64,000 nt of DNA, taken from contig CAIRGJ010000015.1 of assembly GCA_903878085.1 (NCBI GenBank), positions 1-64,000 of the forward strand. The letters run 5' to 3'. This stretch comes from an uncultured Hyphomicrobiales bacterium. Lineage in GTDB: Bacteria; Pseudomonadota; Alphaproteobacteria; Rhizobiales; Xanthobacteraceae. This document shows, one piece after another, positions 1-64,000 of this stretch (position 1 is the stretch's first letter; the number at the start of each line of letters is the position of its first letter). The notes under the pieces are model-generated. The model was not told where the DNA came from, made no database searches, and was given only the letters and a program-made list of their open reading frames with translations. The translations under genes and the position numbers were made by a program.

Positions 1-137
1 CCGGATTCGTCTTCCGGCGCGCGCTCCAGGACGAGGACGGAGACGCCCTGCTCGGCCGCGGCCAGGGCGGCGCAGAATGCTGCATTGCCGCCGCCGACGA
101 CGATGACATCCGCGGATTTAGGTAACGCTGTAGCCAT
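1..137 (-). CDS. FAD-dependent dehydrogenase, N-terminus only (TcuA-like)
   Basis: Partial gene: only the first 45 codons lie in the window and the rest runs off the left edge. The start is the ATG whose complement ends at 137. The visible residues are MATALPKSADVIVVGGGNAA, followed by a run leading to VLVLER. This is a classic Rossmann FAD-binding fold with a GGGNAAF fingerprint and an acidic residue closing the second strand. The fingerprint is typical of tricarballylate-dehydrogenase and fumarate-reductase-like flavoproteins, which often accompany Bug/TTT transport genes. It is the last visible gene of a leftward operon running from the SCP2-like gene at 4987. The family is clear; the substrate is unknown. 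Confidence 0.7.
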   Translation of the reverse strand, partial: MATALPKSADVIVVGGGNAAFCAALAAAEQGVSVLVLERAPEDES

Positions 138-287
138 GACTGCTTTTAGACCTCGTTTACATGATTTGAGTTGGCGAGAAAGTCGCGATTGCTTTCACTG
201 CGGCGGATTGACTCAGATTTCTCTAAAAAGGCGCGTCTACGGACGACGTAGTTGCTGACCGCCGTGGTGGTTTGCTGCCAGCGGTGC

Positions 288-761
288 TTAAGATGCTTTC
301 TGTGTCGCCGCCGGCGATACCCTGGCCACGGCTTCGGCGAAATTCGCAAAAAACTGATCCGCCATCTTTTTGGCGATACTGTCGATGAGGCGTCCGCCGA
401 GCTGTGCAAGCTTGCCACCAACAGTCGCCTCGACGTCATAAGTGAGTGTAGTGCTGCCGACAGCGGGATTACTCAAGGTAACAAGCGCGCCCCCCTTGGC
501 AAAGCCGGCTACACCACCTTCGCCTTGCCCGGAGATCCGATAGCTGTTGGGTGGATCCAGGTCGGAAAGTGTGACGGATCCCTTGAAAGTCGCACTCACC
601 GGACCAACCTTGATTTTTGCAATTGCGACGAAGCCGTCTTCGCCCGTTTTTTCCAAGGACTGACATCCGGGAATACACGCCTGGAGCACCTCGGGATCGT
701 TCAGCTTTACCCAGACGGTCTGCCGGTCTGCCGGAAGCGTCACTTCGCCTGTCATCTTCAT
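288..761 (-). CDS. CoxG/SRPBCC-family protein
   Basis: 157 residues, full length for the carbon monoxide dehydrogenase subunit G (CoxG) family. It opens with MKMTGEVTLPADRQTVW, a typical first strand and helix of the SRPBCC (START-like) fold. The IPGCQSLEK segment near residue 30 and the G-rich stretch around residues 85-95 are family signatures. Family members usually sit beside molybdenum hydroxylases and are linked to membrane attachment or maturation of those enzymes. Here the direct neighbours are a UbiD decarboxylase (52 bases upstream) and a flavin dehydrogenase, while molybdenum hydroxylase genes lie 8 kb away. Its role here is inferred only from the family. Confidence 0.75.
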   Translation of the reverse strand: MKMTGEVTLPADRQTVWVKLNDPEVLQACIPGCQSLEKTGEDGFVAIAKIKVGPVSATFKGSVTLSDLDPPNSYRISGQGEGGVAGFAKGGALVTLSNPAVGSTTLTYDVEATVGGKLAQLGGRLIDSIAKKMADQFFANFAEAVARVSPAATQKAS

Positions 762-813
762 CGCTATACCTCCTCAGCAATTGACCGAGCGTGGGGGGAC
801 AATCTTAGCGGGG

Positions 814-2466
814 TTATTTTTCCACGGAGCGCACGGCTGTCTCGGGCTTCAGTCCGCCGCGGCGGCGCGCCAATGTGTTAGTGCCGTTGGCTTCCCAATT
901 GCCGGATGCTGCATTCTGAGCAAACGTTTCCCAACTATCTCGCCAATCGCCGAGCGCATAACCGTACCAAGGCGCCTGGAAGGAGATGGGCGGAAGCTTC
1001 AGTTTGGTCCAGAGTTCGTGGGCGCGTTCCATGTAAGGCTTAGCCGGCAAGGCGATCGGCGGCATGATGTGCTTGAGGGTCGCGTCGATCAGTAGCGTCG
1101 AGTTTGCCGTTCGCGGATCGGTCGCTCCACCTGACTTTCGGTCGGAGCTCGGGCCATGGCCGGGCGAGCGGAACGGTATAACCTGCACGTCCTCGATCGG
1201 ATTGGACCGATAGGCCATCGACCAGAACACAGCATTGGTGTTGGTCGGGTCGACATCCTCGCTAACGGCGATCACGATCTTTCCGCAATCGGCGATACGC
1301 GACGAGGCTGCTTGCAGGCCGCGCCAGACTTCGGTACGTGGCACATTGTTGGCGAATTGCAGGAAGATCAGCGGCCGCAGATTACTCAATACCTCATGCA
1401 TAACGACCTTGCGGATGCCGCTGATGCCGATCTGGCGCAGATGCGTCAGGAACAGCGGCTCCAGCGCAACCTTGCGCATGACGCTGGATTCGCTCGGCGT
1501 TACCTGGCTTATTATTGATGCGAAGACCGGGGATTTCCGGTGCGTGATTGCCGTCACCTCCATCGAAAGATTATAGTCCTCGAGCGCGACATAACCCGTG
1601 CTCTCGCCGAATGGCCCTTCCGGCTCCAAGAGTTCGGTGCTGATCAGGCCTTCGATGACGATCTCGGCATTGGCGGGGACCATCAGATCGACGGTTTTGG
1701 CCTTCACGAGCTCGATGGGTTGCCCGGCAAGCGCGCCGGCCACAGTCATCTCGTCGAAGTCAACCGGCAATCGCTGTGGTCCATTATAGCAGACCACGGG
1801 CGCGCAGCCGACGACGATGGCGCAGGGCATCGGCTTGCCCATCTTTTGATACTTCAGCCAGTGCTGGTAACCGCCCGATCCGCCGATGCGCGAAGACATG
1901 CGAACGCCGAGACGGTTGGTGCTCTTGAGGGCGGCCCGGTTCGTCGACATATTGGCGATGCCGTTCTCCGGATCCTTGGTGATGCAGAGAGTCGCGGTAA
2001 GTGTCGGCGCGGCGTCGAAGCCTGGTGTCGATACCGGCACCGGCAATCTAGCAAGCCCGCCGCCTGGTTGGGTCAGTTCCTTGCCGGTGATGACGACCTC
2101 CTGGCAACGCCCAGATTCGACTTCGATCGGCGGGATAGGATTGGCGATTGCCTTCACCCACGTAGCGCTGATGTCTTCGACGGTGCAGCCCATCCCTATG
2201 GCATAGATGTCAGGTGTGGCCGCGAGCGCGCCGACGACCACGGGAATGTCATATTTCTTGCCAGTCGAGTCGAAGACGTTGGTGAACAGAAATGCGCGCC
2301 GGTCTTGCTCCGGAACGCCGCCGACGAACTGACAGCGCACGAGCGGGTGTAACTCGGTATCCTTATTGATCGGCTCGTCGATACGCACGAGCAGCCCGCG
2401 TTTCTCAAGATCGGCAATATGCGACTGAAAATCGAGACTAATGTTCTGCTTATGTTGGGTGCTCAT
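814..2466 (-). CDS. UbiD-family prenylated-FMN decarboxylase (copy 1)
   Basis: 550 residues. UbiD enzymes use prenylated FMN to remove, or in reverse add, a carboxyl group on aromatic or unsaturated acids. The catalytic EGPFGE motif (E283 and E288) and an upstream arginine near residue 177 match the family's Arg-Glu-Glu arrangement. The length is above the roughly 490 residues of UbiD/gallate decarboxylase types, mainly through C-terminal additions, and closely matches the copy at 14550-16178, with which it shares long identical blocks. It lies between a Bug receptor and the SRPBCC gene in a leftward operon. The substrate is probably an aromatic or heteroaromatic carboxylate. No UbiX flavin prenyltransferase is present in the window. 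Confidence 0.88.
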   Translation of the reverse strand: MSTQHKQNISLDFQSHIADLEKRGLLVRIDEPINKDTELHPLVRCQFVGGVPEQDRRAFLFTNVFDSTGKKYDIPVVVGALAATPDIYAIGMGCTVEDISATWVKAIANPIPPIEVESGRCQEVVITGKELTQPGGGLARLPVPVSTPGFDAAPTLTATLCITKDPENGIANMSTNRAALKSTNRLGVRMSSRIGGSGGYQHWLKYQKMGKPMPCAIVVGCAPVVCYNGPQRLPVDFDEMTVAGALAGQPIELVKAKTVDLMVPANAEIVIEGLISTELLEPEGPFGESTGYVALEDYNLSMEVTAITHRKSPVFASIISQVTPSESSVMRKVALEPLFLTHLRQIGISGIRKVVMHEVLSNLRPLIFLQFANNVPRTEVWRGLQAASSRIADCGKIVIAVSEDVDPTNTNAVFWSMAYRSNPIEDVQVIPFRSPGHGPSSDRKSGGATDPRTANSTLLIDATLKHIMPPIALPAKPYMERAHELWTKLKLPPISFQAPWYGYALGDWRDSWETFAQNAASGNWEANGTNTLARRRGGLKPETAVRSVEK

Positions 2467-2558
2467 GAGACAACGTCATCCTTTGTTTTTGCTCTGAACG
2501 TCGCTCCGCCTGCTTTTTGCTTTTTCGGGCAGCAGAAAGAGCTTGTTAAGGGGTGGGC

Positions 2559-3536
2559 CTAGTGGATGAAATCCGCCTGGGTCGCAAGGTCCGTCCATTT
2601 TTTCAGATCGCTTTGGAATTTGGCACGCACCTCGGCCGGCGTGTGCGGATCGGCAAAAATGGCCTGATTGAACAGAGCTCGTTTGATGTCGTCCTGTGCC
2701 AGTATCTTATTGATCTCGGTGCTCAGTCTGTCGACGATGTCCTGAGGTGTCGTGGCCGGGGCAATCACCGCGAACCACAGTGAAGCCTCGTAACTGGGCA
2801 AACCGGACTCAGCTATTGTCGGTACCGTGGAAAACTCAGGGATGCGCTGGCTCGTCGTAACGCCGAGCGCCCGGAGCTGTCCGCCTTTGATATAGCGTTG
2901 GGTTGTCGTCAGGATGCCGAATTGCGAATCGATGCGGCCTGCGAGCAGATCGATCACCCCCTGTGTCGAACTCTTGTAAGGTATCTGCGTCAGCTTGATT
3001 CCAGCCATGTTTGAGAACAATTCCGCACCAAGGCGAGCGAGGCTTGCCTCACCTTCGGACGAATAAGACAGGCCTCCCGGTTTGGTCTTGGCGAGCGCAA
3101 TATAATCCTGGATGCTCTTCGCGGGGACCGATGGGTGAACGACTAGTACAAAGGGCGAGTAGCCGATCATGGCGATCGGCACAAAATCATTCAGCGCATT
3201 GTAGCGGATGCGTTTGTTAAGGACTGGCACCGTTACGAGCGTCGTTGTTGTTGCAATCCCGATCGTGTATCCATCGGCGCTGGATTTAGCGAGTTGGGCC
3301 GTGCCGAGTTCGCCGCTCGCGCCTTCACGGTCATCGACGATGACAGGCTGGCCGAGTTTCTCGGAGAGCTTCGATCCGATCAGCCGCGCCACAGTGTCGG
3401 CGGCGGAGCCGGCAGGGAAGGGCACGATGACGTGGATGGGGCGGTCCGGCCATGGGGCTGCCTCGGCGCTCATTGAAGTCGAAAATGATGCCACCGCAAG
3501 CGCCAAAGCTAAAGCAGGCGAAGTCCGAAGGGCCAT
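2559..3536 (-). CDS. Bug-type tripartite tricarboxylate transporter receptor (copy 1)
   Basis: 325 residues with a Sec signal peptide ending near residue 27 (AEA before APWPDRP). The mature protein opens with the family hallmark WPDRPIHVIVPFPAGSAADT and carries ADGYT near residue 105. Bug proteins bind carboxylates in the periplasm and pass them to TctA/TctB membrane proteins. No TctA or TctB gene is in the window, so this is an orphan receptor, which is common in the family. A perfect AGGAGG ribosome site precedes the start. Its place next to the UbiD gene suggests it binds that enzyme's substrate. Confidence 0.9.
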   Translation of the reverse strand: MALRTSPALALALAVASFSTSMSAEAAPWPDRPIHVIVPFPAGSAADTVARLIGSKLSEKLGQPVIVDDREGASGELGTAQLAKSSADGYTIGIATTTTLVTVPVLNKRIRYNALNDFVPIAMIGYSPFVLVVHPSVPAKSIQDYIALAKTKPGGLSYSSEGEASLARLGAELFSNMAGIKLTQIPYKSSTQGVIDLLAGRIDSQFGILTTTQRYIKGGQLRALGVTTSQRIPEFSTVPTIAESGLPSYEASLWFAVIAPATTPQDIVDRLSTEINKILAQDDIKRALFNQAIFADPHTPAEVRAKFQSDLKKWTDLATQADFIH

Positions 3537-3719
3537 GCGTATTCCTCCTAACGCAAGTGCGGATTCTTTGGTGATTTGAAATTAACGTATCGCGCCGCTC
3601 AGAAGGCATTCAATGGACAATTGCGAACCTGCTTGTGAGATTTTTGCAATGAAAGAAGAGCCAACGGTGGCTGACGCACTCCATTCGTGATGCTTAGGCA
3701 TCGCCTTCAACAGTGTGGC

Positions 3720-4577
3720 CTATAGGCTGCACTTTGCTCGAATCTTTTCGAGCAGCGGAAGGAGATAGCGGCGGAATTGGAGCGGATTTTCACTCATGGC
3801 GAAATGCCCTATGTCCTTCATCACGATGACCTCGGCGCCCCAGACACGCTCTGCAGTTTGCATGGTGTCTTCCGGAGTGCACGAGAAGTCATATTCACCG
3901 GTCATTAGGTACAGTGGACAGACTCTCGTATCGATCTTGGCAAGTTCGGCGCGCAGATCGGAGTCGACGCGATAGAAATAAATGTCACCTTTAAACACAC
4001 CAGGGCCACTCTGCATGTATTGCCACAACGTATCCCAGCGGTTCACAGTCGGGCTCTGTGGCGCGATCAGGCCGGATACGATGCCGGCGCAAATCTCACC
4101 GCCATGCACATCCGGGCGATGAAGCCAGCTCGAATCGTACCAGCCGGTCTGGTATGCGGCCGAGTCGAGGCCGATCAATGCAGTGAATTCTTCACCGTGA
4201 CGCATGGCGAGGCTCAGAACGATGCGGCCGCCGATCGAGCAGCCGAGCGTGACCGGTTTTTTGAGATCAAGTGCATCGCGAACCGTGCGGATCGCTTCGA
4301 TATAGGCGTCGGTTGTGAGACAATAAGCTTCGTCCTGCCAGCCGTCGGGTGGCGTCGACTTTCCGTGCCAGGGGAGGTCGAAGGCAATAACTCGGAAATG
4401 ATCGGTAATCGCACTGTCCGTCATCATGTGCCGGAACTGGCGGCCATCGGCACCAGCGGTGTGCAGGCAAAGGAGGGGGATTCCCTGTCCGGCTTCCTCG
4501 AAATAGACTCGATGCTGGCGGCCTTGAAGCGTGACATGCACGTACCGGCCCATGATTGGATCGAACTTCAGTGTCAT
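3720..4577 (-). CDS. Alpha/beta hydrolase (module 1)
   Basis: 285 residues with a complete catalytic triad: nucleophile S114 in GCSIGG, D230 in GEYDF and H258 in DIGHFA. The oxyanion segment is CLHTAGADGR around residues 37-46. This pattern fits the meta-cleavage-product hydrolase / enol-lactonase branch, which cuts C-C or ester bonds in ring-fission products. The start overlaps the stop of the SCP2-like gene by four bases (ATGA), so the two are translationally coupled. It is the hydrolase partner of the first UbiD/Bug module. Substrate unknown. Confidence 0.82.
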   Translation of the reverse strand: MTLKFDPIMGRYVHVTLQGRQHRVYFEEAGQGIPLLCLHTAGADGRQFRHMMTDSAITDHFRVIAFDLPWHGKSTPPDGWQDEAYCLTTDAYIEAIRTVRDALDLKKPVTLGCSIGGRIVLSLAMRHGEEFTALIGLDSAAYQTGWYDSSWLHRPDVHGGEICAGIVSGLIAPQSPTVNRWDTLWQYMQSGPGVFKGDIYFYRVDSDLRAELAKIDTRVCPLYLMTGEYDFSCTPEDTMQTAERVWGAEVIVMKDIGHFAMSENPLQFRRYLLPLLEKIRAKCSL

Positions 4578-4987
4578 TGATGCGCCTCACGCTTCAAGGC
4601 CCGCGGTGCCGCAAGCAATGCCTTGAAATAGAGTAGATTGGTCATCAGCGGACGAAAGTCCCCCTCAATCCGGAATTCGCCGCGTTTGGCCAGCGCGAAA
4701 ATGTCATGGAAGTGCGGTGGCGGGAGCGGACGCCAGAACTGCCGCCATGCATCTTCACTGCCGCGAATGGCGAACGACCAGGAACGCATCAACAGTGGTC
4801 CAGGCACCAACGTTGCGATCCGCCCATTGACGATGGCGACGTAGTGCGCGCGCGAACCGACCTCAATCATAAAGTCGGCGGTCAAAAACTCGCCCCGGCG
4901 TACCAACGGCACATCGCCGTTCACCAATTCGGGCAGGCGTTCGACGACGCCTGCTAGCGATGACGCGAACGCCCCATCTTTACTCAT
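4574..4987 (-). CDS. Small SCP2-like (sterol carrier-like) protein
   Basis: 137 residues from the ATG at 4987, chosen because GGGAGG lies five bases upstream; a longer in-frame reading to 5113 lacks a ribosome site. The region from residue 40 on alternates hydrophobic and charged residues and ends in a FRIEGDFRPLMTNLLYFKALL segment type seen in SCP2-like lipid or acyl-CoA binding domains. No catalytic motif or membrane segment is visible. It is the first gene of the leftward operon, coupled to the alpha/beta hydrolase, and faces the divergent LysR gene. The family assignment is tentative. Confidence 0.55.
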   Translation of the reverse strand: MSKDGAFASSLAGVVERLPELVNGDVPLVRRGEFLTADFMIEVGSRAHYVAIVNGRIATLVPGPLLMRSWSFAIRGSEDAWRQFWRPLPPPHFHDIFALAKRGEFRIEGDFRPLMTNLLYFKALLAAPRALKREAHQ

Positions 4988-5059
4988 GGCCCCTCCCAAA
5001 TGACTTGGTTCTGCGAATCTTTTTGTTTGTTGCCCCTTTCGGAATGGCCGCACGAGCGA

Positions 5060-5072
5060 CCGAACGGTTCGG
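5060..5072. promoter_or_regulatory. Palindrome CCGAACGGTTCGG in divergent region
   Basis: A perfect inverted repeat (CCGAAC, one base, GTTCGG) lies 73 bases upstream of the SCP2-like start, in the 261-base gap before the LysR gene. The position suits an operator for the leftward operon. LysR sites usually contain T-N11-A, so assigning it to the neighbouring LysR protein is only a guess. Confidence 0.3.
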
Positions 5073-5248
5073 GTGCCTTTCATGACTGGTAAAGGCGCGG
5101 CTAGCCTTCGCAAAAGGCCGATCTACCGGCAGATGCCCGGTCCCGCAGCGCAACAAGGGAAGTGCCCGCGAGCTTTCCCCCATTTGACTCCAACAGGCAA
5201 ATTCGTAATGTGTAATGTAGGTTGAGTTTTCGTCAATGAGGACACGGT

Positions 5249-6175
5249 TTGGCTTGGTCTGTACCACCGCTAAATCCGTTGCATGTTTTCGAAGTGGCGA
5301 GCCGCGTCGGGAGCTTCACCAAGGCAGCGGAAGTGCTGAGCGTGTCCCCGTCGGCCGTCAGCCGGCAAATTGCGGCTTTGGAGTCTTTCCTTGACGTACG
5401 GTTGTTCCGCCGCGCGCGGGACGGAAACGTTCTCACCGAGGTCGGCGAGGAATATTATCGTGCTATAGCACCGGCGTTTGATACCATTACCTCGGTGACC
5501 GATCGGATCAAGCGCGCCCAGGACAGTGCACCGCTTAGCGTCCGCGTCCCTTCCACCTTCGCGGTGCGTTTTTTGATCTCGCGCCTGTCGGAATTCCGGA
5601 AAGAGCATCCAGGCACCAATGTGCGGATCATCACTGGCTTCGGGCCAGTCGATTTTGTGCGCGAAGATGTCGACATTTCGATCCAGGTAGGCTCGGGGGA
5701 CTGGCCGGGCACCGAGAGCAAGATGCTCTTTGCCAATTGGGTCCAGCCGATGTGTAGCCCGAAGCTGTTCAAGGACGGGCAACCGATTCATCACATTGAC
5801 GAGCTTCTGGGCTATCGTCTCCTGATATCCAATAACCGGCCGACCGACTGGATCGATTGGATGACGGCGGCCGGGCGGCTCGATTTCCCGTTGGATCATA
5901 TGGAAATCATCGAATTTCCCAATTCATTGCTTGCCAACCAGGCTGCGGCTGAAGGCCTCGGTATCGTCATCGGCCAAGTTCCCGTACTCGGGCCTGAATT
6001 TGCAGAGCAGGCGATGGTCCGATTGTTCGACAAGCCGATCCGCCAAGGCTCCTATTATGCAGTCTGGCGCGCGGAGACCGGACCAAGCCGTAAGGCACGG
6101 CAATTCCTGTCGTGGCTGCAGCGGCAGCTCGACCCGGTGTTGGCGCGATTGCCTCAGGATTCGGCGGCAGCGTAA
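5249..6175 (+). CDS. LysR-family transcriptional regulator
   Basis: 308 residues. The N-terminus holds the winged helix-turn-helix, with PPLNPLHVFEVASRVGSFT, then AAEVLSVSPSAVSRQIAALE, and LFRR closing the wing near residue 57. The C-terminal effector-binding half is of the GcvA-like type. The start is a TTG preceded by GAGG eight bases upstream; no in-frame ATG fits better. It is divergent from the SCP2-hydrolase-Bug-UbiD operon and upstream of the carboxymuconolactone-decarboxylase-like gene, so it probably controls that operon in response to its substrate or product. Confidence 0.9.
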   Translation: MAWSVPPLNPLHVFEVASRVGSFTKAAEVLSVSPSAVSRQIAALESFLDVRLFRRARDGNVLTEVGEEYYRAIAPAFDTITSVTDRIKRAQDSAPLSVRVPSTFAVRFLISRLSEFRKEHPGTNVRIITGFGPVDFVREDVDISIQVGSGDWPGTESKMLFANWVQPMCSPKLFKDGQPIHHIDELLGYRLLISNNRPTDWIDWMTAAGRLDFPLDHMEIIEFPNSLLANQAAAEGLGIVIGQVPVLGPEFAEQAMVRLFDKPIRQGSYYAVWRAETGPSRKARQFLSWLQRQLDPVLARLPQDSAAA

Positions 6176-6361
6176 TCGCGCGGCAGTAGGACTAGTCTCG
6201 TGACCAAAAGTCACGTCTCCATGCCGATAGCGAAATTGTACGGCTCATGCCGGTGAGCGATAAGCTCGACAAGTTGCCGCGTATTCGCTTGGGTCGATCT
6301 GCCGGCGTATGCGCGGCATTTTATCAATCGGACATGAACTGTCTCGCATGGGAGGACGAAC

Positions 6362-6742
6362 GTGAGCGACGACGAGCACTACGAACAAGGGATGAAGGTG
6401 CGCCGGTCGATCCTCGGCGACGCCTGGGTTGACCACACGCTGAAGAACCGCAACGAATTCAACACTGAAATCCAAGAGATGATCACCCGTCATGTCTGGG
6501 GCGAAATCTGGACGCGTCCGGCGATCGATCACAAGACGCGCCGCTATATGGTCATGTCGATGATGATCGCATTGCACCAATGGGAAGAGTTCAAACTTCA
6601 CGTGCGTTCGGCACTTTCGAACGGTTTTACCAAGAACGATATAAAAGAGATTATTCTGCAAGCCACCGTCTATTGCGGCGCACCAGCCGGTAATCACGCT
6701 ACGCACGAGGCTTCTGTGGTATTCGCCGAGCGTGAAGCCTGA
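6362..6742 (+). CDS. Carboxymuconolactone decarboxylase-family protein
   Basis: 126 residues, a normal PcaC-like length. Recognisable elements are RRSILGDAWVD near residue 14, an EFNTEIQEMITRHVWGEIW block and the tail YCGAPAGNHA with its conserved Cys and His. Family members include gamma-carboxymuconolactone decarboxylase and AhpD-like proteins. The GTG start at 6362 follows a GGAGGA ribosome site by five bases. It is read in the same direction as the LysR gene. The PcaC reaction itself is not proven, because this branch is broad and no other protocatechuate-pathway gene lies nearby. Confidence 0.8.
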   Translation: MSDDEHYEQGMKVRRSILGDAWVDHTLKNRNEFNTEIQEMITRHVWGEIWTRPAIDHKTRRYMVMSMMIALHQWEEFKLHVRSALSNGFTKNDIKEIILQATVYCGAPAGNHATHEASVVFAEREA

Positions 6743-6755
6743 CCGCTGAATCAAA

Positions 6756-6779
6756 GAGGGCGCCGCATTGGGCGCCCTC
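6756..6779 (+). terminator. Hairpin after carboxymuconolactone decarboxylase-like gene
   Basis: A perfect nine-base stem GAGGGCGCC/GGCGCCCTC with a six-base loop lies 14 bases after the stop codon, between two converging genes. The thymine run expected of an intrinsic terminator is missing (the sequence continues GTTGCCG), so it may be a weak or Rho-assisted stop. Confidence 0.45.
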
Positions 6780-6871
6780 GTTGCCGTAAGAAAGGCCGAT
6801 TCGATTAGTTTTCGAGTTGTACTCGCAATGCGAGGAGGGCCGACGCGGCCGGCCTCAGGCGGCGCTCGGCA

Positions 6872-7843
6872 TCAATCCAGCTTGATGCCGGCTTCGGTGA
6901 TCACTGCCTTCCATTTCACAGCATCTTTTTTAATCAGATTGGCGTAAGGTTCCGGCCCTGGGTCGCCGAAGCTCGCGCCCTGCTTGGCCAAAATCGCAAT
7001 ATAGGCAGGGTCCTTCTGAGCGGCGATCATTGCAGCCCGCAGTCGATTGACGATGTCCGGAGCCGTTTTCGAGGACACAACGAAGCCGAACCAGCTCATC
7101 GCTTCGACATTAGGCAATCCACCTTCTGCCATTGTCGGCACATCCGGAATTGCGGTTTCGCGTTTCGGGGCGGCCACCCCCAGGCCCACGATTTTACCCG
7201 CCGTGATCTGCGCCGCGATGCTTGTTGCGTCTCCAAAGAGGGCGTCGATCTGGCCTCCCATCAGCGCTGGGAGGCTCTCGCTAGTGCTACGGAACGGGAT
7301 GTGGATGATGTCGACTTGAGCCTCATGCTTGAAGAGCTCGATCGCGAGATGCGTGACTGAGCCGACGCCCGCCGATCCGATAGTGGTCTTGCCGGGATGA
7401 GCTTTGGCGTAGGCGACGAAATCCTTCAGCGTCTTGATGCCGAGCGTCGGGCTGATAGCGAGAGTCAACGCCGAACTCCACACTGTGCCCAGTGGCACGA
7501 AGTCGTTAATAGGGTCGTATGTGACTTTTTTTGCCGCTGGAATGATGGTTAGCGGCCCAATTGCCCCAAGAAGGATAGTATAGCCATCCGGAGCATAGCG
7601 CTTGAACGATTCGGTGGCATTCAGCCCTCCTCCTCCTCCCTGGTTCTCGATGATGACGGGTTGGCCCAACTGGCGGCTGAGTGGCTCGGAAGCCAACCGC
7701 GCGCCGGTATCGCTTGGACCGCCAGCCGCATAAGGGACGAGCACCCGGATCGGCCGCGTAGGAAAACTATCGGCGGCAATTGCATCCTTCGCCGCGATGG
7801 CAAGGACAGTGGCGATGATAAGTGTCTTTGCAAAGGAGCGCAT
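6872..7843 (-). CDS. Bug-type tripartite tricarboxylate transporter receptor (copy 2)
   Basis: 323 residues with a signal peptide ending near residue 23 (AIA before ADSFPTRP). The mature start PTRPIRVLVPYAAGGPSDT and the later PDGYT are Bug hallmarks. It stands alone on the minus strand between the carboxymuconolactone-decarboxylase-like gene and the amidohydrolase, with no TctA/TctB nearby. It may supply substrate to the amidohydrolase / molybdenum hydroxylase operon that starts 260 bases away in the opposite direction. Ligand unknown. Confidence 0.9.
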   Translation of the reverse strand: MRSFAKTLIIATVLAIAAKDAIAADSFPTRPIRVLVPYAAGGPSDTGARLASEPLSRQLGQPVIIENQGGGGGLNATESFKRYAPDGYTILLGAIGPLTIIPAAKKVTYDPINDFVPLGTVWSSALTLAISPTLGIKTLKDFVAYAKAHPGKTTIGSAGVGSVTHLAIELFKHEAQVDIIHIPFRSTSESLPALMGGQIDALFGDATSIAAQITAGKIVGLGVAAPKRETAIPDVPTMAEGGLPNVEAMSWFGFVVSSKTAPDIVNRLRAAMIAAQKDPAYIAILAKQGASFGDPGPEPYANLIKKDAVKWKAVITEAGIKLD

Positions 7844-8106
7844 GACTTCTTAGGCATCCTGATGAACGTTGCGGCAGCTTAGACCTATTTTGCCGCCCAC
7901 ATAGCAACTGGCGTCTTAGACGAGATTGCAAAAAACTCACACGTCTTTGCCGATAAAGAAATTGCCGGCCTAAGCCAAAGCTCTTAGCAAAGGTCTCCGA
8001 GCGGAATGGCGCACCCGCGGCGTCTCATCAACCCGACGAGACATGCGCGGCGCTGCTTAAAATGTGGCGGCGGGGTAGGCTGCGGGATATCACTGAGCAC
8101 CTAATC

Positions 8107-9087
8107 ATGATCATCGACGCACACGCTCATTTTGTTCCCCAGGCTTTGCTTGACGAAGTCACTTCGCAGCGACGATCCTTTCCGTCTGTGAAAGTGGCCA
8201 CCGAGAATGATGGCGTTCGCTTTGCCTTCGCGGGTCAGGAATTTAAGCGGCCAGTCCCGGCGGGTATGAGCGACGTCGACCGTCGCCGCCTATGGCTGCG
8301 CGACCGCGGCATCGACAAACAGGTAGTCGGCGGTTGGCTGGACATGTTCGGCTATGACCTGCCGGCAGAGGAGGGGCTTGAGTGGAGCCGCTTTCTCAAC
8401 GCACACATGCTCAAGGCGGTATCCGAAATACCCTTTTTGGTGCCGCTGGCAACCGTACCGCTGCAGTCAGGAAAACTTGCCGCGAAGGTGCTCGAGGAAG
8501 CGCTGGATCAGGGGTTCCATGGCGCCATGATCGGAACCCAGCCAAAAGGCGCTGGCGGAGTGCTCGACGATCCCGATCTAGAACCGTTCTGGGAGGCGGC
8601 GTCGGCGCGCAAGGCTGCGCTTTTCATCCATCCGACCTTTGGCGCTCGTGACGACCGGCTGAAAGCCTATGGCCTTGTCAGCGCGGTGGGCCGCGTGACC
8701 GACACCACAATGGCGGTTGCCAGGCTTCTGTACTCCGGCCATCTCGTTCGATATCCCGGAGTAAACTTGATCATCTCGCATGGAGGCGCCGCGCTGCCGA
8801 TGATTTTCGGACGCCTGCAGCGCAGTTTTGCGACCGCGCCGGCGCAGAATGCCGATCCCGCCCTCGGCTTCTACAAGCTGTATTTCGACTCCGTCGTCTA
8901 TGATGCGCTGACGATCCGCTTCATTTGCGATTTGGCCGGCGCCGATCGGGTCCTAATGGGAACGGACGAGCCGTTCACCATTGCCGAGCAGCAACCGGTC
9001 AAGCTGATCGAATCGTGCAACTTCGATGCCGTTAATCGGCAGGCGATCCTGGGCGGCACGGCAGCTAGGCTTTTCGGAATTTCGTGA
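8107..9087 (+). CDS. Amidohydrolase_2 family metal-dependent hydrolase/decarboxylase
   Basis: 326 residues from the ATG at 8107, which places the metal-binding DAHAHF motif at residues 4-9. Further ligands are seen in [15 protein letters not shown] and MGTDEPF. This is the ACMSD / gamma-resorcylate decarboxylase branch, whose members remove carboxyl groups without an organic cofactor or hydrolyse ring-cleavage products. It leads an operon with the three molybdenum hydroxylase subunits and an aldehyde dehydrogenase, so it probably acts in the same catabolic route. Whether it decarboxylates or hydrolyses cannot be decided from sequence. Confidence 0.85.
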
Positions 9088-9139
9088 GGATACGGCCTCG
9101 CCGTTGGAACGGGCGGCGAATGTCGCTCAAGGAATGCAC

Positions 9140-9613
9140 ATGCCAATTGTATCGATGACGGTCAACGGCGCTCTCCGAAGCGCGGAGGTCGAAGGCCGCA
9201 CATTGCTGGTTCAGTTCCTGCGAGACTATCTGCATCTGACCGGAACCCATGTCGGATGCGACACCAGTCAATGTGGTGCGTGCACGGTTCACGTCGATGG
9301 CGTGGCGATCAAGTCCTGCACGGCATTAGCGGTTGCCTTCGACGGTGCGGTCGTTACCACGATCGAAGGTCTTCAAGATGGTGAAAGGCTGCATCCCATG
9401 CAGCAGGCCTTCCACGAGAACCACGGACTCCAGTGCGGGTTCTGTACACCGGGAATGATTATGTCGGCGATCGATATGGTCCGCCGCTGTGGTCATGACC
9501 TCGATGAACATACGATCCGCAGACAACTCGACGGCAATCTCTGCCGCTGTACCGGTTACCATAATATTGTTCTAGCTATTCGATCTGGCGCGGCCGCAAT
9601 GCGGCCAAGGTAA
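9140..9613 (+). CDS. Molybdenum hydroxylase 1, 2Fe-2S subunit
   Basis: 157 residues from the ATG at 9140, which has AAGGA six bases upstream. The plant-type 2Fe-2S ligands lie in [12 protein letters not shown], with a fourth cysteine in KSC. The second cluster is in QCGFCTPG and NLCRCTGY. The subunit relays electrons from the molybdenum centre to FAD. It is followed seven bases on by the FAD subunit. The order small-medium-large is that of isoquinoline/nicotinate-type hydroxylases as well as aldehyde oxidoreductases. It starts 50 bases after the amidohydrolase stop. Confidence 0.95.
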
Positions 9614-9620
9614 GCGGACG

Positions 9621-10421
9621 ATGTACGACTTCACCTATCATCGGCCTGAGAGTCTCGCTCAAGCAATTGAGCTGGTCAGCGCCAAGTGCGAAGCGAAGTT
9701 ACTCGCAGGTGGCATGAGCCTTCTCCCTGCTCTGAAGTTGCGCCTGGCGCGCTATTCGGATCTCGTAGATCTTAAAGCGGTGTCCGCTCTTGAGGGGGGT
9801 CGCCGCGAAGGAGACAAGCTGATCATTGGCGCAATGACGAAGCACGCAGCCGTTGCTGCGTCGGAGGTGGTCCGGCAGGCCATCCCTGCTCTGGCCGTGC
9901 TGGCTGGCGGCATCGGCGATCCACTGGTGCGCAATCGCGGGACGATTGGCGGATCGATCGCCAACGCCGATCCGGCCGCGGATTATCCGTCAAGCGTGCT
10001 CGGCCTCGGTGCTACGGTGATCACGAACAAGCGGCAGATCGCGGGCGACGAGTTCTTCACCGGCCTGTTCGAGACCGCGCTGCAAGCGGGAGAGATCATC
10101 ACCGCCGTCCATTTTCCGATCCCCCTCTGTGCCGGCTATGCCAAGTTGCTGCATCCGGCGTCGCGTTTCGCATTGGTAGGCATTTTCGTGGCGAAAACGA
10201 ACGCCGGCGTACGCGTCGCGGTGACGGGAGCCGGCTCCTCGGTATTCCGCTTCGCCGATGCGGAGGAGGCCCTGAATGCCGACTTCTCGCCTGCAGCGTT
10301 GGACCAAATTTCAGTTGATGCCGACGGGCTCAATTCCGACATTCATGCCAGTGCCGAATATCGCGCGCATGCCATCGTCGTATTTGCGAAGCGTGCTGTT
10401 GCGTCGGCTCTATCGAGGTAG
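9621..10421 (+). CDS. Molybdenum hydroxylase 1, FAD subunit
   Basis: 266 residues of the CoxM/xanthine dehydrogenase medium-subunit family. The FAD-contacting motifs AGGMSLLP (near residue 31) and TIGGSIANADPAAD (near residue 111) are both present. It lacks the 4Fe-4S insertion seen in the HcrB-type protein at the right end of the window. It transfers electrons from the 2Fe-2S clusters to an external acceptor. It lies nine bases before the large subunit in the same operon. Confidence 0.94.
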   Translation: MYDFTYHRPESLAQAIELVSAKCEAKLLAGGMSLLPALKLRLARYSDLVDLKAVSALEGGRREGDKLIIGAMTKHAAVAASEVVRQAIPALAVLAGGIGDPLVRNRGTIGGSIANADPAADYPSSVLGLGATVITNKRQIAGDEFFTGLFETALQAGEIITAVHFPIPLCAGYAKLLHPASRFALVGIFVAKTNAGVRVAVTGAGSSVFRFADAEEALNADFSPAALDQISVDADGLNSDIHASAEYRAHAIVVFAKRAVASALSR

Positions 10422-10430
10422 GAAAACGAA

Positions 10431-12827
10431 ATGCATCGCGCCGCAACGAGTACCCGCATCGGGCAGCCGGTTCCCCGTAAGGAGGATATGCGGCTGATAA
10501 CCGGAAAGGGCCGTTACGCGGACGATCTGAACCTCGATGGTCAGGCCTATGCCGCGATGGTGCGCTCGCCGCATGCGCATGCGACAATCCGTTCGATCGA
10601 TACTAAGGCAGCGCTCGCCGTTCCGGGCGTATTGTCGGTTTTGTCTGGATTCGATTTTCTTGCCGATCGGTTGAGCCCGATTCCCAATAAGACGTTCTCC
10701 GTGCATCCCGCTGAAATGCCGCTGATCAATACCGACGGCACCCCTGCCTTTAATATTCCTGACTATCCTCTTCCGGTGGACAAGGTACGTTTCGTCGGCG
10801 AAGCGGTCGCAATGGTTATCGCGGATAGTATAGCTGCGGCGAAGGATGGTGCCGAACAGGTTGTCATTGATTACGAGCCGCTTCCCAATGTTACGTTTAC
10901 GGTTGATGCCGCCGCACCCGATGCGCCGCGCGTGCGTGACGAGCATTCATCTAATGTTTGCATCGACGCGCAAGCGGGCGATGCCGAGTTGACCGAGATT
11001 GCGTTCCGGAAAGCGGCGCATATAGCCAAGATCAAGACCTGGATACCGCGCGTCGCCGGTTCGCCCATGGAGCCACGCGCGGCGGTCGGTGAGTACGATC
11101 CACAAACGGGCCGCTATACGATCTATACTTGCAGTGGACAGACGCTACGGCTGCGTCGCGATCTCGCTATCGTTCTCAATGTTCCCGAGACCAATGTGCG
11201 GCTCGTCATCCGTGACGTTGGCGGCAATTTTGGAACACGCGGGGCTATCTTCGCCGAGCAGCCGCTTGTCGCCTGGGCTGCTCGTCGTGTTGGTCGGCCC
11301 GTCAAATGGACCAGCGAGAGAAGCGAGGTCCTGGTGAGCGACTATCAGGGCCGCGATCTCGCCGTCGAAGCCGAGCTCGCTGTCGATAAGGACGGCAATT
11401 TCCTGGCGATGCGTGGTTCGAACGTCGGCAATCTCGGTTCGCATACCGGAAATTTCTCGATGGTGCAGAAGGGCCTCGAGATCATGTCGAGCATCTACCG
11501 GATGCCAGCGGCGCACTTCCGCGCGCGCGCCGTCCTGAGCCACACCGCGCCGACGCGGCCCTACCGCAGTTCCGGACGTCCCGAAGTCATCTATGTCATG
11601 GAGCGGTTGATCGATACGGTCGCGCACCAAGCCGGATTTGACCGCGTCGAATTACGGTTGCGCAATCTCGTGTCGCAATCAGAGCTGCCCTACAAGAACC
11701 CGTTCGGAATGGTTTATGACAGCGGCGACTACATCGGCGTTATGAAACGCGCCGTTGAGCTTGGCGACTGGAACGGCTTCGCCGCACGTAAGGCTGAGGC
11801 GCGGAAACGCGGGAGGTGTCGCGGCATCGGGGTCGCCAATTACGTCGATACCGCCACCGGCATTCCGCGCGAGAAAGCAAAGCTGACTGTCTATCCGAAC
11901 GGCTGTGTCGATGTGGTGATCGGCACCGTGTCGAATGGCCAAGGTCATGAGACCAGCTTCGCTCAGCTCATCAATGAGTGGCTCGGCGTTCCATTCGATA
12001 TGGTTCGCCTCATCACAGGCGATACCGATGTCGTCGACGTCGGCGGCGGCACGCATTCTGGCCGCGGCATGCGTCTCGGAAGCATTGTCATCTGGCATGC
12101 GTCGAACAAGATCATTGAGAAGGGCAAACAGGTCGTCGGCCTACTGCTGCAGAAAAGCCCAAGCGAAATTGGTTTCGCCGATGGGCAATTCACGGCCCAA
12201 GGTGGTCCTGTAATGAGCCTAGCCGAAGTAGCGGCGGCGATGAATGCGCGGACGGATCTACCGCAGGAATTGCGGGGGCCGCTCCTTGCCGAGTGCGACG
12301 AGACGGTGAATGACGCCGGCTTTCCTTACGGCTGCCATGTCTGCGAAGTCGAAATCGACCCGGAAATGGGCTTCGTCGAAATCGTGCGTCACACGACGGT
12401 AGACGATGTTGGGAAAGCCGTGAATCCGCTCATTATTCATGGACAGACGCATGGCGGCATCGCTCAAGGGGTTGGGCAAGCTTTGCTTGAGCACTGCTTC
12501 TACGACGCGAGCACCGGCCAGCTACTTGCCGGGTCGTTCATGGACTACGCCATGCCGCGAGCCGATATCCTTCCATTCTTCACCACCGAGATTAGTGAAG
12601 TTCCGTCGACCACGCATCCGCTCGGGATGCGGCCAGCCGGCGAGGGGGGCACTACGCCTGCCCTCGGTGTCGTCATCAATGCCATCGTCGACGCCTTGTC
12701 GGAGTTTGGAGTGACGCACATGGAAATGCCGGCGACTCCGGAACGTATATGGCGCGCTATCCGCGGCAAGCCGCAGCGTTCGCGCATCGTGCCCGACTCA
12801 ATCGAGCAAGAGATTTCCCTGCGTTGA
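10431..12827 (+). CDS. Molybdenum hydroxylase 1, large catalytic subunit
   Basis: 798 residues, normal for the xanthine dehydrogenase/CoxL family. The N-terminal ITGKGRYADD and the molybdopterin-contacting GGNFGTRG block are clear. The active-site loop reads PYRSSGRPE, not the AYRCSFR loop of true CO dehydrogenase, so it hydroxylates an organic substrate. The C-terminal GEGG glutamate near residue 740 (PAGEGGTTPA) is the catalytic base of the family. It probably hydroxylates an aromatic or N-heteroaromatic acid or an aldehyde. The operon context is an amidohydrolase upstream and an aldehyde dehydrogenase downstream. Confidence 0.93.
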   Translation: MHRAATSTRIGQPVPRKEDMRLITGKGRYADDLNLDGQAYAAMVRSPHAHATIRSIDTKAALAVPGVLSVLSGFDFLADRLSPIPNKTFSVHPAEMPLINTDGTPAFNIPDYPLPVDKVRFVGEAVAMVIADSIAAAKDGAEQVVIDYEPLPNVTFTVDAAAPDAPRVRDEHSSNVCIDAQAGDAELTEIAFRKAAHIAKIKTWIPRVAGSPMEPRAAVGEYDPQTGRYTIYTCSGQTLRLRRDLAIVLNVPETNVRLVIRDVGGNFGTRGAIFAEQPLVAWAARRVGRPVKWTSERSEVLVSDYQGRDLAVEAELAVDKDGNFLAMRGSNVGNLGSHTGNFSMVQKGLEIMSSIYRMPAAHFRARAVLSHTAPTRPYRSSGRPEVIYVMERLIDTVAHQAGFDRVELRLRNLVSQSELPYKNPFGMVYDSGDYIGVMKRAVELGDWNGFAARKAEARKRGRCRGIGVANYVDTATGIPREKAKLTVYPNGCVDVVIGTVSNGQGHETSFAQLINEWLGVPFDMVRLITGDTDVVDVGGGTHSGRGMRLGSIVIWHASNKIIEKGKQVVGLLLQKSPSEIGFADGQFTAQGGPVMSLAEVAAAMNARTDLPQELRGPLLAECDETVNDAGFPYGCHVCEVEIDPEMGFVEIVRHTTVDDVGKAVNPLIIHGQTHGGIAQGVGQALLEHCFYDASTGQLLAGSFMDYAMPRADILPFFTTEISEVPSTTHPLGMRPAGEGGTTPALGVVINAIVDALSEFGVTHMEMPATPERIWRAIRGKPQRSRIVPDSIEQEISLR

Positions 12828-12882
12828 TCTGTGCAGAGAATCATACGCTCTGCGGCTGGACTTGAAAATGGTGGAACTCTCG

Positions 12883-14322
12883 ATGACGAATGATAACTAC
12901 CCAGAGCTCAAGCTGCTGATCGGCAATGAATGGCTCAGCCGTTCTTCTGGAGAGGTAGTCATAAATCCGGCTAACGAAGAGGTCATCGGTACAGTTCCGC
13001 ATGCGACATCCGCTGATCTCGACGCAGCGATTGCGGCCGCGCAGCAAGGCTTCCAGGTCTGGAAGCGTACCGCGCCGATCAAGCGTGCGCAGATCATGCA
13101 GCGTGCTGTAGACTTGATCCGGGCGCGTAGCGAAACCATCGCGGTCGCAATGACACTTGAGCAGGGAAAGCCTCTCGCGCAGTCTCGTCTTGAGGTTCAA
13201 CGGGCTTGCGAGATTATCGAATGGGATGCGACTGAAGGGCGCAGAATCTATGGGCGCGTGATCCCGAGTGAGCCTGGTATGCGGCAAACGGTCCTGCGGG
13301 AGCCAGTCGGTGTCGTCGCTGCGTTTTCGCCTTGGAATTTTCCGTTAAGCTCTCCGTCACGCAAGGTTGCGGGAGCGCTCGCTGCAGGATGCGCGATCAT
13401 TCTGAAGGCTTCGGAGGAGACGCCGGCTTGCGCCGTTATGCTTGCGCAAGCCTTTGTTGACGCGGGCCTTCCTCCCGGTGTGCTGAACCTCGTATTCGGC
13501 AAGCCAGCGGAGATTTCTGAGCACCTGATCTCCCAACCGTCGGTGCGGCTGATGACCTTTACGGGATCGGTCGCCGTGGGGAAGCGTCTGGCGGCGCTCG
13601 CCGGAACGCATATGAAGCCCGCGATCATGGAACTCGGCGGCCATGCGCCGGTGATAGTCTGCGACGATGCTGATCCGACGACCGCAGCGCTGGCCTGCGT
13701 CGTGTCGAAGTCGCGCAATTCGGGCCAAGTTTGCGTCGCGCCGACACGCTTCCTGGTCCATGATTCTATTTATGATCGCTTTGCACAGGTGTTTGCCGAA
13801 CGGGCTGCGGCGGTCAAGCTGGGCAGCGGTCTCGATCCGTCGATAGAAATGGGCCCGCTTGCTAATCGTCGGCGGTTGGAGGCAATCCACAGTCTCGTGA
13901 CTGACGCCGTGGACAAAGGCGCGCGGTGTTTGTCCGGCGGTGATCGCGTCGGCGACCGAGGTTTTTTCTATCCACTGACGACAGTAGCTGAAATTCCGGA
14001 TGGCGCACGGGCGATGACCGAGGAGCCGTTCGGGCCTCTGGCGCTACTGGTGCGCGTGGGCGATATCGATGAGGCGGTTGAAAGAGCCAATGCGCTACCA
14101 TTTGGTCTATCGGCCTATGCTTTCACTGCGTCGGCGCGCAACGCCGATCGTCTCGCCGAAGGAATTGAGTGTGGTAATCTGGCGATCAATCACTTCACCG
14201 CCTCCACTGCCGAGACACCGTTCGGCGGTGTGAAAGATAGCGGCTACGGCCGCGAAGGTGGCACGGAGGGGCTCCAGTGCTACACAATTGCAAAGCTAAT
14301 CTCTCATAAAATCGTGGCCTAG
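12883..14322 (+). CDS. NAD(P)-dependent aldehyde dehydrogenase (succinate-semialdehyde dehydrogenase-like)
   Basis: About 479 residues. The start at 12883 follows GGTGGA by seven bases; an ATG at 12862 is an alternative. The catalytic cysteine is in NSGQVCVAP, the general base in MELGGHAP, and the cofactor site in FTGSVAVGK. The ILKASEETP segment holds the conserved lysine. The sequence is in the broad succinate-semialdehyde/betaine-aldehyde group. As the last gene of the amidohydrolase / molybdenum hydroxylase operon it likely oxidises an open-chain semialdehyde from ring degradation. Exact substrate unknown. Confidence 0.9.
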   Translation: MTNDNYPELKLLIGNEWLSRSSGEVVINPANEEVIGTVPHATSADLDAAIAAAQQGFQVWKRTAPIKRAQIMQRAVDLIRARSETIAVAMTLEQGKPLAQSRLEVQRACEIIEWDATEGRRIYGRVIPSEPGMRQTVLREPVGVVAAFSPWNFPLSSPSRKVAGALAAGCAIILKASEETPACAVMLAQAFVDAGLPPGVLNLVFGKPAEISEHLISQPSVRLMTFTGSVAVGKRLAALAGTHMKPAIMELGGHAPVIVCDDADPTTAALACVVSKSRNSGQVCVAPTRFLVHDSIYDRFAQVFAERAAAVKLGSGLDPSIEMGPLANRRRLEAIHSLVTDAVDKGARCLSGGDRVGDRGFFYPLTTVAEIPDGARAMTEEPFGPLALLVRVGDIDEAVERANALPFGLSAYAFTASARNADRLAEGIECGNLAINHFTASTAETPFGGVKDSGYGREGGTEGLQCYTIAKLISHKIVA

Positions 14323-14366
14323 CATTGAGCCCTTTAGGTACGCCGCGAAATAGCTACTGCGCTGAT

Positions 14367-14487
14367 CGATGTCCGCTTTTGAATGATATGCGGACATCGA
14401 CCCCCCTGAGCCGTTTCTCTGCTTATGGCCCAAGGCGGACATCGAAGGGGTGCCGCACAATGTCCGCTATTGGTACCAATGCGGACA
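14367..14487. repeat. GTCCGC inverted-repeat element (dispersed Rhizobiales repeat debris)
   Basis: The gap between the aldehyde dehydrogenase and the second UbiD gene holds several copies of CGATGTCCGC or its complement: 14367-14376, 14390-14399 and 14435-14444. There is also a 27-base near-perfect palindrome at 14461-14487 centred on ATTGGTACCAAT. Translated, it gives an MSAIGTNADTGPLF-like string, resembling the short repeat-derived pseudo-ORFs scattered through Bradyrhizobium and its relatives. The palindrome could form a cruciform or stop transcription between these convergent genes. No gene is supported here. Confidence 0.6.
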
Positions 14488-14549
14488 CGGGACCGCTTTT
14501 CCTTGAAGCTCCGTTAATGACTCTGACCGAAGCCTTGAGGGGCTTGGTA

Positions 14550-16178
14550 TCATTTGGTGATTCGGCTCGAGCTGTTTGGTGCGACGTCGTTACGTTTCCG
14601 CTGACGATATGATTCATCTCGGTCCATCCAATCGCCACGCGTTGCCGCCAAAGCATTGTTATCCCATTCGTCGTCCCAGTCGCCGAGCGAGTACCCGTAC
14701 CAAGGCGATTCTGGTCTAAGCGGGGGGAGCCCGAGCCGTTCCCACAACGCTTTGGCATTTTCCATGTACTCGCGCTTAGGAAGCGCCAGAGGCGGCATCG
14801 GATGCTTCATCGTTGCATCGACGAGCATGGCGGAATCGAATTGCGATTGCGCCGACGATCGAGGTCCGTGTCCACGTTCGCGATAGCGAACGATTTGTGT
14901 GTCCTCGCTCGGGTTGCAACGATAGGACATAGCCCACCAAACCGAGTCCGGACTGGCGGGGTCGATATCTTCGTCCACGGCGATTACAAATTTCCCAACG
15001 GATGACTGCAATGCGAGCGTGCCATTGAGCGCCCGCCACACCTCAGTGCGCGGCGTGCCCCGCGCAAACTGCAGAACGACGAACCGCCGCAGATTGGTCA
15101 GAGGCTCGTGCATCGCCACGCGGACAACGCCTTTGATCGACAAGTGATCGCGCAAATGTGCGAGATACAGCGGCTCATAGGCGAGCCGCTTGACCACGCT
15201 AGATTCGCTTGGCGTCACTTGGGAGATGATTGACGTGAGCACCGCGTCCTTCCGGCGCGTGATGGTGGAAACCTCAACACAAAAATTATATTCTTCCAAC
15301 GCGACGTACCCATGCGACTCTCCGAAAGGACCCTCCGGCTCCAGGTATTCAGGATCGACGAATCCTTCGATCACCACTTCGGATTCCGCAGGAACGTAAA
15401 GGTCCACGGTGAGCCCGCGGACGACATTGATAGGGCTGCCGGCAATGCCTCCCGCGACAGAGATCTCATCAATGCCGAGCGGAAGCTTTTGCGGACCTTG
15501 AAATCCCACAACGGGCGGGCAACCAACCACGATAGCGACCGGCATCTTCTCGCCGCGCGCTTGGTATTTCTTCCAATGTTCGTATCCGCCCTGGCGCATG
15601 CCGGTAAACATCATCATGCCAAGCCGCGTCGGCGATTTTAAATGCCCTCGATAGGTCCCCATGTTCTGGACTCCTGTGTCCGGGTCGCGGGTCACGACAC
15701 AGGTTGCCGTCAGGAATGGCGCAGCATCAAAGCCGGGCGTTGATATAGGAATTGGCAGTGACTCAAGTCCGTTCCCAGTGCCTTCAAGCGCCTGACCCTG
15801 GATCACCACTTCGTGGCACGGTGCGTTCGTCACGACATTCGGGGCGATTGGATTGGCAATCGCGCGGGCCCAGGTTGGCCCGATATCATCGAGCCGATCG
15901 ACATTCATGCCGATGCGATAGATTTCAGGATTGGCGGCAAATGCTCCAACCACGACAGGGATATCGTAACGACGTCCCTTGCTGTCGATGATATTGGTGA
16001 ACAGGAACGCCTTACGATCTTTCTCGAGAATGCCACCGCGAAATTGCCACCGCACGAGCGGGTGCATCTCAGTGTCTTTGTTCACCGGCGTGTCAATCTT
16101 ATAAAGCAAGCCCGCCTTATCGAGACGACGAAGATGCTCGTGCAGATCGGCATAGCTGCGATTGGCCGGTACATTCAT
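14550..16178 (-). CDS. UbiD-family prenylated-FMN decarboxylase (copy 2)
   Basis: 542 residues, a clear paralogue of the 814-2466 protein. They share blocks such as TPGFDAAP, LEPEGPFGES and VTPSESSV at the same spacing. The catalytic pair is E282/E287 in EGPFGE, with an arginine near residue 177. A GAGG ribosome site lies seven bases before the start. It is the last gene of a leftward operon after an NMT1-like binding protein and an alpha/beta hydrolase. It probably decarboxylates a different aromatic acid from copy 1, since each copy has its own uptake partner. Confidence 0.88.
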   Translation of the reverse strand: MNVPANRSYADLHEHLRRLDKAGLLYKIDTPVNKDTEMHPLVRWQFRGGILEKDRKAFLFTNIIDSKGRRYDIPVVVGAFAANPEIYRIGMNVDRLDDIGPTWARAIANPIAPNVVTNAPCHEVVIQGQALEGTGNGLESLPIPISTPGFDAAPFLTATCVVTRDPDTGVQNMGTYRGHLKSPTRLGMMMFTGMRQGGYEHWKKYQARGEKMPVAIVVGCPPVVGFQGPQKLPLGIDEISVAGGIAGSPINVVRGLTVDLYVPAESEVVIEGFVDPEYLEPEGPFGESHGYVALEEYNFCVEVSTITRRKDAVLTSIISQVTPSESSVVKRLAYEPLYLAHLRDHLSIKGVVRVAMHEPLTNLRRFVVLQFARGTPRTEVWRALNGTLALQSSVGKFVIAVDEDIDPASPDSVWWAMSYRCNPSEDTQIVRYRERGHGPRSSAQSQFDSAMLVDATMKHPMPPLALPKREYMENAKALWERLGLPPLRPESPWYGYSLGDWDDEWDNNALAATRGDWMDRDESYRQRKRNDVAPNSSSRITK

Positions 16179-16204
16179 TGAAAGCCTCGTAATCGTGAGC
16201 AGAG

Positions 16205-17035
16205 CTACTTCGGTATACCTTGGATAAATTTCATGACGATATCTGTGGTCTCACGGGGGTGCTCGACGAAGAGAATGTGACCAAAGCCGCGCATGACCTC
16301 GAACTTCGCGCCGGGAATATTATCGGCGACGATCTTGCTGAGTTCGAGGGGGATGAGGTGATCATTCTCCGAGGTCAAGACCAGCGTCGGTGCTTTGATG
16401 TTCGGCAGCCGCGTAGTGAATTTCGGCTCTTTCTCCTGACCCTCTAGACAACGTCCCCAAGCGAGCAGGGCCTCGACGAAGGCAAGGTATTCCTCGGCGG
16501 AATTCTTACGGATGTTCTCCTGGTTGGCCTTCATCTGCGCGTAGCCTTCATCCGAGTTGATGAACTCGCGGGTTAGCGTCCAAAGACCCATGTAGTCGGC
16601 AACTTCATCGCTCATTCCCAATTTGCGGATGAGACGGGCACGAAGCCCAAAATTGAGGGCAGCGGCGCGGTCAAGCTCGCTGAATCCGCCCACGACGGTG
16701 AGCGAGCGCACGAGTTCGGGGCGGCTCTCAGCCAAAGCGATCGCCATCGCGCCTCCCAGCGAGGAACCGACAATATGCATGGGGCCATGACCGATATTTT
16801 CGATGACATCGCCAAAATCAGCGGCCCAGGACTCAACGCTGTAGGGGCTCTTCTTATCTGACTGCCCGATACCCCGCGGATCGGCAGCGTGGGTTTCAAA
16901 ATGCTTGGCGAGGATTGGAGTCGTAAAGCGGTAGTACGTGTGGTCCATGCCGAGTCCGGGAATGAGCAAGATTGGCTCGCCACTCCCCTCGGTTTCGATA
17001 AAGATGCGGCCCGACCGCGATTCGATATATGGCAT
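16205..17035 (-). CDS. Alpha/beta hydrolase (module 2)
   Basis: 276 residues with oxyanion segment LIPGLGMDH, nucleophile S92 in GSSLGG, acid in SENDHLIP and base in GFGHILF. It resembles 3-oxoadipate enol-lactonase and other lactonases or ring-fission-product hydrolases. It lies 26 bases upstream of UbiD copy 2 and 86 bases downstream of a binding protein gene, all leftward, forming the second decarboxylase-hydrolase-uptake module. It is only distantly alike to the hydrolase of module 1. Confidence 0.82.
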   Translation of the reverse strand: MPYIESRSGRIFIETEGSGEPILLIPGLGMDHTYYRFTTPILAKHFETHAADPRGIGQSDKKSPYSVESWAADFGDVIENIGHGPMHIVGSSLGGAMAIALAESRPELVRSLTVVGGFSELDRAAALNFGLRARLIRKLGMSDEVADYMGLWTLTREFINSDEGYAQMKANQENIRKNSAEEYLAFVEALLAWGRCLEGQEKEPKFTTRLPNIKAPTLVLTSENDHLIPLELSKIVADNIPGAKFEVMRGFGHILFVEHPRETTDIVMKFIQGIPK

Positions 17036-17121
17036 TCCTCAGTCCTCGCATCGTTTAGTTTATCGCAAAAGGCATTATGGTTCGTTGTGGCTTGATATTG
17101 AGTGGTCGAGACCGCCGCCCT

Positions 17122-18099
17122 TTAGAGAGCAGCGAGCGCGTCATTGTAGAAGCTCTCGTCGACATAGCGACCGGTTGAAGTCGTTCCTGCATGTGGCTTT
17201 CCAGAGTAACCAGCCCGTAGGGCAAGTACATTTTCCATGCCGGCAAGATCGATCTTGGCATCCTTCGCAAAACCGGCCTTTGGATCGGAAATCTGGTGGA
17301 AGCACTGTTCGGCGATGTCGGTTTCTATATCCATACGCTGCGTCAGCAGTTCGATCGCCGCCGAACGGTTCTTCGGATCCATCGACCAGCGCAAGCCTTC
17401 AATATAGGCAGCGATATACTGAGTTAAGGCGTCGCGATTCTTCTCCGCCCAACCACGTTTTACAAATCCGCCAGTCGATTGATAGGCGCCAATAACATTG
17501 GTGGGGTCGTCAAGCACTTTAAGCCCGGCGCGCTGGGCAAAGAGATTGAACGGCAAATTGAGCATAGCGAAGTCGACCTTCTTCTGTTTCAGCGCATCGA
17601 GGCGAAATCGTGTGGCCCCCACCGATTCGATTTTGTAGTCGGTTTGCTTCATGCCTTTACGTTTGAGGATTTCGTAAACGACAATAGCGAACGCCGTATC
17701 CACGGCGTCAACCCCAAATATTCTTCCGCGCAATTCCTCGTAAGAGGTGATGTCCGGCTGCACAATCAGTTTGTTGAAGCCATGGTCGAGGCCGACGACA
17801 ATCGCCACGTCCTGACCGGCGATGTCGACCATCGCGACCGCGTTATCGACTGCAGAGTGGGCAATGTCGTATTCACCGCTTGCTAGGCCGCCTCGTTGTT
17901 GTTCCGAACTTTTCGTAAACGTGGTCTTGACCGCGAGACCACGTCTTTCAAAAAAGCCATTTGCTTCAGCTGCAAAGTTAGGAAAGTTTTGAACACCTTG
18001 AAAAACGATGAGATGCAAATTCTTCAACGCAGGCCTCTTTGATATCTCGATGAGCCTAGACAACCGCTTCAGGCACGATGGCACGTCATGAAACGTCAT
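17122..18099 (-). CDS. NMT1/THI5-like substrate-binding protein without obvious signal peptide
   Basis: 325 residues. The body follows the NMT1/SsuA fold: NGFFERRGL near residue 50, SGEYDIAHSAVDNA near residue 75, and a GRIFGVD hinge near residue 125. Such proteins normally bind small aromatic or sulfonate ligands for ABC importers. The first 30 residues are charged and lack a hydrophobic core, so export is doubtful. Either the start is elsewhere or it is a cytoplasmic binding or sensor protein. No ABC permease or ATPase is adjacent. It is the first gene of the module with the hydrolase and UbiD copy 2. Confidence 0.72.
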   Translation of the reverse strand: MTFHDVPSCLKRLSRLIEISKRPALKNLHLIVFQGVQNFPNFAAEANGFFERRGLAVKTTFTKSSEQQRGGLASGEYDIAHSAVDNAVAMVDIAGQDVAIVVGLDHGFNKLIVQPDITSYEELRGRIFGVDAVDTAFAIVVYEILKRKGMKQTDYKIESVGATRFRLDALKQKKVDFAMLNLPFNLFAQRAGLKVLDDPTNVIGAYQSTGGFVKRGWAEKNRDALTQYIAAYIEGLRWSMDPKNRSAAIELLTQRMDIETDIAEQCFHQISDPKAGFAKDAKIDLAGMENVLALRAGYSGKPHAGTTSTGRYVDESFYNDALAAL

Positions 18100-18290
18100 T
18101 CAAGGCAGCGCAGCGCCGTGAGGTGTCATCGCAAGATTTATGAAACGAGAGTGATCGAATAGGCGGGGGTAGACTCGTGCAACCCGCCGATCTCGTCGCA
18201 CCGGAGAATGTCCACCCCGAGCGTGACGCAACACAGCTTTACAAACTTGCATCGGAAGGTGGTAGAAATGGTGGAAAGGGAGAAAACAAA

Positions 18291-19268
18291 ATGACCTTTA
18301 AGTGCCTCGTTGGTGCGACGTTAATCGCCGCAAGCGGCGTCCTCGGACTGCATACGAGTGCTACTGCGGAGCAATATCCAAGCAGGCCGATTCGTATGAT
18401 TATCGCGTTTCCGGCGGGTGGTACGCTTGATACGCTCGCGCGTATCATTTCACAGAAGCTCTCTGAAAAATGGGGCCAACCGCTCTTGGTCGAGAACCGC
18501 CCGGGTGCGGGCGGCAATATCGGCGCGGTTGCCGCCGCTCGTGCAGCCCCCGATGGATATACGCTGCATTTTGGAGCTCAGTCCCTTGCGGTAAACGTCA
18601 CTATCGCGCCACAAAAAGATTTTGATCCCGTCAAAGATTTTGAGCCGATCATTCTGGTTGCGACGGCCCAGGATGTTCTCATGGTACCGCCGGATTCGCC
18701 GTTTCATTCGGTCAAAGAATTGATTGGCTATGCGAAGGCGCATCCCGCGCAACTGAACTATGCAACCTTAGGTCCAGGTACGAGCGCGTATCTCGCGACA
18801 GTGTTGCTCAGCGATCTTGCCGGAATCAAGATGCAGAACGTGCCTTATACCGCTGTTTCACAAGCCTCGACGGATTTACTGTCCGGCCGCGTTTCTCTCT
18901 TTCTTCCGACGCTTGGCGGGCACCTCGGACACATCAAGGCCGGGAGCGCGCGTGCCTTGGCGGTATCGGGATCGGTCCGAGCAGATCAGCTACCGGACGT
19001 CCCGACCTTTGAGGAAATTGGCGTACCGTTTGTCGCGGAAACAAGTTGGTATGGGGTCTATGCGCCGAAGGGCACCCCTCGCGAGATCATCGCCAAGATA
19101 AACCAAGACGTTAATCTCATCCTTGAATCACCGGATGTTAAAGAGAGGAGTGTGCCGCTCGGCTTTCGACTGCTCGGTGGTCCACCAGAGAAGCTGCGCG
19201 CAAAGCTTGAGAGCGAGATCGCGCGGTGGGCAGAGGTCGCCAAGAGCGGTTCGCTCGCCGCGAATTGA
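18291..19268 (+). CDS. Bug-type tripartite tricarboxylate transporter receptor (copy 3)
   Basis: 325 residues from the ATG at 18291, eight bases after GGGAGA. The signal peptide ends near residue 27 (ATA before EQYPSRP), followed by PIRMIIAFPAGGTLDT and PDGYT. It is divergent from the NMT1-like gene (start 18099) and convergent with the next binding-protein gene. No TctA/TctB is present. It is the third orphan Bug receptor of the region and is probably dedicated to a carboxylate used by one of the nearby UbiD operons. Confidence 0.9.
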   Translation: MTFKCLVGATLIAASGVLGLHTSATAEQYPSRPIRMIIAFPAGGTLDTLARIISQKLSEKWGQPLLVENRPGAGGNIGAVAAARAAPDGYTLHFGAQSLAVNVTIAPQKDFDPVKDFEPIILVATAQDVLMVPPDSPFHSVKELIGYAKAHPAQLNYATLGPGTSAYLATVLLSDLAGIKMQNVPYTAVSQASTDLLSGRVSLFLPTLGGHLGHIKAGSARALAVSGSVRADQLPDVPTFEEIGVPFVAETSWYGVYAPKGTPREIIAKINQDVNLILESPDVKERSVPLGFRLLGGPPEKLRAKLESEIARWAEVAKSGSLAAN

Positions 19269-19297
19269 TGAGTTATCAAGTCCCCATATGATGTCGG

Positions 19298-20332
19298 CTA
19301 CTTCGTCGCCAAGGCCTTCTCTACGAAAACGTTGGTATAGGTCTCGGACAAATCGAATTTCGCGGCCGCAACCGGCGGATTGAACTGCTTCAAAACCGCG
19401 TAAGCCGCTTCCGCCGCGCCTGGCAGAAAGCGTCCGTCCGCGGAATACATCGCCTTGCTCGCAGCGATCGCCTGCGTATAGACGGGAAAATTTCCGAGAG
19501 CGTATTCCGGCGGCATCAGCTTGGCGATGTCCTCGGCCGAATGGCTGGCGATCCACTGCAATCCACGCACAAACGCATTGACCACTGCCTGTGTTGTCCT
19601 TGGGTTCTTCTCGGTAAAAGCGGGCGTCGCATAGACCACGCCGCCTGGATAGGGCCCGCCATAGACTGCCTGCGTGCCTTCCGATGTGCGGGTGTCGGCG
19701 ACTACCGTGATCAGCTTTTCGCTCGTCATCAGGCTCGCCATCGGATCGGAAGTGACAATCGCGTCAATTTCCGCGCGTCTTGCGGCCGCGACTGCGGTCG
19801 CTGTCGTACCGGTGGAGATGAACGAGACGTCGGTATCAGGATTGAGCCCGCTGCGCACCAACATATAGGCGGCCATGAATTGTGTGCTGGAGCCGAGACT
19901 GGTGACGCCGATCTTCATGCCCTTGAGATCTTTCGGGCCGTGATAGCGTGACGCTTTCGCGGTCATCATGCCGAGCACGAAACCGGGATATCGGCCCATC
20001 TGCACGATGGAAACCACCGGCTGACCTTTGGCCTGCATCTGGATTGAATGATCGAATGTGCCGGTCCCGAATTCGGCGCTGCCGCCGACGATCGCTTGCA
20101 GAGTCCGCGCGCCGCTCGACACATCGGCGATCTCGACGTTGAGCCCAGCATCTTTGAAATAGCCGAGATGTTCCGTCACCGAGAGTGGCAGATAAAATAG
20201 CGCCGACTTACCACCGACCGCAATGCGGATATTCGGTGTTTCCAGCTTGCTGTCCTGCGCGAAAGCGACGCCCGTCATTGCCAGCGCCAACGCGAGCGTC
20301 AGTCCGGCGCAGCGCATCCAGGTGATGCTCAT
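19298..20332 (-). CDS. NMT1/SsuA-like periplasmic substrate-binding protein
   Basis: 344 residues from the ATG at 20332, with GAGGAG eight bases upstream; the open frame runs further back only by chance over the MFS gene. A clear signal peptide ends at AFA before QDSK. The mature protein shows LGYFKDAGLNVEI near residue 65 and the hinge DLKGMKIGV. It is an ABC-type binding protein of the taurine/nitrate/aromatic group, but no permease or ATPase lies in the window. It is the last gene of the GntR-hydrolase-hydrolase-UbiD-MFS operon. Confidence 0.85.
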   Translation of the reverse strand: MSITWMRCAGLTLALALAMTGVAFAQDSKLETPNIRIAVGGKSALFYLPLSVTEHLGYFKDAGLNVEIADVSSGARTLQAIVGGSAEFGTGTFDHSIQMQAKGQPVVSIVQMGRYPGFVLGMMTAKASRYHGPKDLKGMKIGVTSLGSSTQFMAAYMLVRSGLNPDTDVSFISTGTTATAVAAARRAEIDAIVTSDPMASLMTSEKLITVVADTRTSEGTQAVYGGPYPGGVVYATPAFTEKNPRTTQAVVNAFVRGLQWIASHSAEDIAKLMPPEYALGNFPVYTQAIAASKAMYSADGRFLPGAAEAAYAVLKQFNPPVAAAKFDLSETYTNVFVEKALATK

Positions 20333-20430
20333 CGATTTTCTCCTCATTTGTTGCTCGTCAACCGAGTTTTCCAAAACCGTAGTCGAAGTCCCGCAGATTT
20401 GCCCTTCACGCAGGATACGCCAGTAGCGCG

Positions 20431-21861
20431 CTAATTTCGGGCGGGTCCGCCGCTTGTTGCAAGGCTCGTATCGCCGCCGCGCAGTTCCGTTTGCGAGGTC
20501 TGCGGAGATAATGCTGCGTCGTTCAACTGGTCGCCGTGAAAGCGTTGCCGACAAAGGCGCACTAGCACGAAGCAGGCAAGCGCTCCGACAACGAGCGGCA
20601 CCGCAGGCGCGATGAAGAGCTCGTACGTTGGCAGCTTCATGGCGATTAACCACGCCCCCAGCATCGGACCGACAATTCCCCCTAGGCGACCGATGCCGAA
20701 GGACCAGCCAGCGCCGGTGGCTCGAATCCGCGTCGGATAGATCAGAGCAGTCGTTGCGTTGAGACCCAGTTGCACCCCGAGAACACAGAATCCTGAGAGG
20801 AAAACAAATACCATCACCGCAACTTGCGGGAGACCTGGCAAACCGACGCAGGCGACCAAAGGACAACCTGCCGCAAAAAAGAGGGCCACTGGAACGAGCC
20901 CACGACGATCGATAAATCGACTGACCGTCAGTCCGCCGATGACGCCGCCGACGTAATAGCAAGCCGTCGTTAATGCGGCTTGCGACGATGAAAAGCCCTC
21001 CGCCCGAAACAGAAGCGGCATCCAACTATAGAGAAAATAGTTGGCGGTGAGATTCATTGCAAACAACAACCACAGCAACGGTGTAATCCAATGCAATCCG
21101 TCTTGGAAAAGTTCAGCAACAGGAACCGAGCTGGCGCGGCGCGTCTCAGTGCTAACAAACTCAGTCTCTGGCGAAATCGTGAGATCGGGTCGCACCCGGC
21201 GAATAATTTTTTCCATACGGGCGCGCGCATGTTTCGGATCCTTCAGGCTCAGGCACTTGAGCGATTCCGGAAGCCAAAAGAAAAGCACGACTGATAGAAT
21301 CAGGGGTGCGACACCCCCAATGATGTAAAGGCCTTGCCAACCATAATGGGGCAAGGCTGCAACAACTAGCGCCGGCAGAGTGCTACCCGCCGTCACGCCC
21401 ATGAACATAAGCACTACAAGTGTAGCTCGAACGCGCTTTGGTGCGAATTCCGCGTTCAACGCGGTTATGTTGGGGAGCATTCCGCCAAGCCCGATGCCCG
21501 TAATGAATCGGAGCACCATCAGTTCGGGGATGGAGGTCGCTCCGGCACAGAGTAAAGTGAATACGCCGTAGATTAGTGTACCGAGGATCACTGTCCGGCG
21601 ACGCCCGATCCTGTCGCCCAACCATCCCAAAAGGGGTGAGCCGAGAACCATGCCCAGAGGGCTTGCGCTGAACACCGGTCCAAGCGCCGCCGGATTGACA
21701 TGCCAGGCTGTAATTAATGCGGGGGCGCCATAGGAGGCGGCAAGAAGATCGTAGCCGTCCGTTAACATGATCACGAATGATAAGAATACGAGGCGGATCG
21801 TAAACGATCCGATGCGCTGCTCGTCGACCAGCCGTGTCACATCGATTGTTGGGCGTTCCAT
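20431..21861 (-). CDS. MFS transporter, aromatic acid:H+ symporter type
   Basis: 476 residues with about 12 hydrophobic segments. The first loop carries the MFS signature GWLGDRIGRR and the first helix carries LTDGYDL, the acidic motif of the AAHS family (PcaK, BenK-like). A second, degenerate copy of the loop motif reads VSRFIDRRG near residue 310. It probably imports the substrate of the neighbouring UbiD enzyme with protons. It lies between UbiD copy 3 and the binding protein in a leftward operon. The ligand is inferred only from family and context. Confidence 0.85.
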   Translation of the reverse strand: MERPTIDVTRLVDEQRIGSFTIRLVFLSFVIMLTDGYDLLAASYGAPALITAWHVNPAALGPVFSASPLGMVLGSPLLGWLGDRIGRRRTVILGTLIYGVFTLLCAGATSIPELMVLRFITGIGLGGMLPNITALNAEFAPKRVRATLVVLMFMGVTAGSTLPALVVAALPHYGWQGLYIIGGVAPLILSVVLFFWLPESLKCLSLKDPKHARARMEKIIRRVRPDLTISPETEFVSTETRRASSVPVAELFQDGLHWITPLLWLLFAMNLTANYFLYSWMPLLFRAEGFSSSQAALTTACYYVGGVIGGLTVSRFIDRRGLVPVALFFAAGCPLVACVGLPGLPQVAVMVFVFLSGFCVLGVQLGLNATTALIYPTRIRATGAGWSFGIGRLGGIVGPMLGAWLIAMKLPTYELFIAPAVPLVVGALACFVLVRLCRQRFHGDQLNDAALSPQTSQTELRGGDTSLATSGGPARN

Positions 21862-21984
21862 GGGTATCTCCCTTCAGACGTATTGTTCTTGTTGAAAGTG
21901 CTCCGCGTTGTGGCAGGTCGTCTCGCTTTCAGTCTCAGGCCGTTATCGCGACAACCCCGTTCGATATTTCATTGATGATGCAAT

Positions 21985-23451
21985 TCATAACCCGTTCAAC
22001 AACCACCCGAACTTCTCCTGCGCCTTACGAGCGACCTCGGGGCTTGGTGTGTTCGCGGGGGGAAACTGATCGCGCCAATGATAGGGACGGCAAGCGTTGA
22101 TGATCGCGACCGAGTGTGTCAGGTCGCCTGCCTTGCGTCGCTCCGGGGGCAACCGAGGATCTGCCGGTGAATCCCAGGAGCCGCTGATAAACTGAATGGA
22201 CTCCTTTGGATCAGTCCGCATCAACATCGCCCAAATCAGTTGCTCAAGATTCGTGACATCGACATCTTCGTCTGCCACGACGATGTACTTTGATGCGTAT
22301 GCCGAACCGCCGCATTGCGCGGCGATCATCCCGGCTTGGGTTGAGTGCCCTGGATAACTTTGCTTGATCGCGACGCCATGAAACATGCGGGCGGCGCCGA
22401 CTTCATGGCACCACACTTGCCGAACCTCCGGCACACCGGCGTTCATCATATTCTGCTTGATAATCGCCGAACGCATTACGGCCCGGTAGCGCGCCATTTC
22501 GTCCGATCCCGCGCCCATTGGCGGCACGCCGACCAAAATTGGATCGTTGCGGTGATAGATCGCCTTTATGTCGATGACGACACACGGCTTTGCGCCGCCG
22601 GCGTAGTGCCCGCACCATTCGCCGAACGGCCCTTCCACTAACTTGCGGTCCGGATGCACATAGCCTTCGAGCACGATCTCGGCCCCGGCGGGAATCGGCA
22701 ACCCCGTCACTTTGCCCCGCACCATCTTTTCCGGACGTCCGCGAAGCCCGCCGACCATGTCAAACTCGAACGTCCCGTAAGGCGCCTCCAAGCCTCCGTA
22801 AAAGAAGGCCAATGGATCGCCGCCGACAACCATCGCCACCGGCATCGGTTCGCCGCGCTTGAAGTATTTCTCACAATGGATAGCGCCGTGATGGCCGGGT
22901 GCGATCAAGATTCCGACGGTGGTCTTGTCGAATACTTGCGCTCGATAGGCCCCAGCATTGTACCAATTGTCTTCAGGGTCGTGCGTAATCGAATAGGTGC
23001 CTGTGCCGATATAGCGACCGCCATCTTTTTCGTGCCAGTTAGGGGAGGGAAACTTGAGGACGTCGACGGCATCGCCCATGAGAACATTCTCGAAGATCGG
23101 GCCATCATCGACGATTTCGTGAGGAATTAGTTTTGGTTCGGTTAGGAAGGCTTCTCGGTAGGCTTCGCTGAGCTCCTGCTTCGTCAAATGATCCGGAAAG
23201 CCGAGGGTCATATTGCGTCGAGTGCCGGCGAACATATTGAGGAGTAGCCGAAATCCTTTCGGGCACCCGGGAACGTCATCGAAAATGATACAGGGTCCGT
23301 TATCGGCACGTAGAATGGCCTCCGCAGCGAGACCAATGTCTTCCTGCCAACTCGCACCGCTGATTGCTCGGACCTCATTCAGCCGCTGTGCTTCAGAAAT
23401 CCACTCACGCAGGTCATTGTAGACAATGCGCGAAGTACTGTTTTTGGTCAT
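21985..23451 (-). CDS. UbiD-family prenylated-FMN decarboxylase (copy 3)
   Basis: 488 residues, the usual length for UbiD and gallate-type decarboxylases and shorter than the two other copies. The catalytic pair is E273/E278 in VEGPFGEW, with R170 in NAGAYR. The sequence differs strongly from copies 1 and 2, so it is a separate lineage, not a recent duplicate. It is leftward, preceded by two alpha/beta hydrolases and a GntR regulator and followed by an MFS carrier. It likely decarboxylates an aromatic or vinylogous acid made or imported by this operon. Confidence 0.88.
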   Translation of the reverse strand: MTKNSTSRIVYNDLREWISEAQRLNEVRAISGASWQEDIGLAAEAILRADNGPCIIFDDVPGCPKGFRLLLNMFAGTRRNMTLGFPDHLTKQELSEAYREAFLTEPKLIPHEIVDDGPIFENVLMGDAVDVLKFPSPNWHEKDGGRYIGTGTYSITHDPEDNWYNAGAYRAQVFDKTTVGILIAPGHHGAIHCEKYFKRGEPMPVAMVVGGDPLAFFYGGLEAPYGTFEFDMVGGLRGRPEKMVRGKVTGLPIPAGAEIVLEGYVHPDRKLVEGPFGEWCGHYAGGAKPCVVIDIKAIYHRNDPILVGVPPMGAGSDEMARYRAVMRSAIIKQNMMNAGVPEVRQVWCHEVGAARMFHGVAIKQSYPGHSTQAGMIAAQCGGSAYASKYIVVADEDVDVTNLEQLIWAMLMRTDPKESIQFISGSWDSPADPRLPPERRKAGDLTHSVAIINACRPYHWRDQFPPANTPSPEVARKAQEKFGWLLNGL

Positions 23452-23533
23452 GCTGTTCTCCGGGCGTAACTTGAGGCTCTTTCAGAGGAAAGCCTAACGG
23501 AAGGGATGTCGATGCACGGGATTTTTGAATCGC

Positions 23534-24412
23534 TCATGTATTTTCCGGCCTCCCGATCGATGAAGTTGCTGTTGACGCTGTCGCAATGCGTTCGAGAAGT
23601 TGGGTCAACTCGATGGCTACGGCGTCAGGCACTTCGACCGGCGTCAGGTGCATGGCGTGGGGAATGACCCGTAGCGAGGCGTTCGGTATCCGTCGCTGCA
23701 TGGCCTGCGCCATCGCGACAGGCGTCGCATAATCTTCTTCGCCAACAATGATGCTGACGGGAATGTTCAGCGAGGAAAGGCCTTCGCGCAGATCGGCGTG
23801 ACCGAGCATCCGGCATGTCGCGGCGTAAGCGGCAATATCATTCGCCAAGAAAACGTCGACGCAAGCTTGTGTTGTCTGACGATCGGCCTTTCGGAAAGCC
23901 TCAGTGAACCATCGTGTCACCTGAAACGGGATCAGCGAGGCAATGCCTTCATGTTCGGCCTTTTCCGCGCGCTTTTCCCATGCGGCCGGGGCATCCTCTC
24001 CATACCAATCCGTCGTATCGATCAGACCGAGCCCATCGACCCGCGCGCGATGCTGCGTCGCAAAGGCCAACGTCGCACAACCGCCCATGGAGGCTCCGGC
24101 TGCCGCAGCAGACGGCCATCCGGCATGGTCGAGCACGGCCGCGAGATCATCGCCGAACGTCGCAATAGTGTATGGCCCCGCGGGCTTGTCGGAAGCACCG
24201 TGGCCGCGGCAATCATACGCAATGATTGAGCAATCGCCGGGAAGCCGATCGATCAGTTTGTCCCAGAACCTGCGGTCCATCGCGAGCGAATGCACCAGGA
24301 CCAGACGCGGCCCGTTAGCGGCGCCTTCAAATCGTGTGCCTCGGAGACGGGCGCCATCTTTGGCGGCAACTTCGAAATCGACGCCGGCACGTTTGCGAAC
24401 TTGCTGCGACAT
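23534..24412 (-). CDS. Alpha/beta hydrolase (module 3, enol-lactonase-like)
   Basis: 292 residues with oxyanion segment LVHSLAMDR, nucleophile S108 in GASMGG, acid in GEEDYATP and histidine in PHAMHLTP. The pattern is that of 3-oxoadipate enol-lactonase and related ring-product hydrolases. It lies 12 bases after the larger hydrolase and 82 bases before UbiD copy 3, all leftward. It may open a lactone formed after decarboxylation, but the substrate cannot be read from the sequence. Confidence 0.82.
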   Translation of the reverse strand: MSQQVRKRAGVDFEVAAKDGARLRGTRFEGAANGPRLVLVHSLAMDRRFWDKLIDRLPGDCSIIAYDCRGHGASDKPAGPYTIATFGDDLAAVLDHAGWPSAAAAGASMGGCATLAFATQHRARVDGLGLIDTTDWYGEDAPAAWEKRAEKAEHEGIASLIPFQVTRWFTEAFRKADRQTTQACVDVFLANDIAAYAATCRMLGHADLREGLSSLNIPVSIIVGEEDYATPVAMAQAMQRRIPNASLRVIPHAMHLTPVEVPDAVAIELTQLLERIATASTATSSIGRPENT

Positions 24413-24424
24413 AACGAATTGCCC

Positions 24425-25537
24425 TTATGACGGCATGACGCCTAGTTGTTTGGCCATCCAGTCCGCCGTTTGCGGCCGGTAGCAATAGGCACGGTTGTGA
24501 GCGACGTGATTTCCGTCCGGGACAATCAAAAGCTCGGTCGGACCACGCGCCTCGGAAATGAGCCGTTGGGCGTCTTCCGGCGGACAAAGCCGATCCAGCC
24601 CGGCGCCAACAATAAACAGCGGACATTCGATTTTTTCCGCGACGCCCTTGAGCGACAGCGCGGCTGCTTTCAGCTTGGCCTCTGCGTCGTCCGCACTCTT
24701 GCTCCGAAGACGGTAGGCATCCTTCGTGAGCGCAGGGAGTTTATCCCACAGCGCGCCCCAATCGTACGGGCCGCAAATGCCGACGCAGGCTTTGATACGT
24801 TTTTCGAATGCGGCCGCTCGTGGCGCGTAATAGCCGCCCAGGCTGAGACCCCAAATGCCGATCCGGCTCGTGTCGATGTCAGTGCGGTTCTCAACCCAGT
24901 CGATGAGGGTGCCGACTACCACTTCATAATCGGGTCGAATTTCAAAATCATATTCAGCTTCGCCCTGACCCGGTCCGTCGACCACGAGCGTGGCCATGCC
25001 CCGCTTCAAGAACGTCACCTGAAAGGAATCGAGCTCCTCCTTTGTGGAATCGAGACCATTGCACATGATGACGAGAGGCGGCCGATTGGAGGCCTTGGCG
25101 GGCTTACGCAAAACGCCGGCGAGATGCTTGCCTTCGTAGGGAATAAGAACCCGCTCGCCCGGCGGGTCAAGATGCGGCAAGGCCAGCGAGTAGCATTCGA
25201 CGGCTTTGCCATGCGCAATCCGCATCTGCTCGGGGTCTTGCGAGAAAAGATATTTTCCGAAGTGATAGCACGCCGCCGCTCGGCCCAGATGCTCGCCTGC
25301 GCTGACAAACTGCCTTTCCTCGAGGGCTTTTCGACCCATCTTTTCATGAACCAAGCCTCGTGCGGACCACGCGCGGCACCAATCATCCCAGCTTTCGATT
25401 GACGATGTCACGTCCATAAAATCGCTGAACGTCACGCCGTTCGCGGTGTAGCGCGGGCCGAAATGCGTGATGGCGTGGGCAACTCGAGGGTCTTTCACTA
25501 CTGCATCTCCTTGATTTCCGAACGGGCGGTTCTGCAT
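24425..25537 (-). CDS. Large alpha/beta hydrolase, dihydroxypseudooxynicotine-hydrolase / FrsA-like
   Basis: 370 residues. An N-terminal helical domain of about 125 residues precedes the hydrolase core. The nucleophile is S232 in GLSLGG and the histidine is in PDGNHVAHN near residue 347. This two-domain plan is that of 2,6-dihydroxypseudooxynicotine hydrolase and relatives, a group that includes C-C bond hydrolases of N-heterocycle breakdown, but also plain esterases. It follows the GntR gene by 36 bases. Its presence is the best hint that the route may handle an N-heteroaromatic compound. Confidence 0.75.
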   Translation of the reverse strand: MQNRPFGNQGDAVVKDPRVAHAITHFGPRYTANGVTFSDFMDVTSSIESWDDWCRAWSARGLVHEKMGRKALEERQFVSAGEHLGRAAACYHFGKYLFSQDPEQMRIAHGKAVECYSLALPHLDPPGERVLIPYEGKHLAGVLRKPAKASNRPPLVIMCNGLDSTKEELDSFQVTFLKRGMATLVVDGPGQGEAEYDFEIRPDYEVVVGTLIDWVENRTDIDTSRIGIWGLSLGGYYAPRAAAFEKRIKACVGICGPYDWGALWDKLPALTKDAYRLRSKSADDAEAKLKAAALSLKGVAEKIECPLFIVGAGLDRLCPPEDAQRLISEARGPTELLIVPDGNHVAHNRAYCYRPQTADWMAKQLGVMPS

Positions 25538-25573
25538 CTTCGTGTTGACGGTGTAACTTTCATCGCTGCTCTG

Positions 25574-26323
25574 TCAGAGCGCTCGCCGTTTTCGCGAAGC
25601 AGCGGGTCTGGCGGACGATCCTTTCGCCTCTGAAGAGGAAGTTGCCTTGGCACCGCGATTTCTGGAGGCGGCCTTTGCGGCGGCATCGATATGTTTAATG
25701 GCGGCGGCGCGCGCGGCCTTAGGATTGCGCGCGAATATGGCTCGGGCGAGCTCTCTGAGTTCCGCAAGGCTCTCGTCGCCACGCTTGCTGTTCAATCGCG
25801 ACGTGCTGCGAAGCTGATTGATGCGCGTGCTGAGATGGTCAAGGATGTCGCGCACGATCGCGTTTCGTGCGCCGGCGCAAATCACGTCGTAGAACTTCTT
25901 CTTCTCCGATAGAACTTTACCAAAATCGTTTGAACGATACGCCTGTTCGAGCCGGTTGATCGCAGTCTCGAGGGCGAGCGCATCGATTTCGTTGCCTTTT
26001 TCGGCGAATTGAGCCGCAACAAGTCCTTCGAGCGCCGCGCGTACTTGATAGATATTGGCTGCGTCATCCTCGCTGATTTCCGCCACGATGAGGCCGCGCG
26101 GAACAGTGGTGACAAGCTTTTCTGCTTGAAGTTCGCGAAGCGCCTCGCGCAGTGAGGTGCGGCTGACGTTTAGTCTTTGGCACAAATCTTTTTCAACCAA
26201 GCGGTCGCCAGGTTTTAATTCGCCGACCTCAATGGCGTGTCGCAGGGCAATAACGATTTTGCGGCGCAGCGGCGCGGATTCCTGCGTAAGCGGAACAAGC
26301 GCGATTGAAACGACATCGTTCAT
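25574..26323 (-). CDS. GntR-family (FCD domain) transcriptional regulator
   Basis: 249 residues. The N-terminal winged helix spans roughly residues 18-85, with VEKDLCQRLNVSRTSLREAL as its recognition unit. An all-helical FCD ligand domain follows to about residue 220. The tail is a low-complexity Lys/Arg/Ala/Ser stretch (about residues 222-249), unusual for the family. It is the first gene of the leftward hydrolase-UbiD-MFS operon and divergent from the second molybdenum hydroxylase operon, so it may control both. Confidence 0.9.
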   Translation of the reverse strand: MNDVVSIALVPLTQESAPLRRKIVIALRHAIEVGELKPGDRLVEKDLCQRLNVSRTSLREALRELQAEKLVTTVPRGLIVAEISEDDAANIYQVRAALEGLVAAQFAEKGNEIDALALETAINRLEQAYRSNDFGKVLSEKKKFYDVICAGARNAIVRDILDHLSTRINQLRSTSRLNSKRGDESLAELRELARAIFARNPKAARAAAIKHIDAAAKAASRNRGAKATSSSEAKGSSARPAASRKRRAL

Positions 26324-26407
26324 AGTTCTTTTTCCGTAGCTGCGGACGTCCTCGGCATTACTAAGGTTGTTCGCGCGCGAGGCGCTGAACGGCTGGGACC
26401 ATAGCTA

Positions 26408-26460
26408 TTGTATTAGTGTATGACAATATGCTTGACATCCACTCGGGCGCTCGTTGTTAA
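26408..26460 (+). promoter_or_regulatory. Putative GntR operator and promoter of the second molybdenum hydroxylase operon
   Basis: Within the 376-base gap between the GntR gene and 26700, TTGT-N11-ACAA (26408-26426) is a loose inverted repeat. Six bases on, a TTGACA (26432-26437) is followed after 17 bases by TGTTAA (26455-26460), a possible rightward promoter. The leader of about 230 bases that follows shows no gene or clear structure. The operator assignment is inference from position. Confidence 0.32.
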
Positions 26461-26699
26461 TGTGCCGCCTCTCGCAAGCCACTAAGCGGCAGCACAGGTT
26501 GCTGGGTCGGCGCGACAGCGACGCCAGGTAGACTAAAGAAGAAGCGGGGCGCGCTGGCATGCAGCCGTCGCTTACCCCCGACCGGTTCCGGGAGTGCGCC
26601 AATGATGGGCAAAATATCGTTTCCGGGCCATCAGCTATTTGGCAGGCTCAACGCGCAATGTCCGAGTGGTTCGCATTCGATGGCCGAGTCTCGTGAGAC

Positions 26700-29054
26700 A
26701 TGACCGATAACCCGTTTCAATCTTGGATGAGCAAATCGGTCCCGCGTGTGGAGGATGACCGTCTCCTGCAAGGTCGCGGAAAATTTCTCGACGACATCAG
26801 GCTCGATCGGTTGCTGATGGCGGCATTTGTGCGAAGTCCGGTCGCGCACGCGATCCTCAAAAAGATCAATCTCGATGCGGCGCGTGCCCTACCTGGCGTC
26901 CGTGCCGTCTTTTCTTACAACGATCTGCGGCCGCTTCTGTCGCTCGATCGGATTCCGCTCGCGCTGCCGTCAGGCGCGATCCGCTTTGACGTAGACCCGC
27001 CGGCTCTGGCGCATGAAGAGATCTGCTATGTCGGTGAGCCGATTGCGGTTGTGATCGCCGAAACCCGAGCGATTGCCGAGGATGCCGTCGCGCTGGTGGA
27101 GCTTGAATTTGATCCGCTGCCGGTGGTCATGGATCCGCGCGATGGCGTCGACAAAGATGCTCCGAAGGCGCGGCTTGACTGTCCGGATAATCTTGTCGCG
27201 CGTCATGTGCTGAAATATGGCAACGGCGAGGCAGCGTTCGCCGCGGCCGCGCATCGCGTCAAAGATTGTTTTCGCCTCAATAAGGGCGGCGGCCACTCGA
27301 TGGAGCCGCGCGGAATCGTGGCGCGCGTCGATGACGACGACTTGCTGACCGTTTGGGACAGCACGCAGATGCCGCACCGCGCAAAGGCAATACTCGTCAA
27401 TGCGCTTGGCCTTAGTGAGGAAAAGGTGCGCGTGATCGCACCGGATGTTGGCGGTGGCTTCGGCCCAAAGGCCGTGTTCCACCCGGAGGAATTGGTAATA
27501 CCGGCCGTCGCCTTGAAATTGCGGACGCCGGTCAAGTGGGCGGAGGACCGCTTCGAAAGCTTCACGGCCACAGTGCAGGAGCGAGTCCAGATTTGGGATA
27601 TGGAGGCGGCATTTGACGCGGAAGGAAAGCTTCTAGCTATCCGCGGCCAACTCTTCCACGACCACGGTGCGGCAACACCTTATGGCGTCGCGCTTCCGTA
27701 CAATGCCGCAACGAATTTGATCGGCCCCTATGCCCTGCCGGCTTACGATCTCGAAATATTGATGTGCCTCACGAACATGGTTCCGGCGTGCCCGACGCGC
27801 GGCGCCGGCCGGCCGCAAGGTACGTTCGTGATGGAACGGTTGCTCGATCGCGCGGCGGACGAACTTGGCCTGGCACGTGAAGAGATTCGCCAGCGCAATC
27901 TCATCCCGCTGGAGCAGATGCCGTACACAATTCCGGTGATTATGCGTGATGGCAGCACGATGACCTACGATTCCGGGGACTATCCGGAGTGCCAGCGGCG
28001 CGTGCTGGAAGCTGCCGGCTGGTCGGAATTTGACAAACGGCGTGATGCGGCGCGACGGGATGGCCGTTTCCTCGGTATCGGCCTGAGTAATTACGTCGAG
28101 GGAACCGGCCGCGGTCCCTTCGAGAGTGCGTCAATCCGGGTCGGCCCGTCGGGAAAAATCATGGTGAGTAGCGGGGCGACCGCGCAGGGGCAGGGCGTGA
28201 AGTCGATGCTGGCGCAAATCTCCGCCGGTGTTCTCGGCATGAATCCCAAGGATGTTCATGTCGTGGATGGCGACACCAACGCGACCGTGCTCGGTCTCGG
28301 CGCATTCGCAAGCCGTCAAGCGGTCACGGCGGGAAATGCAATTTATCTCGCTACCCGTCGCGTTGCCGAAAAAGCCCGCGCCATGGCGGCGCACATGCTC
28401 GAGGCTTCGGCCGATGACTTGGAAATCGCGGACGGCAACATCTTCGTGAAGGGGGTGCCACAGCTCAAAGTGACCCTCGGCGATGTGTCTAAGGCGCTCA
28501 GCGGCATGCCGGGCTACGCTATTCCCGGCGGCATGGAGCCGGGCCTTGAGGCCGCCGTCGATTTTCAGCCAGGCCCTTTGACCTACACCAACGGCTCTCA
28601 CGTCGCGGAAGTCGAGGTCGACCCCGACACCGGCGCGGTCAAGATCACGCGCTACGTCGTGGTCCATGACTGCGGGCGCATGATCAACCCAATGATGGTG
28701 GAGGGCCAGGTTCTCGGCGGTGTCGTGCACGGAATTGGCGCGACGCTGCTGGAATGGATGCGATACGATGACCAAGGTCAGCCGGCAACGGTGACCTATG
28801 CCGACTATCTATTGCCGACTTGCGATGTCGTTCCGCGCATCGAGATCCATCACATGGAATCGCCGACGCCGCTTAATCCGCTGGGTGTGAAGGGCGCGGC
28901 GGAAAGCGGAACGATCGGCGCCCCGGCCGTGATCGTGTCGGCGATCGAGGATGCCTTGCGTCCCCTGAAGATTCGCATCCGCGATCTGCCGGTAACGCCG
29001 GCGAGGTTACGCGCGCTGATCGCCGCGGCGCAAGGCAAGGGGGCGGCGCCATGA
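26700..29054 (+). CDS. Molybdenum hydroxylase 2, large catalytic subunit
   Basis: 784 residues of the CoxL/xanthine dehydrogenase family. The N-terminus has VPRVEDDRLLQGRGKFLDD, the molybdopterin region VGGGFGPK, and the active-site loop TRGAGRPQG, the non-CO-dehydrogenase form. The catalytic glutamate is in GAAESGT near residue 738. The gene order large-medium-small differs from that of hydroxylase 1, so the two operons have separate origins. The small overlap with the FAD gene (ATGA at 29051-29054) shows translational coupling. Substrate unknown; an aromatic acid, heterocycle or aldehyde is plausible. Confidence 0.93.
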   Translation: MTDNPFQSWMSKSVPRVEDDRLLQGRGKFLDDIRLDRLLMAAFVRSPVAHAILKKINLDAARALPGVRAVFSYNDLRPLLSLDRIPLALPSGAIRFDVDPPALAHEEICYVGEPIAVVIAETRAIAEDAVALVELEFDPLPVVMDPRDGVDKDAPKARLDCPDNLVARHVLKYGNGEAAFAAAAHRVKDCFRLNKGGGHSMEPRGIVARVDDDDLLTVWDSTQMPHRAKAILVNALGLSEEKVRVIAPDVGGGFGPKAVFHPEELVIPAVALKLRTPVKWAEDRFESFTATVQERVQIWDMEAAFDAEGKLLAIRGQLFHDHGAATPYGVALPYNAATNLIGPYALPAYDLEILMCLTNMVPACPTRGAGRPQGTFVMERLLDRAADELGLAREEIRQRNLIPLEQMPYTIPVIMRDGSTMTYDSGDYPECQRRVLEAAGWSEFDKRRDAARRDGRFLGIGLSNYVEGTGRGPFESASIRVGPSGKIMVSSGATAQGQGVKSMLAQISAGVLGMNPKDVHVVDGDTNATVLGLGAFASRQAVTAGNAIYLATRRVAEKARAMAAHMLEASADDLEIADGNIFVKGVPQLKVTLGDVSKALSGMPGYAIPGGMEPGLEAAVDFQPGPLTYTNGSHVAEVEVDPDTGAVKITRYVVVHDCGRMINPMMVEGQVLGGVVHGIGATLLEWMRYDDQGQPATVTYADYLLPTCDVVPRIEIHHMESPTPLNPLGVKGAAESGTIGAPAVIVSAIEDALRPLKIRIRDLPVTPARLRALIAAAQGKGAAP

Positions 29055-29923
29055 AGCCTGTGCCGTTCGATTATCACGTGCCAACGTCGGTCGCCGATGC
29101 CGTCGAATTGCTGCGTACGCTGCCGAATGCGCGCGCGCTGGCCGGTGGACAATCGCTTATTCCAATGATGAATCTACGGGCCGCTGCGCCGAGCCATTTG
29201 ATCGATCTTGGAAAGATCCCCGACCTCTGCGGCGTACACGAGACCGCTTCAAACCTCCGCATCGGAGCGATGACGACGCAGCGATCGCTTGAGCGTTCGG
29301 CAGTAGTCCGTAGGCACTGTCCGCTCTTGGGTGAGGCCGTCGATCACGTCGGCCACCAGCAGACGCGCAACCGGGGCACCATCGGCGGAAGTCTATGTCA
29401 CCTCGATCCCGGCGCCGAACTGCCGGTAGCCGCCGCTGCATTGGAGATGACGTTTACGGTCACCGGTCCGGGCGGATCGAGAACAATGTCGTTCGACGAA
29501 TTTCCCGCCGGCTATCTTACAACCACGCTTGAGCCGGATGAAATCCTGACGCACATCGATGTTCGCAAAACACTGCCTCACGAGGGTTACGCGTTTCTCG
29601 AATTCAACCAGCGTCCCGCCGATTTTGCGATCGTATCGGTTGCCGTGCTGCTCACCTTGGACGGTGAGCAGGTCAGCCAGGTGCGCGTCGTGTTGGGCGG
29701 TATCGACTATGCTCCGATCCGCTTGCTTGAAGCCGAGGCGACGCTCACCGGAAATCGCCTTGACGACAAGGCATTCGAAGCGGCCGCCGCCATCGCCGCC
29801 GCGCATCCGTGCGAAGGCGACGAGGTAAGCCCGCCGGAGTTCCGTCAGCACCTCGCCGGCGTGCTGGTTCGCCGCGCCCTGCGCAAGGCACTCGAGCGTA
29901 CAAAGGTCAGCGTCAATGCCTGA
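29051..29923 (+). CDS. Molybdenum hydroxylase 2, FAD subunit
   Basis: 290 residues. FAD motifs are AGGQSLIP near residue 33 and TIGGSLCHLDPGAELP near residue 110. There is no 4Fe-4S insertion. It carries electrons from the iron-sulfur subunit to the acceptor. Both ends overlap its neighbours (four bases with the large subunit, eight with the small subunit), so the three subunits are made in step. Confidence 0.94.
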   Translation: MKPVPFDYHVPTSVADAVELLRTLPNARALAGGQSLIPMMNLRAAAPSHLIDLGKIPDLCGVHETASNLRIGAMTTQRSLERSAVVRRHCPLLGEAVDHVGHQQTRNRGTIGGSLCHLDPGAELPVAAAALEMTFTVTGPGGSRTMSFDEFPAGYLTTTLEPDEILTHIDVRKTLPHEGYAFLEFNQRPADFAIVSVAVLLTLDGEQVSQVRVVLGGIDYAPIRLLEAEATLTGNRLDDKAFEAAAAIAAAHPCEGDEVSPPEFRQHLAGVLVRRALRKALERTKVSVNA

Positions 29924-30410
29924 GCTTTATCCAGTCAAAATCCACGTTAATGGGACGACATACGAGCGGCGCGTCGAGCCGCGCATGCATCTCGCCGACT
30001 TTCTTCGTCATGAGATAGATCTGACTGGTACGCATATCGGCTGTGAGCACGGCGTCTGTGGCGCTTGCACTGTATTGGTCGATGGCGCCTCGGTGCGGTC
30101 CTGTCTTATGTTGGCTGTTCAAACCGACGGACGAAGTGTTGACACCGTGGAGGGTGTTGCCGCGGCCGACGGCACGCTCAATCCGGTGCAAGCGGCACTA
30201 TCGAAGCATCATGGCCTGCAATGCGGCTTCTGTACGCCCGGCATCATCATGACGATCACGGAGATGCGGAAGGAAAGTGGTGGCCGCCAATGGACCGAAG
30301 ATGAAGTCCGTGCGGCTCTGTCCGGCAATCTATGCCGCTGTACGGGTTATCAGGGAATGGTCGATGCCGCGCTGGAAGTCCTGACGCCGCTGAATTTGGG
30401 ACGGGATTGA
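29916..30410 (+). CDS. Molybdenum hydroxylase 2, 2Fe-2S subunit
   Basis: 164 residues. First cluster ligands are in GCEHGVCGACTV and RSC; the second cluster is in QCGFCTPG and NLCRCTGYQ. It is the last gene of the L-M-S operon. A 650-base stretch of repeat debris follows, and the next gene is a bicupin protein with its own ribosome site. Confidence 0.95.
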   Translation: MPELYPVKIHVNGTTYERRVEPRMHLADFLRHEIDLTGTHIGCEHGVCGACTVLVDGASVRSCLMLAVQTDGRSVDTVEGVAAADGTLNPVQAALSKHHGLQCGFCTPGIIMTITEMRKESGGRQWTEDEVRAALSGNLCRCTGYQGMVDAALEVLTPLNLGRD

Positions 30411-30547
30411 AGTGTCTATAGAACGACAATAGAGGCTAAATCCGCCTGCTTTGCTGAGACTGGCGATGCAGGGAGTGGGGTCGCGCGCCGTTGCTACAAT
30501 TGCCGAAATTCTCCTGATCGGTTCCGAAAACTCCCTGTTCCCTCCCA

Positions 30548-30678
30548 AAAATTCCCTGTTCCATTGAGTAGGGAATTTTGTTCTAAGCTCCCAACATCAT
30601 TGGGCTAACGGGGGCGTTCGATCCGGAAGACAGCCCGGAACCGAAGAAATCCCTGTTCTTTTCCCTGTTAGCAGGGAA
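30548..30678. repeat. CCCTGTT repeat debris in a 649-base geneless gap
   Basis: The gap 30411-31059 holds no supported gene. It contains repeated TTCCCTGTT units with two inverted repeats: AAAATTCCCT (30548-30557) with AGGGAATTTT (30570-30579), and TTCCCTG (30661-30667) with CAGGGAA (30672-30678). Further right, a frame reads DIGTAVVDSLKAIDPERPIR (about 30858-30917), much like repeat-derived pseudo-ORFs common in Bradyrhizobium and Rhodopseudomonas. I take it as decayed dispersed repeats, and as a seam between the UbiD region and the anaerobic region. Confidence 0.6.
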
Positions 30679-31059
30679 TTGAGGAGTGGAGACGGGTTCG
30701 ACGACGACTGCGTCCGCCACCAATAAAATCAAGCCTGGACCACCTATTGGGGTCGGCCATGACCCAGCGGGAAAACCAGATAGCTCCATCTCGTCTTCGA
30801 ATCCCATATTGGAAGGGCCTTGGTGCCGATTCCAAAGAGAAGCGCGAGCCCGCGAACGACATCGGCACTGCAGTGGTGGATAGTCTGAAAGCGATTGACC
30901 CCGAACGGCCGATTAGAAAAGGCGAAAGGCCGGTTCTGAAAGTTTCTTCCCTAAGGCGCCAGAGAATGTACCGGCCGTGCTTTGACTTAATAGTCCAGCC
31001 GATTAATCTTACAGCGCGCGCCGCTCGCTGTTGCAGCGACCACCAGTGAGGAAGAGTCG

Positions 31060-31893
31060 ATGGCAATTCATTTCAATCAGCGAGAGATTGTACCGATCTC
31101 CGGGCCGAACGGAGTGGCGTGCCAACCGCTGCTGAGTCCGGCGCGAGTGCCCGGGATACTTTTTCAATTGGATCGACTGACGGTTGCGCCCGGCGGACAA
31201 GCCGCGCTGTCGATCGGCTCTAATGAGCTCGCTTGGTTTCAGATGATCGATGGCACCGCGACGCTGCATACGGGGGGGCGCAATGTGTCAGTCGGCGCGA
31301 ACCATATCGGGCTATTGCCGTCCGGCTTCGCGGGAACGCTGGCCAGCGACGTCGGCGCGACCCTGCTATTCGCTCTGGTGCCGAATGTCGATGCACTCGA
31401 TTCGACGATTCGCAGCAACCCACCGCCGTTCCGCCTGGTCGACTGGCATGACGAGCCGGTGTTGCGCTCCGAGCACGACGCCCGCCAGCGGGTCTACCTC
31501 ATTACGCCGACGATGTTCGGGACGCGGGCCATCCGTGGCGAAATGATCATCTATCCGCCGGGCACCGAATGCCCGGTGCACCACCACCGAGGCGGTGCCC
31601 ACTTCATGTTCTTCCTCGCCGGGCGAGGTTTCTGTTATGCGGGCGCTGATCAAGTCATGGCGGTGCAGCCCGGTGACGTCGTTTATTATCAGGATCTCGA
31701 GCCGCACTGGGTCAAGGGCGGCGACGACGGCGACATGATCTTCTCAGAATTTTTCGTTCCCAGTGCCGTCGCGACCGAATGGGCCGACCCCTCAAAGGTG
31801 TGCACTTGGATTCCAACCGGCATGAACTACCGTGGCGGCACTCCCTCTCGCGTTATTGAGAAGCACGCGCACAGTCATCTTGCCGAAGTGTGA
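31060..31893 (+). CDS. Two-domain cupin protein
   Basis: 277 residues. A degenerate N-terminal cupin (about residues 40-110) is followed by a metal-binding cupin with HHHRGGAHF near residue 173 and a second motif ending in LEPHWVKG near residue 219, giving a 3-His/1-Glu-like site. Bicupins of this kind are often dioxygenases or isomerases acting on aromatic or small organic acids. GAGGAAGAG lies just before the ATG. It stands alone between repeat debris and a DUF1127 remnant, so context gives no firm role. Confidence 0.7.
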   Translation: MAIHFNQREIVPISGPNGVACQPLLSPARVPGILFQLDRLTVAPGGQAALSIGSNELAWFQMIDGTATLHTGGRNVSVGANHIGLLPSGFAGTLASDVGATLLFALVPNVDALDSTIRSNPPPFRLVDWHDEPVLRSEHDARQRVYLITPTMFGTRAIRGEMIIYPPGTECPVHHHRGGAHFMFFLAGRGFCYAGADQVMAVQPGDVVYYQDLEPHWVKGGDDGDMIFSEFFVPSAVATEWADPSKVCTWIPTGMNYRGGTPSRVIEKHAHSHLAEV

Positions 31894-31980
31894 GCCAAAG
31901 CCTGCGGCTGACCTGACTTAGCTGTTTCAGACCAAGTATTGTGAGAGAATGAGCTTGGACATCTAGATGAGATCATACCG

Positions 31981-32122
31981 ATGCAGCAGTATCTCATCCG
32001 CTGGTACAAAAATGCCGTCGGGCCAAATGCATCAGGCCTATGAGGAACTCGCTCGGATGAGTACCCCCGAGCTTAATGACATCGGAATTAGCTGCACCGA
32101 TATTTCGCGGTTCAAAAGATGA
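31981..32122 (+). pseudogene. Frameshifted DUF1127 (YjiS-like) small gene
   Basis: One frame from the ATG at 31981 reads MQQYLIRWYKNA and then stops at 32041. A frame shifted by one base carries HQAYEELARMSTPELNDIGI from about 32030 and stops at 32122. Together they make a typical DUF1127 protein: basic aromatic N-terminus, then the LARMSxxELxDIGIS core. I read this as a one-base frameshift. The downstream part could still be a short gene from 32012 or 32027, but neither start has a ribosome site. Its last bases overlap the end of the convergent alcohol dehydrogenase. Confidence 0.5.
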
Positions 32123-33221
32123 TGACGCCGCGAAGGTTCTTGCCGGCGTCCAAATCGGCGTAACCGCGATTGACGTCGTCCAGGCTGTAAGTCTGGGTGA
32201 TCAACTCTTTGAGCTTCAGCGATCCGCGACGATAGAGCGCAAGCAATTCCGGAATTTGCAGCCGCGGGCTGGCGAAGCCGTAGACCGTTCCCATGATGGC
32301 CTTTTGGGTGACGAAGAGCTCGAGCGGCGGGATTTTGATCTCGGTCACCGTATCGGGCGTCAGCGCGGTGACGATGACATTGCCGGCTTTGGCGGTGGCG
32401 CGAAACGCCGGCACGAGGGTGGCGGCCGGATCGACGCAGACGAATGCGTGCTGCACGCCAATGCCATCGGTGAGCGCCAGCACGGCGCGCGTCAGCGCTT
32501 CGCCTTCCGCGTTCACGCCATGGGTAGCGCCGAATTCCCGCGCCCAATCGAGCTTCGCCTGAACGATATCGGCGGCGATGATCGTCGAGGCGCCGCACAG
32601 GCGGGCGCCCTGAACCACGTTCATGCCATCGCCGCCGACGCCGACGACGAGCACGCTATCGCCAGGCTTGACCTTGGCGCGGTTGCGCGCGGCGCCGACG
32701 CCGGCCGGCACGCCGCAAGCGACAAGGCTGGCGAGGTCGAACGGAATGTCTTTCTCGATCACGATCACGGATGCCTGATCGACAACCGTACGTTCGCTGA
32801 AGGCGCCGATCATGCAAAAGGCGCCGACGTCGCGCCCTTCGTTGTCGCGTCGCCGGAAAGTGCCGTCGAGTTGCGGCCCTTGGGTTATCCGCGGCCCTTC
32901 GGCGCAAAGATGGTTGAGACCTTTGGCGCACCAGCGGCATCGCCCGCAGGCTGGGATGAAGGTGAGGACCACATGGTCGCCGACCGAAATTCCGGCAACC
33001 GCCGATCCGATCGCTTCAACGGTCCCGGAGGCCTCGTGGCCAAGCACCATTGGCTGCATGGCAACGCGGCGTTCGCCGCGCATGACGTGCAAGTCGGTGC
33101 GACATAATCCGACGGCAGCGACTTGCACCAGCACCTCGGTCGAGCGCGGCGCGTCGAGCTCGATGGGCTCGATCGTCAACGCGTCGCCCGGCCTGCGAAA
33201 TAAAGCTGCCTTCGATAACAT
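32112..33221 (-). CDS. Zinc-dependent alcohol dehydrogenase (MDR family)
   Basis: 369 residues. Catalytic zinc ligands are in GLCRTDLH and GHEASG. The structural zinc site is CGRCRWCAKGLNHLC near residue 112. The NAD-binding VVGVGGDGMN lies near residue 199. The type is that of bacterial class III / NDMA-linked and aryl or geraniol alcohol dehydrogenases. The gene is monocistronic between the cupin and the mog-like gene. A role in oxidising an aromatic alcohol feeding phenylacetate or benzoate is possible but unproven. Confidence 0.85.
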   Translation of the reverse strand: MLSKAALFRRPGDALTIEPIELDAPRSTEVLVQVAAVGLCRTDLHVMRGERRVAMQPMVLGHEASGTVEAIGSAVAGISVGDHVVLTFIPACGRCRWCAKGLNHLCAEGPRITQGPQLDGTFRRRDNEGRDVGAFCMIGAFSERTVVDQASVIVIEKDIPFDLASLVACGVPAGVGAARNRAKVKPGDSVLVVGVGGDGMNVVQGARLCGASTIIAADIVQAKLDWAREFGATHGVNAEGEALTRAVLALTDGIGVQHAFVCVDPAATLVPAFRATAKAGNVIVTALTPDTVTEIKIPPLELFVTQKAIMGTVYGFASPRLQIPELLALYRRGSLKLKELITQTYSLDDVNRGYADLDAGKNLRGVIIF

Positions 33222-33433
33222 GGCTCGGGATACTCCTTGGTCGCCTCATTCAAATGATGTCATTATGTCAATTGCGCCGCTTCCTGCCGCGCAAGACCGA
33301 TCTTGCACGCTTGCCGCTCAAGCGCTTCAACGCCCTCGTGGCCGCCGACAACAACATCCCGCGAAAATGCCTTGACTGGCGCACCTCAGCTGAGAGCTTC
33401 TATCAAGTGTTGCACTTCGAGGGTAAATCCACC

Positions 33434-33449
33434 CCCCGCTTTCGCGGGG
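33434..33449. terminator. GC hairpin in gap after mog-like gene
   Basis: CCCCGC-TTTC-GCGGGG forms a perfect six-base stem between the end of the mog-like gene (33465) and the start of the alcohol dehydrogenase, both leftward. It resembles half of a dispersed CCCGCGA-type repeat of Rhizobiales. It may end mog transcription, though no thymine run follows on the minus strand. Confidence 0.35.
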
Positions 33450-33464
33450 ACGCGCGGAAATTTT

Positions 33465-34004
33465 CTAGCTCGCCGGCCGGAACGATTTGCAGCGGGCGGG
33501 ATCCGTTTCAATGCGGGCTGCGCCGATCAGGTCGAGGCAATAAGGAATCGCCGGAAACACCGCCTGCAGCGTGAACCGAATTGAGCTCGGGCGCCCGGGC
33601 AGATTGACGATGAGGCTGGCGCCGCGAATGCCGGCGGTCTGGCGCGACAGAATGGCGGTCGGCACCTGTTTCAAGCTCTCCGCGCGCATCAGCTCGCCGA
33701 ATCCCGGCATCATTCGCGTGCAGGCGGCGACGGTGGCTTCCGGCGTCAGATCGCGCGGCGCCGGTCCGGTGCCGCCGGTCGTGAAGATCAAGGCACATTT
33801 ATCGCGGTCGGCCAGATCGATCAAGGCGTCGCGCACGCTGTCGATGCCGTCGGGGATGAGACGCCGCACGGCGCGCCACGGCGTCGTTACCACGTCGTGC
33901 AGGAATTCCTCGATCGCCGGGCCGCTGATATCCGAATAAGTTCCCGCGCTGGCGCGATCGGACACGGTCACGATGCCGATTGCCGCGAAGTCATAGTCAT
34001 CCAT
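33465..34004 (-). CDS. mog: Molybdenum cofactor biosynthesis protein, MogA/MoaB family
   Basis: 179 residues. The fold hallmarks are all present: IGIVTVSDRASAGTY at the N-terminus, TTGGTGPAPRDLTPEAT near residue 95, and LPGRPSS near residue 143. MogA adenylates molybdopterin before molybdenum insertion. It lies 15 bases after the DUF2478 gene on the minus strand. A molybdenum-cofactor gene here fits the window's load of molybdoenzymes: PadB, two molybdenum hydroxylases and the 4-hydroxybenzoyl-CoA reductase end. Confidence 0.85.
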   Translation of the reverse strand: MDDYDFAAIGIVTVSDRASAGTYSDISGPAIEEFLHDVVTTPWRAVRRLIPDGIDSVRDALIDLADRDKCALIFTTGGTGPAPRDLTPEATVAACTRMMPGFGELMRAESLKQVPTAILSRQTAGIRGASLIVNLPGRPSSIRFTLQAVFPAIPYCLDLIGAARIETDPARCKSFRPAS

Positions 34005-34019
34005 GAAAAGTGTCCCGCA

Positions 34020-34583
34020 CTAGTCGGTTGCCGACAATTCGGACTGCCGCATGGTCCTGAGACGCAGTACCGATTCCCGGCACCAGGCAAGTACAGCGTC
34101 CATATCCGCCGGCAGGTCGGTTGCCATGTGTTCATGGAATTGCGACCACGCCTCGGTATAAGGCGCTCGCACGGCGGTCAATGCTGGGATGCCGGCATCG
34201 ATGGCGCGCACAAAGGCGGAGCGGAAACCGCCGCCTTCCGCCTCGGCTTTGCCGAACCTGTTCAGGATCACAAGCTCGACGCCGCGGTCGAGGGTGCGAT
34301 CGAGCCGGGCGCCGATTTCAGCGATGCCGCGGGCATCGAGCCGGCAACCTTCGGCCTGCGATCCGAGATCCTGGGAAATCAGGAACCGGCCCTGCGACGT
34401 CAGATCGACCAAAGTCATCGCTGCGCAGCGGCCATCGTCACCGGGCGCATTCTCTTGCAGTGCACCATCGAGCTTCACCCCATCGGCGCGCAGCGCATGC
34501 GCGACACCGCTCAAGAAATCGTCGATATGAAACCCAGCCTCGTAGACAATGGCGGCGAGCCTAACGCTGCCGGGTATCGTCAT
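34020..34583 (-). CDS. DUF2478 protein (molybdenum-linked NTPase-like)
   Basis: 187 residues from the ATG at 34583 (AGGAG just upstream). The opening LAAIVYEAGFHIDDFLSGVA and the central VELVILNRFGKAEAEGGGF are typical of DUF2478, a family usually found with molybdate transport or molybdopterin genes. In an NTPase-like fold, the LNRFGK segment would sit where a Walker B or NKxD-like loop is expected. It leads a two-gene leftward unit with the mog-like gene and is divergent from the ABC importer, with an FNR-type palindrome between them. Confidence 0.7.
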   Translation of the reverse strand: MTIPGSVRLAAIVYEAGFHIDDFLSGVAHALRADGVKLDGALQENAPGDDGRCAAMTLVDLTSQGRFLISQDLGSQAEGCRLDARGIAEIGARLDRTLDRGVELVILNRFGKAEAEGGGFRSAFVRAIDAGIPALTAVRAPYTEAWSQFHEHMATDLPADMDAVLAWCRESVLRLRTMRQSELSATD

Positions 34584-34653
34584 CGCATTGCTCCTGCAAA
34601 CGGATTCCAGCGCAACGCGCCAGCAATCTTGGCTTGGCCGGGTCGCGTTTGCC

Positions 34654-34667
34654 TTGAATTTAGTCAA
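34654..34667. promoter_or_regulatory. FNR/FixK-type box TTGAATTTAGTCAA
   Basis: The half-sites TTGA and TCAA are separated by six bases, the FNR/FixK/AadR consensus. It lies in the 149-base gap between the DUF2478 gene and the ABC binding protein. A TGTTATGCA extended -10-like element at 34687-34695 would place transcription start about 41 bases from the box centre, the usual activating position. It may serve both directions. Confidence 0.6.
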
Positions 34668-34732
34668 GTCTCGGCATCCGCATCTCTGTTATGCATCAAG
34701 CGCAAAATCAATATCGACAATAGGGGGATCGT

Positions 34733-35890
34733 ATGAGGGCACTGCACCATTTTAGCGCGGCTGCGGCGATTGGCCTTTCGGCTCTGCTCGGCGTCGCGCA
34801 TCAGGCTTCCGCGCAGATCAAGATCGGCGCCGTCCTGTCGGTCACCGGGCCGGCGTCGTTTCTCGGCGATCCGGAAAAGAAGACGTTGGAAATCTATGTC
34901 GAGGAGATCAATGCGAAAGGCGGCGTCAACGGCCAGAAAATCCAGCTGATCGTCTATGACGACGGCGGCATTGCCGATAACGCGCGCACCTTCGCCACCC
35001 GTCTGGTCGAGGACGATAAAATCGTTGCCATGGTCGGCGGCAGCACCACTGGCGCGACGATGGCGATGATCCCGGTGTTCGAAGACGCAAAAATCCCCTT
35101 CATTTCATTGGCCGGCGCCATCCAGATCATCGAACCGGTTCACAAATGGGTGTTCAAGACGCCGCACACCGACAAGATGGCCTGCGAGAAAATCTTTGCC
35201 GATCTCAAGACCCGCAATCTGACGACGGTGGCGTTGATTTCGGGGACCGATGCGTTCGGCAAGTCGATGCGCGACCAGTGCGTGGCCGTCGCGCCCAAGA
35301 CGGGAATTACGATCGCGCTCGAGGAGAGCTATGGACCGCGCGACAGCGACATGACGCCGCAGCTCACCAACATCCGCAACAAAGCCGGCGTGCAGGCCGT
35401 GGTCAATCCGGGTTTTGGTCAAGGTCCGGCGATCGTGACTCGCAACTATCGTCAGCTCGGCATTACGCTGCCGCTGTATCAGAGCCACGGCGTCGCCTCC
35501 AAGCAGTTCATCGATCTCGCCGGCCCTGCAGCCGAAGGCGTGCGGCTGCCGGCCGCGGCGCTGCTGATTGCCGAAAAGCTTCCGGCCAGCGATCCGCAGA
35601 AGCCCGTCGTGGTGAATTATTCGCGCAACTATCAGCAGAAGAGCGGGCAGGCGGTCTCGACCTTCGGCGGGCACGCCTATGACGGCCTGATGATCCTGGT
35701 TGCGGCCATGCAGCGCGCCAAGAGCGCCGACACGGCCAAGGTCCGCGACGAGATCGAGCGGACCAAGGGCTATATCGGTACCGGCGGCATCGTGAACATG
35801 ACGCCTGCCGATCACATGGGCCTCGACCTGTCGGCATTCCATATGCTGGAAATCAAGAGCGGCGACTGGACGCTGGTGCCCGGCACCTGA
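34733..35890 (+). CDS. Branched-chain-type ABC transporter, periplasmic binding protein
   Basis: 385 residues with a signal peptide ending at ASA before QIKIG. The LivJ-type body is recognisable from IGAVLSVTGPASFLGDPEKK, then LVYDDGG near residue 82 and the VGGSTTGATMA loop near residue 103. It is the first of five genes making a full LivJHMGF-type importer. Relatives near anaerobic aromatic genes carry benzoate, phenylacetate or hydroxybenzoate. Since the pad operon follows directly, phenylacetate or a related aryl acid is the likely ligand. Confidence 0.9.
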   Translation: MRALHHFSAAAAIGLSALLGVAHQASAQIKIGAVLSVTGPASFLGDPEKKTLEIYVEEINAKGGVNGQKIQLIVYDDGGIADNARTFATRLVEDDKIVAMVGGSTTGATMAMIPVFEDAKIPFISLAGAIQIIEPVHKWVFKTPHTDKMACEKIFADLKTRNLTTVALISGTDAFGKSMRDQCVAVAPKTGITIALEESYGPRDSDMTPQLTNIRNKAGVQAVVNPGFGQGPAIVTRNYRQLGITLPLYQSHGVASKQFIDLAGPAAEGVRLPAAALLIAEKLPASDPQKPVVVNYSRNYQQKSGQAVSTFGGHAYDGLMILVAAMQRAKSADTAKVRDEIERTKGYIGTGGIVNMTPADHMGLDLSAFHMLEIKSGDWTLVPGT

Positions 35891-35942
35891 CATGACGATC
35901 GGGCGGTCCCGCCCGATCGAATCTTAGGAGACCTTCGACGCA

Positions 35943-36815
35943 ATGGCCGAGTTGCTGCAGTTCGTCTCCTCGGGTCTGACCGTCGGCGCCATCTACGCGC
36001 TGGTCGGCCTTGGCTTTACGCTGATCTATAAGGCGTCGGACATCATCAATTTCGCCCAGGGCGAGTTCGTCATGCTGGGCGGCATGATGACGGTCTTCGT
36101 GGCGATGGCCGATGTGCCCTTGCCGGTGGCGGCGCTGATCGCCGCCATCGTCACGGCGGGCGTCGGATTGGCGCTGCATCGTTTCGCCATCGAGCCGGCG
36201 CGCGGGGCGAGCCCGGTGGTGCTGATTATGATTACCATCGGCGCGTCGATTTTTCTGCGCGGTATCGCCCAGATCGTTTTCGACAAGCGCTTCCATAGCC
36301 TGCCGCCGCTATTCGGTTCGGATCCAATCCAGTTCGGCGGCGCGGCTATCTTGCCGCAAAGCCTTGCCGTTCTGGGCGGCGCCGCATTCATCGTGATTCT
36401 GCTTTGGCTATTCATCGAGCGCACGTTGCTTGGCAAGGCGGTGATCGCCACCTCGGCCAATCGGCTGGCGGCGCGACTGATCGGCATCGATACGCGGCAG
36501 ATCGTCGACTTCTCGTTCGTGGTATCGGCAGTCATCGGGGCAATCGCCGGCATTCTCATCACGCCCATCGCGCTGACCAGTTACGATGTCGGGACCTTGC
36601 TGGCGCTAAAGGGCTTCGCCGCGGCGATGCTCGGCGGCATCGGCAGCGCGCCCGGCGCCGTGGTCGGCGGCCTGCTGCTCGGCATGATCGAGGCAATGAC
36701 AGCGGGGTATCTGTCGTCTAATTACAAGGACGCCGTCGCGTTCCTGATCATTCTTATCGTCCTGATTGCCATTCCGCAGGGCCTGTTTGGCCGGGCGAAG
36801 ATCGAGCGGGTATGA
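35943..36815 (+). CDS. ABC transporter permease, LivH type
   Basis: 290 residues with about eight membrane segments. It opens with the LivH pattern LTVGAIYALVGLGFTLIY and contains INFAQGEFVMLGGM near residue 36 and the cytoplasmic coupling segment NRLAARLIGID near residue 177. It pairs with the LivM-type protein, whose start overlaps its stop by four bases. Confidence 0.92.
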   Translation: MAELLQFVSSGLTVGAIYALVGLGFTLIYKASDIINFAQGEFVMLGGMMTVFVAMADVPLPVAALIAAIVTAGVGLALHRFAIEPARGASPVVLIMITIGASIFLRGIAQIVFDKRFHSLPPLFGSDPIQFGGAAILPQSLAVLGGAAFIVILLWLFIERTLLGKAVIATSANRLAARLIGIDTRQIVDFSFVVSAVIGAIAGILITPIALTSYDVGTLLALKGFAAAMLGGIGSAPGAVVGGLLLGMIEAMTAGYLSSNYKDAVAFLIILIVLIAIPQGLFGRAKIERV

Positions 36816-37762
36816 GCTTGCGGGCCCTGCTCGACAACCGATTAATGCCGGCGATCGCGATCGCGGCCATTGTTATCATCCTGCCGCTGTTTTTTCCGTC
36901 GGCCTATTACTACCGCATCGGCGCGCTGGTTTTCATTTTCGCGCTGGCGGTAGTCGGCCTCAATTTGCTGATGGGCTTTGCCGGTCAAGTCAGCCTGGGT
37001 CATGCCGGCTTCATGGGGATCGGCGCCTATTCGGTTGCCATCGGCCCGGTCGCTTTCGGTGCGCCGTCGTGGCTCTGCCTATTCGCCGGCGCAATATTGT
37101 CGGGGACGGTGGCATTTGCCGTAGGCCGGCCGATTCTCCGCCTCAAAGGACATTATCTCGCAGTCGCGACGCTCGGATTCGGATTGCTGGTCGCCATCGT
37201 GCTGACCAACGAGGCGGGCTGGACCGGCGGCCCAGACGGCATGAGCGTTCCCAAGCTGGCACTGTTCGAATGGCGCGTGCGTGGGTCGGATGCCTGGTAT
37301 TGGATCGCCGGCACGACCTTTGTCGTTGGCTTTGTGTTGGCGCTCAATCTGATGGACAGCCCGACGGGGCGCGCGTTGCATGCCATCCACGACAGCGAGA
37401 TCGCCGCGCGTGTGCTCGGCATCGACGTGGCGCGCAAGAAGCTGACGGTCTTCGTCATTTCCGCGACCTACGCATCGGTGGCCGGATCCTATCTGGCGCT
37501 GTTCAACGGCCACATCACGCCGGATTCGGCGGGGTTTCTGCGCTCGATCGAATTGGTCGCGATGGTCGTCCTGGGCGGCATGGGATCGATCGTCGGCTCG
37601 CTGGTCGGCGCTGCCGTGCTGGTAGTGTTGCCGCAGGTTCTGACCACGTTTCATGAATATGAACAGGCGCTGCTCGGCCTGATCGTCATGGGTTTCATGA
37701 TCTTTCTGCGTCAGGGCATCGTGCCGTCCATAGCCGCGGTCTTCGCAAGGTGGCGGAAATGA
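36812..37762 (+). CDS. ABC transporter permease, LivM type
   Basis: 316 residues, strongly hydrophobic. LivM signatures are GLNLLMGFAGQVSLGHAGFM near residue 50, and a coupling loop with ALHAIHDSEIAARVLGID near residue 190. It overlaps both neighbours by ATGA. With LivH it forms the membrane channel of the importer. Confidence 0.92.
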   Translation: MSLRALLDNRLMPAIAIAAIVIILPLFFPSAYYYRIGALVFIFALAVVGLNLLMGFAGQVSLGHAGFMGIGAYSVAIGPVAFGAPSWLCLFAGAILSGTVAFAVGRPILRLKGHYLAVATLGFGLLVAIVLTNEAGWTGGPDGMSVPKLALFEWRVRGSDAWYWIAGTTFVVGFVLALNLMDSPTGRALHAIHDSEIAARVLGIDVARKKLTVFVISATYASVAGSYLALFNGHITPDSAGFLRSIELVAMVVLGGMGSIVGSLVGAAVLVVLPQVLTTFHEYEQALLGLIVMGFMIFLRQGIVPSIAAVFARWRK

Positions 37763-38547
37763 TGGTCCTGGAAGCCAATGGGCTGTCCATCAGTTTCGGC
37801 GGCGTGCGGGCCATCGATGACGTGAGTATCGCGATTGCGTCTGGCCAGGTGTTCTCAATCATCGGACCGAATGGCTCCGGCAAGACCACGTTGTTCAATC
37901 TGGTGTCTGGAATCTATTTGCCGAACGACGGCAACATTCGACTCGCTGGTGAAACGGTGACCGGTCTTGCGCCGGAACAACTCGCGCGACGCGGGTTATC
38001 GCGGACTTTTCAGAATCTGCAGATTTTTTCGCGGATGACCGTGCTGGAAAACGTAATGGTCGGGCGTCATCGTCATGAACGGACCGGGATCATGGCCGAT
38101 CTGCTGCATTGGCCGTCGGTGCCGCGGCAAAATCGGGCGACCCGCGACGCCGCGCGCGCGGCGCTGGCCCGCGCCGGCCTTGCCGGCGAAGACGACCGTC
38201 CGGCGGGCTCGCTCGCCTATGGCGCGCTCAAGCGTCTCGAAATTGCCCGGGCGCTCGCCAGCGAACCGAAGTTGCTGCTGCTCGACGAACCGGCTGCCGG
38301 CTGCAATCCGGTCGAGACCCAGGACATAGACCGCATTATTCGCGCCATCGTGAAGGATGGAATCACCGTCGTGCTGGTCGAGCACGATATGCGGCTGGTG
38401 ATGAATATCTCCGACCGGATTCATGTCCTCGCCAGCGGCCGTACGCTCACCGAGGGCACGCCCGATCAAGTGCGGTCAGACCCGGCGGTGATCCAGGCCT
38501 ATCTGGGCGTTCACGGTTCGCAGGAGGCGGTTCGTGCTTTCGATTGA
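37759..38547 (+). CDS. ABC transporter ATPase, LivG type
   Basis: 262 residues from the ATG at 37759 that overlaps the LivM stop; a GTG at 37750 is an alternative. Walker A is GPNGSGKTT and Walker B is LLLLDEPAAG. The signature region is degenerate: SLAYGALKRLEIARAL in place of LSGGQ, as usual for LivG proteins. The VEHDM switch histidine is present. It powers the importer together with LivF. Confidence 0.92.
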   Translation: MMVLEANGLSISFGGVRAIDDVSIAIASGQVFSIIGPNGSGKTTLFNLVSGIYLPNDGNIRLAGETVTGLAPEQLARRGLSRTFQNLQIFSRMTVLENVMVGRHRHERTGIMADLLHWPSVPRQNRATRDAARAALARAGLAGEDDRPAGSLAYGALKRLEIARALASEPKLLLLDEPAAGCNPVETQDIDRIIRAIVKDGITVVLVEHDMRLVMNISDRIHVLASGRTLTEGTPDQVRSDPAVIQAYLGVHGSQEAVRAFD

Positions 38548-39235
38548 GAATGTCACCAGCGCCTATGGCCGCATCGAGGTGCTGCACGGCGTCACGCTGC
38601 ATGTCGAGGTCGGCGAGATCGTGACCTTGATTGGCGCCAATGGCGCCGGCAAGACCACGCTGCTGCACGCGATTTCCGGCGTCCAGCCGATCACCGGGGG
38701 CACGATAAAGTTCGCAGGCATGCCGATCGAGAAACGGCCGGCGCATGCGCGGGTGGCCTTTGGCATCTCGCAGGTGCCGGAAGGCCGGCAGCTTTTCGCA
38801 CCGCTATCGGTGAAGGACAATCTGAGGCTCGGCGCGTGGTTGCGACGCGGCGCCGATCTGAAATCGGATATTGCGCGGATCTGCGCGTTGTTTCCGATGC
38901 TGGAATCGATGTGGGAAAAGCCGGCTGGCGCGCTGTCCGGCGGTCAGCAGCAGATGCTGGCGATTGGACGCGCCTTGATGGCCAAGCCCCGGCTGCTGCT
39001 GCTCGACGAGCCGTCGATGGGTTTGGCACCCAACATGGTCGACCACGTGCTCAGCGTGATCCGTGCGCTCAAGGACGACGGCCTCACCATTCTCTTGGTG
39101 GAGCAGAACGCGCCGGCGGCGTTGGCCATCGCCGACCGCGCTTACGTGCTGGAAACCGGCAGGGTGGCGCTGAGCGGAACCGCCGCCGACATCAAAGCCG
39201 ACCGCCGGGTGAGGGAAGCCTATTTGGGACTCTAA
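38534..39235 (+). CDS. ABC transporter ATPase, LivF type
   Basis: 233 residues with a GTG start; AGGAGG lies six bases before it, inside the end of the LivG gene. Walker A is GANGAGKTT, the signature is ALSGGQQQMLAIGRAL, and Walker B is LLLLDEPSMGLAP. It completes the importer. The next operon starts 90 bases on, after an FNR-type box. Confidence 0.92.
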   Translation: MLSIENVTSAYGRIEVLHGVTLHVEVGEIVTLIGANGAGKTTLLHAISGVQPITGGTIKFAGMPIEKRPAHARVAFGISQVPEGRQLFAPLSVKDNLRLGAWLRRGADLKSDIARICALFPMLESMWEKPAGALSGGQQQMLAIGRALMAKPRLLLLDEPSMGLAPNMVDHVLSVIRALKDDGLTILLVEQNAPAALAIADRAYVLETGRVALSGTAADIKADRRVREAYLGL

Positions 39236-39249
39236 AAAGCGCTCGGGGA

Positions 39250-39263
39250 TTGACGTTAGTCAA
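39250..39263. promoter_or_regulatory. FNR/FixK-type box TTGACGTTAGTCAA
   Basis: Perfect five-base inverted arms TTGAC/GTCAA with four bases between them lie just after the importer genes and 62 bases before the thioesterase start. A weak -10-like AT-rich stretch at about 39286-39292 would put transcription start near 39298, 41 bases from the box centre. The likely role is anaerobic activation of the pad operon. Confidence 0.65.
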
Positions 39264-39325
39264 GCGCACCGATCGGGAACTGAGTGAATTTAGTTGCAAC
39301 CGTTGCGATCGAATGGAGGAAGTCG

Positions 39326-39739
39326 ATGAAGGAGAGCCTTCGGCCAGGCGTGTCTGCCACCGTCAGTTATAAAGTCGACTGCGATCGAACCATCGGATTC
39401 ATGGGCGAGGAGGGCCGCGTCTACGGCACGCCTTATCTTGTGCGCGATATCGAAATGACCTGTCGTCAATTGCTGCTCGATCATTGCGATGCTGGCGAAG
39501 ACTCGGTCGGCACCGACGTATCCATCAAGCACCTTGCGCCGACATTGCTCGGGATGACGGCCGAGATCACCGTCACCGTGACCGCGGTCGAAGGGCGTAA
39601 AGTCACATTTGCCATCTCGGCCAAGGATAACCTCGATCCGATCAGCACCGGAACCCACGGCCGTTTCGTGGTCGACGTCGCCAAGACCGTCGAGCGCCTG
39701 AAGACGAAGGCAGCCAAAGCCGCCGCCGGATCAGGATGA
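39326..39739 (+). CDS. Hotdog thioesterase, fluoroacetyl-CoA thioesterase (FlK)-like
   Basis: 137 residues from the ATG at 39326, preceded by GGAGGA. The sequence fits a single hotdog domain: PGVSATVSYKV at the N-terminus, YGTPYLVRDIEMTCRQLL near residue 35, and GTHGRFVVD at the C-terminus. Family members cleave small or dead-end acyl-CoA esters. It leads the pad operon and its stop overlaps the padB start by ATGA, so it is probably made in step with it. A role in recycling CoA from phenylacetyl-CoA or blocked esters is inferred. Confidence 0.72.
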   Translation: MKESLRPGVSATVSYKVDCDRTIGFMGEEGRVYGTPYLVRDIEMTCRQLLLDHCDAGEDSVGTDVSIKHLAPTLLGMTAEITVTVTAVEGRKVTFAISAKDNLDPISTGTHGRFVVDVAKTVERLKTKAAKAAAGSG

Positions 39740-42483
39740 TTCCTATGCCGGGCAAGGTCGTGCACAACGAGCGAACGGTTTCGACCTACTGCTACCAGTG
39801 CGTCGCGGGCCCCGATCTATTGAAGGTGCGAGTCGAAGACGGCGTCGCGACGGAAGTCACGCCGAATTTCGATGCGTCGGAGGTTCACCCGGCCGGCGGC
39901 AAAGCCTGCGTCAAGGCGTTCGGGCTGATCCAGAAGGCCTATAATCCGAATCGCATTCTCTATCCGATGAAACGGACGAACCCGAAAAAGGGTCGTCACG
40001 AAGATCCGGGCTTCGTTCGCATTACCTGGGACGAGGCGCTATCGCTGGTCGCCGACAAGCTCAACGCCGTGCGCGCGGCCGGGCTCACCGACCAAGCCGG
40101 CTATCCGCGCGTCGCCGCGAGCTTTGGCGGCGGCGGCACGCCGACCGCCTACATGGGAACGCTGCCGGCGTTCTTGTCGGCGTGGGGGCCGGTCGATATG
40201 AGCTTCGGCTCGGGCCAGGGCGTCAAGTGCTATCACTCCGAGCATCTCTACGGCGAACTGTGGCATCGCGGTTTCACCGTGTCGCCCGACACTCCGCTCT
40301 GCGAATACCTGATTTCGTTCGGCGCCAATGTCGAGGCCTCCGGCGGCGTGTGCGGCGTGAAGCGGCACGCCGATGCGCGCAAGCGCGGCATGAAACGCGT
40401 GCAGATCGAACCGCATCTGTCGGTGACCGGCGCCTGTTCGGCGGAATGGGTTCCGATCAAGCCGAAGACCGATCCGGCTTTCATGTTCGCGATGATCCAT
40501 GTGTTTCTGCACGAGCATTCGCGCGACCGGCTGGACATCCCCTTCCTCAAGCAGCGCACGTCCTCGCCTTATCTGGTCGGCCCGAACGGCCTGTTCATGC
40601 GCGATGCGGTAACGCGTAAGCCGCTGCTGATCGACGCCGCGACCGGACGCGCGGTGCCGTTCGATACCGCCGGCATCGACCCGGCGCTGGAAGGTTCCTT
40701 CGTCGTCGACGGCATCGAGGTCGGTCCCGACGACGAAGTCATTGCGCATAAAGCGGTCACCGTCGGCACCGCCTTCACGCAGCTGGTGGCGCATGTGAAG
40801 GAGTATTCGCCGGAATGGGCGCAGCCGATCTGCGACGTGCCGGCGGCCAACATCCGCCGCATCGCCAACGAGTTTGCCGCGCACGCGCGGGTGGGCGAGA
40901 CGATCGAGATCGAGGGCGTGACGCTGCCGTTGCGGCCGGTGTCGATCTCGCTCGGCAAGACGGTCAACAATGGCTGGGGCGGTTACGAATGCTGTTGGGC
41001 ACGCACCTTGATCGGCTGTCTGTTCGGCGCGCTTGAAGTGCCCGGCAGCACGCTGGGCACCACGGTCAGACTCAACCGGCCGGCCGACAATCGCTGGTCA
41101 AGCGTCAAGCCAGGCCCCGATGGCTTCATGAAGTATCCGATGAATCCAACCGGCAAAGCCGACTGGATCTCACGTCCGTCGGCGCGCAGTGCGCATCGCA
41201 CGCTGGTGCCGCTGGTCGCCGACTCGGCTTGGAGCCAGGCGCTGGGGCCCACGCATCTGGCCTGGATGATGCAGGACGAGAATTTCGACCAACTGCCGGT
41301 GGCGACGCCGCCGGACGTGTGGTTCGTCTATCGCACCAATCCGGCGATTTCGTTCTGGGATACCAAAGCCGTCGGCAAAGCGATGGCGAATTTTCCGTTC
41401 ACCGTCTGCTTCGCCTACACGCATGACGAGACCAACCACACCGCCGACGTGTTGTTGCCGGATTGCACCGACCTCGAGGGTTTGCAGCTGCTGCGCATCG
41501 GCGGCACGAAATATGTCGAGCAGTTCTGGGATCATCAGGGCTTCGCGCTGCGCGCGCCGGCGGTACCGCCGCAAGGCGAGGCCAAGGATTTCACCTGGAT
41601 CGCCACCGAACTCGCGCACCGCACCGGTCTGCTCGGGGCCTACAATGCGGCCATTAACCGTGGCGCCGCCGGCGTCAGGCTTTCCGGCAAGAACTACGAC
41701 TTCTCGCTCGATCCGGAGAAAGTGCACGACGCCGAGACCATCTGGGATGCGAGTTGCCGCGCCGCCAGCGCCGAGGTTACCGACGGGGCCGAATCCGACG
41801 GGCTGGCCTGGTTCCGCGAGCACGGATTTCGGGTGAAGCCGTTCCCGCGGTTGCAGTGGTATCTCTATCCGAAGCTGGTCGAGGTAGGCTTGCGCTTCGA
41901 GCAGCCGTACCAGGAGCAGTTGTTCCGTATCGGCAAAGAGCTCGGCAACCGTCTGCACGAAAAGGGCGTCAACTGGTGGGACAAGCAGCTCGCCGAATAC
42001 GAACCGCTGCCGCGCTGGCACGATCTCAATGCCTTGTATGAAGTGGCGCTGGCGAAACACTTTTCGGTGCGCATTGCCGACTATCCATTCTGGCTGATCA
42101 CCGCGCGCAGCATGCAGTACTCCTGGGGCGGCAATGTCGGCCTCCAGATCATCAAGGAAGTGGCGGATAACGTCGCCGGGCACGGCAACGTCGTCATGAA
42201 TCAAAGCGCAGCCGAGCGTCTCGGCATCGCCGATGGCGATATCGTCGAAGTTCGCTCGCCGCTCAACGATACCAAAGGCCGGGTCATGCTGTGCGAGGGC
42301 ATCCGTCCCGACACGCTGCTGATGATCGGCCAGTTCGATCACTGGGCGACGCCCTTCGCCAAGGATTTCGAGGCGCCGAGCATGAATGCCCTGGTGCCGA
42401 TGCTGCTCGATCTGACCGACGCGACCGGTTCGAGCGCCGATCTGGTCAAGGTCAAGATCACGCGGCTGGGGGCCGCACCATGA
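39736..42483 (+). CDS. padB: Phenylacetyl-CoA:acceptor oxidoreductase, molybdopterin subunit
   Basis: 915 residues of the DMSO reductase superfamily, the size of PadB from Thauera/Aromatoleum. PadBCD oxidises phenylacetyl-CoA to phenylglyoxylate, releasing CoA and passing electrons to quinone. The N-terminal cluster motif has only three clear cysteines, C19, C22 and C58; the usual third position of the set is not Cys. C165 in GVKCYHSEH is a possible molybdenum ligand. SGTPTAY-like and GKTVNNGWGGYE segments contact the cofactor. There is no twin-arginine signal, so it faces the cytoplasm. It is coupled by ATGA overlaps to the thioesterase and the Fe-S/anchor gene. Confidence 0.85.
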   Translation: MIPMPGKVVHNERTVSTYCYQCVAGPDLLKVRVEDGVATEVTPNFDASEVHPAGGKACVKAFGLIQKAYNPNRILYPMKRTNPKKGRHEDPGFVRITWDEALSLVADKLNAVRAAGLTDQAGYPRVAASFGGGGTPTAYMGTLPAFLSAWGPVDMSFGSGQGVKCYHSEHLYGELWHRGFTVSPDTPLCEYLISFGANVEASGGVCGVKRHADARKRGMKRVQIEPHLSVTGACSAEWVPIKPKTDPAFMFAMIHVFLHEHSRDRLDIPFLKQRTSSPYLVGPNGLFMRDAVTRKPLLIDAATGRAVPFDTAGIDPALEGSFVVDGIEVGPDDEVIAHKAVTVGTAFTQLVAHVKEYSPEWAQPICDVPAANIRRIANEFAAHARVGETIEIEGVTLPLRPVSISLGKTVNNGWGGYECCWARTLIGCLFGALEVPGSTLGTTVRLNRPADNRWSSVKPGPDGFMKYPMNPTGKADWISRPSARSAHRTLVPLVADSAWSQALGPTHLAWMMQDENFDQLPVATPPDVWFVYRTNPAISFWDTKAVGKAMANFPFTVCFAYTHDETNHTADVLLPDCTDLEGLQLLRIGGTKYVEQFWDHQGFALRAPAVPPQGEAKDFTWIATELAHRTGLLGAYNAAINRGAAGVRLSGKNYDFSLDPEKVHDAETIWDASCRAASAEVTDGAESDGLAWFREHGFRVKPFPRLQWYLYPKLVEVGLRFEQPYQEQLFRIGKELGNRLHEKGVNWWDKQLAEYEPLPRWHDLNALYEVALAKHFSVRIADYPFWLITARSMQYSWGGNVGLQIIKEVADNVAGHGNVVMNQSAAERLGIADGDIVEVRSPLNDTKGRVMLCEGIRPDTLLMIGQFDHWATPFAKDFEAPSMNALVPMLLDLTDATGSSADLVKVKITRLGAAP

Positions 42484-44072
42484 CGCGCTGGACTATGGTG
42501 GCCGATCTCGAGCGCTGCGTCGGCTGTCAGACGTGCACGGCGGCGTGCCGCCATGCCAACGCCACCTCGCCGGCGGTGCAGTGGCGCAAGGTGCTCGATA
42601 TCGAAGCCGGCAGCTATCCGAACGTCAGCCGTATTTTCGTTCCGGTCGGTTGTCAGCATTGCGCCGATCCGCCCTGCATGCATGTCTGCCCGACCACGGC
42701 GACGCGCCAGCGCGACGACGGCATCGTCACCATCGATTACGAACTGTGTATTGGCTGCGCCTATTGCGAGATCGCCTGCCCGTATCAGGCGCGCTTCCTC
42801 GATCGCGCGCCGCATTTCGCCTATGACGCGGCGATGCAGAACGAAACCGAGCGCGCCGATCTGGCGCGCGTCGGCGTGGCGCAAAAATGCACGTTCTGCT
42901 CCGACCGGATCGATTTTGGCCTGGAAAACGATCTCACGCCGGGCATCGACCCGCGCGCAACGCCGGCCTGCGTCAATGCCTGTATCGCCGATGCGCTGCA
43001 TTTCGGCGATGCCGACGATCCGGACAGCAATGTCTCGCGGCTGCTGCGCGAGCAGCGCAGTTTCCGCATGCATGAGAAACTCAAGACCGATCCGGGCTTC
43101 CATTATCTTTACGGCGAGGCGAGTGACGGAAGTCCGGAGCGCGTTCGTCCGGCGGCCGATGGCGAATCGGAAGCCGGTCATATCCGCGCGCGCGGGGTCG
43201 AACCGTCGCACCAACAACACTGGGACTGGAAGGCCGCCGGCAATTTCATCTGCGGCGGTGTCGGCAGCGGACTGTTCCTGTTCAGCGCGATCGCCAGCCT
43301 ACGTTATGCCGAGTTGATCCCGCTGGCCTGGGCCGGCTTGGCGATCGTCGCGCTCGGCCTGTCGGTGCTGCTGCTGAAAATCGGCCGGCCGTTGCGGTTC
43401 ATCTATGTGTTGCGCCAGCCGCAACGTTCCTGGATGACGCGTGAAGCCTGGATCGCGGGCGTGTTATTCCCCTTGGCCGCGTTGGCGCTTTGGACCGGCG
43501 TACCCTCACTGTTGATCGGCGCGGCGGTCGTTGCCGTGCTGTTCCTGTGCAGCCAGGCGATGATCCTGAAGTGGGCCAAGGGCATCCCGGCCTGGCGCCA
43601 GCCATGGATCGTGCCGCTGATCGTTACGACGGGACTTGCGGAAGGCAGCGGCCTGTTTCTCGCCGCGACGGCGCAGCTTTCAGCCGTGAGCCTACTGACG
43701 CAAGCAGCCGCCGCGACAGCCGTCGTTTTGTCGGCGTTGCGAGCCTGGACCTGGCGGTCGTACCTCAAGGCGCTCGAAGCCGAGGGCGCGCCGACCCGCA
43801 CGCTTGCCGTATTCTATGCCTATAGGCCGGGGTTTTTCGTTCTCGGCCTTGCATTGCCATTGGCGCTGATTGTCATAGGATTTGCGAAGGCGGCCGTGGC
43901 TGCCCCTCTGTTTGCCATTGCAGGGGTCTGCATCACAACCGCCGGCGCGGTCTTGAAATTTATCCTCGTTACCCGCGCCGGATTCAATCAGGGTTTCGCG
44001 TTGACGCACACACCTGTGCGAGGGTCCGGCAATGCAGGGCCGGCGGTCAAACCGGGTTGGTCAATGCCATGA
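42480..44072 (+). CDS. padCD: Fused PadC-PadD: four-cluster Fe-S protein plus membrane anchor
   Basis: 530 residues. Residues 1 to about 235 form a DmsB/PadC-type ferredoxin with four cysteine groups: [35 protein letters not shown], and CTFC followed by CVNAC. From about residue 250 on, eight or so hydrophobic segments match the DmsC/NrfD-type anchor (PadD). In the described Thauera/Aromatoleum systems PadC and PadD are separate. The frame is continuous with no stop, so this is a real fusion. It overlaps the padB stop by ATGA and should carry electrons from PadB to quinone. Confidence 0.83.
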
Positions 44073-44100
44073 ACGAACGAGCGACGGGGGAGAACTTGTC

Positions 44101-45441
44101 ATGAGCACGCAAGCTGCAACGCAAGGCTCGCAATCTTTCATGTTCGATCCCGACGTAGAAACGATGCCGCGCGATGAACTGACTGCGCTACAGACCGGAC
44201 GCCTGAAACAGACGCTTGAGCGCGTCTACGCCAACGTTCCCCACTATCGAAAAAAGTTCGACGCGGCGGGCGTCACGCCGGCCGCCTTCAAGGTGTTGTC
44301 CGACATTACCCGTTTTCCGTTTACGCAAAAAATTGATCTGCGTGACAATTATCCCTTCGGCCTGTTCGCCGTGCCGCGCGAGCAGGTTTCGCGCCTCCAT
44401 GCCTCGTCTGGCACGACCGGCAAGCCGACCGTCGTCGGCTACACCAAGGGCGACCTCGATACCTGGGCGGATCTGATGGCGCGCTGTTTTGCCAGCGGCG
44501 GCGCGCTGCCCGGCGATATTGTCCACAATGCCTATGGCTACGGCCTGTTCACCGGTGGACTGGGCGCCCACTATGGCGCCGAGCGGCTGGGCTGCACCGT
44601 GGTGCCGATATCCGGCGGTGGCACCGAACGCCAGGTCACTTTGCTGGCCGACTTCAAGGCGAAGGTGCTGTGCGCGACGCCGTCCTATGCGCTCAACATC
44701 GCCGAAGTCGCGCAGACCATGGGTGTCGATATTCGCCAATCGTCATTGCGGCTTGGCATGTTCGGTGCCGAGCCGTGGAGCGACGCCTTGCGCCACGATC
44801 TCGAAGACAAACTCGGCATCAAGGCGATCGATATCTATGGCCTGTCCGAAATCATGGGGCCTGGCGTCGCTTGCGAGTGTCACGCGGTCCAGTCCGGATT
44901 GCATGGCTGGGAAGATCATTTCCTGTTCGAAACCATCGATCCGGAGACGCTGCAACCGTTGCCAATAGGCGCGACCGGCGAGTTGGTCATCACGACGCTG
45001 ACCAAAGAAGCGCTGCCGATGATCCGCTACCGTACCCGCGACATCACCCGTCTCAGCAACGAGCCTTGCGCCTGTGGCCGCACGCACGTCCGCATTATGC
45101 GCGTGACCGGGCGCAACGATGACATGCTCATCATACGCGGCGTCAATGTCTATCCCTCGCAGCTGGAAGCAGTGCTGATCGGTTTTCCGGGGCTGGCGCC
45201 GCACTACCAGATCGTGCTGACGCGGGAAGGGGCGCTCGATGCAATCACGGTCGAGGTCGAGTTCGACCCAGGCGCGCCCCTTGGCGATGCCGAATGCGCT
45301 CGCAAATCCAAAGAGGTCACGCACCATATCAAGTCACTAATCGGCGTGACCTGCAAAGTCGTAGTCAAATCGCCGGGCGAGGTGCCGCGGTCGCAGGGCA
45401 AGGCCGTGCGGGTGGTCGACCAGCGCAAGAAGGGCAATTGA
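44101..45441 (+). CDS. padJ: Phenylacetate-CoA ligase (PaaK/PadJ family)
   Basis: 446 residues, the normal PaaK length. The AMP-binding P-loop is [14 protein letters not shown] near residue 101. [17 protein letters not shown] is near residue 245, and the C-terminal hinge with RYRTRDI and [14 protein letters not shown] follows. It activates phenylacetate (or a related aryl acid) with ATP and CoA, giving the PadB substrate. The ATG at 44101 follows GGGGGAG. As last gene of the pad operon it fits PadJ; other aryl-CoA ligase substrates cannot be excluded. Confidence 0.87.
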
Positions 45442-45508
45442 AGTCTACGCTGTGCTAAAATATTTCACTCGTCCCCGCGAAAACGGAGACCTAGGGGCGA
45501 AGAACTGG

Positions 45509-45528
45509 ATTCCTGCTTACGCAGGAAT
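45509..45528. terminator. Hairpin ATTCCTGC-TTAC-GCAGGAAT between converging operons
   Basis: A perfect eight-base stem with a four-base loop lies midway between the ends of the ligase gene and the ferritin-like gene, which converge. It also looks like part of a dispersed CCCGCGA/TTCCTGCTTACGCAGG repeat. No long thymine run follows on either strand, so a bidirectional terminator role is probable but not certain. Confidence 0.45.
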
Positions 45529-45570
45529 AAGCGGAAACGCAGAAACGGGCTCTCGCAGTTTTGTCGCGGT

Positions 45571-46101
45571 CTATTCCTGCGAAACTGGCGGATCCATATC
45601 ATCGGCCCAGGTATCGCTAGGCTTCGGATAGCGGAGCAGCAACCGATGCACGAGATTTACGTGCTCGGCCTCTTCCTCGACCAGCTCTGCCGCCAGCGCC
45701 TTGACCTTCGGGTCCTTCGCCGTCTCGACGATAGAGGTGAAGTAGGCCAGCGCACGTTTTTCGCCGGCGAGCGAGAGCTGCAGGGCGTGCCATGGCGTCA
45801 TCATATAGTGGGCGGCGCCGAGATCGACTTCTTCCGGGCTGTCGGCTCGGCCAAATTTTGCAATCTCGCGCGCGCGCGCGGCCACGTCGAAATCGCCCGC
45901 GAGCCGGCGGATTTCCTCGCCATGGATACCTTCAGCGCGGGCCAGATCGCGAAAGACCTTGACCAGTTCCGGGTTGTTGTGAGTTTCCATCTGGTCGGCC
46001 AGCACATTGTAGCGATCGACCGCATCGATCTCGACCTGGTAGGCGACGGACAAGAGGTCGTTCAGGTTGGCGACTTTTGGAGTGTCAGATGCCTTGCTCA
46101 T
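45571..46101 (-). CDS. Ferritin-like diiron protein (rubrerythrin-type)
   Basis: 176 residues. Two helix pairs carry the diiron ligands: YQVEIDAVDRYN with EGIHGEEI (about residues 22-63), and SLAGEKRALAYF with ELVEEEAEHVNLV (about residues 110-152). There is no rubredoxin domain. Such proteins reduce peroxide or handle iron in anaerobes. Its start overlaps the korB stop by four bases, so it is translated with the oxygen-sensitive ferredoxin-reducing enzyme, suggesting protection of that enzyme. Confidence 0.78.
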   Translation of the reverse strand: MSKASDTPKVANLNDLLSVAYQVEIDAVDRYNVLADQMETHNNPELVKVFRDLARAEGIHGEEIRRLAGDFDVAARAREIAKFGRADSPEEVDLGAAHYMMTPWHALQLSLAGEKRALAYFTSIVETAKDPKVKALAAELVEEEAEHVNLVHRLLLRYPKPSDTWADDMDPPVSQE

Positions 46102-46928
46102 AGCTCGAAGTCCTTCTCCAGCTCCGACAGATCGATATTGGTTGCCGCAACCGCCGGCCGATAGGGCGTGCGACCGCCGCGGTACAGAATTCCGATGTTA
46201 AAGCCATCGTCGGTCATGAGCCGGCGTGCCGCCTTACCTTGATCGGCGGTCGCGCCGACCGAGGCCGGGTGCACCTGGTCCTTCCAGTTCTTTTCATCGG
46301 GGCGGAACGTGACGCAGGGGCTGAGGATTTCGACAAACGAAAATCCTGGATGCCTGATCGCTTCGGCCAGCACGTCAGCGGTTTCGTTCACCTCGCCGGA
46401 GAAGCAGCGGGCGATGAAGTTTGCGCCCGAAGCGAGTGCGACCACCAGCGGGTGGAATGGCCGCACGCCCGTGCCGCCCGGCGAGAGGGCGGTGTCGAAC
46501 TCCGGCTCGGTCGTGGGCGAGGGCTGACCCTTGGTCATGCCGTAGATGTGATTATCCATCACAACATAGGTCATGTCGATGTTGCGCCGGCAGGCGTGCA
46601 GGAAATGATTGCCGCCGATCGAGTAGCCGTCGCCGTCGCCGCTGGCGACCACGACGGTCAGGTCTGGGCGCGTCACCTTCAGCCCGGCGGCAAGCGCCAG
46701 CGAACGGCCGTGCACGCCGTGGAAGCCGTAGCAATTGGTGTAGGCCGGAATCCGCGACGAGCAGCCGATGCCGGAGATGACGGCGATCTGTTCGGGCGGC
46801 AGGCCGAGTTGCGCGAAGGCCCGCGTGAACGACATCAATACGTGATAGTCGCCGCAGCCGGGACACCAGATCGGTTTAATCTCTGATTTGTAATCGGCCG
46901 GCTTGCAGGCAAGGGGGGCGTTCATCAT
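46098..46928 (-). CDS. korB: 2-oxoacid:ferredoxin oxidoreductase, beta subunit
   Basis: 276 residues. Thiamine diphosphate motif GDGDGYSIGGNH lies near residue 96. Cluster cysteines are in WCPGCGDYH and GIGCSSR, with a further Cys in LSPCVTF near residue 205. With KorA it oxidises 2-oxoglutarate to succinyl-CoA and reduces ferredoxin, the electron donor for benzoyl-CoA reductase in Thauera and Magnetospirillum. It overlaps korA upstream and the ferritin-like gene downstream. Use of another 2-oxoacid such as phenylglyoxylate cannot be ruled out. Confidence 0.88.
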   Translation of the reverse strand: MMNAPLACKPADYKSEIKPIWCPGCGDYHVLMSFTRAFAQLGLPPEQIAVISGIGCSSRIPAYTNCYGFHGVHGRSLALAAGLKVTRPDLTVVVASGDGDGYSIGGNHFLHACRRNIDMTYVVMDNHIYGMTKGQPSPTTEPEFDTALSPGGTGVRPFHPLVVALASGANFIARCFSGEVNETADVLAEAIRHPGFSFVEILSPCVTFRPDEKNWKDQVHPASVGATADQGKAARRLMTDDGFNIGILYRGGRTPYRPAVAATNIDLSELEKDFEL

Positions 46929-48652
46929 GATCTCCAGTCCGCGATGGCACGATGTATTTCGCCGGCGGTGATCGGCAGCGGCCCCGGCCGGTTCAGCGCG
47001 CGAACCGATCCCGGCAGGTCGTAGTGGGCTCGCAGGTATTTGTGGAATTGGCCGCCATGCGTTTGTTCGATCACCAGGATACGTTTGACGCCTTTGAGGG
47101 CGGCGGTGAGCTGTTCCGGCAGCGTCGGTAACAGCAAGCGCGGGGCAACCAGACGGACGTCAATTCCATCGACGGCCGCGCGTTCGATGGCTTCGCGTGC
47201 GGCGGAGGTGAGCGATCCCCAGGTCAGGATTGCGAATTCGCCGGTGCCCTCGACGCTGGCCCAATGGTCGCCGAAGTTGAAGCCGTCGAGCTTGTCGCGC
47301 CGCTTGTCGAGTTGCGCTAGATGGTCGGTGGCGCCGCTGGTCGGAAGGCCTCGCTCGGAATGGGTTAGGCCGTCGGCGGTATATTGGCCGCCGCGTTTTC
47401 CCGGAATCGACATCGGCGACACGCCATCAGCGGTCATGGCGTAGCGTTTATAATCGCCGGTAATCTCGGTGGCAGTGCACCGCTGGCCGATGAAGGCGAC
47501 ATCCGCGGGCCGCTCGATGGCGACACGGGCCTGCCCCATGAATTGGTCTGATAGAACAATCGCCGGGGCTTGCAGCGATTCGGCGAGATAGGTCGCCCAT
47601 TGCGTGGTGAACAGACAGTCGCTGACCGATTGTGGCGCCAGCACCAGATGTGGCGCATCGCCATGCATGCCATAAATGGCGATATTCAGGTCGGTCTGCT
47701 CGGATTTGGTGGGAATGCCGGTGGATGGTCCGCCGCGCATCACGTCGACGACGACAATCGGAATTTCTGACGCGGTGGCAAGGCCAAGCGCTTCGATCAT
47801 CAGCGACAGGCCGGGCCCGGAAGTTGCCGTGATCGATGGCGTACCGCCGAAGGATGAGCCGATGATCATGTTAATCGCGGCCAGCTCGTCTTCGGCCTGC
47901 AGCAGCACGCCGCCGACTTTAACTAGGTTCGGCGCCAGCCATTCGAGGATTTCCGTTGCCGGTGTGATCGGATAGGCTGCGGCAAAGCGAACGCCGCCGC
48001 GGATGGCACCCAGCGCCACCGCCTCGTTGCCTGACAACAGCCAGCGGCGGGCGGTGCTCGGTCTCGGCTCGGCGAGATGGCGGTCGAATTCCACTGTTGC
48101 CGCCGCGCCGAATCCGACATTGATAGCCGCCCGGCTAGCCTCGATCGCGGCCGGTCCCTTGTCGGCCAGCTTCTTTTCAATCGGCGCAAACACGAGCTCG
48201 GCTGTAAAGCCTAGCAGCCTGCTGGCAATGCCGAGTGCGATCATATTAGGGCGCCCGTCGGGAATCGACTTGGCCATATCCTTCATCGGGATTTCAACGA
48301 CGCGCGCGCCGGATTGGGCCACCATCGGCGGCGGCTCGCCGCCGCGAGGGTCGCTGATCACCAAAGATTGCGGCCCAACCTTGATTTCAGCGCCGAAACG
48401 ATGGGCGTTCAGCCAATCGATGCCAATCAGGAGGTCGAACTGGTCGGGCAGACATTCGACCGGATGAGCCGCCAGGCGGATGAGCGCTGCCGCTTCGCCG
48501 CCGCGGATCTGCGGGCCCAGCGTGCGGGTCAAAAGCCCATGCCAACCTGCGGCACAGGCGGTTTCGAGCAGGGAATTTCCGGTCGTCAGTGCGCCGGAGC
48601 CGCCGCTGCCGACGACCGCGATCGAGATGCTCGGTGAAGCTGCCATGGTCAT
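46925..48652 (-). CDS. korA: 2-oxoacid:ferredoxin oxidoreductase, fused gamma-alpha subunit
   Basis: 575 residues. The first 190 or so are the gamma domain (VVGSGGSGALTTGN, then GPQIRGGEA). The rest is the alpha domain, with AAYPITPATEI near residue 228 and ITATSGPGLSLM near residue 276. The fused two-subunit form is that of the KorAB enzymes tied to benzoyl-CoA reduction. AGGGGA precedes the start. It is divergent from the had-oah-dch-bcr operon across a 179-base control region with a single palindromic FNR-type box. Confidence 0.88.
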   Translation of the reverse strand: MTMAASPSISIAVVGSGGSGALTTGNSLLETACAAGWHGLLTRTLGPQIRGGEAAALIRLAAHPVECLPDQFDLLIGIDWLNAHRFGAEIKVGPQSLVISDPRGGEPPPMVAQSGARVVEIPMKDMAKSIPDGRPNMIALGIASRLLGFTAELVFAPIEKKLADKGPAAIEASRAAINVGFGAAATVEFDRHLAEPRPSTARRWLLSGNEAVALGAIRGGVRFAAAYPITPATEILEWLAPNLVKVGGVLLQAEDELAAINMIIGSSFGGTPSITATSGPGLSLMIEALGLATASEIPIVVVDVMRGGPSTGIPTKSEQTDLNIAIYGMHGDAPHLVLAPQSVSDCLFTTQWATYLAESLQAPAIVLSDQFMGQARVAIERPADVAFIGQRCTATEITGDYKRYAMTADGVSPMSIPGKRGGQYTADGLTHSERGLPTSGATDHLAQLDKRRDKLDGFNFGDHWASVEGTGEFAILTWGSLTSAAREAIERAAVDGIDVRLVAPRLLLPTLPEQLTAALKGVKRILVIEQTHGGQFHKYLRAHYDLPGSVRALNRPGPLPITAGEIHRAIADWRS

Positions 48653-48735
48653 GGTCCCCTGGTCAGAGCACGTTGCGCAGGCGCGCGCCCGGCCAATATG
48701 TATTTAAGTACTAGAATGCGTTTATTTGGACTTCC

Positions 48736-48749
48736 TTGACGTTGGTCAA
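48736..48749. promoter_or_regulatory. FNR/FixK-type box CTTGACGTTGGTCAAG shared by kor and had operons
   Basis: Perfect six-base arms (CTTGAC/GTCAAG, 48735-48750) flank four bases. The centre is almost exactly midway, about 90 bases from both the korA and the had start codon. For had, TAGAAA at 48770-48775 would serve as -10, with the box at the usual -41 position. This suits an FNR/AadR-type activator driving both operons without oxygen. Confidence 0.72.
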
Positions 48750-48831
48750 GGCAACCCAACGGCCAACGTTAGAAAAATAAAGGAATGATAGCGAGCCCGC
48801 GAGGGCTTTCCGGCCACTGGAGGGCAGAGCG

Positions 48832-49905
48832 ATGAGCGCCAAGCCGGTTCGTTGGATGATGATGGGCGCAGGCAAGCCTCTAGTGCCGATAGCCTTCGAT
48901 ATCGGTCCGCTGGCCGCCGATGAAGTCCTGGTCGAAATTGCCGGTTGTGGAGTTTGCCACACCGATCTTGGCTATTATTACGACGGCGTGCGCACGAAGC
49001 ATGAACTGCCGCTGACGCTGGGGCACGAAATCAGCGGCCACGTCATCGATACCGGTACCGACGCGCTCTGGTACATCGACCGTGCCGTGATCATTCCCGC
49101 AGTGATCCCCTGCGGTCACTGCGACGCCTGCCAGCGCGGCAAGGCGACGATTTGCCCCAATCAGAAGATGCCGGGCAACGATATTCATGGCGGCTTTGCC
49201 ACTCACATCGTGGTGCCGTCGCGCGGTCTGTGCGTTGTCGATGAACATCGCTTGGCGGCAACCGGTATAGAGCTGGCCGATCTTTCCGTGATCGCCGATG
49301 CGGTGACCACGCCTTACCAGGCCGTGGTGCAGGCCGGCGTCACCACCGGCGATCTCGTCATCGTCAATGGCGTCGGCGGCGTCGGCGGTTATGCCGTGCA
49401 GATAGCGGCGGCTTTGGGCGGCATCGTGGTCGCGATTGACGTCAGCGATGAGAAGCTCGCGGCGCTCAAGGGGCAGGGCGCGGCCCTAACGTTGAATGCC
49501 AAGCAGATGACGCCGCGTGACATCAAGGCGGCCATCCAGGCCTTCGCCAAGGAACGCGGTCTACGCCAGACCGAATGGATTATTTTCGAATGTTCCGGTA
49601 GCCGTGCCGGTCAAGAGACTGCATTCAGTCTGATCAATCATGGCGCGACGCTCGCTGTCGTCGGCTTCACCATGGACAAGGTTGAGATCCGGCTCTCGAA
49701 CCTGATGGCCTATCACGCGCGCGCGATCGGCAACTGGGGATGCCCGCCCGCGCTTTATCCAGAGGCCCTGGAGCTCGTGTTGAACGGCCGCGTCAAGGTC
49801 ACGACCTTCGTCGAGAAGCATCCGCTGAGCGAAATCAATCAAGTCTTCGAGGCGGCTCACGCCGGCGCGCTCAAACGCCGCGCCGTTCTCGTGCCCACGC
49901 CGTAA
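48832..49905 (+). CDS. had: 6-hydroxycyclohex-1-ene-1-carbonyl-CoA dehydrogenase
   Basis: 357 residues of the zinc MDR family. Catalytic zinc ligands are in [15 protein letters not shown] and LGHEISGH. The structural site is [15 protein letters not shown], and the NAD site is NGVGGVGGY. It oxidises the 6-hydroxy group formed by Dch to the 6-oxo compound used by Oah, giving NADH. GGAGGG precedes the ATG. Being first of the had-oah-dch-bcrCBAD-fdx run identifies it firmly, as this order is that of Thauera-type clusters. Confidence 0.93.
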
Positions 49906-49916
49906 GGATCATGTCC

Positions 49917-51062
49917 ATGAGCGCCGAAGCCGCCCACGTCATCGCCGCGCAGACCTCCGAGGCCAAGGACCACAACCTCGTCACCGAGGCTGTGCGCGAG
50001 ACCGTCTCGAAGGGTGTGCATTACGAGAAGCGTCCAGTGAAAGGCGCCGATGGCAAGCCGGTGGCGGGGCTGTTCAACGCCTGGATCACGCTCGACAACC
50101 CCACGCAATTCAACTCCTACACCACCGATATGGTGAAGGGCACGATCCTAGCGTTTCGCGCCGTCAGCGCGGCGCGCGATGTCGTTGCCGTGGTCTTCAC
50201 CGGATCCGGCGACAAGGCCTTCTGCACCGGCGGCAACACCAAGGAATATGCTGAGTATTACGCCGGCAATCCGCAGGAATACCGCGGCTATATGCGGCTG
50301 TTCAACGACATGGTCTCGGCCATCATCGGCTGCGACAAGCCGGTCGTCTGTCGCGTGAATGGCATGCGTATCGGCGGCGGCCAGGAAATCGGCATGGCCT
50401 GCGACTTCTCAATTGCCCAGGATCTCGCGCGCTTCGGCCAGGCCGGACCCAAGCACGGTTCGGCGCCGATCGGCGGCGCGACCGACTTCCTGCCCTACAT
50501 GATCGGCTGCGAACAGGCGATGGTATCGGGTCTGCTCTGCGAGCCGTTCTCGGCGCACAAGGCCTACCGTCTCGGCATCATTAGCGACGTCGTGCCGGCG
50601 CTTAAAGTCGACGGTAAATTCGTCGCCAACCCGATGGTTTGCACCGACCGCTTCCTTGATGAATTCGGCCGCATTATCCACGGCGAGCCGAAGACGGGCG
50701 CGGCCGCGGCCGAAGCTCAGGCGTTGTTGAAGCGCGGCACCATCGACCTCAGTCTGCTCGACGAGAAGGTCGAAGCGCTGTGCACCAAGTTGCTCTACAC
50801 CTTCCCCGAATGTACGACCAAGACCGTCGAGGAGTTACGTAAGCCGAAGCTCAACGCGTGGAACGCCAACAAGGAAAACGCGCGCGACTGGCTGGCCCTC
50901 AACATGATGACGGAAGGGCGCACGGGCTTCCGTGCCTTCAACGAAGGCACGCGTGAGACCGGGCGGGAAATCGATTTCGTGGCGCTGCGGCGGGCGCTCG
51001 CCGCCAACACCCGGTGGAGCGACGAGCTCACTGAAAGCCTCATGCCGCGGGCGAGGTCATAG
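49917..51062 (+). CDS. oah: 6-oxocyclohex-1-ene-1-carbonyl-CoA hydrolase (BamA-type)
   Basis: 381 residues, the typical length for Oah/BamA. The ATG at 49917 has AAGGA eight bases upstream; an ATG at 49911 is too close to it. It is a crotonase-fold protein with FTGSGDKAFCTGGNTKEYAEYY (about residues 90-112) and GGGQEIGMACDFSIA near residue 152. It adds water to the ring double bond and opens the ring to 3-hydroxypimelyl-CoA. It lies 11 bases after had. Confidence 0.93.
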   Translation: MSAEAAHVIAAQTSEAKDHNLVTEAVRETVSKGVHYEKRPVKGADGKPVAGLFNAWITLDNPTQFNSYTTDMVKGTILAFRAVSAARDVVAVVFTGSGDKAFCTGGNTKEYAEYYAGNPQEYRGYMRLFNDMVSAIIGCDKPVVCRVNGMRIGGGQEIGMACDFSIAQDLARFGQAGPKHGSAPIGGATDFLPYMIGCEQAMVSGLLCEPFSAHKAYRLGIISDVVPALKVDGKFVANPMVCTDRFLDEFGRIIHGEPKTGAAAAEAQALLKRGTIDLSLLDEKVEALCTKLLYTFPECTTKTVEELRKPKLNAWNANKENARDWLALNMMTEGRTGFRAFNEGTRETGREIDFVALRRALAANTRWSDELTESLMPRARS

Positions 51063-51064
51063 CG

Positions 51065-51832
51065 GTGACCCAGCCGCTCAAAACCTGGTTGGAAGCGGAC
51101 GGCCGCTTGCTGCGGCTGCGACTCAGCCGGCCGAAAGCCAATCTTGTCGATGCCGCCATGATCGCCGCGCTCGACAAGGCGCTGGCGGAGCACCAAGGCA
51201 ATGGCGAACTCAGCGCGGTGGTTCTCGATGCCGAGGGGCCGCATTTCAGCTTCGGCGCCAGCGTCGAGGAACATCTGCCGGCGCAATGCGCCGCCATGCT
51301 GGAATCGCTGCATCGCCTGATCCTGCGCATGGTCGAGTTTCCGGTGCCGCTGCTGGTGGCGGTGCGCGGCCAATGCCTTGGCGGCGGCCTGGAAGTGGCC
51401 CTTGCCGGTCATCTGATGTTTGTCACCCCGGATGCCGGTCTCGGCCAGCCGGAAATGAAGCTCGGCGTGTTTGCGCCGGCCGCTTCCTGTCTGTTGCCGG
51501 AACTGATCGGCCCGGCACGCTCATTCGATCTTCTGGTGTCCGGCCGCAGCATTACCGGTGCCGAAGCAGCGGCAATTGGCATCGCCTACGTAGCGGTAGC
51601 GGATCCAGAACATGCCGCAATCGCTTATTTCGAAGACCATCTGAAGCCGAAGAGCGCAAGCTCATTGCGCCACGCAGTCCAGGCGGCGCGCCTCGACTAC
51701 GTTGCGCGCGTCAAGGACAAGATCCTCGCTGTTGAACGTCTTTATCTCGACGAGCTAATGGCCACCCACGACGCGGTGGCAGGTCTCGAAGCCTTTATCG
51801 CGAAGAGGTCGCCGCAATGGCAACATCGTTGA
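51065..51832 (+). CDS. dch: Cyclohexa-1,5-diene-1-carbonyl-CoA hydratase
   Basis: 255 residues with a GTG start two bases after the oah stop. It is a crotonase-fold protein: FSFGASVEEHLP around residue 60 forms the oxyanion loop, and GQCLGGGLEVALAGH lies near residue 100. It hydrates the dienoyl-CoA made by benzoyl-CoA reductase to the 6-hydroxy compound. Its 3' end overlaps the bcrC start by 16 bases. Confidence 0.9.
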   Translation: MTQPLKTWLEADGRLLRLRLSRPKANLVDAAMIAALDKALAEHQGNGELSAVVLDAEGPHFSFGASVEEHLPAQCAAMLESLHRLILRMVEFPVPLLVAVRGQCLGGGLEVALAGHLMFVTPDAGLGQPEMKLGVFAPAASCLLPELIGPARSFDLLVSGRSITGAEAAAIGIAYVAVADPEHAAIAYFEDHLKPKSASSLRHAVQAARLDYVARVKDKILAVERLYLDELMATHDAVAGLEAFIAKRSPQWQHR

Positions 51833-53004
51833 ATCCTTCATCTACGGCCGACATCGTCGCACGCGCCAACGCGCTGTTCGAGGATCTGTCCTTCACCACC
51901 GCGCGCAAATGGAAAGCGGATAAGCCCGGCCGCAAGGTGATCGGCTATATGCCGATCTACGTGCCGCGCGAGATCATTCACGCCGCCGATATGCTGCCGC
52001 TCGGCATCGTTGGCGGCGGCGACCAGCTCGAGGTGATCCACGGCGACGCCTATTACCAGAGCTATATCTGCCGCATCCCGCGCTCGACCGTCGAGCTTGG
52101 CGTGACCGGGCGTCTCGATTTCGTTGACGGCATGTTGTTCCCGTCGATCTGCGACGTGATCCGCAACCTATCCGGCATGTGGAAGCTGATGTTTCCCCAT
52201 GTCTATTCCCATTATTTCGACGTGCCGCAGAACTATCGGGACGATATCGGCGGAAATTTTTACATCAACGAGATGGCCGAGCTCCGGCACGATCTCGGCG
52301 AGCTTCGCGGCAAGCCGATCACCGACGACGAGCTTCGGCATTCGATCGCAGTTTACAACGAGAACCGCGCCCTGGTGCGCGATCTCTACAGCTTCCGGGC
52401 CGAGCGGCCATGGCAGGCGCCCGCGGCGGAAGTCTATCTGATGATCCGCGCCGGCCTCGTGCTGCCGGTCGAGGAGCACACCGTCATGCTGCGCGATTAT
52501 CTTGCCGCGGCTCGTGCTGAAGAGCGGCCAATGCGCGACAATTGCCGCATCGTACTGACCGGCATGTTCTGCGAGCAGCCGCCGCTCAATCTGATCAAGT
52601 CGCTCGAATTGTCCGGCTGCTATGTCGTGGACGACGATCTGCTGTTGGTCACCCGCTGGCTTCTTGGCGACGTCGAGACCAAAGGCGATCCGCTGCTGAA
52701 TCTGTCGCTCGCCTTCCTTCATCACTCCGAGTCGACGGCGGCAAAATACGAACCAAATCAGAAGGAAAAGGGCCAGCATCTGGTCCGTGCGGTCAAACGC
52801 ACCGCCGCGGAAGGCGTTATTTTTGCGGCACCCAGCTTTTGCGACCCGGCGTTGCTCGAGCGGCCGATGCTGCAGCACGTGCTCAAGGAAGCTGGCATCC
52901 CCTACATCGCGTTCAAATACGCTGAGAACTCAGGCCAGATGCAGCCCATTCGCGAGCAGGCCGGCACCTTTGCCGATTCGATCAAACTATGGAGCGGAGC
53001 ATGA
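51817..53004 (+). CDS. bcrC: Benzoyl-CoA reductase, gamma subunit (BcrC/BadD)
   Basis: 395 residues of the HgdB/BcrBC family. It binds substrate or the active-site cluster together with BcrB. Segments such as IGYMPIYVPREIIHAADMLP near residue 42 and TGMFCEQPP near residue 248, with further cysteines at YICR and SGCY, fit the 4Fe-4S ligation of this family. It is the first of the four reductase genes, overlapping dch, and its stop overlaps the bcrB start by ATGA. Confidence 0.93.
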   Translation: MATSLNPSSTADIVARANALFEDLSFTTARKWKADKPGRKVIGYMPIYVPREIIHAADMLPLGIVGGGDQLEVIHGDAYYQSYICRIPRSTVELGVTGRLDFVDGMLFPSICDVIRNLSGMWKLMFPHVYSHYFDVPQNYRDDIGGNFYINEMAELRHDLGELRGKPITDDELRHSIAVYNENRALVRDLYSFRAERPWQAPAAEVYLMIRAGLVLPVEEHTVMLRDYLAAARAEERPMRDNCRIVLTGMFCEQPPLNLIKSLELSGCYVVDDDLLLVTRWLLGDVETKGDPLLNLSLAFLHHSESTAAKYEPNQKEKGQHLVRAVKRTAAEGVIFAAPSFCDPALLERPMLQHVLKEAGIPYIAFKYAENSGQMQPIREQAGTFADSIKLWSGA

Positions 53005-54320
53005 CGGCGACCAAGATTGTCACCTCGCGAGGGGCGCCGGCCAAGGAGGCCGTCAAGGATGCCTCCATGGTCAAGCAGAAGGAGATGATGGCCGCCCATT
53101 ACGACCGGCTGACCAGCGCGCATGAGACCGGCCACAAGGTGGCCGCAACCTTCGTGCCGGGCAATCTCAACGAACTGATTATGTGTTTCGATCTCCTGAA
53201 CAATCTGCCGGAGGTCAACGCCATCCAGAACGGGCTGCGCCGGGTCAGCGGCAGCTATGTGCTCGAAGCCGAAAAGCTCGGCCATTCGGAGGACGTCTGC
53301 ACTTACGTGAAGTCCGACATCGGCATGATGGCCAAAGGCAATCTCGCGCCCAACGGCAAGAAATTTCCCGATCCAAATGTGTTGCTGCTGTCCTATACCG
53401 GCTGCTTCACCTTCATGAAGTGGTTCGAACTGCTGCGCGAGCAGTACAAGTGCGAAACCATCATGTTGCACACGCCTTACATGGGCGATGGCAAGATTAC
53501 CAAGAACATGATCGACTATATGGTGAAGCAGCTGAAGGAAGAGGTCATCCCCACGCTCGAGCGCGTGTCGGGGATTAAGTTCGACATCGACCGGCTGCGC
53601 GAGTACCTGAAGAAGTCGAGCAAGGCTGAGGACGATCTAGTCCGCGTGCTGCAATGCGCCAAGTCGAAACCGTCGCCGATCGACGCCTATTTCGGCGGCA
53701 TCTATTACATCGGGCCGATCTTCGGCGCCTTCCGCGGCACGCAAGACGCGATCGACTACTACCGGTTCCTGCGCGAGGAAGTCGAGGACCGCATGGCCAA
53801 AGGCCTCGGGCCGGTCACGCCCGATGGCGACATGGGCAAGGAGAAATACCGGCTGGTCGTCGAGGGACCGCCGAATTACACCAGCTTCCGGCAGTTCTGG
53901 AAGATGTTCTACGACGAAGGCGCGGTCGTCGTCGCCTCGAGCTACACCAAAGTCGGTGGCGTCTACGATTTCGGCTTCCGCCACGATCCGGACAAGCCGT
54001 TGGAGACGCTGGCCGAGTATTGCCTCGGCGTCTACACCAACCGCAGTCTGCCGATGCGTATCGACATGTTGGTCAACTACATCAACGAATACGAAGCGGA
54101 CGGGCTGCTGATCAATTCGATCAAGAGCTGCAACAGCTTCTCGGCCGGGCAACTGCTGATGATGCGCGAAGTCGAGAAACGCACCGGCAAGCCGGCGGCC
54201 TTCGTCGAATCCGACCTAGTCGATCCGCGCTACTTCTCGGCGGCCAACATCAAGAATCGTCTCGAGAGCTATTTCCAGATGATCGATCAGAAACGCGTCG
54301 GCGCCAGCGCGGCGGCTTGA
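53001..54320 (+). CDS. bcrB: Benzoyl-CoA reductase, beta subunit (BcrB/BadE)
   Basis: 439 residues from the ATG at 53001, which overlaps the bcrC stop and has GGAG six bases upstream; 52989 is an alternative start. It is in the HgdB/BcrBC family. [15 protein letters not shown] near residue 125 and SIKSCNSFS near residue 372 carry likely cluster cysteines. It is the partner of BcrC in the reducing module that performs the one-electron (Birch-like) ring reduction. Confidence 0.93.
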
Positions 54321-54330
54321 GGAGGGACGC

Positions 54331-55662
54331 ATGAAGACTTTCGTCGGTATCGATCTCGGCTCGACGACGACCAAGGCCGTCCTCCTCGACGAGGATCGCA
54401 AAGTGATCGGCCACGGCATCACCAATTCGCGCTCGAATTACGCGACGGCGGCGCGCGTGGCGAGTCAGGAAGCGAAAGTCGATGGGCAGTTCACGCTGTT
54501 CCGTCGCGTGCTCACCGCTGCCCACGGGCTGATCGATCTCGATACTTTCCTCGGCGCACTGGAACGGGCCTTTCGTCTCGAGCAGTTCCTCGAGCAGCTC
54601 GACGATCTCGAGCAGACCTGCATCGGACAAATCCAGGGCGAACGCTTCGCCAAGGTTGGCTCCGGCGTGAAGGATTCACTCGGTGAGGTGTTCCGGCTGC
54701 TGCGCGAGGAAGCGCCCGAACTTTATGCGCCGGGCGCTAAACGCAAATCGGACTTCTTCCGCGACATCGCCGGATCGCGCTACCACACCCATGCGGAGGA
54801 GGTCGCGCGCACGGCGAGCCTGCCCTACGACCTGCTGCTCAACGTCTACGACAAGTCGATTATCGAGGTGGAGAACCGGCCGCCGGCGGGCGAGTTGAGC
54901 GATAAATTTCGCCGCGCGCTCGGCCGCGTGCTGGTGACGGAGCCGTCGGTCAAATCGGCGGCGGCCGACATCCAGAAGATGATCGAGGACGCGCTCGCCA
55001 TCAATTTGGAGGAAACCTACCTCGTCGGTACAGGCTACGGCCGGGTGACGCTGCCGTTTTCCAAGGAGCATATCCGCTCGGAGATCCTGTGCCACGGTCT
55101 CGGCGCGCATCTGATGTATCCGCAGACGCGCACCGTGCTCGACATTGGCGGCCAGGACACCAAGGGCATCCAGATTGATGATCGTGGGATCGTTGCCAAC
55201 TTTCAGATGAACGACCGCTGCGCCGCGGGCTGCGGACGCTATCTCGGCTATATCGCCGACGAGATGAACATGGGTCTGCACGAATTGGGCCCCATGGCCA
55301 TGAAGTCGGACAAGCCGGCGCGCATCAACTCGACCTGCACGGTGTTTGCCGGCGCCGAGCTGCGCGACCGGCTTTCGCTCGGCGAAAAGCGCGAAGATAT
55401 TCTGGCCGGGTTGCACCGCGCCATCATCTTGCGCGCGATCTCCATCATCTCGCGGTCGGGCGGCGTGACCAATGAGTTCACCTTCACCGGCGGCGTTGCC
55501 AAGAACGAGGCGGCGGTGCGCGAGCTTAGGAAGGTGATCAAGGAAAACTACGGCGACGTCACCATCAACATCAATCCGGACTCGATCTACACTGGCGCCC
55601 TTGGCGCTGCGGAATTTGCGCGCCGGGCACATATTGGGCAGGCGGACGGGAGCGAAGCATGA
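54331..55662 (+). CDS. bcrA: Benzoyl-CoA reductase, alpha subunit, ATP-binding (BcrA/BadF)
   Basis: 443 residues of the ASKHA ATPase family. Phosphate-1 loop [11 protein letters not shown] is at the N-terminus, DIGGQDTKG near residue 270 is phosphate-2, and FTGGVAKN near residue 385 completes the site. The cysteines in [12 protein letters not shown] and STCTVFA hold the bridging 4Fe-4S cluster shared with BcrD. ATP hydrolysis here drives electrons to the BcrBC module. GAGGAGG precedes the ATG. Confidence 0.95.
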
Positions 55663-56504
55663 CCATCACCGCGGGAATCGACATCGGTACCAGCACCATC
55701 AAGGCGGCGCTGTTCAAGGTCGAGAATGGCGAAGAAACCTGGTTGTCGCGCTATGTGATGCGCATCCGGCAACGCGATCCCATGGAACTGGCCCGCGTCG
55801 CCTATGACGCCGTGCTCGAAGATGCAAAACTGAAACCGGAAGACGTCGACTATGTTGCGACCACCGGCGAAGCCGAAAGTGTACCGTTCCATACCGGTCA
55901 TTTCTACTCGATGACGACCCATGCGCGCGGCGCCATCTACCTCGATCCGGAATCGCGGGCGGCGCTCGACATCGGTGCGCTGCACGGCCGTGCGATCCAG
56001 ATCGATGGGCGTGGCAAGGTCCTCAGCTATAAGATGACGAGTCAGTGTGCGTCGGGCTCGGGGCAATTCCTCGAAAACATCGCCCGCTATCTCGGTATCG
56101 CGCAGGAGGAAATCGGCTCGCTGTCGCGCCAGGGCGATAACCCAGAGGTCGTGAGCAGCATTTGTGCGGTGCTGGCAGAGACTGACGTAATCAATATGGT
56201 GTCGCGCGGCATTTCGACGCAAAACATCCTAAAAGGTATCCATCTTTCGATGGCGGCCCGACTGTCCAAACTACTGAAATCGATCGGCGTGGTCGACGGT
56301 GTGGTGATGGTGACCGGAGGGCTCGCCCTCGACAAGGGTCTGGTCGCCGCGCTTGAAGAGGACATCTCGCATATCAAGGACATGAAGACCACGGTCCGCA
56401 GCCATCCGGAATCGATGTATGCTGGGGCGATCGGCGCAGCGTTGTGGGGCGCTTTCCGATTTGAAAAGCTTGCCGCGGCTGGCCGCGTGCCGAAAGCCGC
56501 ATGA
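55659..56504 (+). CDS. bcrD: Benzoyl-CoA reductase, delta subunit, ATP-binding (BcrD/BadG)
   Basis: 281 residues, second ASKHA subunit. Motifs are [20 protein letters not shown] near residue 104, [19 protein letters not shown] near residue 127 with the cluster cysteine, [11 protein letters not shown] near residue 166, and [10 protein letters not shown] near residue 217. It overlaps bcrA by ATGA. With BcrA it forms the ATP-dependent electron activator. Confidence 0.95.
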
Positions 56505-56524
56505 GAATATAAGGAGATAAAGCT

Positions 56525-56770
56525 ATGGCCTTGATGATCAACGATGCCTGCACGGCTTGCGATGCTTGCGAGCCGGTGTGCCCGAACAAGGCAATCGCCG
56601 CCGGCAACCCGATGTATGTGATCGATCCGTTGAAATGCACGGAGTGCGTCGGCGCCGAGGATGAACCGCAATGCAAGCTGGTCTGCCCGGCGGACTGCAT
56701 TGTGGTCAATCCCGACTGGGAAGAATCGAAGGACGACCTGCTCGCCAAATACGAGCAATTGCACGGCTGA
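56525..56770 (+). CDS. fdx: 2[4Fe-4S] ferredoxin, donor to benzoyl-CoA reductase
   Basis: 81 residues. The first cluster set is C9, C12, C15 and C19. The second is C38, C41, C50 and C54, with an eight-residue insertion between its second and third cysteines, plus an extra C58. This is the alvin-like ferredoxin type used in benzoyl-CoA pathways, with low potential. AAGGAG precedes the start. It receives electrons from KorAB and passes them to BcrA/BcrD. Confidence 0.93.
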   Translation: MALMINDACTACDACEPVCPNKAIAAGNPMYVIDPLKCTECVGAEDEPQCKLVCPADCIVVNPDWEESKDDLLAKYEQLHG

Positions 56771-56817
56771 CGCCAGCGATCTCGATCTTTACCGGCTCCA
56801 TTCCGAAAGTAACGACG

Positions 56818-57321
56818 ATGAGCTTTACCAATCGGATCAGCCAGGCGTTGCATGACGAGCACGGTGCCACCGTTGCGCTCATGGAGCGGCTTGAGCAATT
56901 GATTGCCCGCGGCCGGCGCAGTGGACCTCCCAATATCTCCGACAGCACGGTGGCGCGGTTGCTGTCCGACCTTTCAGCCGGTGTCGAGGCGGAGGTGGAG
57001 CGCCACTTTTCGTTCGAGGAAGACCATCTGTTCCCCTATCTGGCGGCGATGGGCGACATCGGAATCGGCGCGCATCTAACCAGCGAGCATCAGGCGATGC
57101 GGCCGCTCGGTGCGCGTGTAGCGACTATAGCGCGCGCCGCCGTGGCCAAGGGCTTCACGCCCGTGGAATGGGAAGAGTTCACCAAGCTCGGCCAGGAACT
57201 CGGCGACTGTATGCTCGCGCACGTTCAAAAGGAAGAAATGGCACTGCTGCCGATCATCGAAGAGAACATGGACGCAGAAACCGAAGAGCGACTCTATCAC
57301 GAATACGTCGAGAAAGCATGA
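56818..57321 (+). CDS. Hemerythrin HHE-domain protein
   Basis: 167 residues from the ATG at 56818. The diiron ligands of a hemerythrin-like bundle are visible in order: LHDEHGATV, ERHFSFEEDHLFPYL, LTSEHQAM and LAHVQKEEMALLP. Such proteins bind oxygen or nitric oxide or help repair Fe-S clusters (compare YtfE/RIC). It follows fdx by 47 bases and precedes two GNAT genes in the same direction, so it is part of the long bcr operon and probably protects its clusters. Confidence 0.82.
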   Translation: MSFTNRISQALHDEHGATVALMERLEQLIARGRRSGPPNISDSTVARLLSDLSAGVEAEVERHFSFEEDHLFPYLAAMGDIGIGAHLTSEHQAMRPLGARVATIARAAVAKGFTPVEWEEFTKLGQELGDCMLAHVQKEEMALLPIIEENMDAETEERLYHEYVEKA

Positions 57322-57330
57322 GGCTGTGCC

Positions 57331-57822
57331 ATGAACATTGCTGCCGCGACCGTGGATAAAACCATTCGACCGTTAAAGCCCGACGACCTCGAACGCGTCA
57401 TTGCTATCGATGCGGATCAAGTCGGCGCGCCGCGTCGCCGCTTCTTCGAGAAGCGGCTGGCGCATGCCAAGCGGCACCCGGAAGATATCGTGCATGTCGG
57501 CGTGGTTCGAGACGGTGCTTTGGTCGGCTTTGCCATGGCCCGCATCATGCGCGGCGAGTTCGGACGCGAGCAGGCGGTCGCTACGCTCGACGCGGTCAGC
57601 GTTGAGCGCGACAGCCGGGAACACGGCGTCGGCCATGCCTTGATGGACGGTGTCACCGCGGTCTTGCGCCAGAAGGGAGTCTACTCACTGCAATCCGAGT
57701 CCGACTGGACCAATCATTCCTTGCTGCGATTGTTCGATGCGTCCGGATTCGGGCTGGCGCCGCGACTGGTGCTGGAGCGTTCGGTGCTGACGCCGTTGGC
57801 GGAGTCGGCCGATGAGCAGTGA
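57331..57822 (+). CDS. GNAT-family acetyltransferase (first of three paralogues)
   Basis: 163 residues. The GNAT core shows TIRPLKPDDLERVIAID at the start, ATLDAVSVERDSREHGVGHAL (about residues 84-107) for the acetyl-CoA loop, then a C-terminal SGFGLAPRLVLER strand. It starts nine bases after the hemerythrin stop. It resembles the proteins at 57846 and 60820 in both halves. The targets may be lysines of CoA ligases or reductase proteins, by analogy with lysine acetylation control of benzoate enzymes in Rhodopseudomonas; this is inference. Confidence 0.82.
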   Translation: MNIAAATVDKTIRPLKPDDLERVIAIDADQVGAPRRRFFEKRLAHAKRHPEDIVHVGVVRDGALVGFAMARIMRGEFGREQAVATLDAVSVERDSREHGVGHALMDGVTAVLRQKGVYSLQSESDWTNHSLLRLFDASGFGLAPRLVLERSVLTPLAESADEQ

Positions 57823-57845
57823 CGGAAAGACAAGGAGCAGACGCC

Positions 57846-58388
57846 ATGGCCCGCAGTAACGGCATTATCATCCCGCAACACATCGGGGAAGCCTCCGAGG
57901 TCAATTACAGCGGCGAGCCGGGTCCGGATTTCGGACCGCTTGCACGCGACCGGATACCGGTGCGCTCGATGGCCGAGGGCGATCTGCGGGCGCTGGTGGC
58001 GATCGATCGCCGGATTACCGGCCGCGACCGGACCGGCTATTTCCAGCGCAAGCTGGCCGACGCGCTGACCGAATCGGACGTGTGCGTCTCGCTGGTCGCC
58101 GAACTCGATACTGTGCCGGTCGGTTTCATCATGGCTCGCGTCGACGTCGGCGAATTCGGCCGGGTCGAAACCACGGCGGTCATCGACACCCTCGGCGTCG
58201 ATCCGGACTATCAGAATCGCGGGGTTGGCCGGGCTCTGGTGTCGCAGTTGTTGGCCAACCTCGGCACGCTGCGGGTTGAGAAGGTGCGCACCGAAGTCGA
58301 TTGGCGCGACCGTGAACTGCTCGGCTATCTCGACCGCAACGGCTTCCTGCCCTCGCAACAGCTGTGTTTCGATAAGCCCCTCGATTGA
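57846..58388 (+). CDS. GNAT-family acetyltransferase (second of three paralogues)
   Basis: 180 residues from the ATG at 57846, eight bases after AAGGAG. The core reads PVRSMAEGDLRALVAIDRRI near residue 39, then GEFGRVETTAVIDTLGVDP and QNRGVGRALVSQLL for the acetyl-CoA loop near residue 125. The N-terminus is about 30 residues longer than that of its neighbour. It follows the first GNAT by 23 bases and its stop overlaps the upstream reading of the SDR gene, so it is firmly within the bcr operon. Confidence 0.82.
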   Translation: MARSNGIIIPQHIGEASEVNYSGEPGPDFGPLARDRIPVRSMAEGDLRALVAIDRRITGRDRTGYFQRKLADALTESDVCVSLVAELDTVPVGFIMARVDVGEFGRVETTAVIDTLGVDPDYQNRGVGRALVSQLLANLGTLRVEKVRTEVDWRDRELLGYLDRNGFLPSQQLCFDKPLD

Positions 58389-58399
58389 AATTATCGTCA

Positions 58400-59143
58400 A
58401 TGCTCGCCAAATCGAAACTTGCGTGCCAGCCGCGCTTCGACTTTCGCGGTCACCGGGCTATCGTGACCGGCGGCAGCCGTGGCATCGGCCGGGCGATCGC
58501 TGACGCGCTCGGTGAGGCCGGCGCACAGGTCTACGCCTTCGATGTCGGCGAGCCGGAGCACCTTGAGAGCTTTCGGCACCGGTTCGTACGCATCGATATC
58601 ATCGATAGCGGCGCAGTGGCCGCCGCGATCGCGCAGTTTCCCGAACCGCCGACTTTGCTGGTCAACAACGCCGGCATCACCCGCGACCGCTCGATTGCCA
58701 AGATGAGCGATGCCGATTGGGCGGCGGTGCTCAATGTCAATCTGACCGGCGCATTCAACATGATTCGTGCCGTGGCGCCGCTGATGGTGGGGCAGGGGTT
58801 CGGCCGCATCGTCAACATTACGTCGATCAACGGCATGCGCGGCAAGTTCGGCCAGGCTAATTACGCGGCCGCCAAGGCCGGCCTGATCGGATTGACCAAG
58901 ACTGCGGCGCGGGAATTCGGCAAGAAAGGCATCACCGTCAATGCGGTCGCCCCCGGCATGGTAATGACCGACATGGCGCGGGCCCTGCCCGAAGAAATCC
59001 TGGCTCGCGCGGTGGCCGAGGCGGCGCTTCCCGAGCTTGCCGATCCGCAGGATATCAGCAATGCGGTGCTGTTCCTGCTGTCCGATGCAGGGCGCGCCAT
59101 CACCGGCGAAGTGCTGCGCGTCGATGCCGGACAATATATCTGA
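58400..59143 (+). CDS. Short-chain dehydrogenase/reductase (FabG/PhaB/BadH-like)
   Basis: About 247 residues from the ATG at 58400; a TTG at 58385 overlapping the GNAT stop is an alternative start. Cofactor motif TGGSRGIGRAIA, NNAGITRD, catalytic S in NITSING and YAAAKAG are all present. It is an SDR acting on a 3-hydroxyacyl or 2-hydroxycyclohexanecarboxyl thioester. As last gene of the bcr operon it may oxidise 3-hydroxypimelyl-CoA or make polyhydroxyalkanoate precursors. The exact substrate cannot be read from sequence. Confidence 0.82.
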   Translation: MLAKSKLACQPRFDFRGHRAIVTGGSRGIGRAIADALGEAGAQVYAFDVGEPEHLESFRHRFVRIDIIDSGAVAAAIAQFPEPPTLLVNNAGITRDRSIAKMSDADWAAVLNVNLTGAFNMIRAVAPLMVGQGFGRIVNITSINGMRGKFGQANYAAAKAGLIGLTKTAAREFGKKGITVNAVAPGMVMTDMARALPEEILARAVAEAALPELADPQDISNAVLFLLSDAGRAITGEVLRVDAGQYI

Positions 59144-59164
59144 GCGATCGGTTGCTGAGACTCA

Positions 59165-60442
59165 TCAGGGCGCCGTCGCCGGCATCATCCGCCGAATGAC
59201 GTCGACCGTGAACCAGGCAAAGGCCGCCGCGCCGATCAGGCCGACGGCGCTGCCGATGCGCACCAGCGTGGCATTGTCGAGGACAATTGCGGCGGCAAGG
59301 ACCGCGAGTGCGAGAGCGTGGCAGCCGGCATGAAGCTTGAGCGATGTGGCGCCGGCAAGCTCGGAGACGATCGCCGAACCGCCTTGGGCTGGCGGCGTCA
59401 CGAACATCGAGGCCAGGAAAGGCATAATGCGCTGCAGGATGGCGAACAGGAAGGTGAGCAGCCAGCCGAACAGCAGCAGGAAGCCGAACAAGGCCGCTCC
59501 GTTTTTGCCCGCGAGGTCGTAGAGCGCGGCAAACCCGACGACGAACGTCGCTAGCAGCATCAGCCAGGCCGCCCGCACCAGGACGAAGGAGAGGCCGAGG
59601 CGCTTGCGCATGCCGGTGTTGAGCGCGTGCTGCATCAGCCACAGATGCCCCGCGGCGGCCGCGAGACCCACCAGCGCAGCCGCGGCCAGGACGTTGCGGC
59701 TGCCGATCAGCGCACCGAACGTGCCGAGGATGAGGGCGGCGGCGGTGGCGGCGAAGCTGGCTAAACTCGGGCGCTTGGCCGGCGCCGCGGCCAGCGCAAA
59801 CATCGGTACCAAGATGTGGCTGAAGCCGAATACCAGCAGCCCCATGAATCCGAACCCGCCCAGAATCAAGTGGGCGAGTGCGGCAGCGCCGTGATTGGGC
59901 AAAATGCCAACGTCTTCGTTGATGGCGAGTGCGACGCCGAGGACGACGACCAGGCCAAACGCTACCAGCGCCACCCAGCCGTAGGCCGCAACGACAGGAA
60001 TGCTGCGAGCGCGGCGCAGATTGTCGGCCAGAAGTCCGCCGAACAGCAGCAAGCCCGCGGCGGTTACTGCGGCGGCCGGAATGAGGACATTTGTTTGCGC
60101 GGCAGCCATGCCGCCGATCAGCGCGACGATCCCCGGTATGGTGAGCCAGAATACCAATTTGATCGGCCAGACCGCGACCAGAGCGCGCCGTGTCGCGACC
60201 GGAAGCAGTTGGACGGCGGCGCCGATCGCGGTTGTGACCAGGACGCCCAGCGCCAAAAAGTGGATCGCCGCGAGCGTGGGCCCGAGTCCGCCGCGGAAGC
60301 TTGCCGCTTCGCCGGCACCGGCGAGCAACGCCAGCCACATCAAGATATGAAAGCCGGCAGCTGCCGCAAAGAAACGAAACGGGATCGATGGCGGCAGGAG
60401 TCGGCTCTTGGCGCCGCCGAGAAAGGTTGCCGCTATGCTCAT
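59165..60442 (-). CDS. Polytopic membrane protein, NnrS-like / haem-copper-oxidase-like
   Basis: 425 residues from the ATG at 60442, overlapping the DUF2249 stop by ATGA. About twelve hydrophobic segments are visible. Conserved-looking histidines sit in FHILMW, HFLALG, NHGAAALAHLILGGFGFM, FSHILVPMF and KLHAGCHALAL. The pattern recalls NnrS and quinol-NO-reductase-like proteins found in denitrification loci, often with DUF2249 genes. It converges on the SDR gene with only 21 bases between them. Family assignment is tentative. Confidence 0.55.
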   Translation of the reverse strand: MSIAATFLGGAKSRLLPPSIPFRFFAAAAGFHILMWLALLAGAGEAASFRGGLGPTLAAIHFLALGVLVTTAIGAAVQLLPVATRRALVAVWPIKLVFWLTIPGIVALIGGMAAAQTNVLIPAAAVTAAGLLLFGGLLADNLRRARSIPVVAAYGWVALVAFGLVVVLGVALAINEDVGILPNHGAAALAHLILGGFGFMGLLVFGFSHILVPMFALAAAPAKRPSLASFAATAAALILGTFGALIGSRNVLAAAALVGLAAAAGHLWLMQHALNTGMRKRLGLSFVLVRAAWLMLLATFVVGFAALYDLAGKNGAALFGFLLLFGWLLTFLFAILQRIMPFLASMFVTPPAQGGSAIVSELAGATSLKLHAGCHALALAVLAAAIVLDNATLVRIGSAVGLIGAAAFAWFTVDVIRRMMPATAP

Positions 60443-60726
60443 CGGCCCCAGCGCACCATGCGCAGCATGACGCCATCCTCGCAGCCCTCGCTGCCGCACG
60501 AGGACGGGACGATCTCGTAACTCCAACCTCGATCGTCGAGCTCCGGATAGAGAAAGATCGGTTCACGATCGAGGTGGGCGATCAGCGCGGTATCGATCTC
60601 GCCGCCTTCGATCGCCTGGAGAATCGCGACCGCCGGCTCTGGCGGCTCAAGGCCGCGCACGTCGATATGGACGGCGTCGGTGGTTCGCCACATCCGGGTT
60701 TCATCTGTCGGTCGAGCGCACGTCAC
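60439..60726 (-). CDS. DUF2249 (TusA-like) protein
   Basis: 95 residues. The core HIDVRGLEPPEPAVAILQAI (about residues 19-38) followed by DREPIFLYPELDDRGWSYE is typical of DUF2249, a TusA-like fold common in nitrogen-oxide respiration loci. A second ATG at 60693 would still keep the whole domain. It is coupled to the membrane protein gene and divergent from the badL-like GNAT gene, with a shared -10-rich inverted repeat between them. Confidence 0.75.
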   Translation of the reverse strand: MTCARPTDETRMWRTTDAVHIDVRGLEPPEPAVAILQAIEGGEIDTALIAHLDREPIFLYPELDDRGWSYEIVPSSCGSEGCEDGVMLRMVRWGR

Positions 60727-60753
60727 GGCGATGCCCCCTTTGTGGATCGTCTA

Positions 60754-60783
60754 TATAATTCGGTACCACAATGCTGAATTATG
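60754..60783. promoter_or_regulatory. Divergent promoter with inverted repeat ATAATTC-N14-GAATTAT
   Basis: The left arm (60755-60761) is overlapped by a perfect TATAAT (60754-60759) reading right. The right arm (60776-60782) gives CATAAT on the minus strand. Thus both -10 elements of the divergent badL-like and DUF2249 genes lie in a symmetric site, a likely place for a repressor such as the badM-like protein. No good -35 is seen. Confidence 0.42.
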
Positions 60784-60819
60784 CGCTATAGTTTAGTGAG
60801 CAAGGCGAACGCATTGGCG

Positions 60820-61308
60820 ATGCAAGAAAATACGCGGCCCATGAAGATCGACAGCGGTGTCGGGGTCCGGCGCGTGCGAGCCGCCGATATCCCCTCCGTG
60901 ATCGCCCTCGATGCCCGGGTCACGAACCTGGCCAAGACGGAATACTGGAACGATGTTTTCCGTCGTTATGGCAAGCAACGGCTGCACGAACGATTCTTTC
61001 TAGTTGCCGAGAACCGCGCCGATCGAAAGGATTTGCGCGTGCTGGGTTTCATCATCGGCGAGATTCGCGCCTGGGAATTCGGCTCCACCCCATGCGGGTG
61101 GGTATTTGCGTTGTCGGTCGATCCGGAGAATCGCTTGCATGGCGTCGGCAGCGCCTTGCTCGAGGCGATCTCCGCCGAATTTAAGAAAGCCGGCGTCGGC
61201 AAGATGCGCACGATGGTCGCGCGGGATGCCCGTCTCCCCATGCTGTTTTTCCGTAGCGAAGGAATGATGGCCGGGCCCAACATCCAGCTTGAGAAGGACC
61301 TCGATTGA
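60820..61308 (+). CDS. badL: GNAT-family acetyltransferase, BadL-like (third paralogue)
   Basis: 162 residues from the ATG at 60820. An ATG at 60781 overlaps the promoter repeat and lacks a ribosome site; 60841 is also possible. The core reads VRRVRAADIPSVIALDARV, then GWVFALSVDPENRLHGVGSALL for the acetyl-CoA loop. It sits directly before the Rrf2 gene, as badL precedes badM in Rhodopseudomonas palustris. It is a paralogue of the two GNAT proteins in the bcr operon. Target unknown. Confidence 0.72.
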   Translation: MQENTRPMKIDSGVGVRRVRAADIPSVIALDARVTNLAKTEYWNDVFRRYGKQRLHERFFLVAENRADRKDLRVLGFIIGEIRAWEFGSTPCGWVFALSVDPENRLHGVGSALLEAISAEFKKAGVGKMRTMVARDARLPMLFFRSEGMMAGPNIQLEKDLD

Positions 61309-61348
61309 ACAGCCGGGACGACGATCGGGATTTAGGGATGGCAATGTC

Positions 61349-61816
61349 ATGAGGCTGCAGATATCGACCAGGCTTGCCATCTTTGCGGTCCTGGAGCTGA
61401 CCGCGCGTGAAGGCTGCCAGCTTTCCGTTGCCGACATTGGCGAGAAGTACGGCGTATCCAGCCACCATCTGGCGAAGGTGATGCACGTGATGGGCCGCAA
61501 CGGCCTAGTCCGTTCGGTTCGCGGCGCCGGTGGCGGTTATCAATTCGTCGGCAATGCGCGGCGTGTAACGCTGCTGGACGTGGCCCAGTTGTTCGAAGAT
61601 CTGAGTGCCGTCGATCGGGATACCAGCGGCGCCGATGCAACGCCCGAGGGCCAAGCCTTGCACGAAGTTCTCAACGAAATCGACGATATCGCGCGCGCTA
61701 CCCTCGGCTCGATCACCCTTGCAACGATGCGTAAGCTGGTGGACCGTCACAGCTCCAGCACTGGACGACGTTCGAAGCCGGCTGCGCCGCGCCGGCGGAA
61801 TCAAACGCGATCCTGA
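61349..61816 (+). CDS. badM: Rrf2-family transcriptional regulator, BadM-like
   Basis: 155 residues from the ATG at 61349. The winged helix is MRLQISTRLAIFAVLELTA with SVADIGEKYGVSSHHLAKVM, then VRGAGGGYQFV for the wing. The three-cysteine Fe-S motif of NsrR/IscR (near residues 90-105) is absent; the only cysteine is in EGCQLS near residue 22. BadM of R. palustris represses the benzoyl-CoA reductase genes, and adjacency to a badL-like gene supports the name. The C-terminal tail is Arg/Lys/Pro-rich. Confidence 0.75.
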   Translation: MRLQISTRLAIFAVLELTAREGCQLSVADIGEKYGVSSHHLAKVMHVMGRNGLVRSVRGAGGGYQFVGNARRVTLLDVAQLFEDLSAVDRDTSGADATPEGQALHEVLNEIDDIARATLGSITLATMRKLVDRHSSSTGRRSKPAAPRRRNQTRS

Positions 61817-61941
61817 TTTTTCTCTGCCTCCATTTAAAAATTCTGTTTCACAATCTCGCAGATCGCAGCCGATATTAGCGGTTGCTCTTGCGCGTCATTC
61901 GCAACGGGTGACGCGCTGCAACATAAAGCATCGAAAAATAC

Positions 61942-61955
61942 TTGATCGAGATCAA
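61942..61955. promoter_or_regulatory. Perfect FNR/FixK box TTGATCGAGATCAA
   Basis: This is the canonical TTGAT-N4-ATCAA palindrome, extended to CTTGATCGAGATCAAG, 56 bases before the Crp/Fnr start in a 195-base gap. It implies autoregulation or control by another FNR/FixK protein. The rest of the gap (61817-62011) is AT-rich without further structure. Confidence 0.72.
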
Positions 61956-62011
61956 GGCGGCCTGGCCGATCGGCCGCATGAATTAAGCTGGCATATTTTA
62001 AGGTCTTGCTC

Positions 62012-62737
62012 ATGGCTTCGAAATTGACGGCCGGCGACCTTCAAATCGTAACCCGCATTGCGGTGTTTCGAGGATTGAAAGCGGAGACCGTCGAGCAAAT
62101 CGTTGCCCCGGCGACCGCCGTCATGTTGCTGCCGCACGAGTGGCTCGTTCGACAAGGCGATCCGGCGACCGCATTCTTTATCGTCATCGACGGATGGGTG
62201 AAGCTTTATCGCAGCACGGCGTCCGGCGACGATACGGTGATCGATATTGTGACAAAGGGCGATAGCTTTGCGGAGTCAGTCGCCTTCACCGGCAATCGAC
62301 ATATCGCGACGGCCGAGGCGGTCAGCGAAGCGCGCGTCGCCCGCATCCCCGCCGATCATATCGTCCGTTGCATCCGCGCCAGTCCCGACATCGCTTTGGC
62401 GATGATTGCGTCGGTCTCCCAGCATATGCATCACCTGGTGCAGCAGGTCGAGCAGCTCAAGGCACAGAGCGGAGTGCAGCGGGTCGCCGAGTTTCTCTCG
62501 TCGCTGGCATCGACGAAGCAGGGTCACTGCGCGCTAGCGTTGCCTTACGACAAGATATTGATCGCCGGTCGGCTTGGCCTGACGCCGGAATCGCTATCGC
62601 GTGCCTTCGCGCGGCTAAGAACCATCGGCGTTGTCGTCGATGCGTCGCATGTCGTGGTTAAAGATGTTGCCAAACTGCGGCAGCTCGCGGCCGACGGCCG
62701 CGGCGCGGTGCGCTGCACGTTGCGCCCGGTGAATTGA
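62012..62737 (+). CDS. Crp/Fnr-family transcriptional regulator (AadR/Dnr-like)
   Basis: 241 residues from the ATG at 62012, with AAGG eight bases upstream. The cyclic-nucleotide-fold sensor spans about residues 14-125 (LVRQGDPATAFFIVIDGWVK, then GDSFAESVAF). A C-terminal helix-turn-helix follows, with IAGRLGLTPESLSRAFARLR near residue 190. The N-terminal cysteines of true FNR are missing, so it does not sense oxygen through that cluster; a Dnr-like or other signal is more likely. It could act like AadR of R. palustris. The TTGAN6TCAA boxes in this window are candidate sites. Confidence 0.83.
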   Translation: MASKLTAGDLQIVTRIAVFRGLKAETVEQIVAPATAVMLLPHEWLVRQGDPATAFFIVIDGWVKLYRSTASGDDTVIDIVTKGDSFAESVAFTGNRHIATAEAVSEARVARIPADHIVRCIRASPDIALAMIASVSQHMHHLVQQVEQLKAQSGVQRVAEFLSSLASTKQGHCALALPYDKILIAGRLGLTPESLSRAFARLRTIGVVVDASHVVVKDVAKLRQLAADGRGAVRCTLRPVN

Positions 62738-62758
62738 CGCTTCGGTAAGGGGCCGCCC

Positions 62759-63157
62759 ATGCAAATCCTGCACCCGCCTGGCTGGTTGCCGGCGATCGGC
62801 TATACCAACGGCATCAGTGTGCCTGCAGGCCGCATTGTGTTCATTGCCGGTCAGGTGGGTTGGGATGCGAACCAGAAATTCCAAAGCGAGGAGATCGTCC
62901 CGCAATTCGAGCAAGTGCTCAAGAACATCCTCGCCATTCTTGCGGAAGCAGGCGGGAAGCCGAGCCACATTTGCAGACTGACCGCGTTCTGCATCGACAA
63001 ACCTGGCTATCTGGCGGGTCGACGCGACCTCGGTCGCATCTGGAAATCGCTGATCGGGAACCACTATCCCGTGATGAGCATGATCTTCGTTGCCGATCTT
63101 CTCGACACGCCGGCAAAGATCGAACTGGAAGCAACCGCAGTCATTCCCGTTTTATAG
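62759..63157 (+). CDS. RidA/YjgF-family protein lacking the deaminase arginine
   Basis: 132 residues. Family features are VFIAGQVGWDANQKF near residue 27, QVLKNILAILAEAGGK near residue 52 and KIELEATAVIPV at the end. In true RidA an arginine in the segment before this last strand binds the imine substrate; here it reads FVADLLDTPAK, without arginine. It therefore belongs to a Rid subgroup of unknown activity, some members of which sit in aromatic-degradation loci. It follows the Crp/Fnr gene by 21 bases. Confidence 0.8.
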   Translation: MQILHPPGWLPAIGYTNGISVPAGRIVFIAGQVGWDANQKFQSEEIVPQFEQVLKNILAILAEAGGKPSHICRLTAFCIDKPGYLAGRRDLGRIWKSLIGNHYPVMSMIFVADLLDTPAKIELEATAVIPVL

Positions 63158-63186
63158 ACGCGGCCCGCGTGCGGCGTGAAACAGGT

Positions 63187-64000
63187 TCACACTGCGCTTT
63201 CCGCGAACAGCCTCGCGGTCAGGCGCCGCGCTAGCGCGGCGGCCGCGACGCGGCGATAATTGGCGGATGCAATCGTGGTTCGCATAGGCTGCGCCTGCTT
63301 TTGCACCAGTCGTTCGATCTCTTTCAAAAGATATTCATCGACTGCCCGCCCGGCAAAGTCTTGGGTGCCCGCAACAACAAAAGGTCGCGAATTGGTGCCG
63401 GTCAGCGCGATCTGGAGCGAGGCAACCTTCGCATCGGCAGTCGCGAGCGCAACCGCCACGCCTGCCAGTGGAAAGTCGATAGCTCCCCGTACCCGCACTT
63501 TTGTGTAAGCCGACGGCGGCGGGGCTGGCGGCAGTTGGATCGCCAGGATGAGCTCGCCTTCAGCCAGAGCAAGATGCGCCAGGCCGTCTTCCACATAGAG
63601 CTCACTCAGCGGAATTGTCCGGCGACCTTGCGGCCCAGCAATTTCAATCGCCGCGCCCAAGACGAGCAGAGCGGGTGCGAGATCGCCCGAATAGGCAGCG
63701 TGACAGCGCTTTCCCTGCGGGGCGACATGGCAGATTTCCCCGCGGTGCTTGAGACAAAAGCTGTTTGCGTTTCGCCACCATTCGCTTTGATTGTAATAGA
63801 TGCAGCGGGTGTCCTGGCACAGATTGCCGCCGACTGTCGCCATGTTGCGGTGACCGGGACCGGCGACGCCCGCGGCGGCTTCCGCCAGCGCGCGATACTG
63901 CGCAGCGATCCCGGGACTGCGGGCGAGCGCGGCGACGGTGACACCCGCGCCGATTGTCACGCCGCCGCCATTCGTCGCTATCATGGTCAATTCGTCGATG
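63187..64000 (-). CDS. hcrB: 4-hydroxybenzoyl-CoA reductase, FAD/4Fe-4S subunit, partial
   Basis: The C-terminal 270 or so residues are visible; the N-terminus lies beyond the right edge. It is a molybdenum-hydroxylase medium subunit. After TVGGNLCQDTRC it carries the extra loop special to HcrB: cysteines in NLCQDTRC, SFCLKH, GEICHV and GKRCHA, which hold a 4Fe-4S cluster. That loop allows electrons to flow from ferredoxin to the molybdenum centre for reductive dehydroxylation of 4-hydroxybenzoyl-CoA to benzoyl-CoA. Partner hcr subunits are expected to the right of the window. It converges with the RidA-like gene. Confidence 0.86.
   Translation of the reverse strand, partial: IDELTMIATNGGGVTIGAGVTVAALARSPGIAAQYRALAEAAAGVAGPGHRNMATVGGNLCQDTRCIYYNQSEWWRNANSFCLKHRGEICHVAPQGKRCHAAYSGDLAPALLVLGAAIEIAGPQGRRTIPLSELYVEDGLAHLALAEGELILAIQLPPAPPPSAYTKVRVRGAIDFPLAGVAVALATADAKVASLQIALTGTNSRPFVVAGTQDFAGRAVDEYLLKEIERLVQKQAQPMRTTIASANYRRVAAAALARRLTARLFAESAV

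Follow-up and report, generated by a model that had tools for sequence, protein, structure and literature searches.

The left 25-31 kb of the window, by which we mean the whole 64,000-nucleotide stretch of DNA analysed, is best explained, with a probability of roughly 0.6, as an acquired mosaic that combines several operons for (hetero)aromatic-acid catabolism and is built on a molybdenum hydroxylase and a prFMN-dependent decarboxylase, rather than as three copies of one module. The original prediction of an island for (hetero)aromatic-acid catabolism by hydroxylation, decarboxylation and hydrolysis is retained in this reading, whilst its division into repeated modules is not; nor was a described pathway matching the island found in the literature searched, as had been expected. 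The composition of the region is atypical for the genome, with a GC content of 0.558-0.590 over 1-25 kb as against 0.629 +- 0.023, and base composition shifts at about 25 kb.

All genes named in the prediction were recovered at their positions and on their strands, each scoring above the gathering threshold of a Pfam family that fits (Table 1). The coordinates bear out the leftward runs around the three UbiD copies, which read ABH1-Bug1-UbiD1-CoxG, NMT1a-ABH2-UbiD2 and GntR-FrsA-ABH3-UbiD3-MFS-NMT1b; the left operon is cut, as the window begins at base 1 of its contig (C15). The CoxG and CMD genes and two further Bug genes (Bug2 and Bug3) had not been listed before. Both of the molybdenum hydroxylases predicted are present, although the second sits just beyond the right end (25537) of the region then described, and within the window the UbiDs and the molybdenum-hydroxylase genes form separate operons of opposite strand. 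The true start of CoxS1 is probably further in than 9026. Scans for sigma-70 promoters and terminators over 14300-26900 were uninformative (5 and 14 sites vs 6.4 and 13.8 in shuffles), and Rfam (gathering thresholds) and tRNA scans gave no match.

Table 1. Genes of the left 31 kb of the window, with the matches on which their names rest.
Gene and product	Position	Strand	Evidence and remarks
CoxG-family protein, Mo-hydroxylase maturation type	288..761	-	PF06240 137.5 bits; downstream of UbiD1
UbiD1, prFMN-dependent (de)carboxylase	814..2466	-	PF01977 176 bits
Bug1, TctC-type binding protein	2559..3536	-	PF03401
ABH1, alpha/beta hydrolase	3720..4577	-	PF00561
LysR regulator	5249..6175	+	PF03466/PF00126
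Carboxymuconolactone-decarboxylase-family (CMD) protein	6362..6742	+	PF02627 58.9 bits
Bug2, TctC-type binding protein	6872..7843	-	PF03401
AmdH2, ACMSD-like amidohydrolase-2 family	8062..9087	+	PF04909
CoxS1, 2Fe-2S subunit of Mo hydroxylase 1	9026..9613	+	PF01799
CoxM1, FAD subunit of Mo hydroxylase 1	9621..10421	+	PF00941
CoxL1, Mo subunit of Mo hydroxylase 1	10431..12827	+	PF02738/PF20256
Aldehyde dehydrogenase	12862..14322	+	PF00171; nearest NCBIfam model SSADH, score below cut-off
UbiD2, prFMN-dependent (de)carboxylase	14550..16178	-	PF01977 179 bits
ABH2, alpha/beta hydrolase	16205..17035	-	PF00561
NMT1a, NMT1/THI5-like binding protein	17122..18099	-	PF09084
Bug3, TctC-type binding protein	18177..19268	+	PF03401
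NMT1b, NMT1/THI5-like binding protein	19298..20383	-	PF09084
MFS carrier, aromatic acid/H+ symport kind	20431..21861	-	TIGR00895 363 bits, cut-off 418.6
UbiD3, prFMN-dependent (de)carboxylase, another lineage	21985..23451	-	PF01977 212 bits; nearest PDB 7pda 330 bits
ABH3, PcaD/enol-lactonase-like hydrolase	23534..24412	-	TIGR02427 211 bits, cut-off 256; nearest PDB 2xua, 117 bits
FrsA-like hydrolase	24425..25537	-	PF06500; nearest PDB 2jbw, 2,6-dihydroxypseudooxynicotine hydrolase, 147 bits
GntR/FCD regulator	25574..26323	-	PF07729/PF00392
Mo hydroxylase 2: CoxL2 26700-29054, CoxM2 29051-29923, CoxS2 29916-30410	26700..30410	+	Divergent from GntR

All three UbiDs combine the PF01977 domain with intact E-R-E residues, the catalytic motif of the family named in the excerpted text of PMC8379154. 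R177, E283 and E288 of UbiD1 are invariant in 19 aligned sequences, UbiD1 and UbiD2 among them, and in UbiD3, which has EGPFGE at 273, the corresponding Arg aligns as well. As predicted, UbiD1 and UbiD2 are paralogues (54% identity across 537 aligned positions), UbiD2 being up to 73% identical to Paraburkholderia/Caballeronia proteins, and the best PDB match of both (143 and 148 bits) is 6h6x, which we take to be an HmfF structure. UbiD3 does belong to a distant lineage, at 30% identity to UbiD1 over 339 positions; a literature search for its nearest structure found no paper. Its best NCBIfam model is the phenylphosphate carboxylase beta subunit, an identity that was rejected (TIGR02724 267.6 vs a cut-off of 468.95; TIGR02723 142.6 vs 564.6). 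No UbiX was found in the window; prFMN can be supplied by the one UbiX of the genome (TIGR00421, 243 bits), which lies on another contig (C21) adjoining a further UbiD (L150).

Both molybdenum hydroxylases have their Mo, FAD and 2Fe-2S subunits together, as is characteristic of the CoxLMS type. The active-site motif of CoxL in form I aerobic CO dehydrogenases is AYxCSFR; as PYRSSGR (CoxL1) and TRGAGR (CoxL2) stand in its place, that identity was discarded. The nearest PDB entries to the second enzyme are Kdh, quinoline 2-oxidoreductase and a CODH, each at about 480 bits. AmdH2, predicted simply as an amidohydrolase, is present, but when it was compared with ACMSD and the amidohydrolase-2 decarboxylases its best PDB match was ACMSD, a decarboxylase (129 bits), and on this likeness it is probably a non-oxidative decarboxylase. 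As for transport, a binding protein or carrier does accompany each UbiD, but the genes scanned over 1-31 kb include no TctA/TctB or ABC membrane parts, so the MFS protein is the only complete carrier there; in the same interval the Bug genes are TctC-type only, whereas a tripartite tricarboxylate transporter has TctC with TctA and TctB nearby.

The hydrolases carry intact nucleophile motifs, Ser114, Asp230 and His258 of ABH1 being invariant in six aligned sequences (ABH1 and five homologues), and each has its own history. ABH1 is present in 69 of 248 genomes, its own included, some of which lack UbiD (G012, G045, G056, G075 and G081 among them), and in one relative it is paired with AmdH2-CoxL1 at 68-75% identity. 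ABH2 occurs in just one other genome of the 248 at E<=1e-50, whilst 11 of 14 ABH3 relatives lie inside molybdenum-hydroxylase operons, six of those with UbiD.

In relatives, the partners that recur beside UbiD are the molybdenum-hydroxylase large subunit and UbiX, and not the hydrolase. For the operon and 4-kb tests, 171 UbiDs were thinned greedily (<80% identity) to 72, comprising 69 non-window and three window sequences; 48 (4 kb) and 52 (operon) of the 69 were used, the remainder being short of flank. CoxL was enriched both in operons (13/52 vs 7/230) and within 4 kb (14/48 vs 15/192 controls), and UbiX in operons (6/52 vs 0/230), as were AmdH2 (6/52 vs 0/230), CMD (4/52 vs 0/230) and ECH (7/52 vs 5/230); within 4 kb there was no enrichment of AmdH2 (2/48 vs 9/192), CoxM (3/48 vs 10/192) or CoxS (4/48 vs 12/192). 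These counts are uncorrected for the number of neighbour labels, 21 here and more than 20 in a separate 3-kb test, and set UbiD loci from many genomes, alphaproteobacterial MAGs included, against control regions from four genomes (three in the 3-kb test); two of the 72 UbiDs (L210, L213) come from loci picked for their ABH3, which biases towards ABH and CoxL. Genes of relatives were called by codon usage, as length-based calling placed antisense ORFs over UbiD. Only a quarter of the thinned UbiDs have CoxL in their operon, and with single-linkage thinning to 25 or 10 UbiDs CoxL was not significantly more frequent than in controls (5/133 vs 6/360 genes, p 0.18; 0/77 vs 6/360). On a quick tree of the 72 UbiDs, 26 of which have CoxL within 4 kb, 21 changes are needed, 15 of them forced by starred branches, and the link therefore recurs across lineages. 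UbiD and CoxL numbers per genome also correlate (Spearman 0.50, n = 80), the latter being first-look candidates with at most 26 per genome scored.

The strongest alternative is that genes of similar use were gathered by chance and by selection for catabolic breadth, leaving neighbouring, independent pathways with no common substrate. The opposite strands, the two different regulators (LysR and GntR) and the separate histories of the blocks agree with this, as does the frequency of Bug and NMT1 in control regions (17 and 9 of 360 genes). UbiD was found in four of 20 CoxL1 homologue stretches (L254, L255, L257 and L260; 20 of 42 matches outside the genome itself were examined) and the other 16 are without it; likewise no UbiD was found near the block CMD-Bug2-AmdH2-CoxL1 or its parts within three stretches (L222, L241 and L242), the last of which holds a CMD homologue of 69% identity in the same block. 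However, the same kinds of part are recombined elsewhere into single operons. Two of these compact versions read ABH3-NMT1a-CoxL1-CoxS1-CoxM1-UbiD1-GntR, at 34-63% identity to the window parts (L183, L184); a third reads CoxS-CoxL-AmdH2-CoxG-ABH-NMT1-ABC-NMT1-UbiD (L187), this comparison covering 58 of the 120 related UbiD loci listed, and three more read ABH3-CoxG-CoxM-CoxL-CoxS-UbiD-FrsA (L210, L211, L216). We regard wholly independent pathways as somewhat unlikely. Further combinations are CoxMSL-AmdH2-Bug-UbiD (L042, L046, L083; L053 and L055 likewise, without a called CoxM) and, in at least 12 of the 120 loci, from Paraburkholderia, Caballeronia and other Burkholderiales, CMD-ABH-CoxG-CoxM-CoxS-CoxL-ECH-UbiD2-UbiX-ALDH.

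The reading first proposed holds that a genuine functional unit of UbiD, alpha/beta hydrolase and an uptake protein of its own is present three times, with one copy per related acid. It accounts for three leftward runs of such content within 24 kb, for the paralogy of UbiD1 and UbiD2 and for the hydrolase that shares a gene run with a UbiD2 relative in those Burkholderiales loci. The expectation of an uptake gene alongside UbiD in relatives was borne out for Bug (operons 10/52 vs 13/230; within 4 kb 26/48 vs 48/192 controls) but not for NMT1 (8/52 vs 27/230; 9/48 vs 45/192). However, the pairing of UbiD and hydrolase within 3 kb is not conserved (2/59 UbiD representatives, likewise thinned greedily at 80%, vs 12/230 control anchors), nor is a hydrolase enriched in operons (1/52 vs 9/230) or within 4 kb (4/48 vs 26/192); ABH1, ABH2 and ABH3 share a mere 22-27% identity, and ABH1 occurs in genomes without UbiD. 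A repeated module is accordingly improbable. Equally doubtful is the idea that the UbiD island feeds an anaerobic benzoyl-CoA pathway to its right, e.g., by (de)carboxylating aromatic acids ahead of CoA activation: a class I benzoyl-CoA reductase operon does begin at 48.8 kb, with seven genes above NCBIfam equivalog cut-offs, and UbiD3 leans towards phenylphosphate carboxylase beta, but its score for that model (268) falls short of the cut-off (469), the composition changes at about 25 kb, and PF06050, the family of two reductase subunits, is found in 11 of 80 genomes, just one of which (G049) is among the 14 with at least eight UbiDs, so that the link is weak.

Under the mosaic reading, acids would be taken up by the aromatic-acid MFS carrier and by binding proteins relying on membrane parts encoded elsewhere; a molybdenum hydroxylase of the CoxLMS type would add water-derived oxygen to the ring, and a UbiD, with prFMN from the single UbiX, would remove (or move) the carboxyl group. 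The resulting lactone or vinylogous acid may be opened by the PcaD-like hydrolase or by FrsA, which is related to the C-C hydrolase of the nicotine pathway, and the aldehyde dehydrogenase would oxidise the semialdehyde produced. We infer the direction and order of these steps, their substrates and the joint working of the parts. More tentatively still, heteroaromatic acids could be processed by an as yet undescribed route, independent of CoA and widespread in Burkholderiales and Alphaproteobacteria, in which a molybdenum hydroxylase yields a lactone/lactam tautomer, a prFMN enzyme decarboxylates it and ring opening falls to an enol-lactonase-like or C-C hydrolase, the kit being multiplied for many substrates in lineages with 14-24 UbiDs. 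Such numbers per genome are seen in some related genera, and 14 of 80 sampled genomes of the family hold at least eight (maximum 24); no description of a UbiD and molybdenum-hydroxylase kit was found in the literature searched, mostly via the openings of abstracts. UbiD enzymes attract interest for reversible C-H carboxylation, and if such pairs work together the hydroxylase partner would offer a handle to predict the substrates of many uncharacterised UbiDs; the unit worth testing is UbiD with CoxLMS and UbiX rather than UbiD with its adjoining hydrolase.

Several known systems resemble parts of the island. The 3-oxoadipate pathway (PcaD/PcaC) is echoed by the PcaD-like ABH3 and the CMD-family gene, but ABH3 falls below the PcaD cut-off and the genes scanned across 1-31 kb include no ring-cleaving dioxygenase. 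HudA/PA0254, which acts on pyrrole-2-carboxylate, and AnInD, an indole-3-carboxylate decarboxylase, are likewise UbiD-family enzymes of heteroaromatic acids, though the matches are weaker (HudA 83 bits to UbiD1 and 176 to UbiD3; AnInD 70-91 bits). The nicotine pyridine pathway of Arthrobacter employs the molybdenum hydroxylase Kdh and 2,6-dihydroxypseudooxynicotine hydrolase; these are the best PDB matches of CoxL2 (482 bits) and FrsA (147 bits), whose genes flank one GntR regulator in the island, but the island adds UbiD3 and ABH3, and quinoline 2-oxidoreductase and a CODH score virtually the same against CoxL2 (480 bits). For the furan (hmf) pathway, UbiD1 and UbiD2, the two covered by this comparison, have Ser aligned with chain residue 296 of 6h6x, which we take to be H297 of HmfF. 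H297 is the furan-specificity His of that enzyme in the portion of PMC7976604 consulted. In the partial text of PMC12064950, the hmf pathway consists of the UbiD decarboxylase HmfF, a UbiX partner, a molybdenum furoyl-CoA oxidase/dehydrogenase, a hydrolase and the carrier HmfT, and the island is alike in uniting UbiD, molybdenum enzyme, hydrolase and carrier within one region. However, neither a CoA ligase (AMP-binding) nor UbiX turned up in the scan of genes over 1-31 kb, and on this and the Ser-for-His site an hmf identity was rejected; a PaaK-like ligase does lie at 44 kb, amid other genes. Our best reading is that the island would work like the furan pathway without belonging to it.

The original prediction read 814-25537 as three repeats of a UbiD, an alpha/beta hydrolase and an uptake protein of its own. 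All of the genes it named are real and lie where it had placed them, and its list was right if slightly incomplete, a CoxG gene and a gene of the carboxymuconolactone-decarboxylase (CMD) family having been overlooked. UbiD1 and UbiD2 are indeed paralogues (54% identical) and UbiD3 is distant; sequence comparison finds the E-R-E residues in the UbiDs. The window's own genome (GCA_903878085.1) holds seven UbiD genes and one UbiX, the latter on a contig other than the window's. The gene called an amidohydrolase is present, but its likeness is to ACMSD, a decarboxylase. FrsA is similar to the 2,6-dihydroxypseudooxynicotine hydrolase of nicotine breakdown, the small hydrolase ABH3 to 3-oxoadipate enol-lactonase, and the molybdenum hydroxylase subunit CoxL2 about equally to Kdh, quinoline 2-oxidoreductase and CODH.

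Positions of features in the window
Feature	Position	Strand	Remark
CoxG	288-761		behind UbiD1
UbiD1	814-2466	-	
ABH1	3720-4577	-	small alpha/beta hydrolase
CMD-family gene	6362-6742		
Bug2	6872-7843	-	binding protein
AmdH2	8062-9087	+	
CoxL1	10431-12827	+	Mo subunit
UbiD2	14550-16178	-	
ABH2	16205-17035	-	small alpha/beta hydrolase
UbiD3	21985-23451	-	
ABH3	23534-24412	-	small alpha/beta hydrolase
FrsA	24425-25537		
CoxL2	26700-29054	+	Mo subunit
Molybdopterin oxidoreductase, 4Fe-4S protein, PaaK-like ligase, 2-oxoacid:acceptor oxidoreductase	39736-48652		
had, oah, dch, bcrC, bcrB, bcrA, bcrD	48832-56504	+	class I benzoyl-CoA reductase operon
Further Mo-hydroxylase FAD subunit	63187-63990	-	right edge

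The repeated module itself did not hold up, as the three small hydrolases are mutually only 22-27% identical and hydrolases are not in excess near UbiD. Genes were called on 121 sequences (the window, 80 named loci and 40 stretches of relatives) and UbiD neighbourhoods set against control regions; after greedy thinning of the UbiDs at 80%, a hydrolase lay within +-3 kb of 2/59 UbiDs versus 12/230 control anchors. With operons defined as same-strand runs with gaps of at most 200 bases (52 UbiDs, 230 controls), hydrolases again showed no excess (1/52 versus 9/230), and within 4 kb the counts were 4/48 versus 26/192. CoxL was found in 13/52 UbiD operons versus 7/230 controls, and within 4 kb in 14/48 versus 15/192, a signal that was absent under an earlier single-linkage thinning. 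UbiX (6/52 versus 0/230; 9/48 versus 0/192 within 4 kb), CMD (4/52 versus 0/230; 3/48 versus 0/192) and Bug (10/52 versus 13/230; 26/48 versus 48/192) were likewise commoner near UbiD than in controls, as were a second UbiD (11/52 versus 0/230) and ECH (7/52 versus 5/230) in operons. For AmdH2 (6/52 versus 0/230 in operons), CoxS (6/52 versus 8/230), CoxM (4/52 versus 6/230) and NMT1 (8/52 versus 27/230), no excess was seen within 4 kb (2/48 versus 9/192, 4/48 versus 12/192, 3/48 versus 10/192 and 9/48 versus 45/192, respectively). On a quick tree of 72 UbiDs, 26 carry the CoxL label, and explaining its distribution takes 21 changes, of which starred branches force 15 (mean after shuffling 21.4); the label is thus spread across the tree and was not inherited once.

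The closest named relatives of UbiD2, at most 73% identical, belong to Paraburkholderia, Caballeronia and other Burkholderiales, and 12 of their loci carry the run CMD-ABH-CoxG-CoxM-CoxS-CoxL-ECH-UbiD-UbiX-ALDH, followed in 9/12 by a second UbiD and an MFS gene. An environmental Paraburkholderia caledonica also has the UbiD2 operon (L009). Relatives of UbiD1 stand in the order CoxL-DUF2390-UbiX-CMD-UbiD in 12 loci (ten in genus g12 of our sample, one each in g3 and g42), with CoxS next in 6/12; a DUF2390 protein lies between CoxL and UbiX in the operons of L167-L172, L174-L176, L178, L179 and L181. UbiD3 has relatives at 74-80% in genera g3, g9, g12 and g34, and its best matches in the three other same-genus genomes of the sample are 41%, 39% and none.

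Homologues of ABH3 were found in 14 other genomes among 248, in 11/14 inside a Mo-hydroxylase operon: nine loci with CoxG-CoxM-CoxL-CoxS (L209-L213, L215, L216, L219, L220) and two with NMT1-CoxL-CoxS-CoxM (L183, L184). Three loci do not fit this pattern (L214, L217, L218), and a UbiD is also present in 6/14 (L183, L184, L210, L211, L213, L216). Directly before ABH3-CoxG-CoxM-CoxL-CoxS-UbiD in L211 (6030-8806) lie genes for a class II aldolase, an HpcH aldolase and a protein like isopropylmalate dehydrogenase, possibly a lower pathway. ABH2 has a single relative among the 248 genomes. ABH1 is present in 69/248, its own included, and its carriers include genomes lacking any UbiD (G012, G045, G056, G075, G081). 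In L222 it comes after CoxL1 (75%) and AmdH2 (73%), with Bug2 (64%) on the opposite side; in L223-L225 an aldehyde dehydrogenase that shares 66-67% identity with the one in the window is found close to it, with no UbiD there. The blocks CMD-Bug2-AmdH2-CoxL1 (L242, 67-74%) and Bug2-AmdH2-CoxL1 (L241, 67-75%) likewise occur without UbiD. CoxL1 has 42 matches in genomes other than its own; in the 20 of these whose surrounding stretches were compared, a UbiD is present in four (L254, L255, L257, L260).

Among 80 genomes of the family, each at least 90% complete, UbiD is present in 54 (median 1), with at least eight copies in 14 and a maximum of 24. UbiD number correlates with that of CoxL candidates (Spearman 0.50; 0.51 per Mb), and for genome size no such correlation is seen (0.14). 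Of the 248 genomes, 31 besides the own one have a CoxL1-type gene, and by hand count a UbiD1-type gene accompanies it in 26/31 versus 21/216 of the others, a co-occurrence confounded by relatedness because a few genera supply most of both. Six genomes of g9 and g12 carry 17-24 UbiD genes (G080, G008, G078, G052, G011, G055), and G008:C4, G052:C64 and G078:C115 each have a divergent pair of UbiD3-type genes less than 1 kb apart. The own genome has about 26-30 CoxL-type genes in 4.4 Mb.

To the right of the island, all seven genes of the benzoyl-CoA operon exceed NCBIfam equivalog cut-offs. PF06050, the family of two benzoyl-CoA reductase subunits, occurs in only 11/80 family genomes and in only 1/14 of the UbiD-rich ones. 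The neighbouring genes, whose PaaK-like ligase scores just below its cut-off (618 against 646), probably serve anaerobic phenylacetate oxidation. Composition shifts at about 25 kb. Measured in 5-kb steps and compared with 33 windows that served as background from the own genome (GC 0.629 +- 0.023), the steps across 1-25 kb show a GC of 0.558-0.590 and tetranucleotide z values of 2.1-4.1, and those across 25-64 kb are ordinary. Taken together with the differing affinities of the parts, this atypical composition points to an island that was acquired and assembled as a patchwork.

The analysis does support the wider idea that this is a (hetero)aromatic-acid island as yet uncharacterised, in which UbiD and a molybdenum hydroxylase are the pair that recurs. 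We infer that after uptake CoxLMS would hydroxylate the ring with oxygen from water, UbiD with prFMN would decarboxylate, an enol-lactonase-like or C-C hydrolase would open the ring by hydrolysis and the aldehyde would be oxidised; the order, direction and substrates of these steps are putative. In the available text of PMC12064950, the hmf furan pathway follows the same logic. Neither the CoA ligase nor the UbiX of hmf was found in the island, and UbiD1 and UbiD2 have Ser at the position aligned with the furan-specificity site of hmf; the island is therefore not a member of hmf, though it would work in an hmf-like manner.
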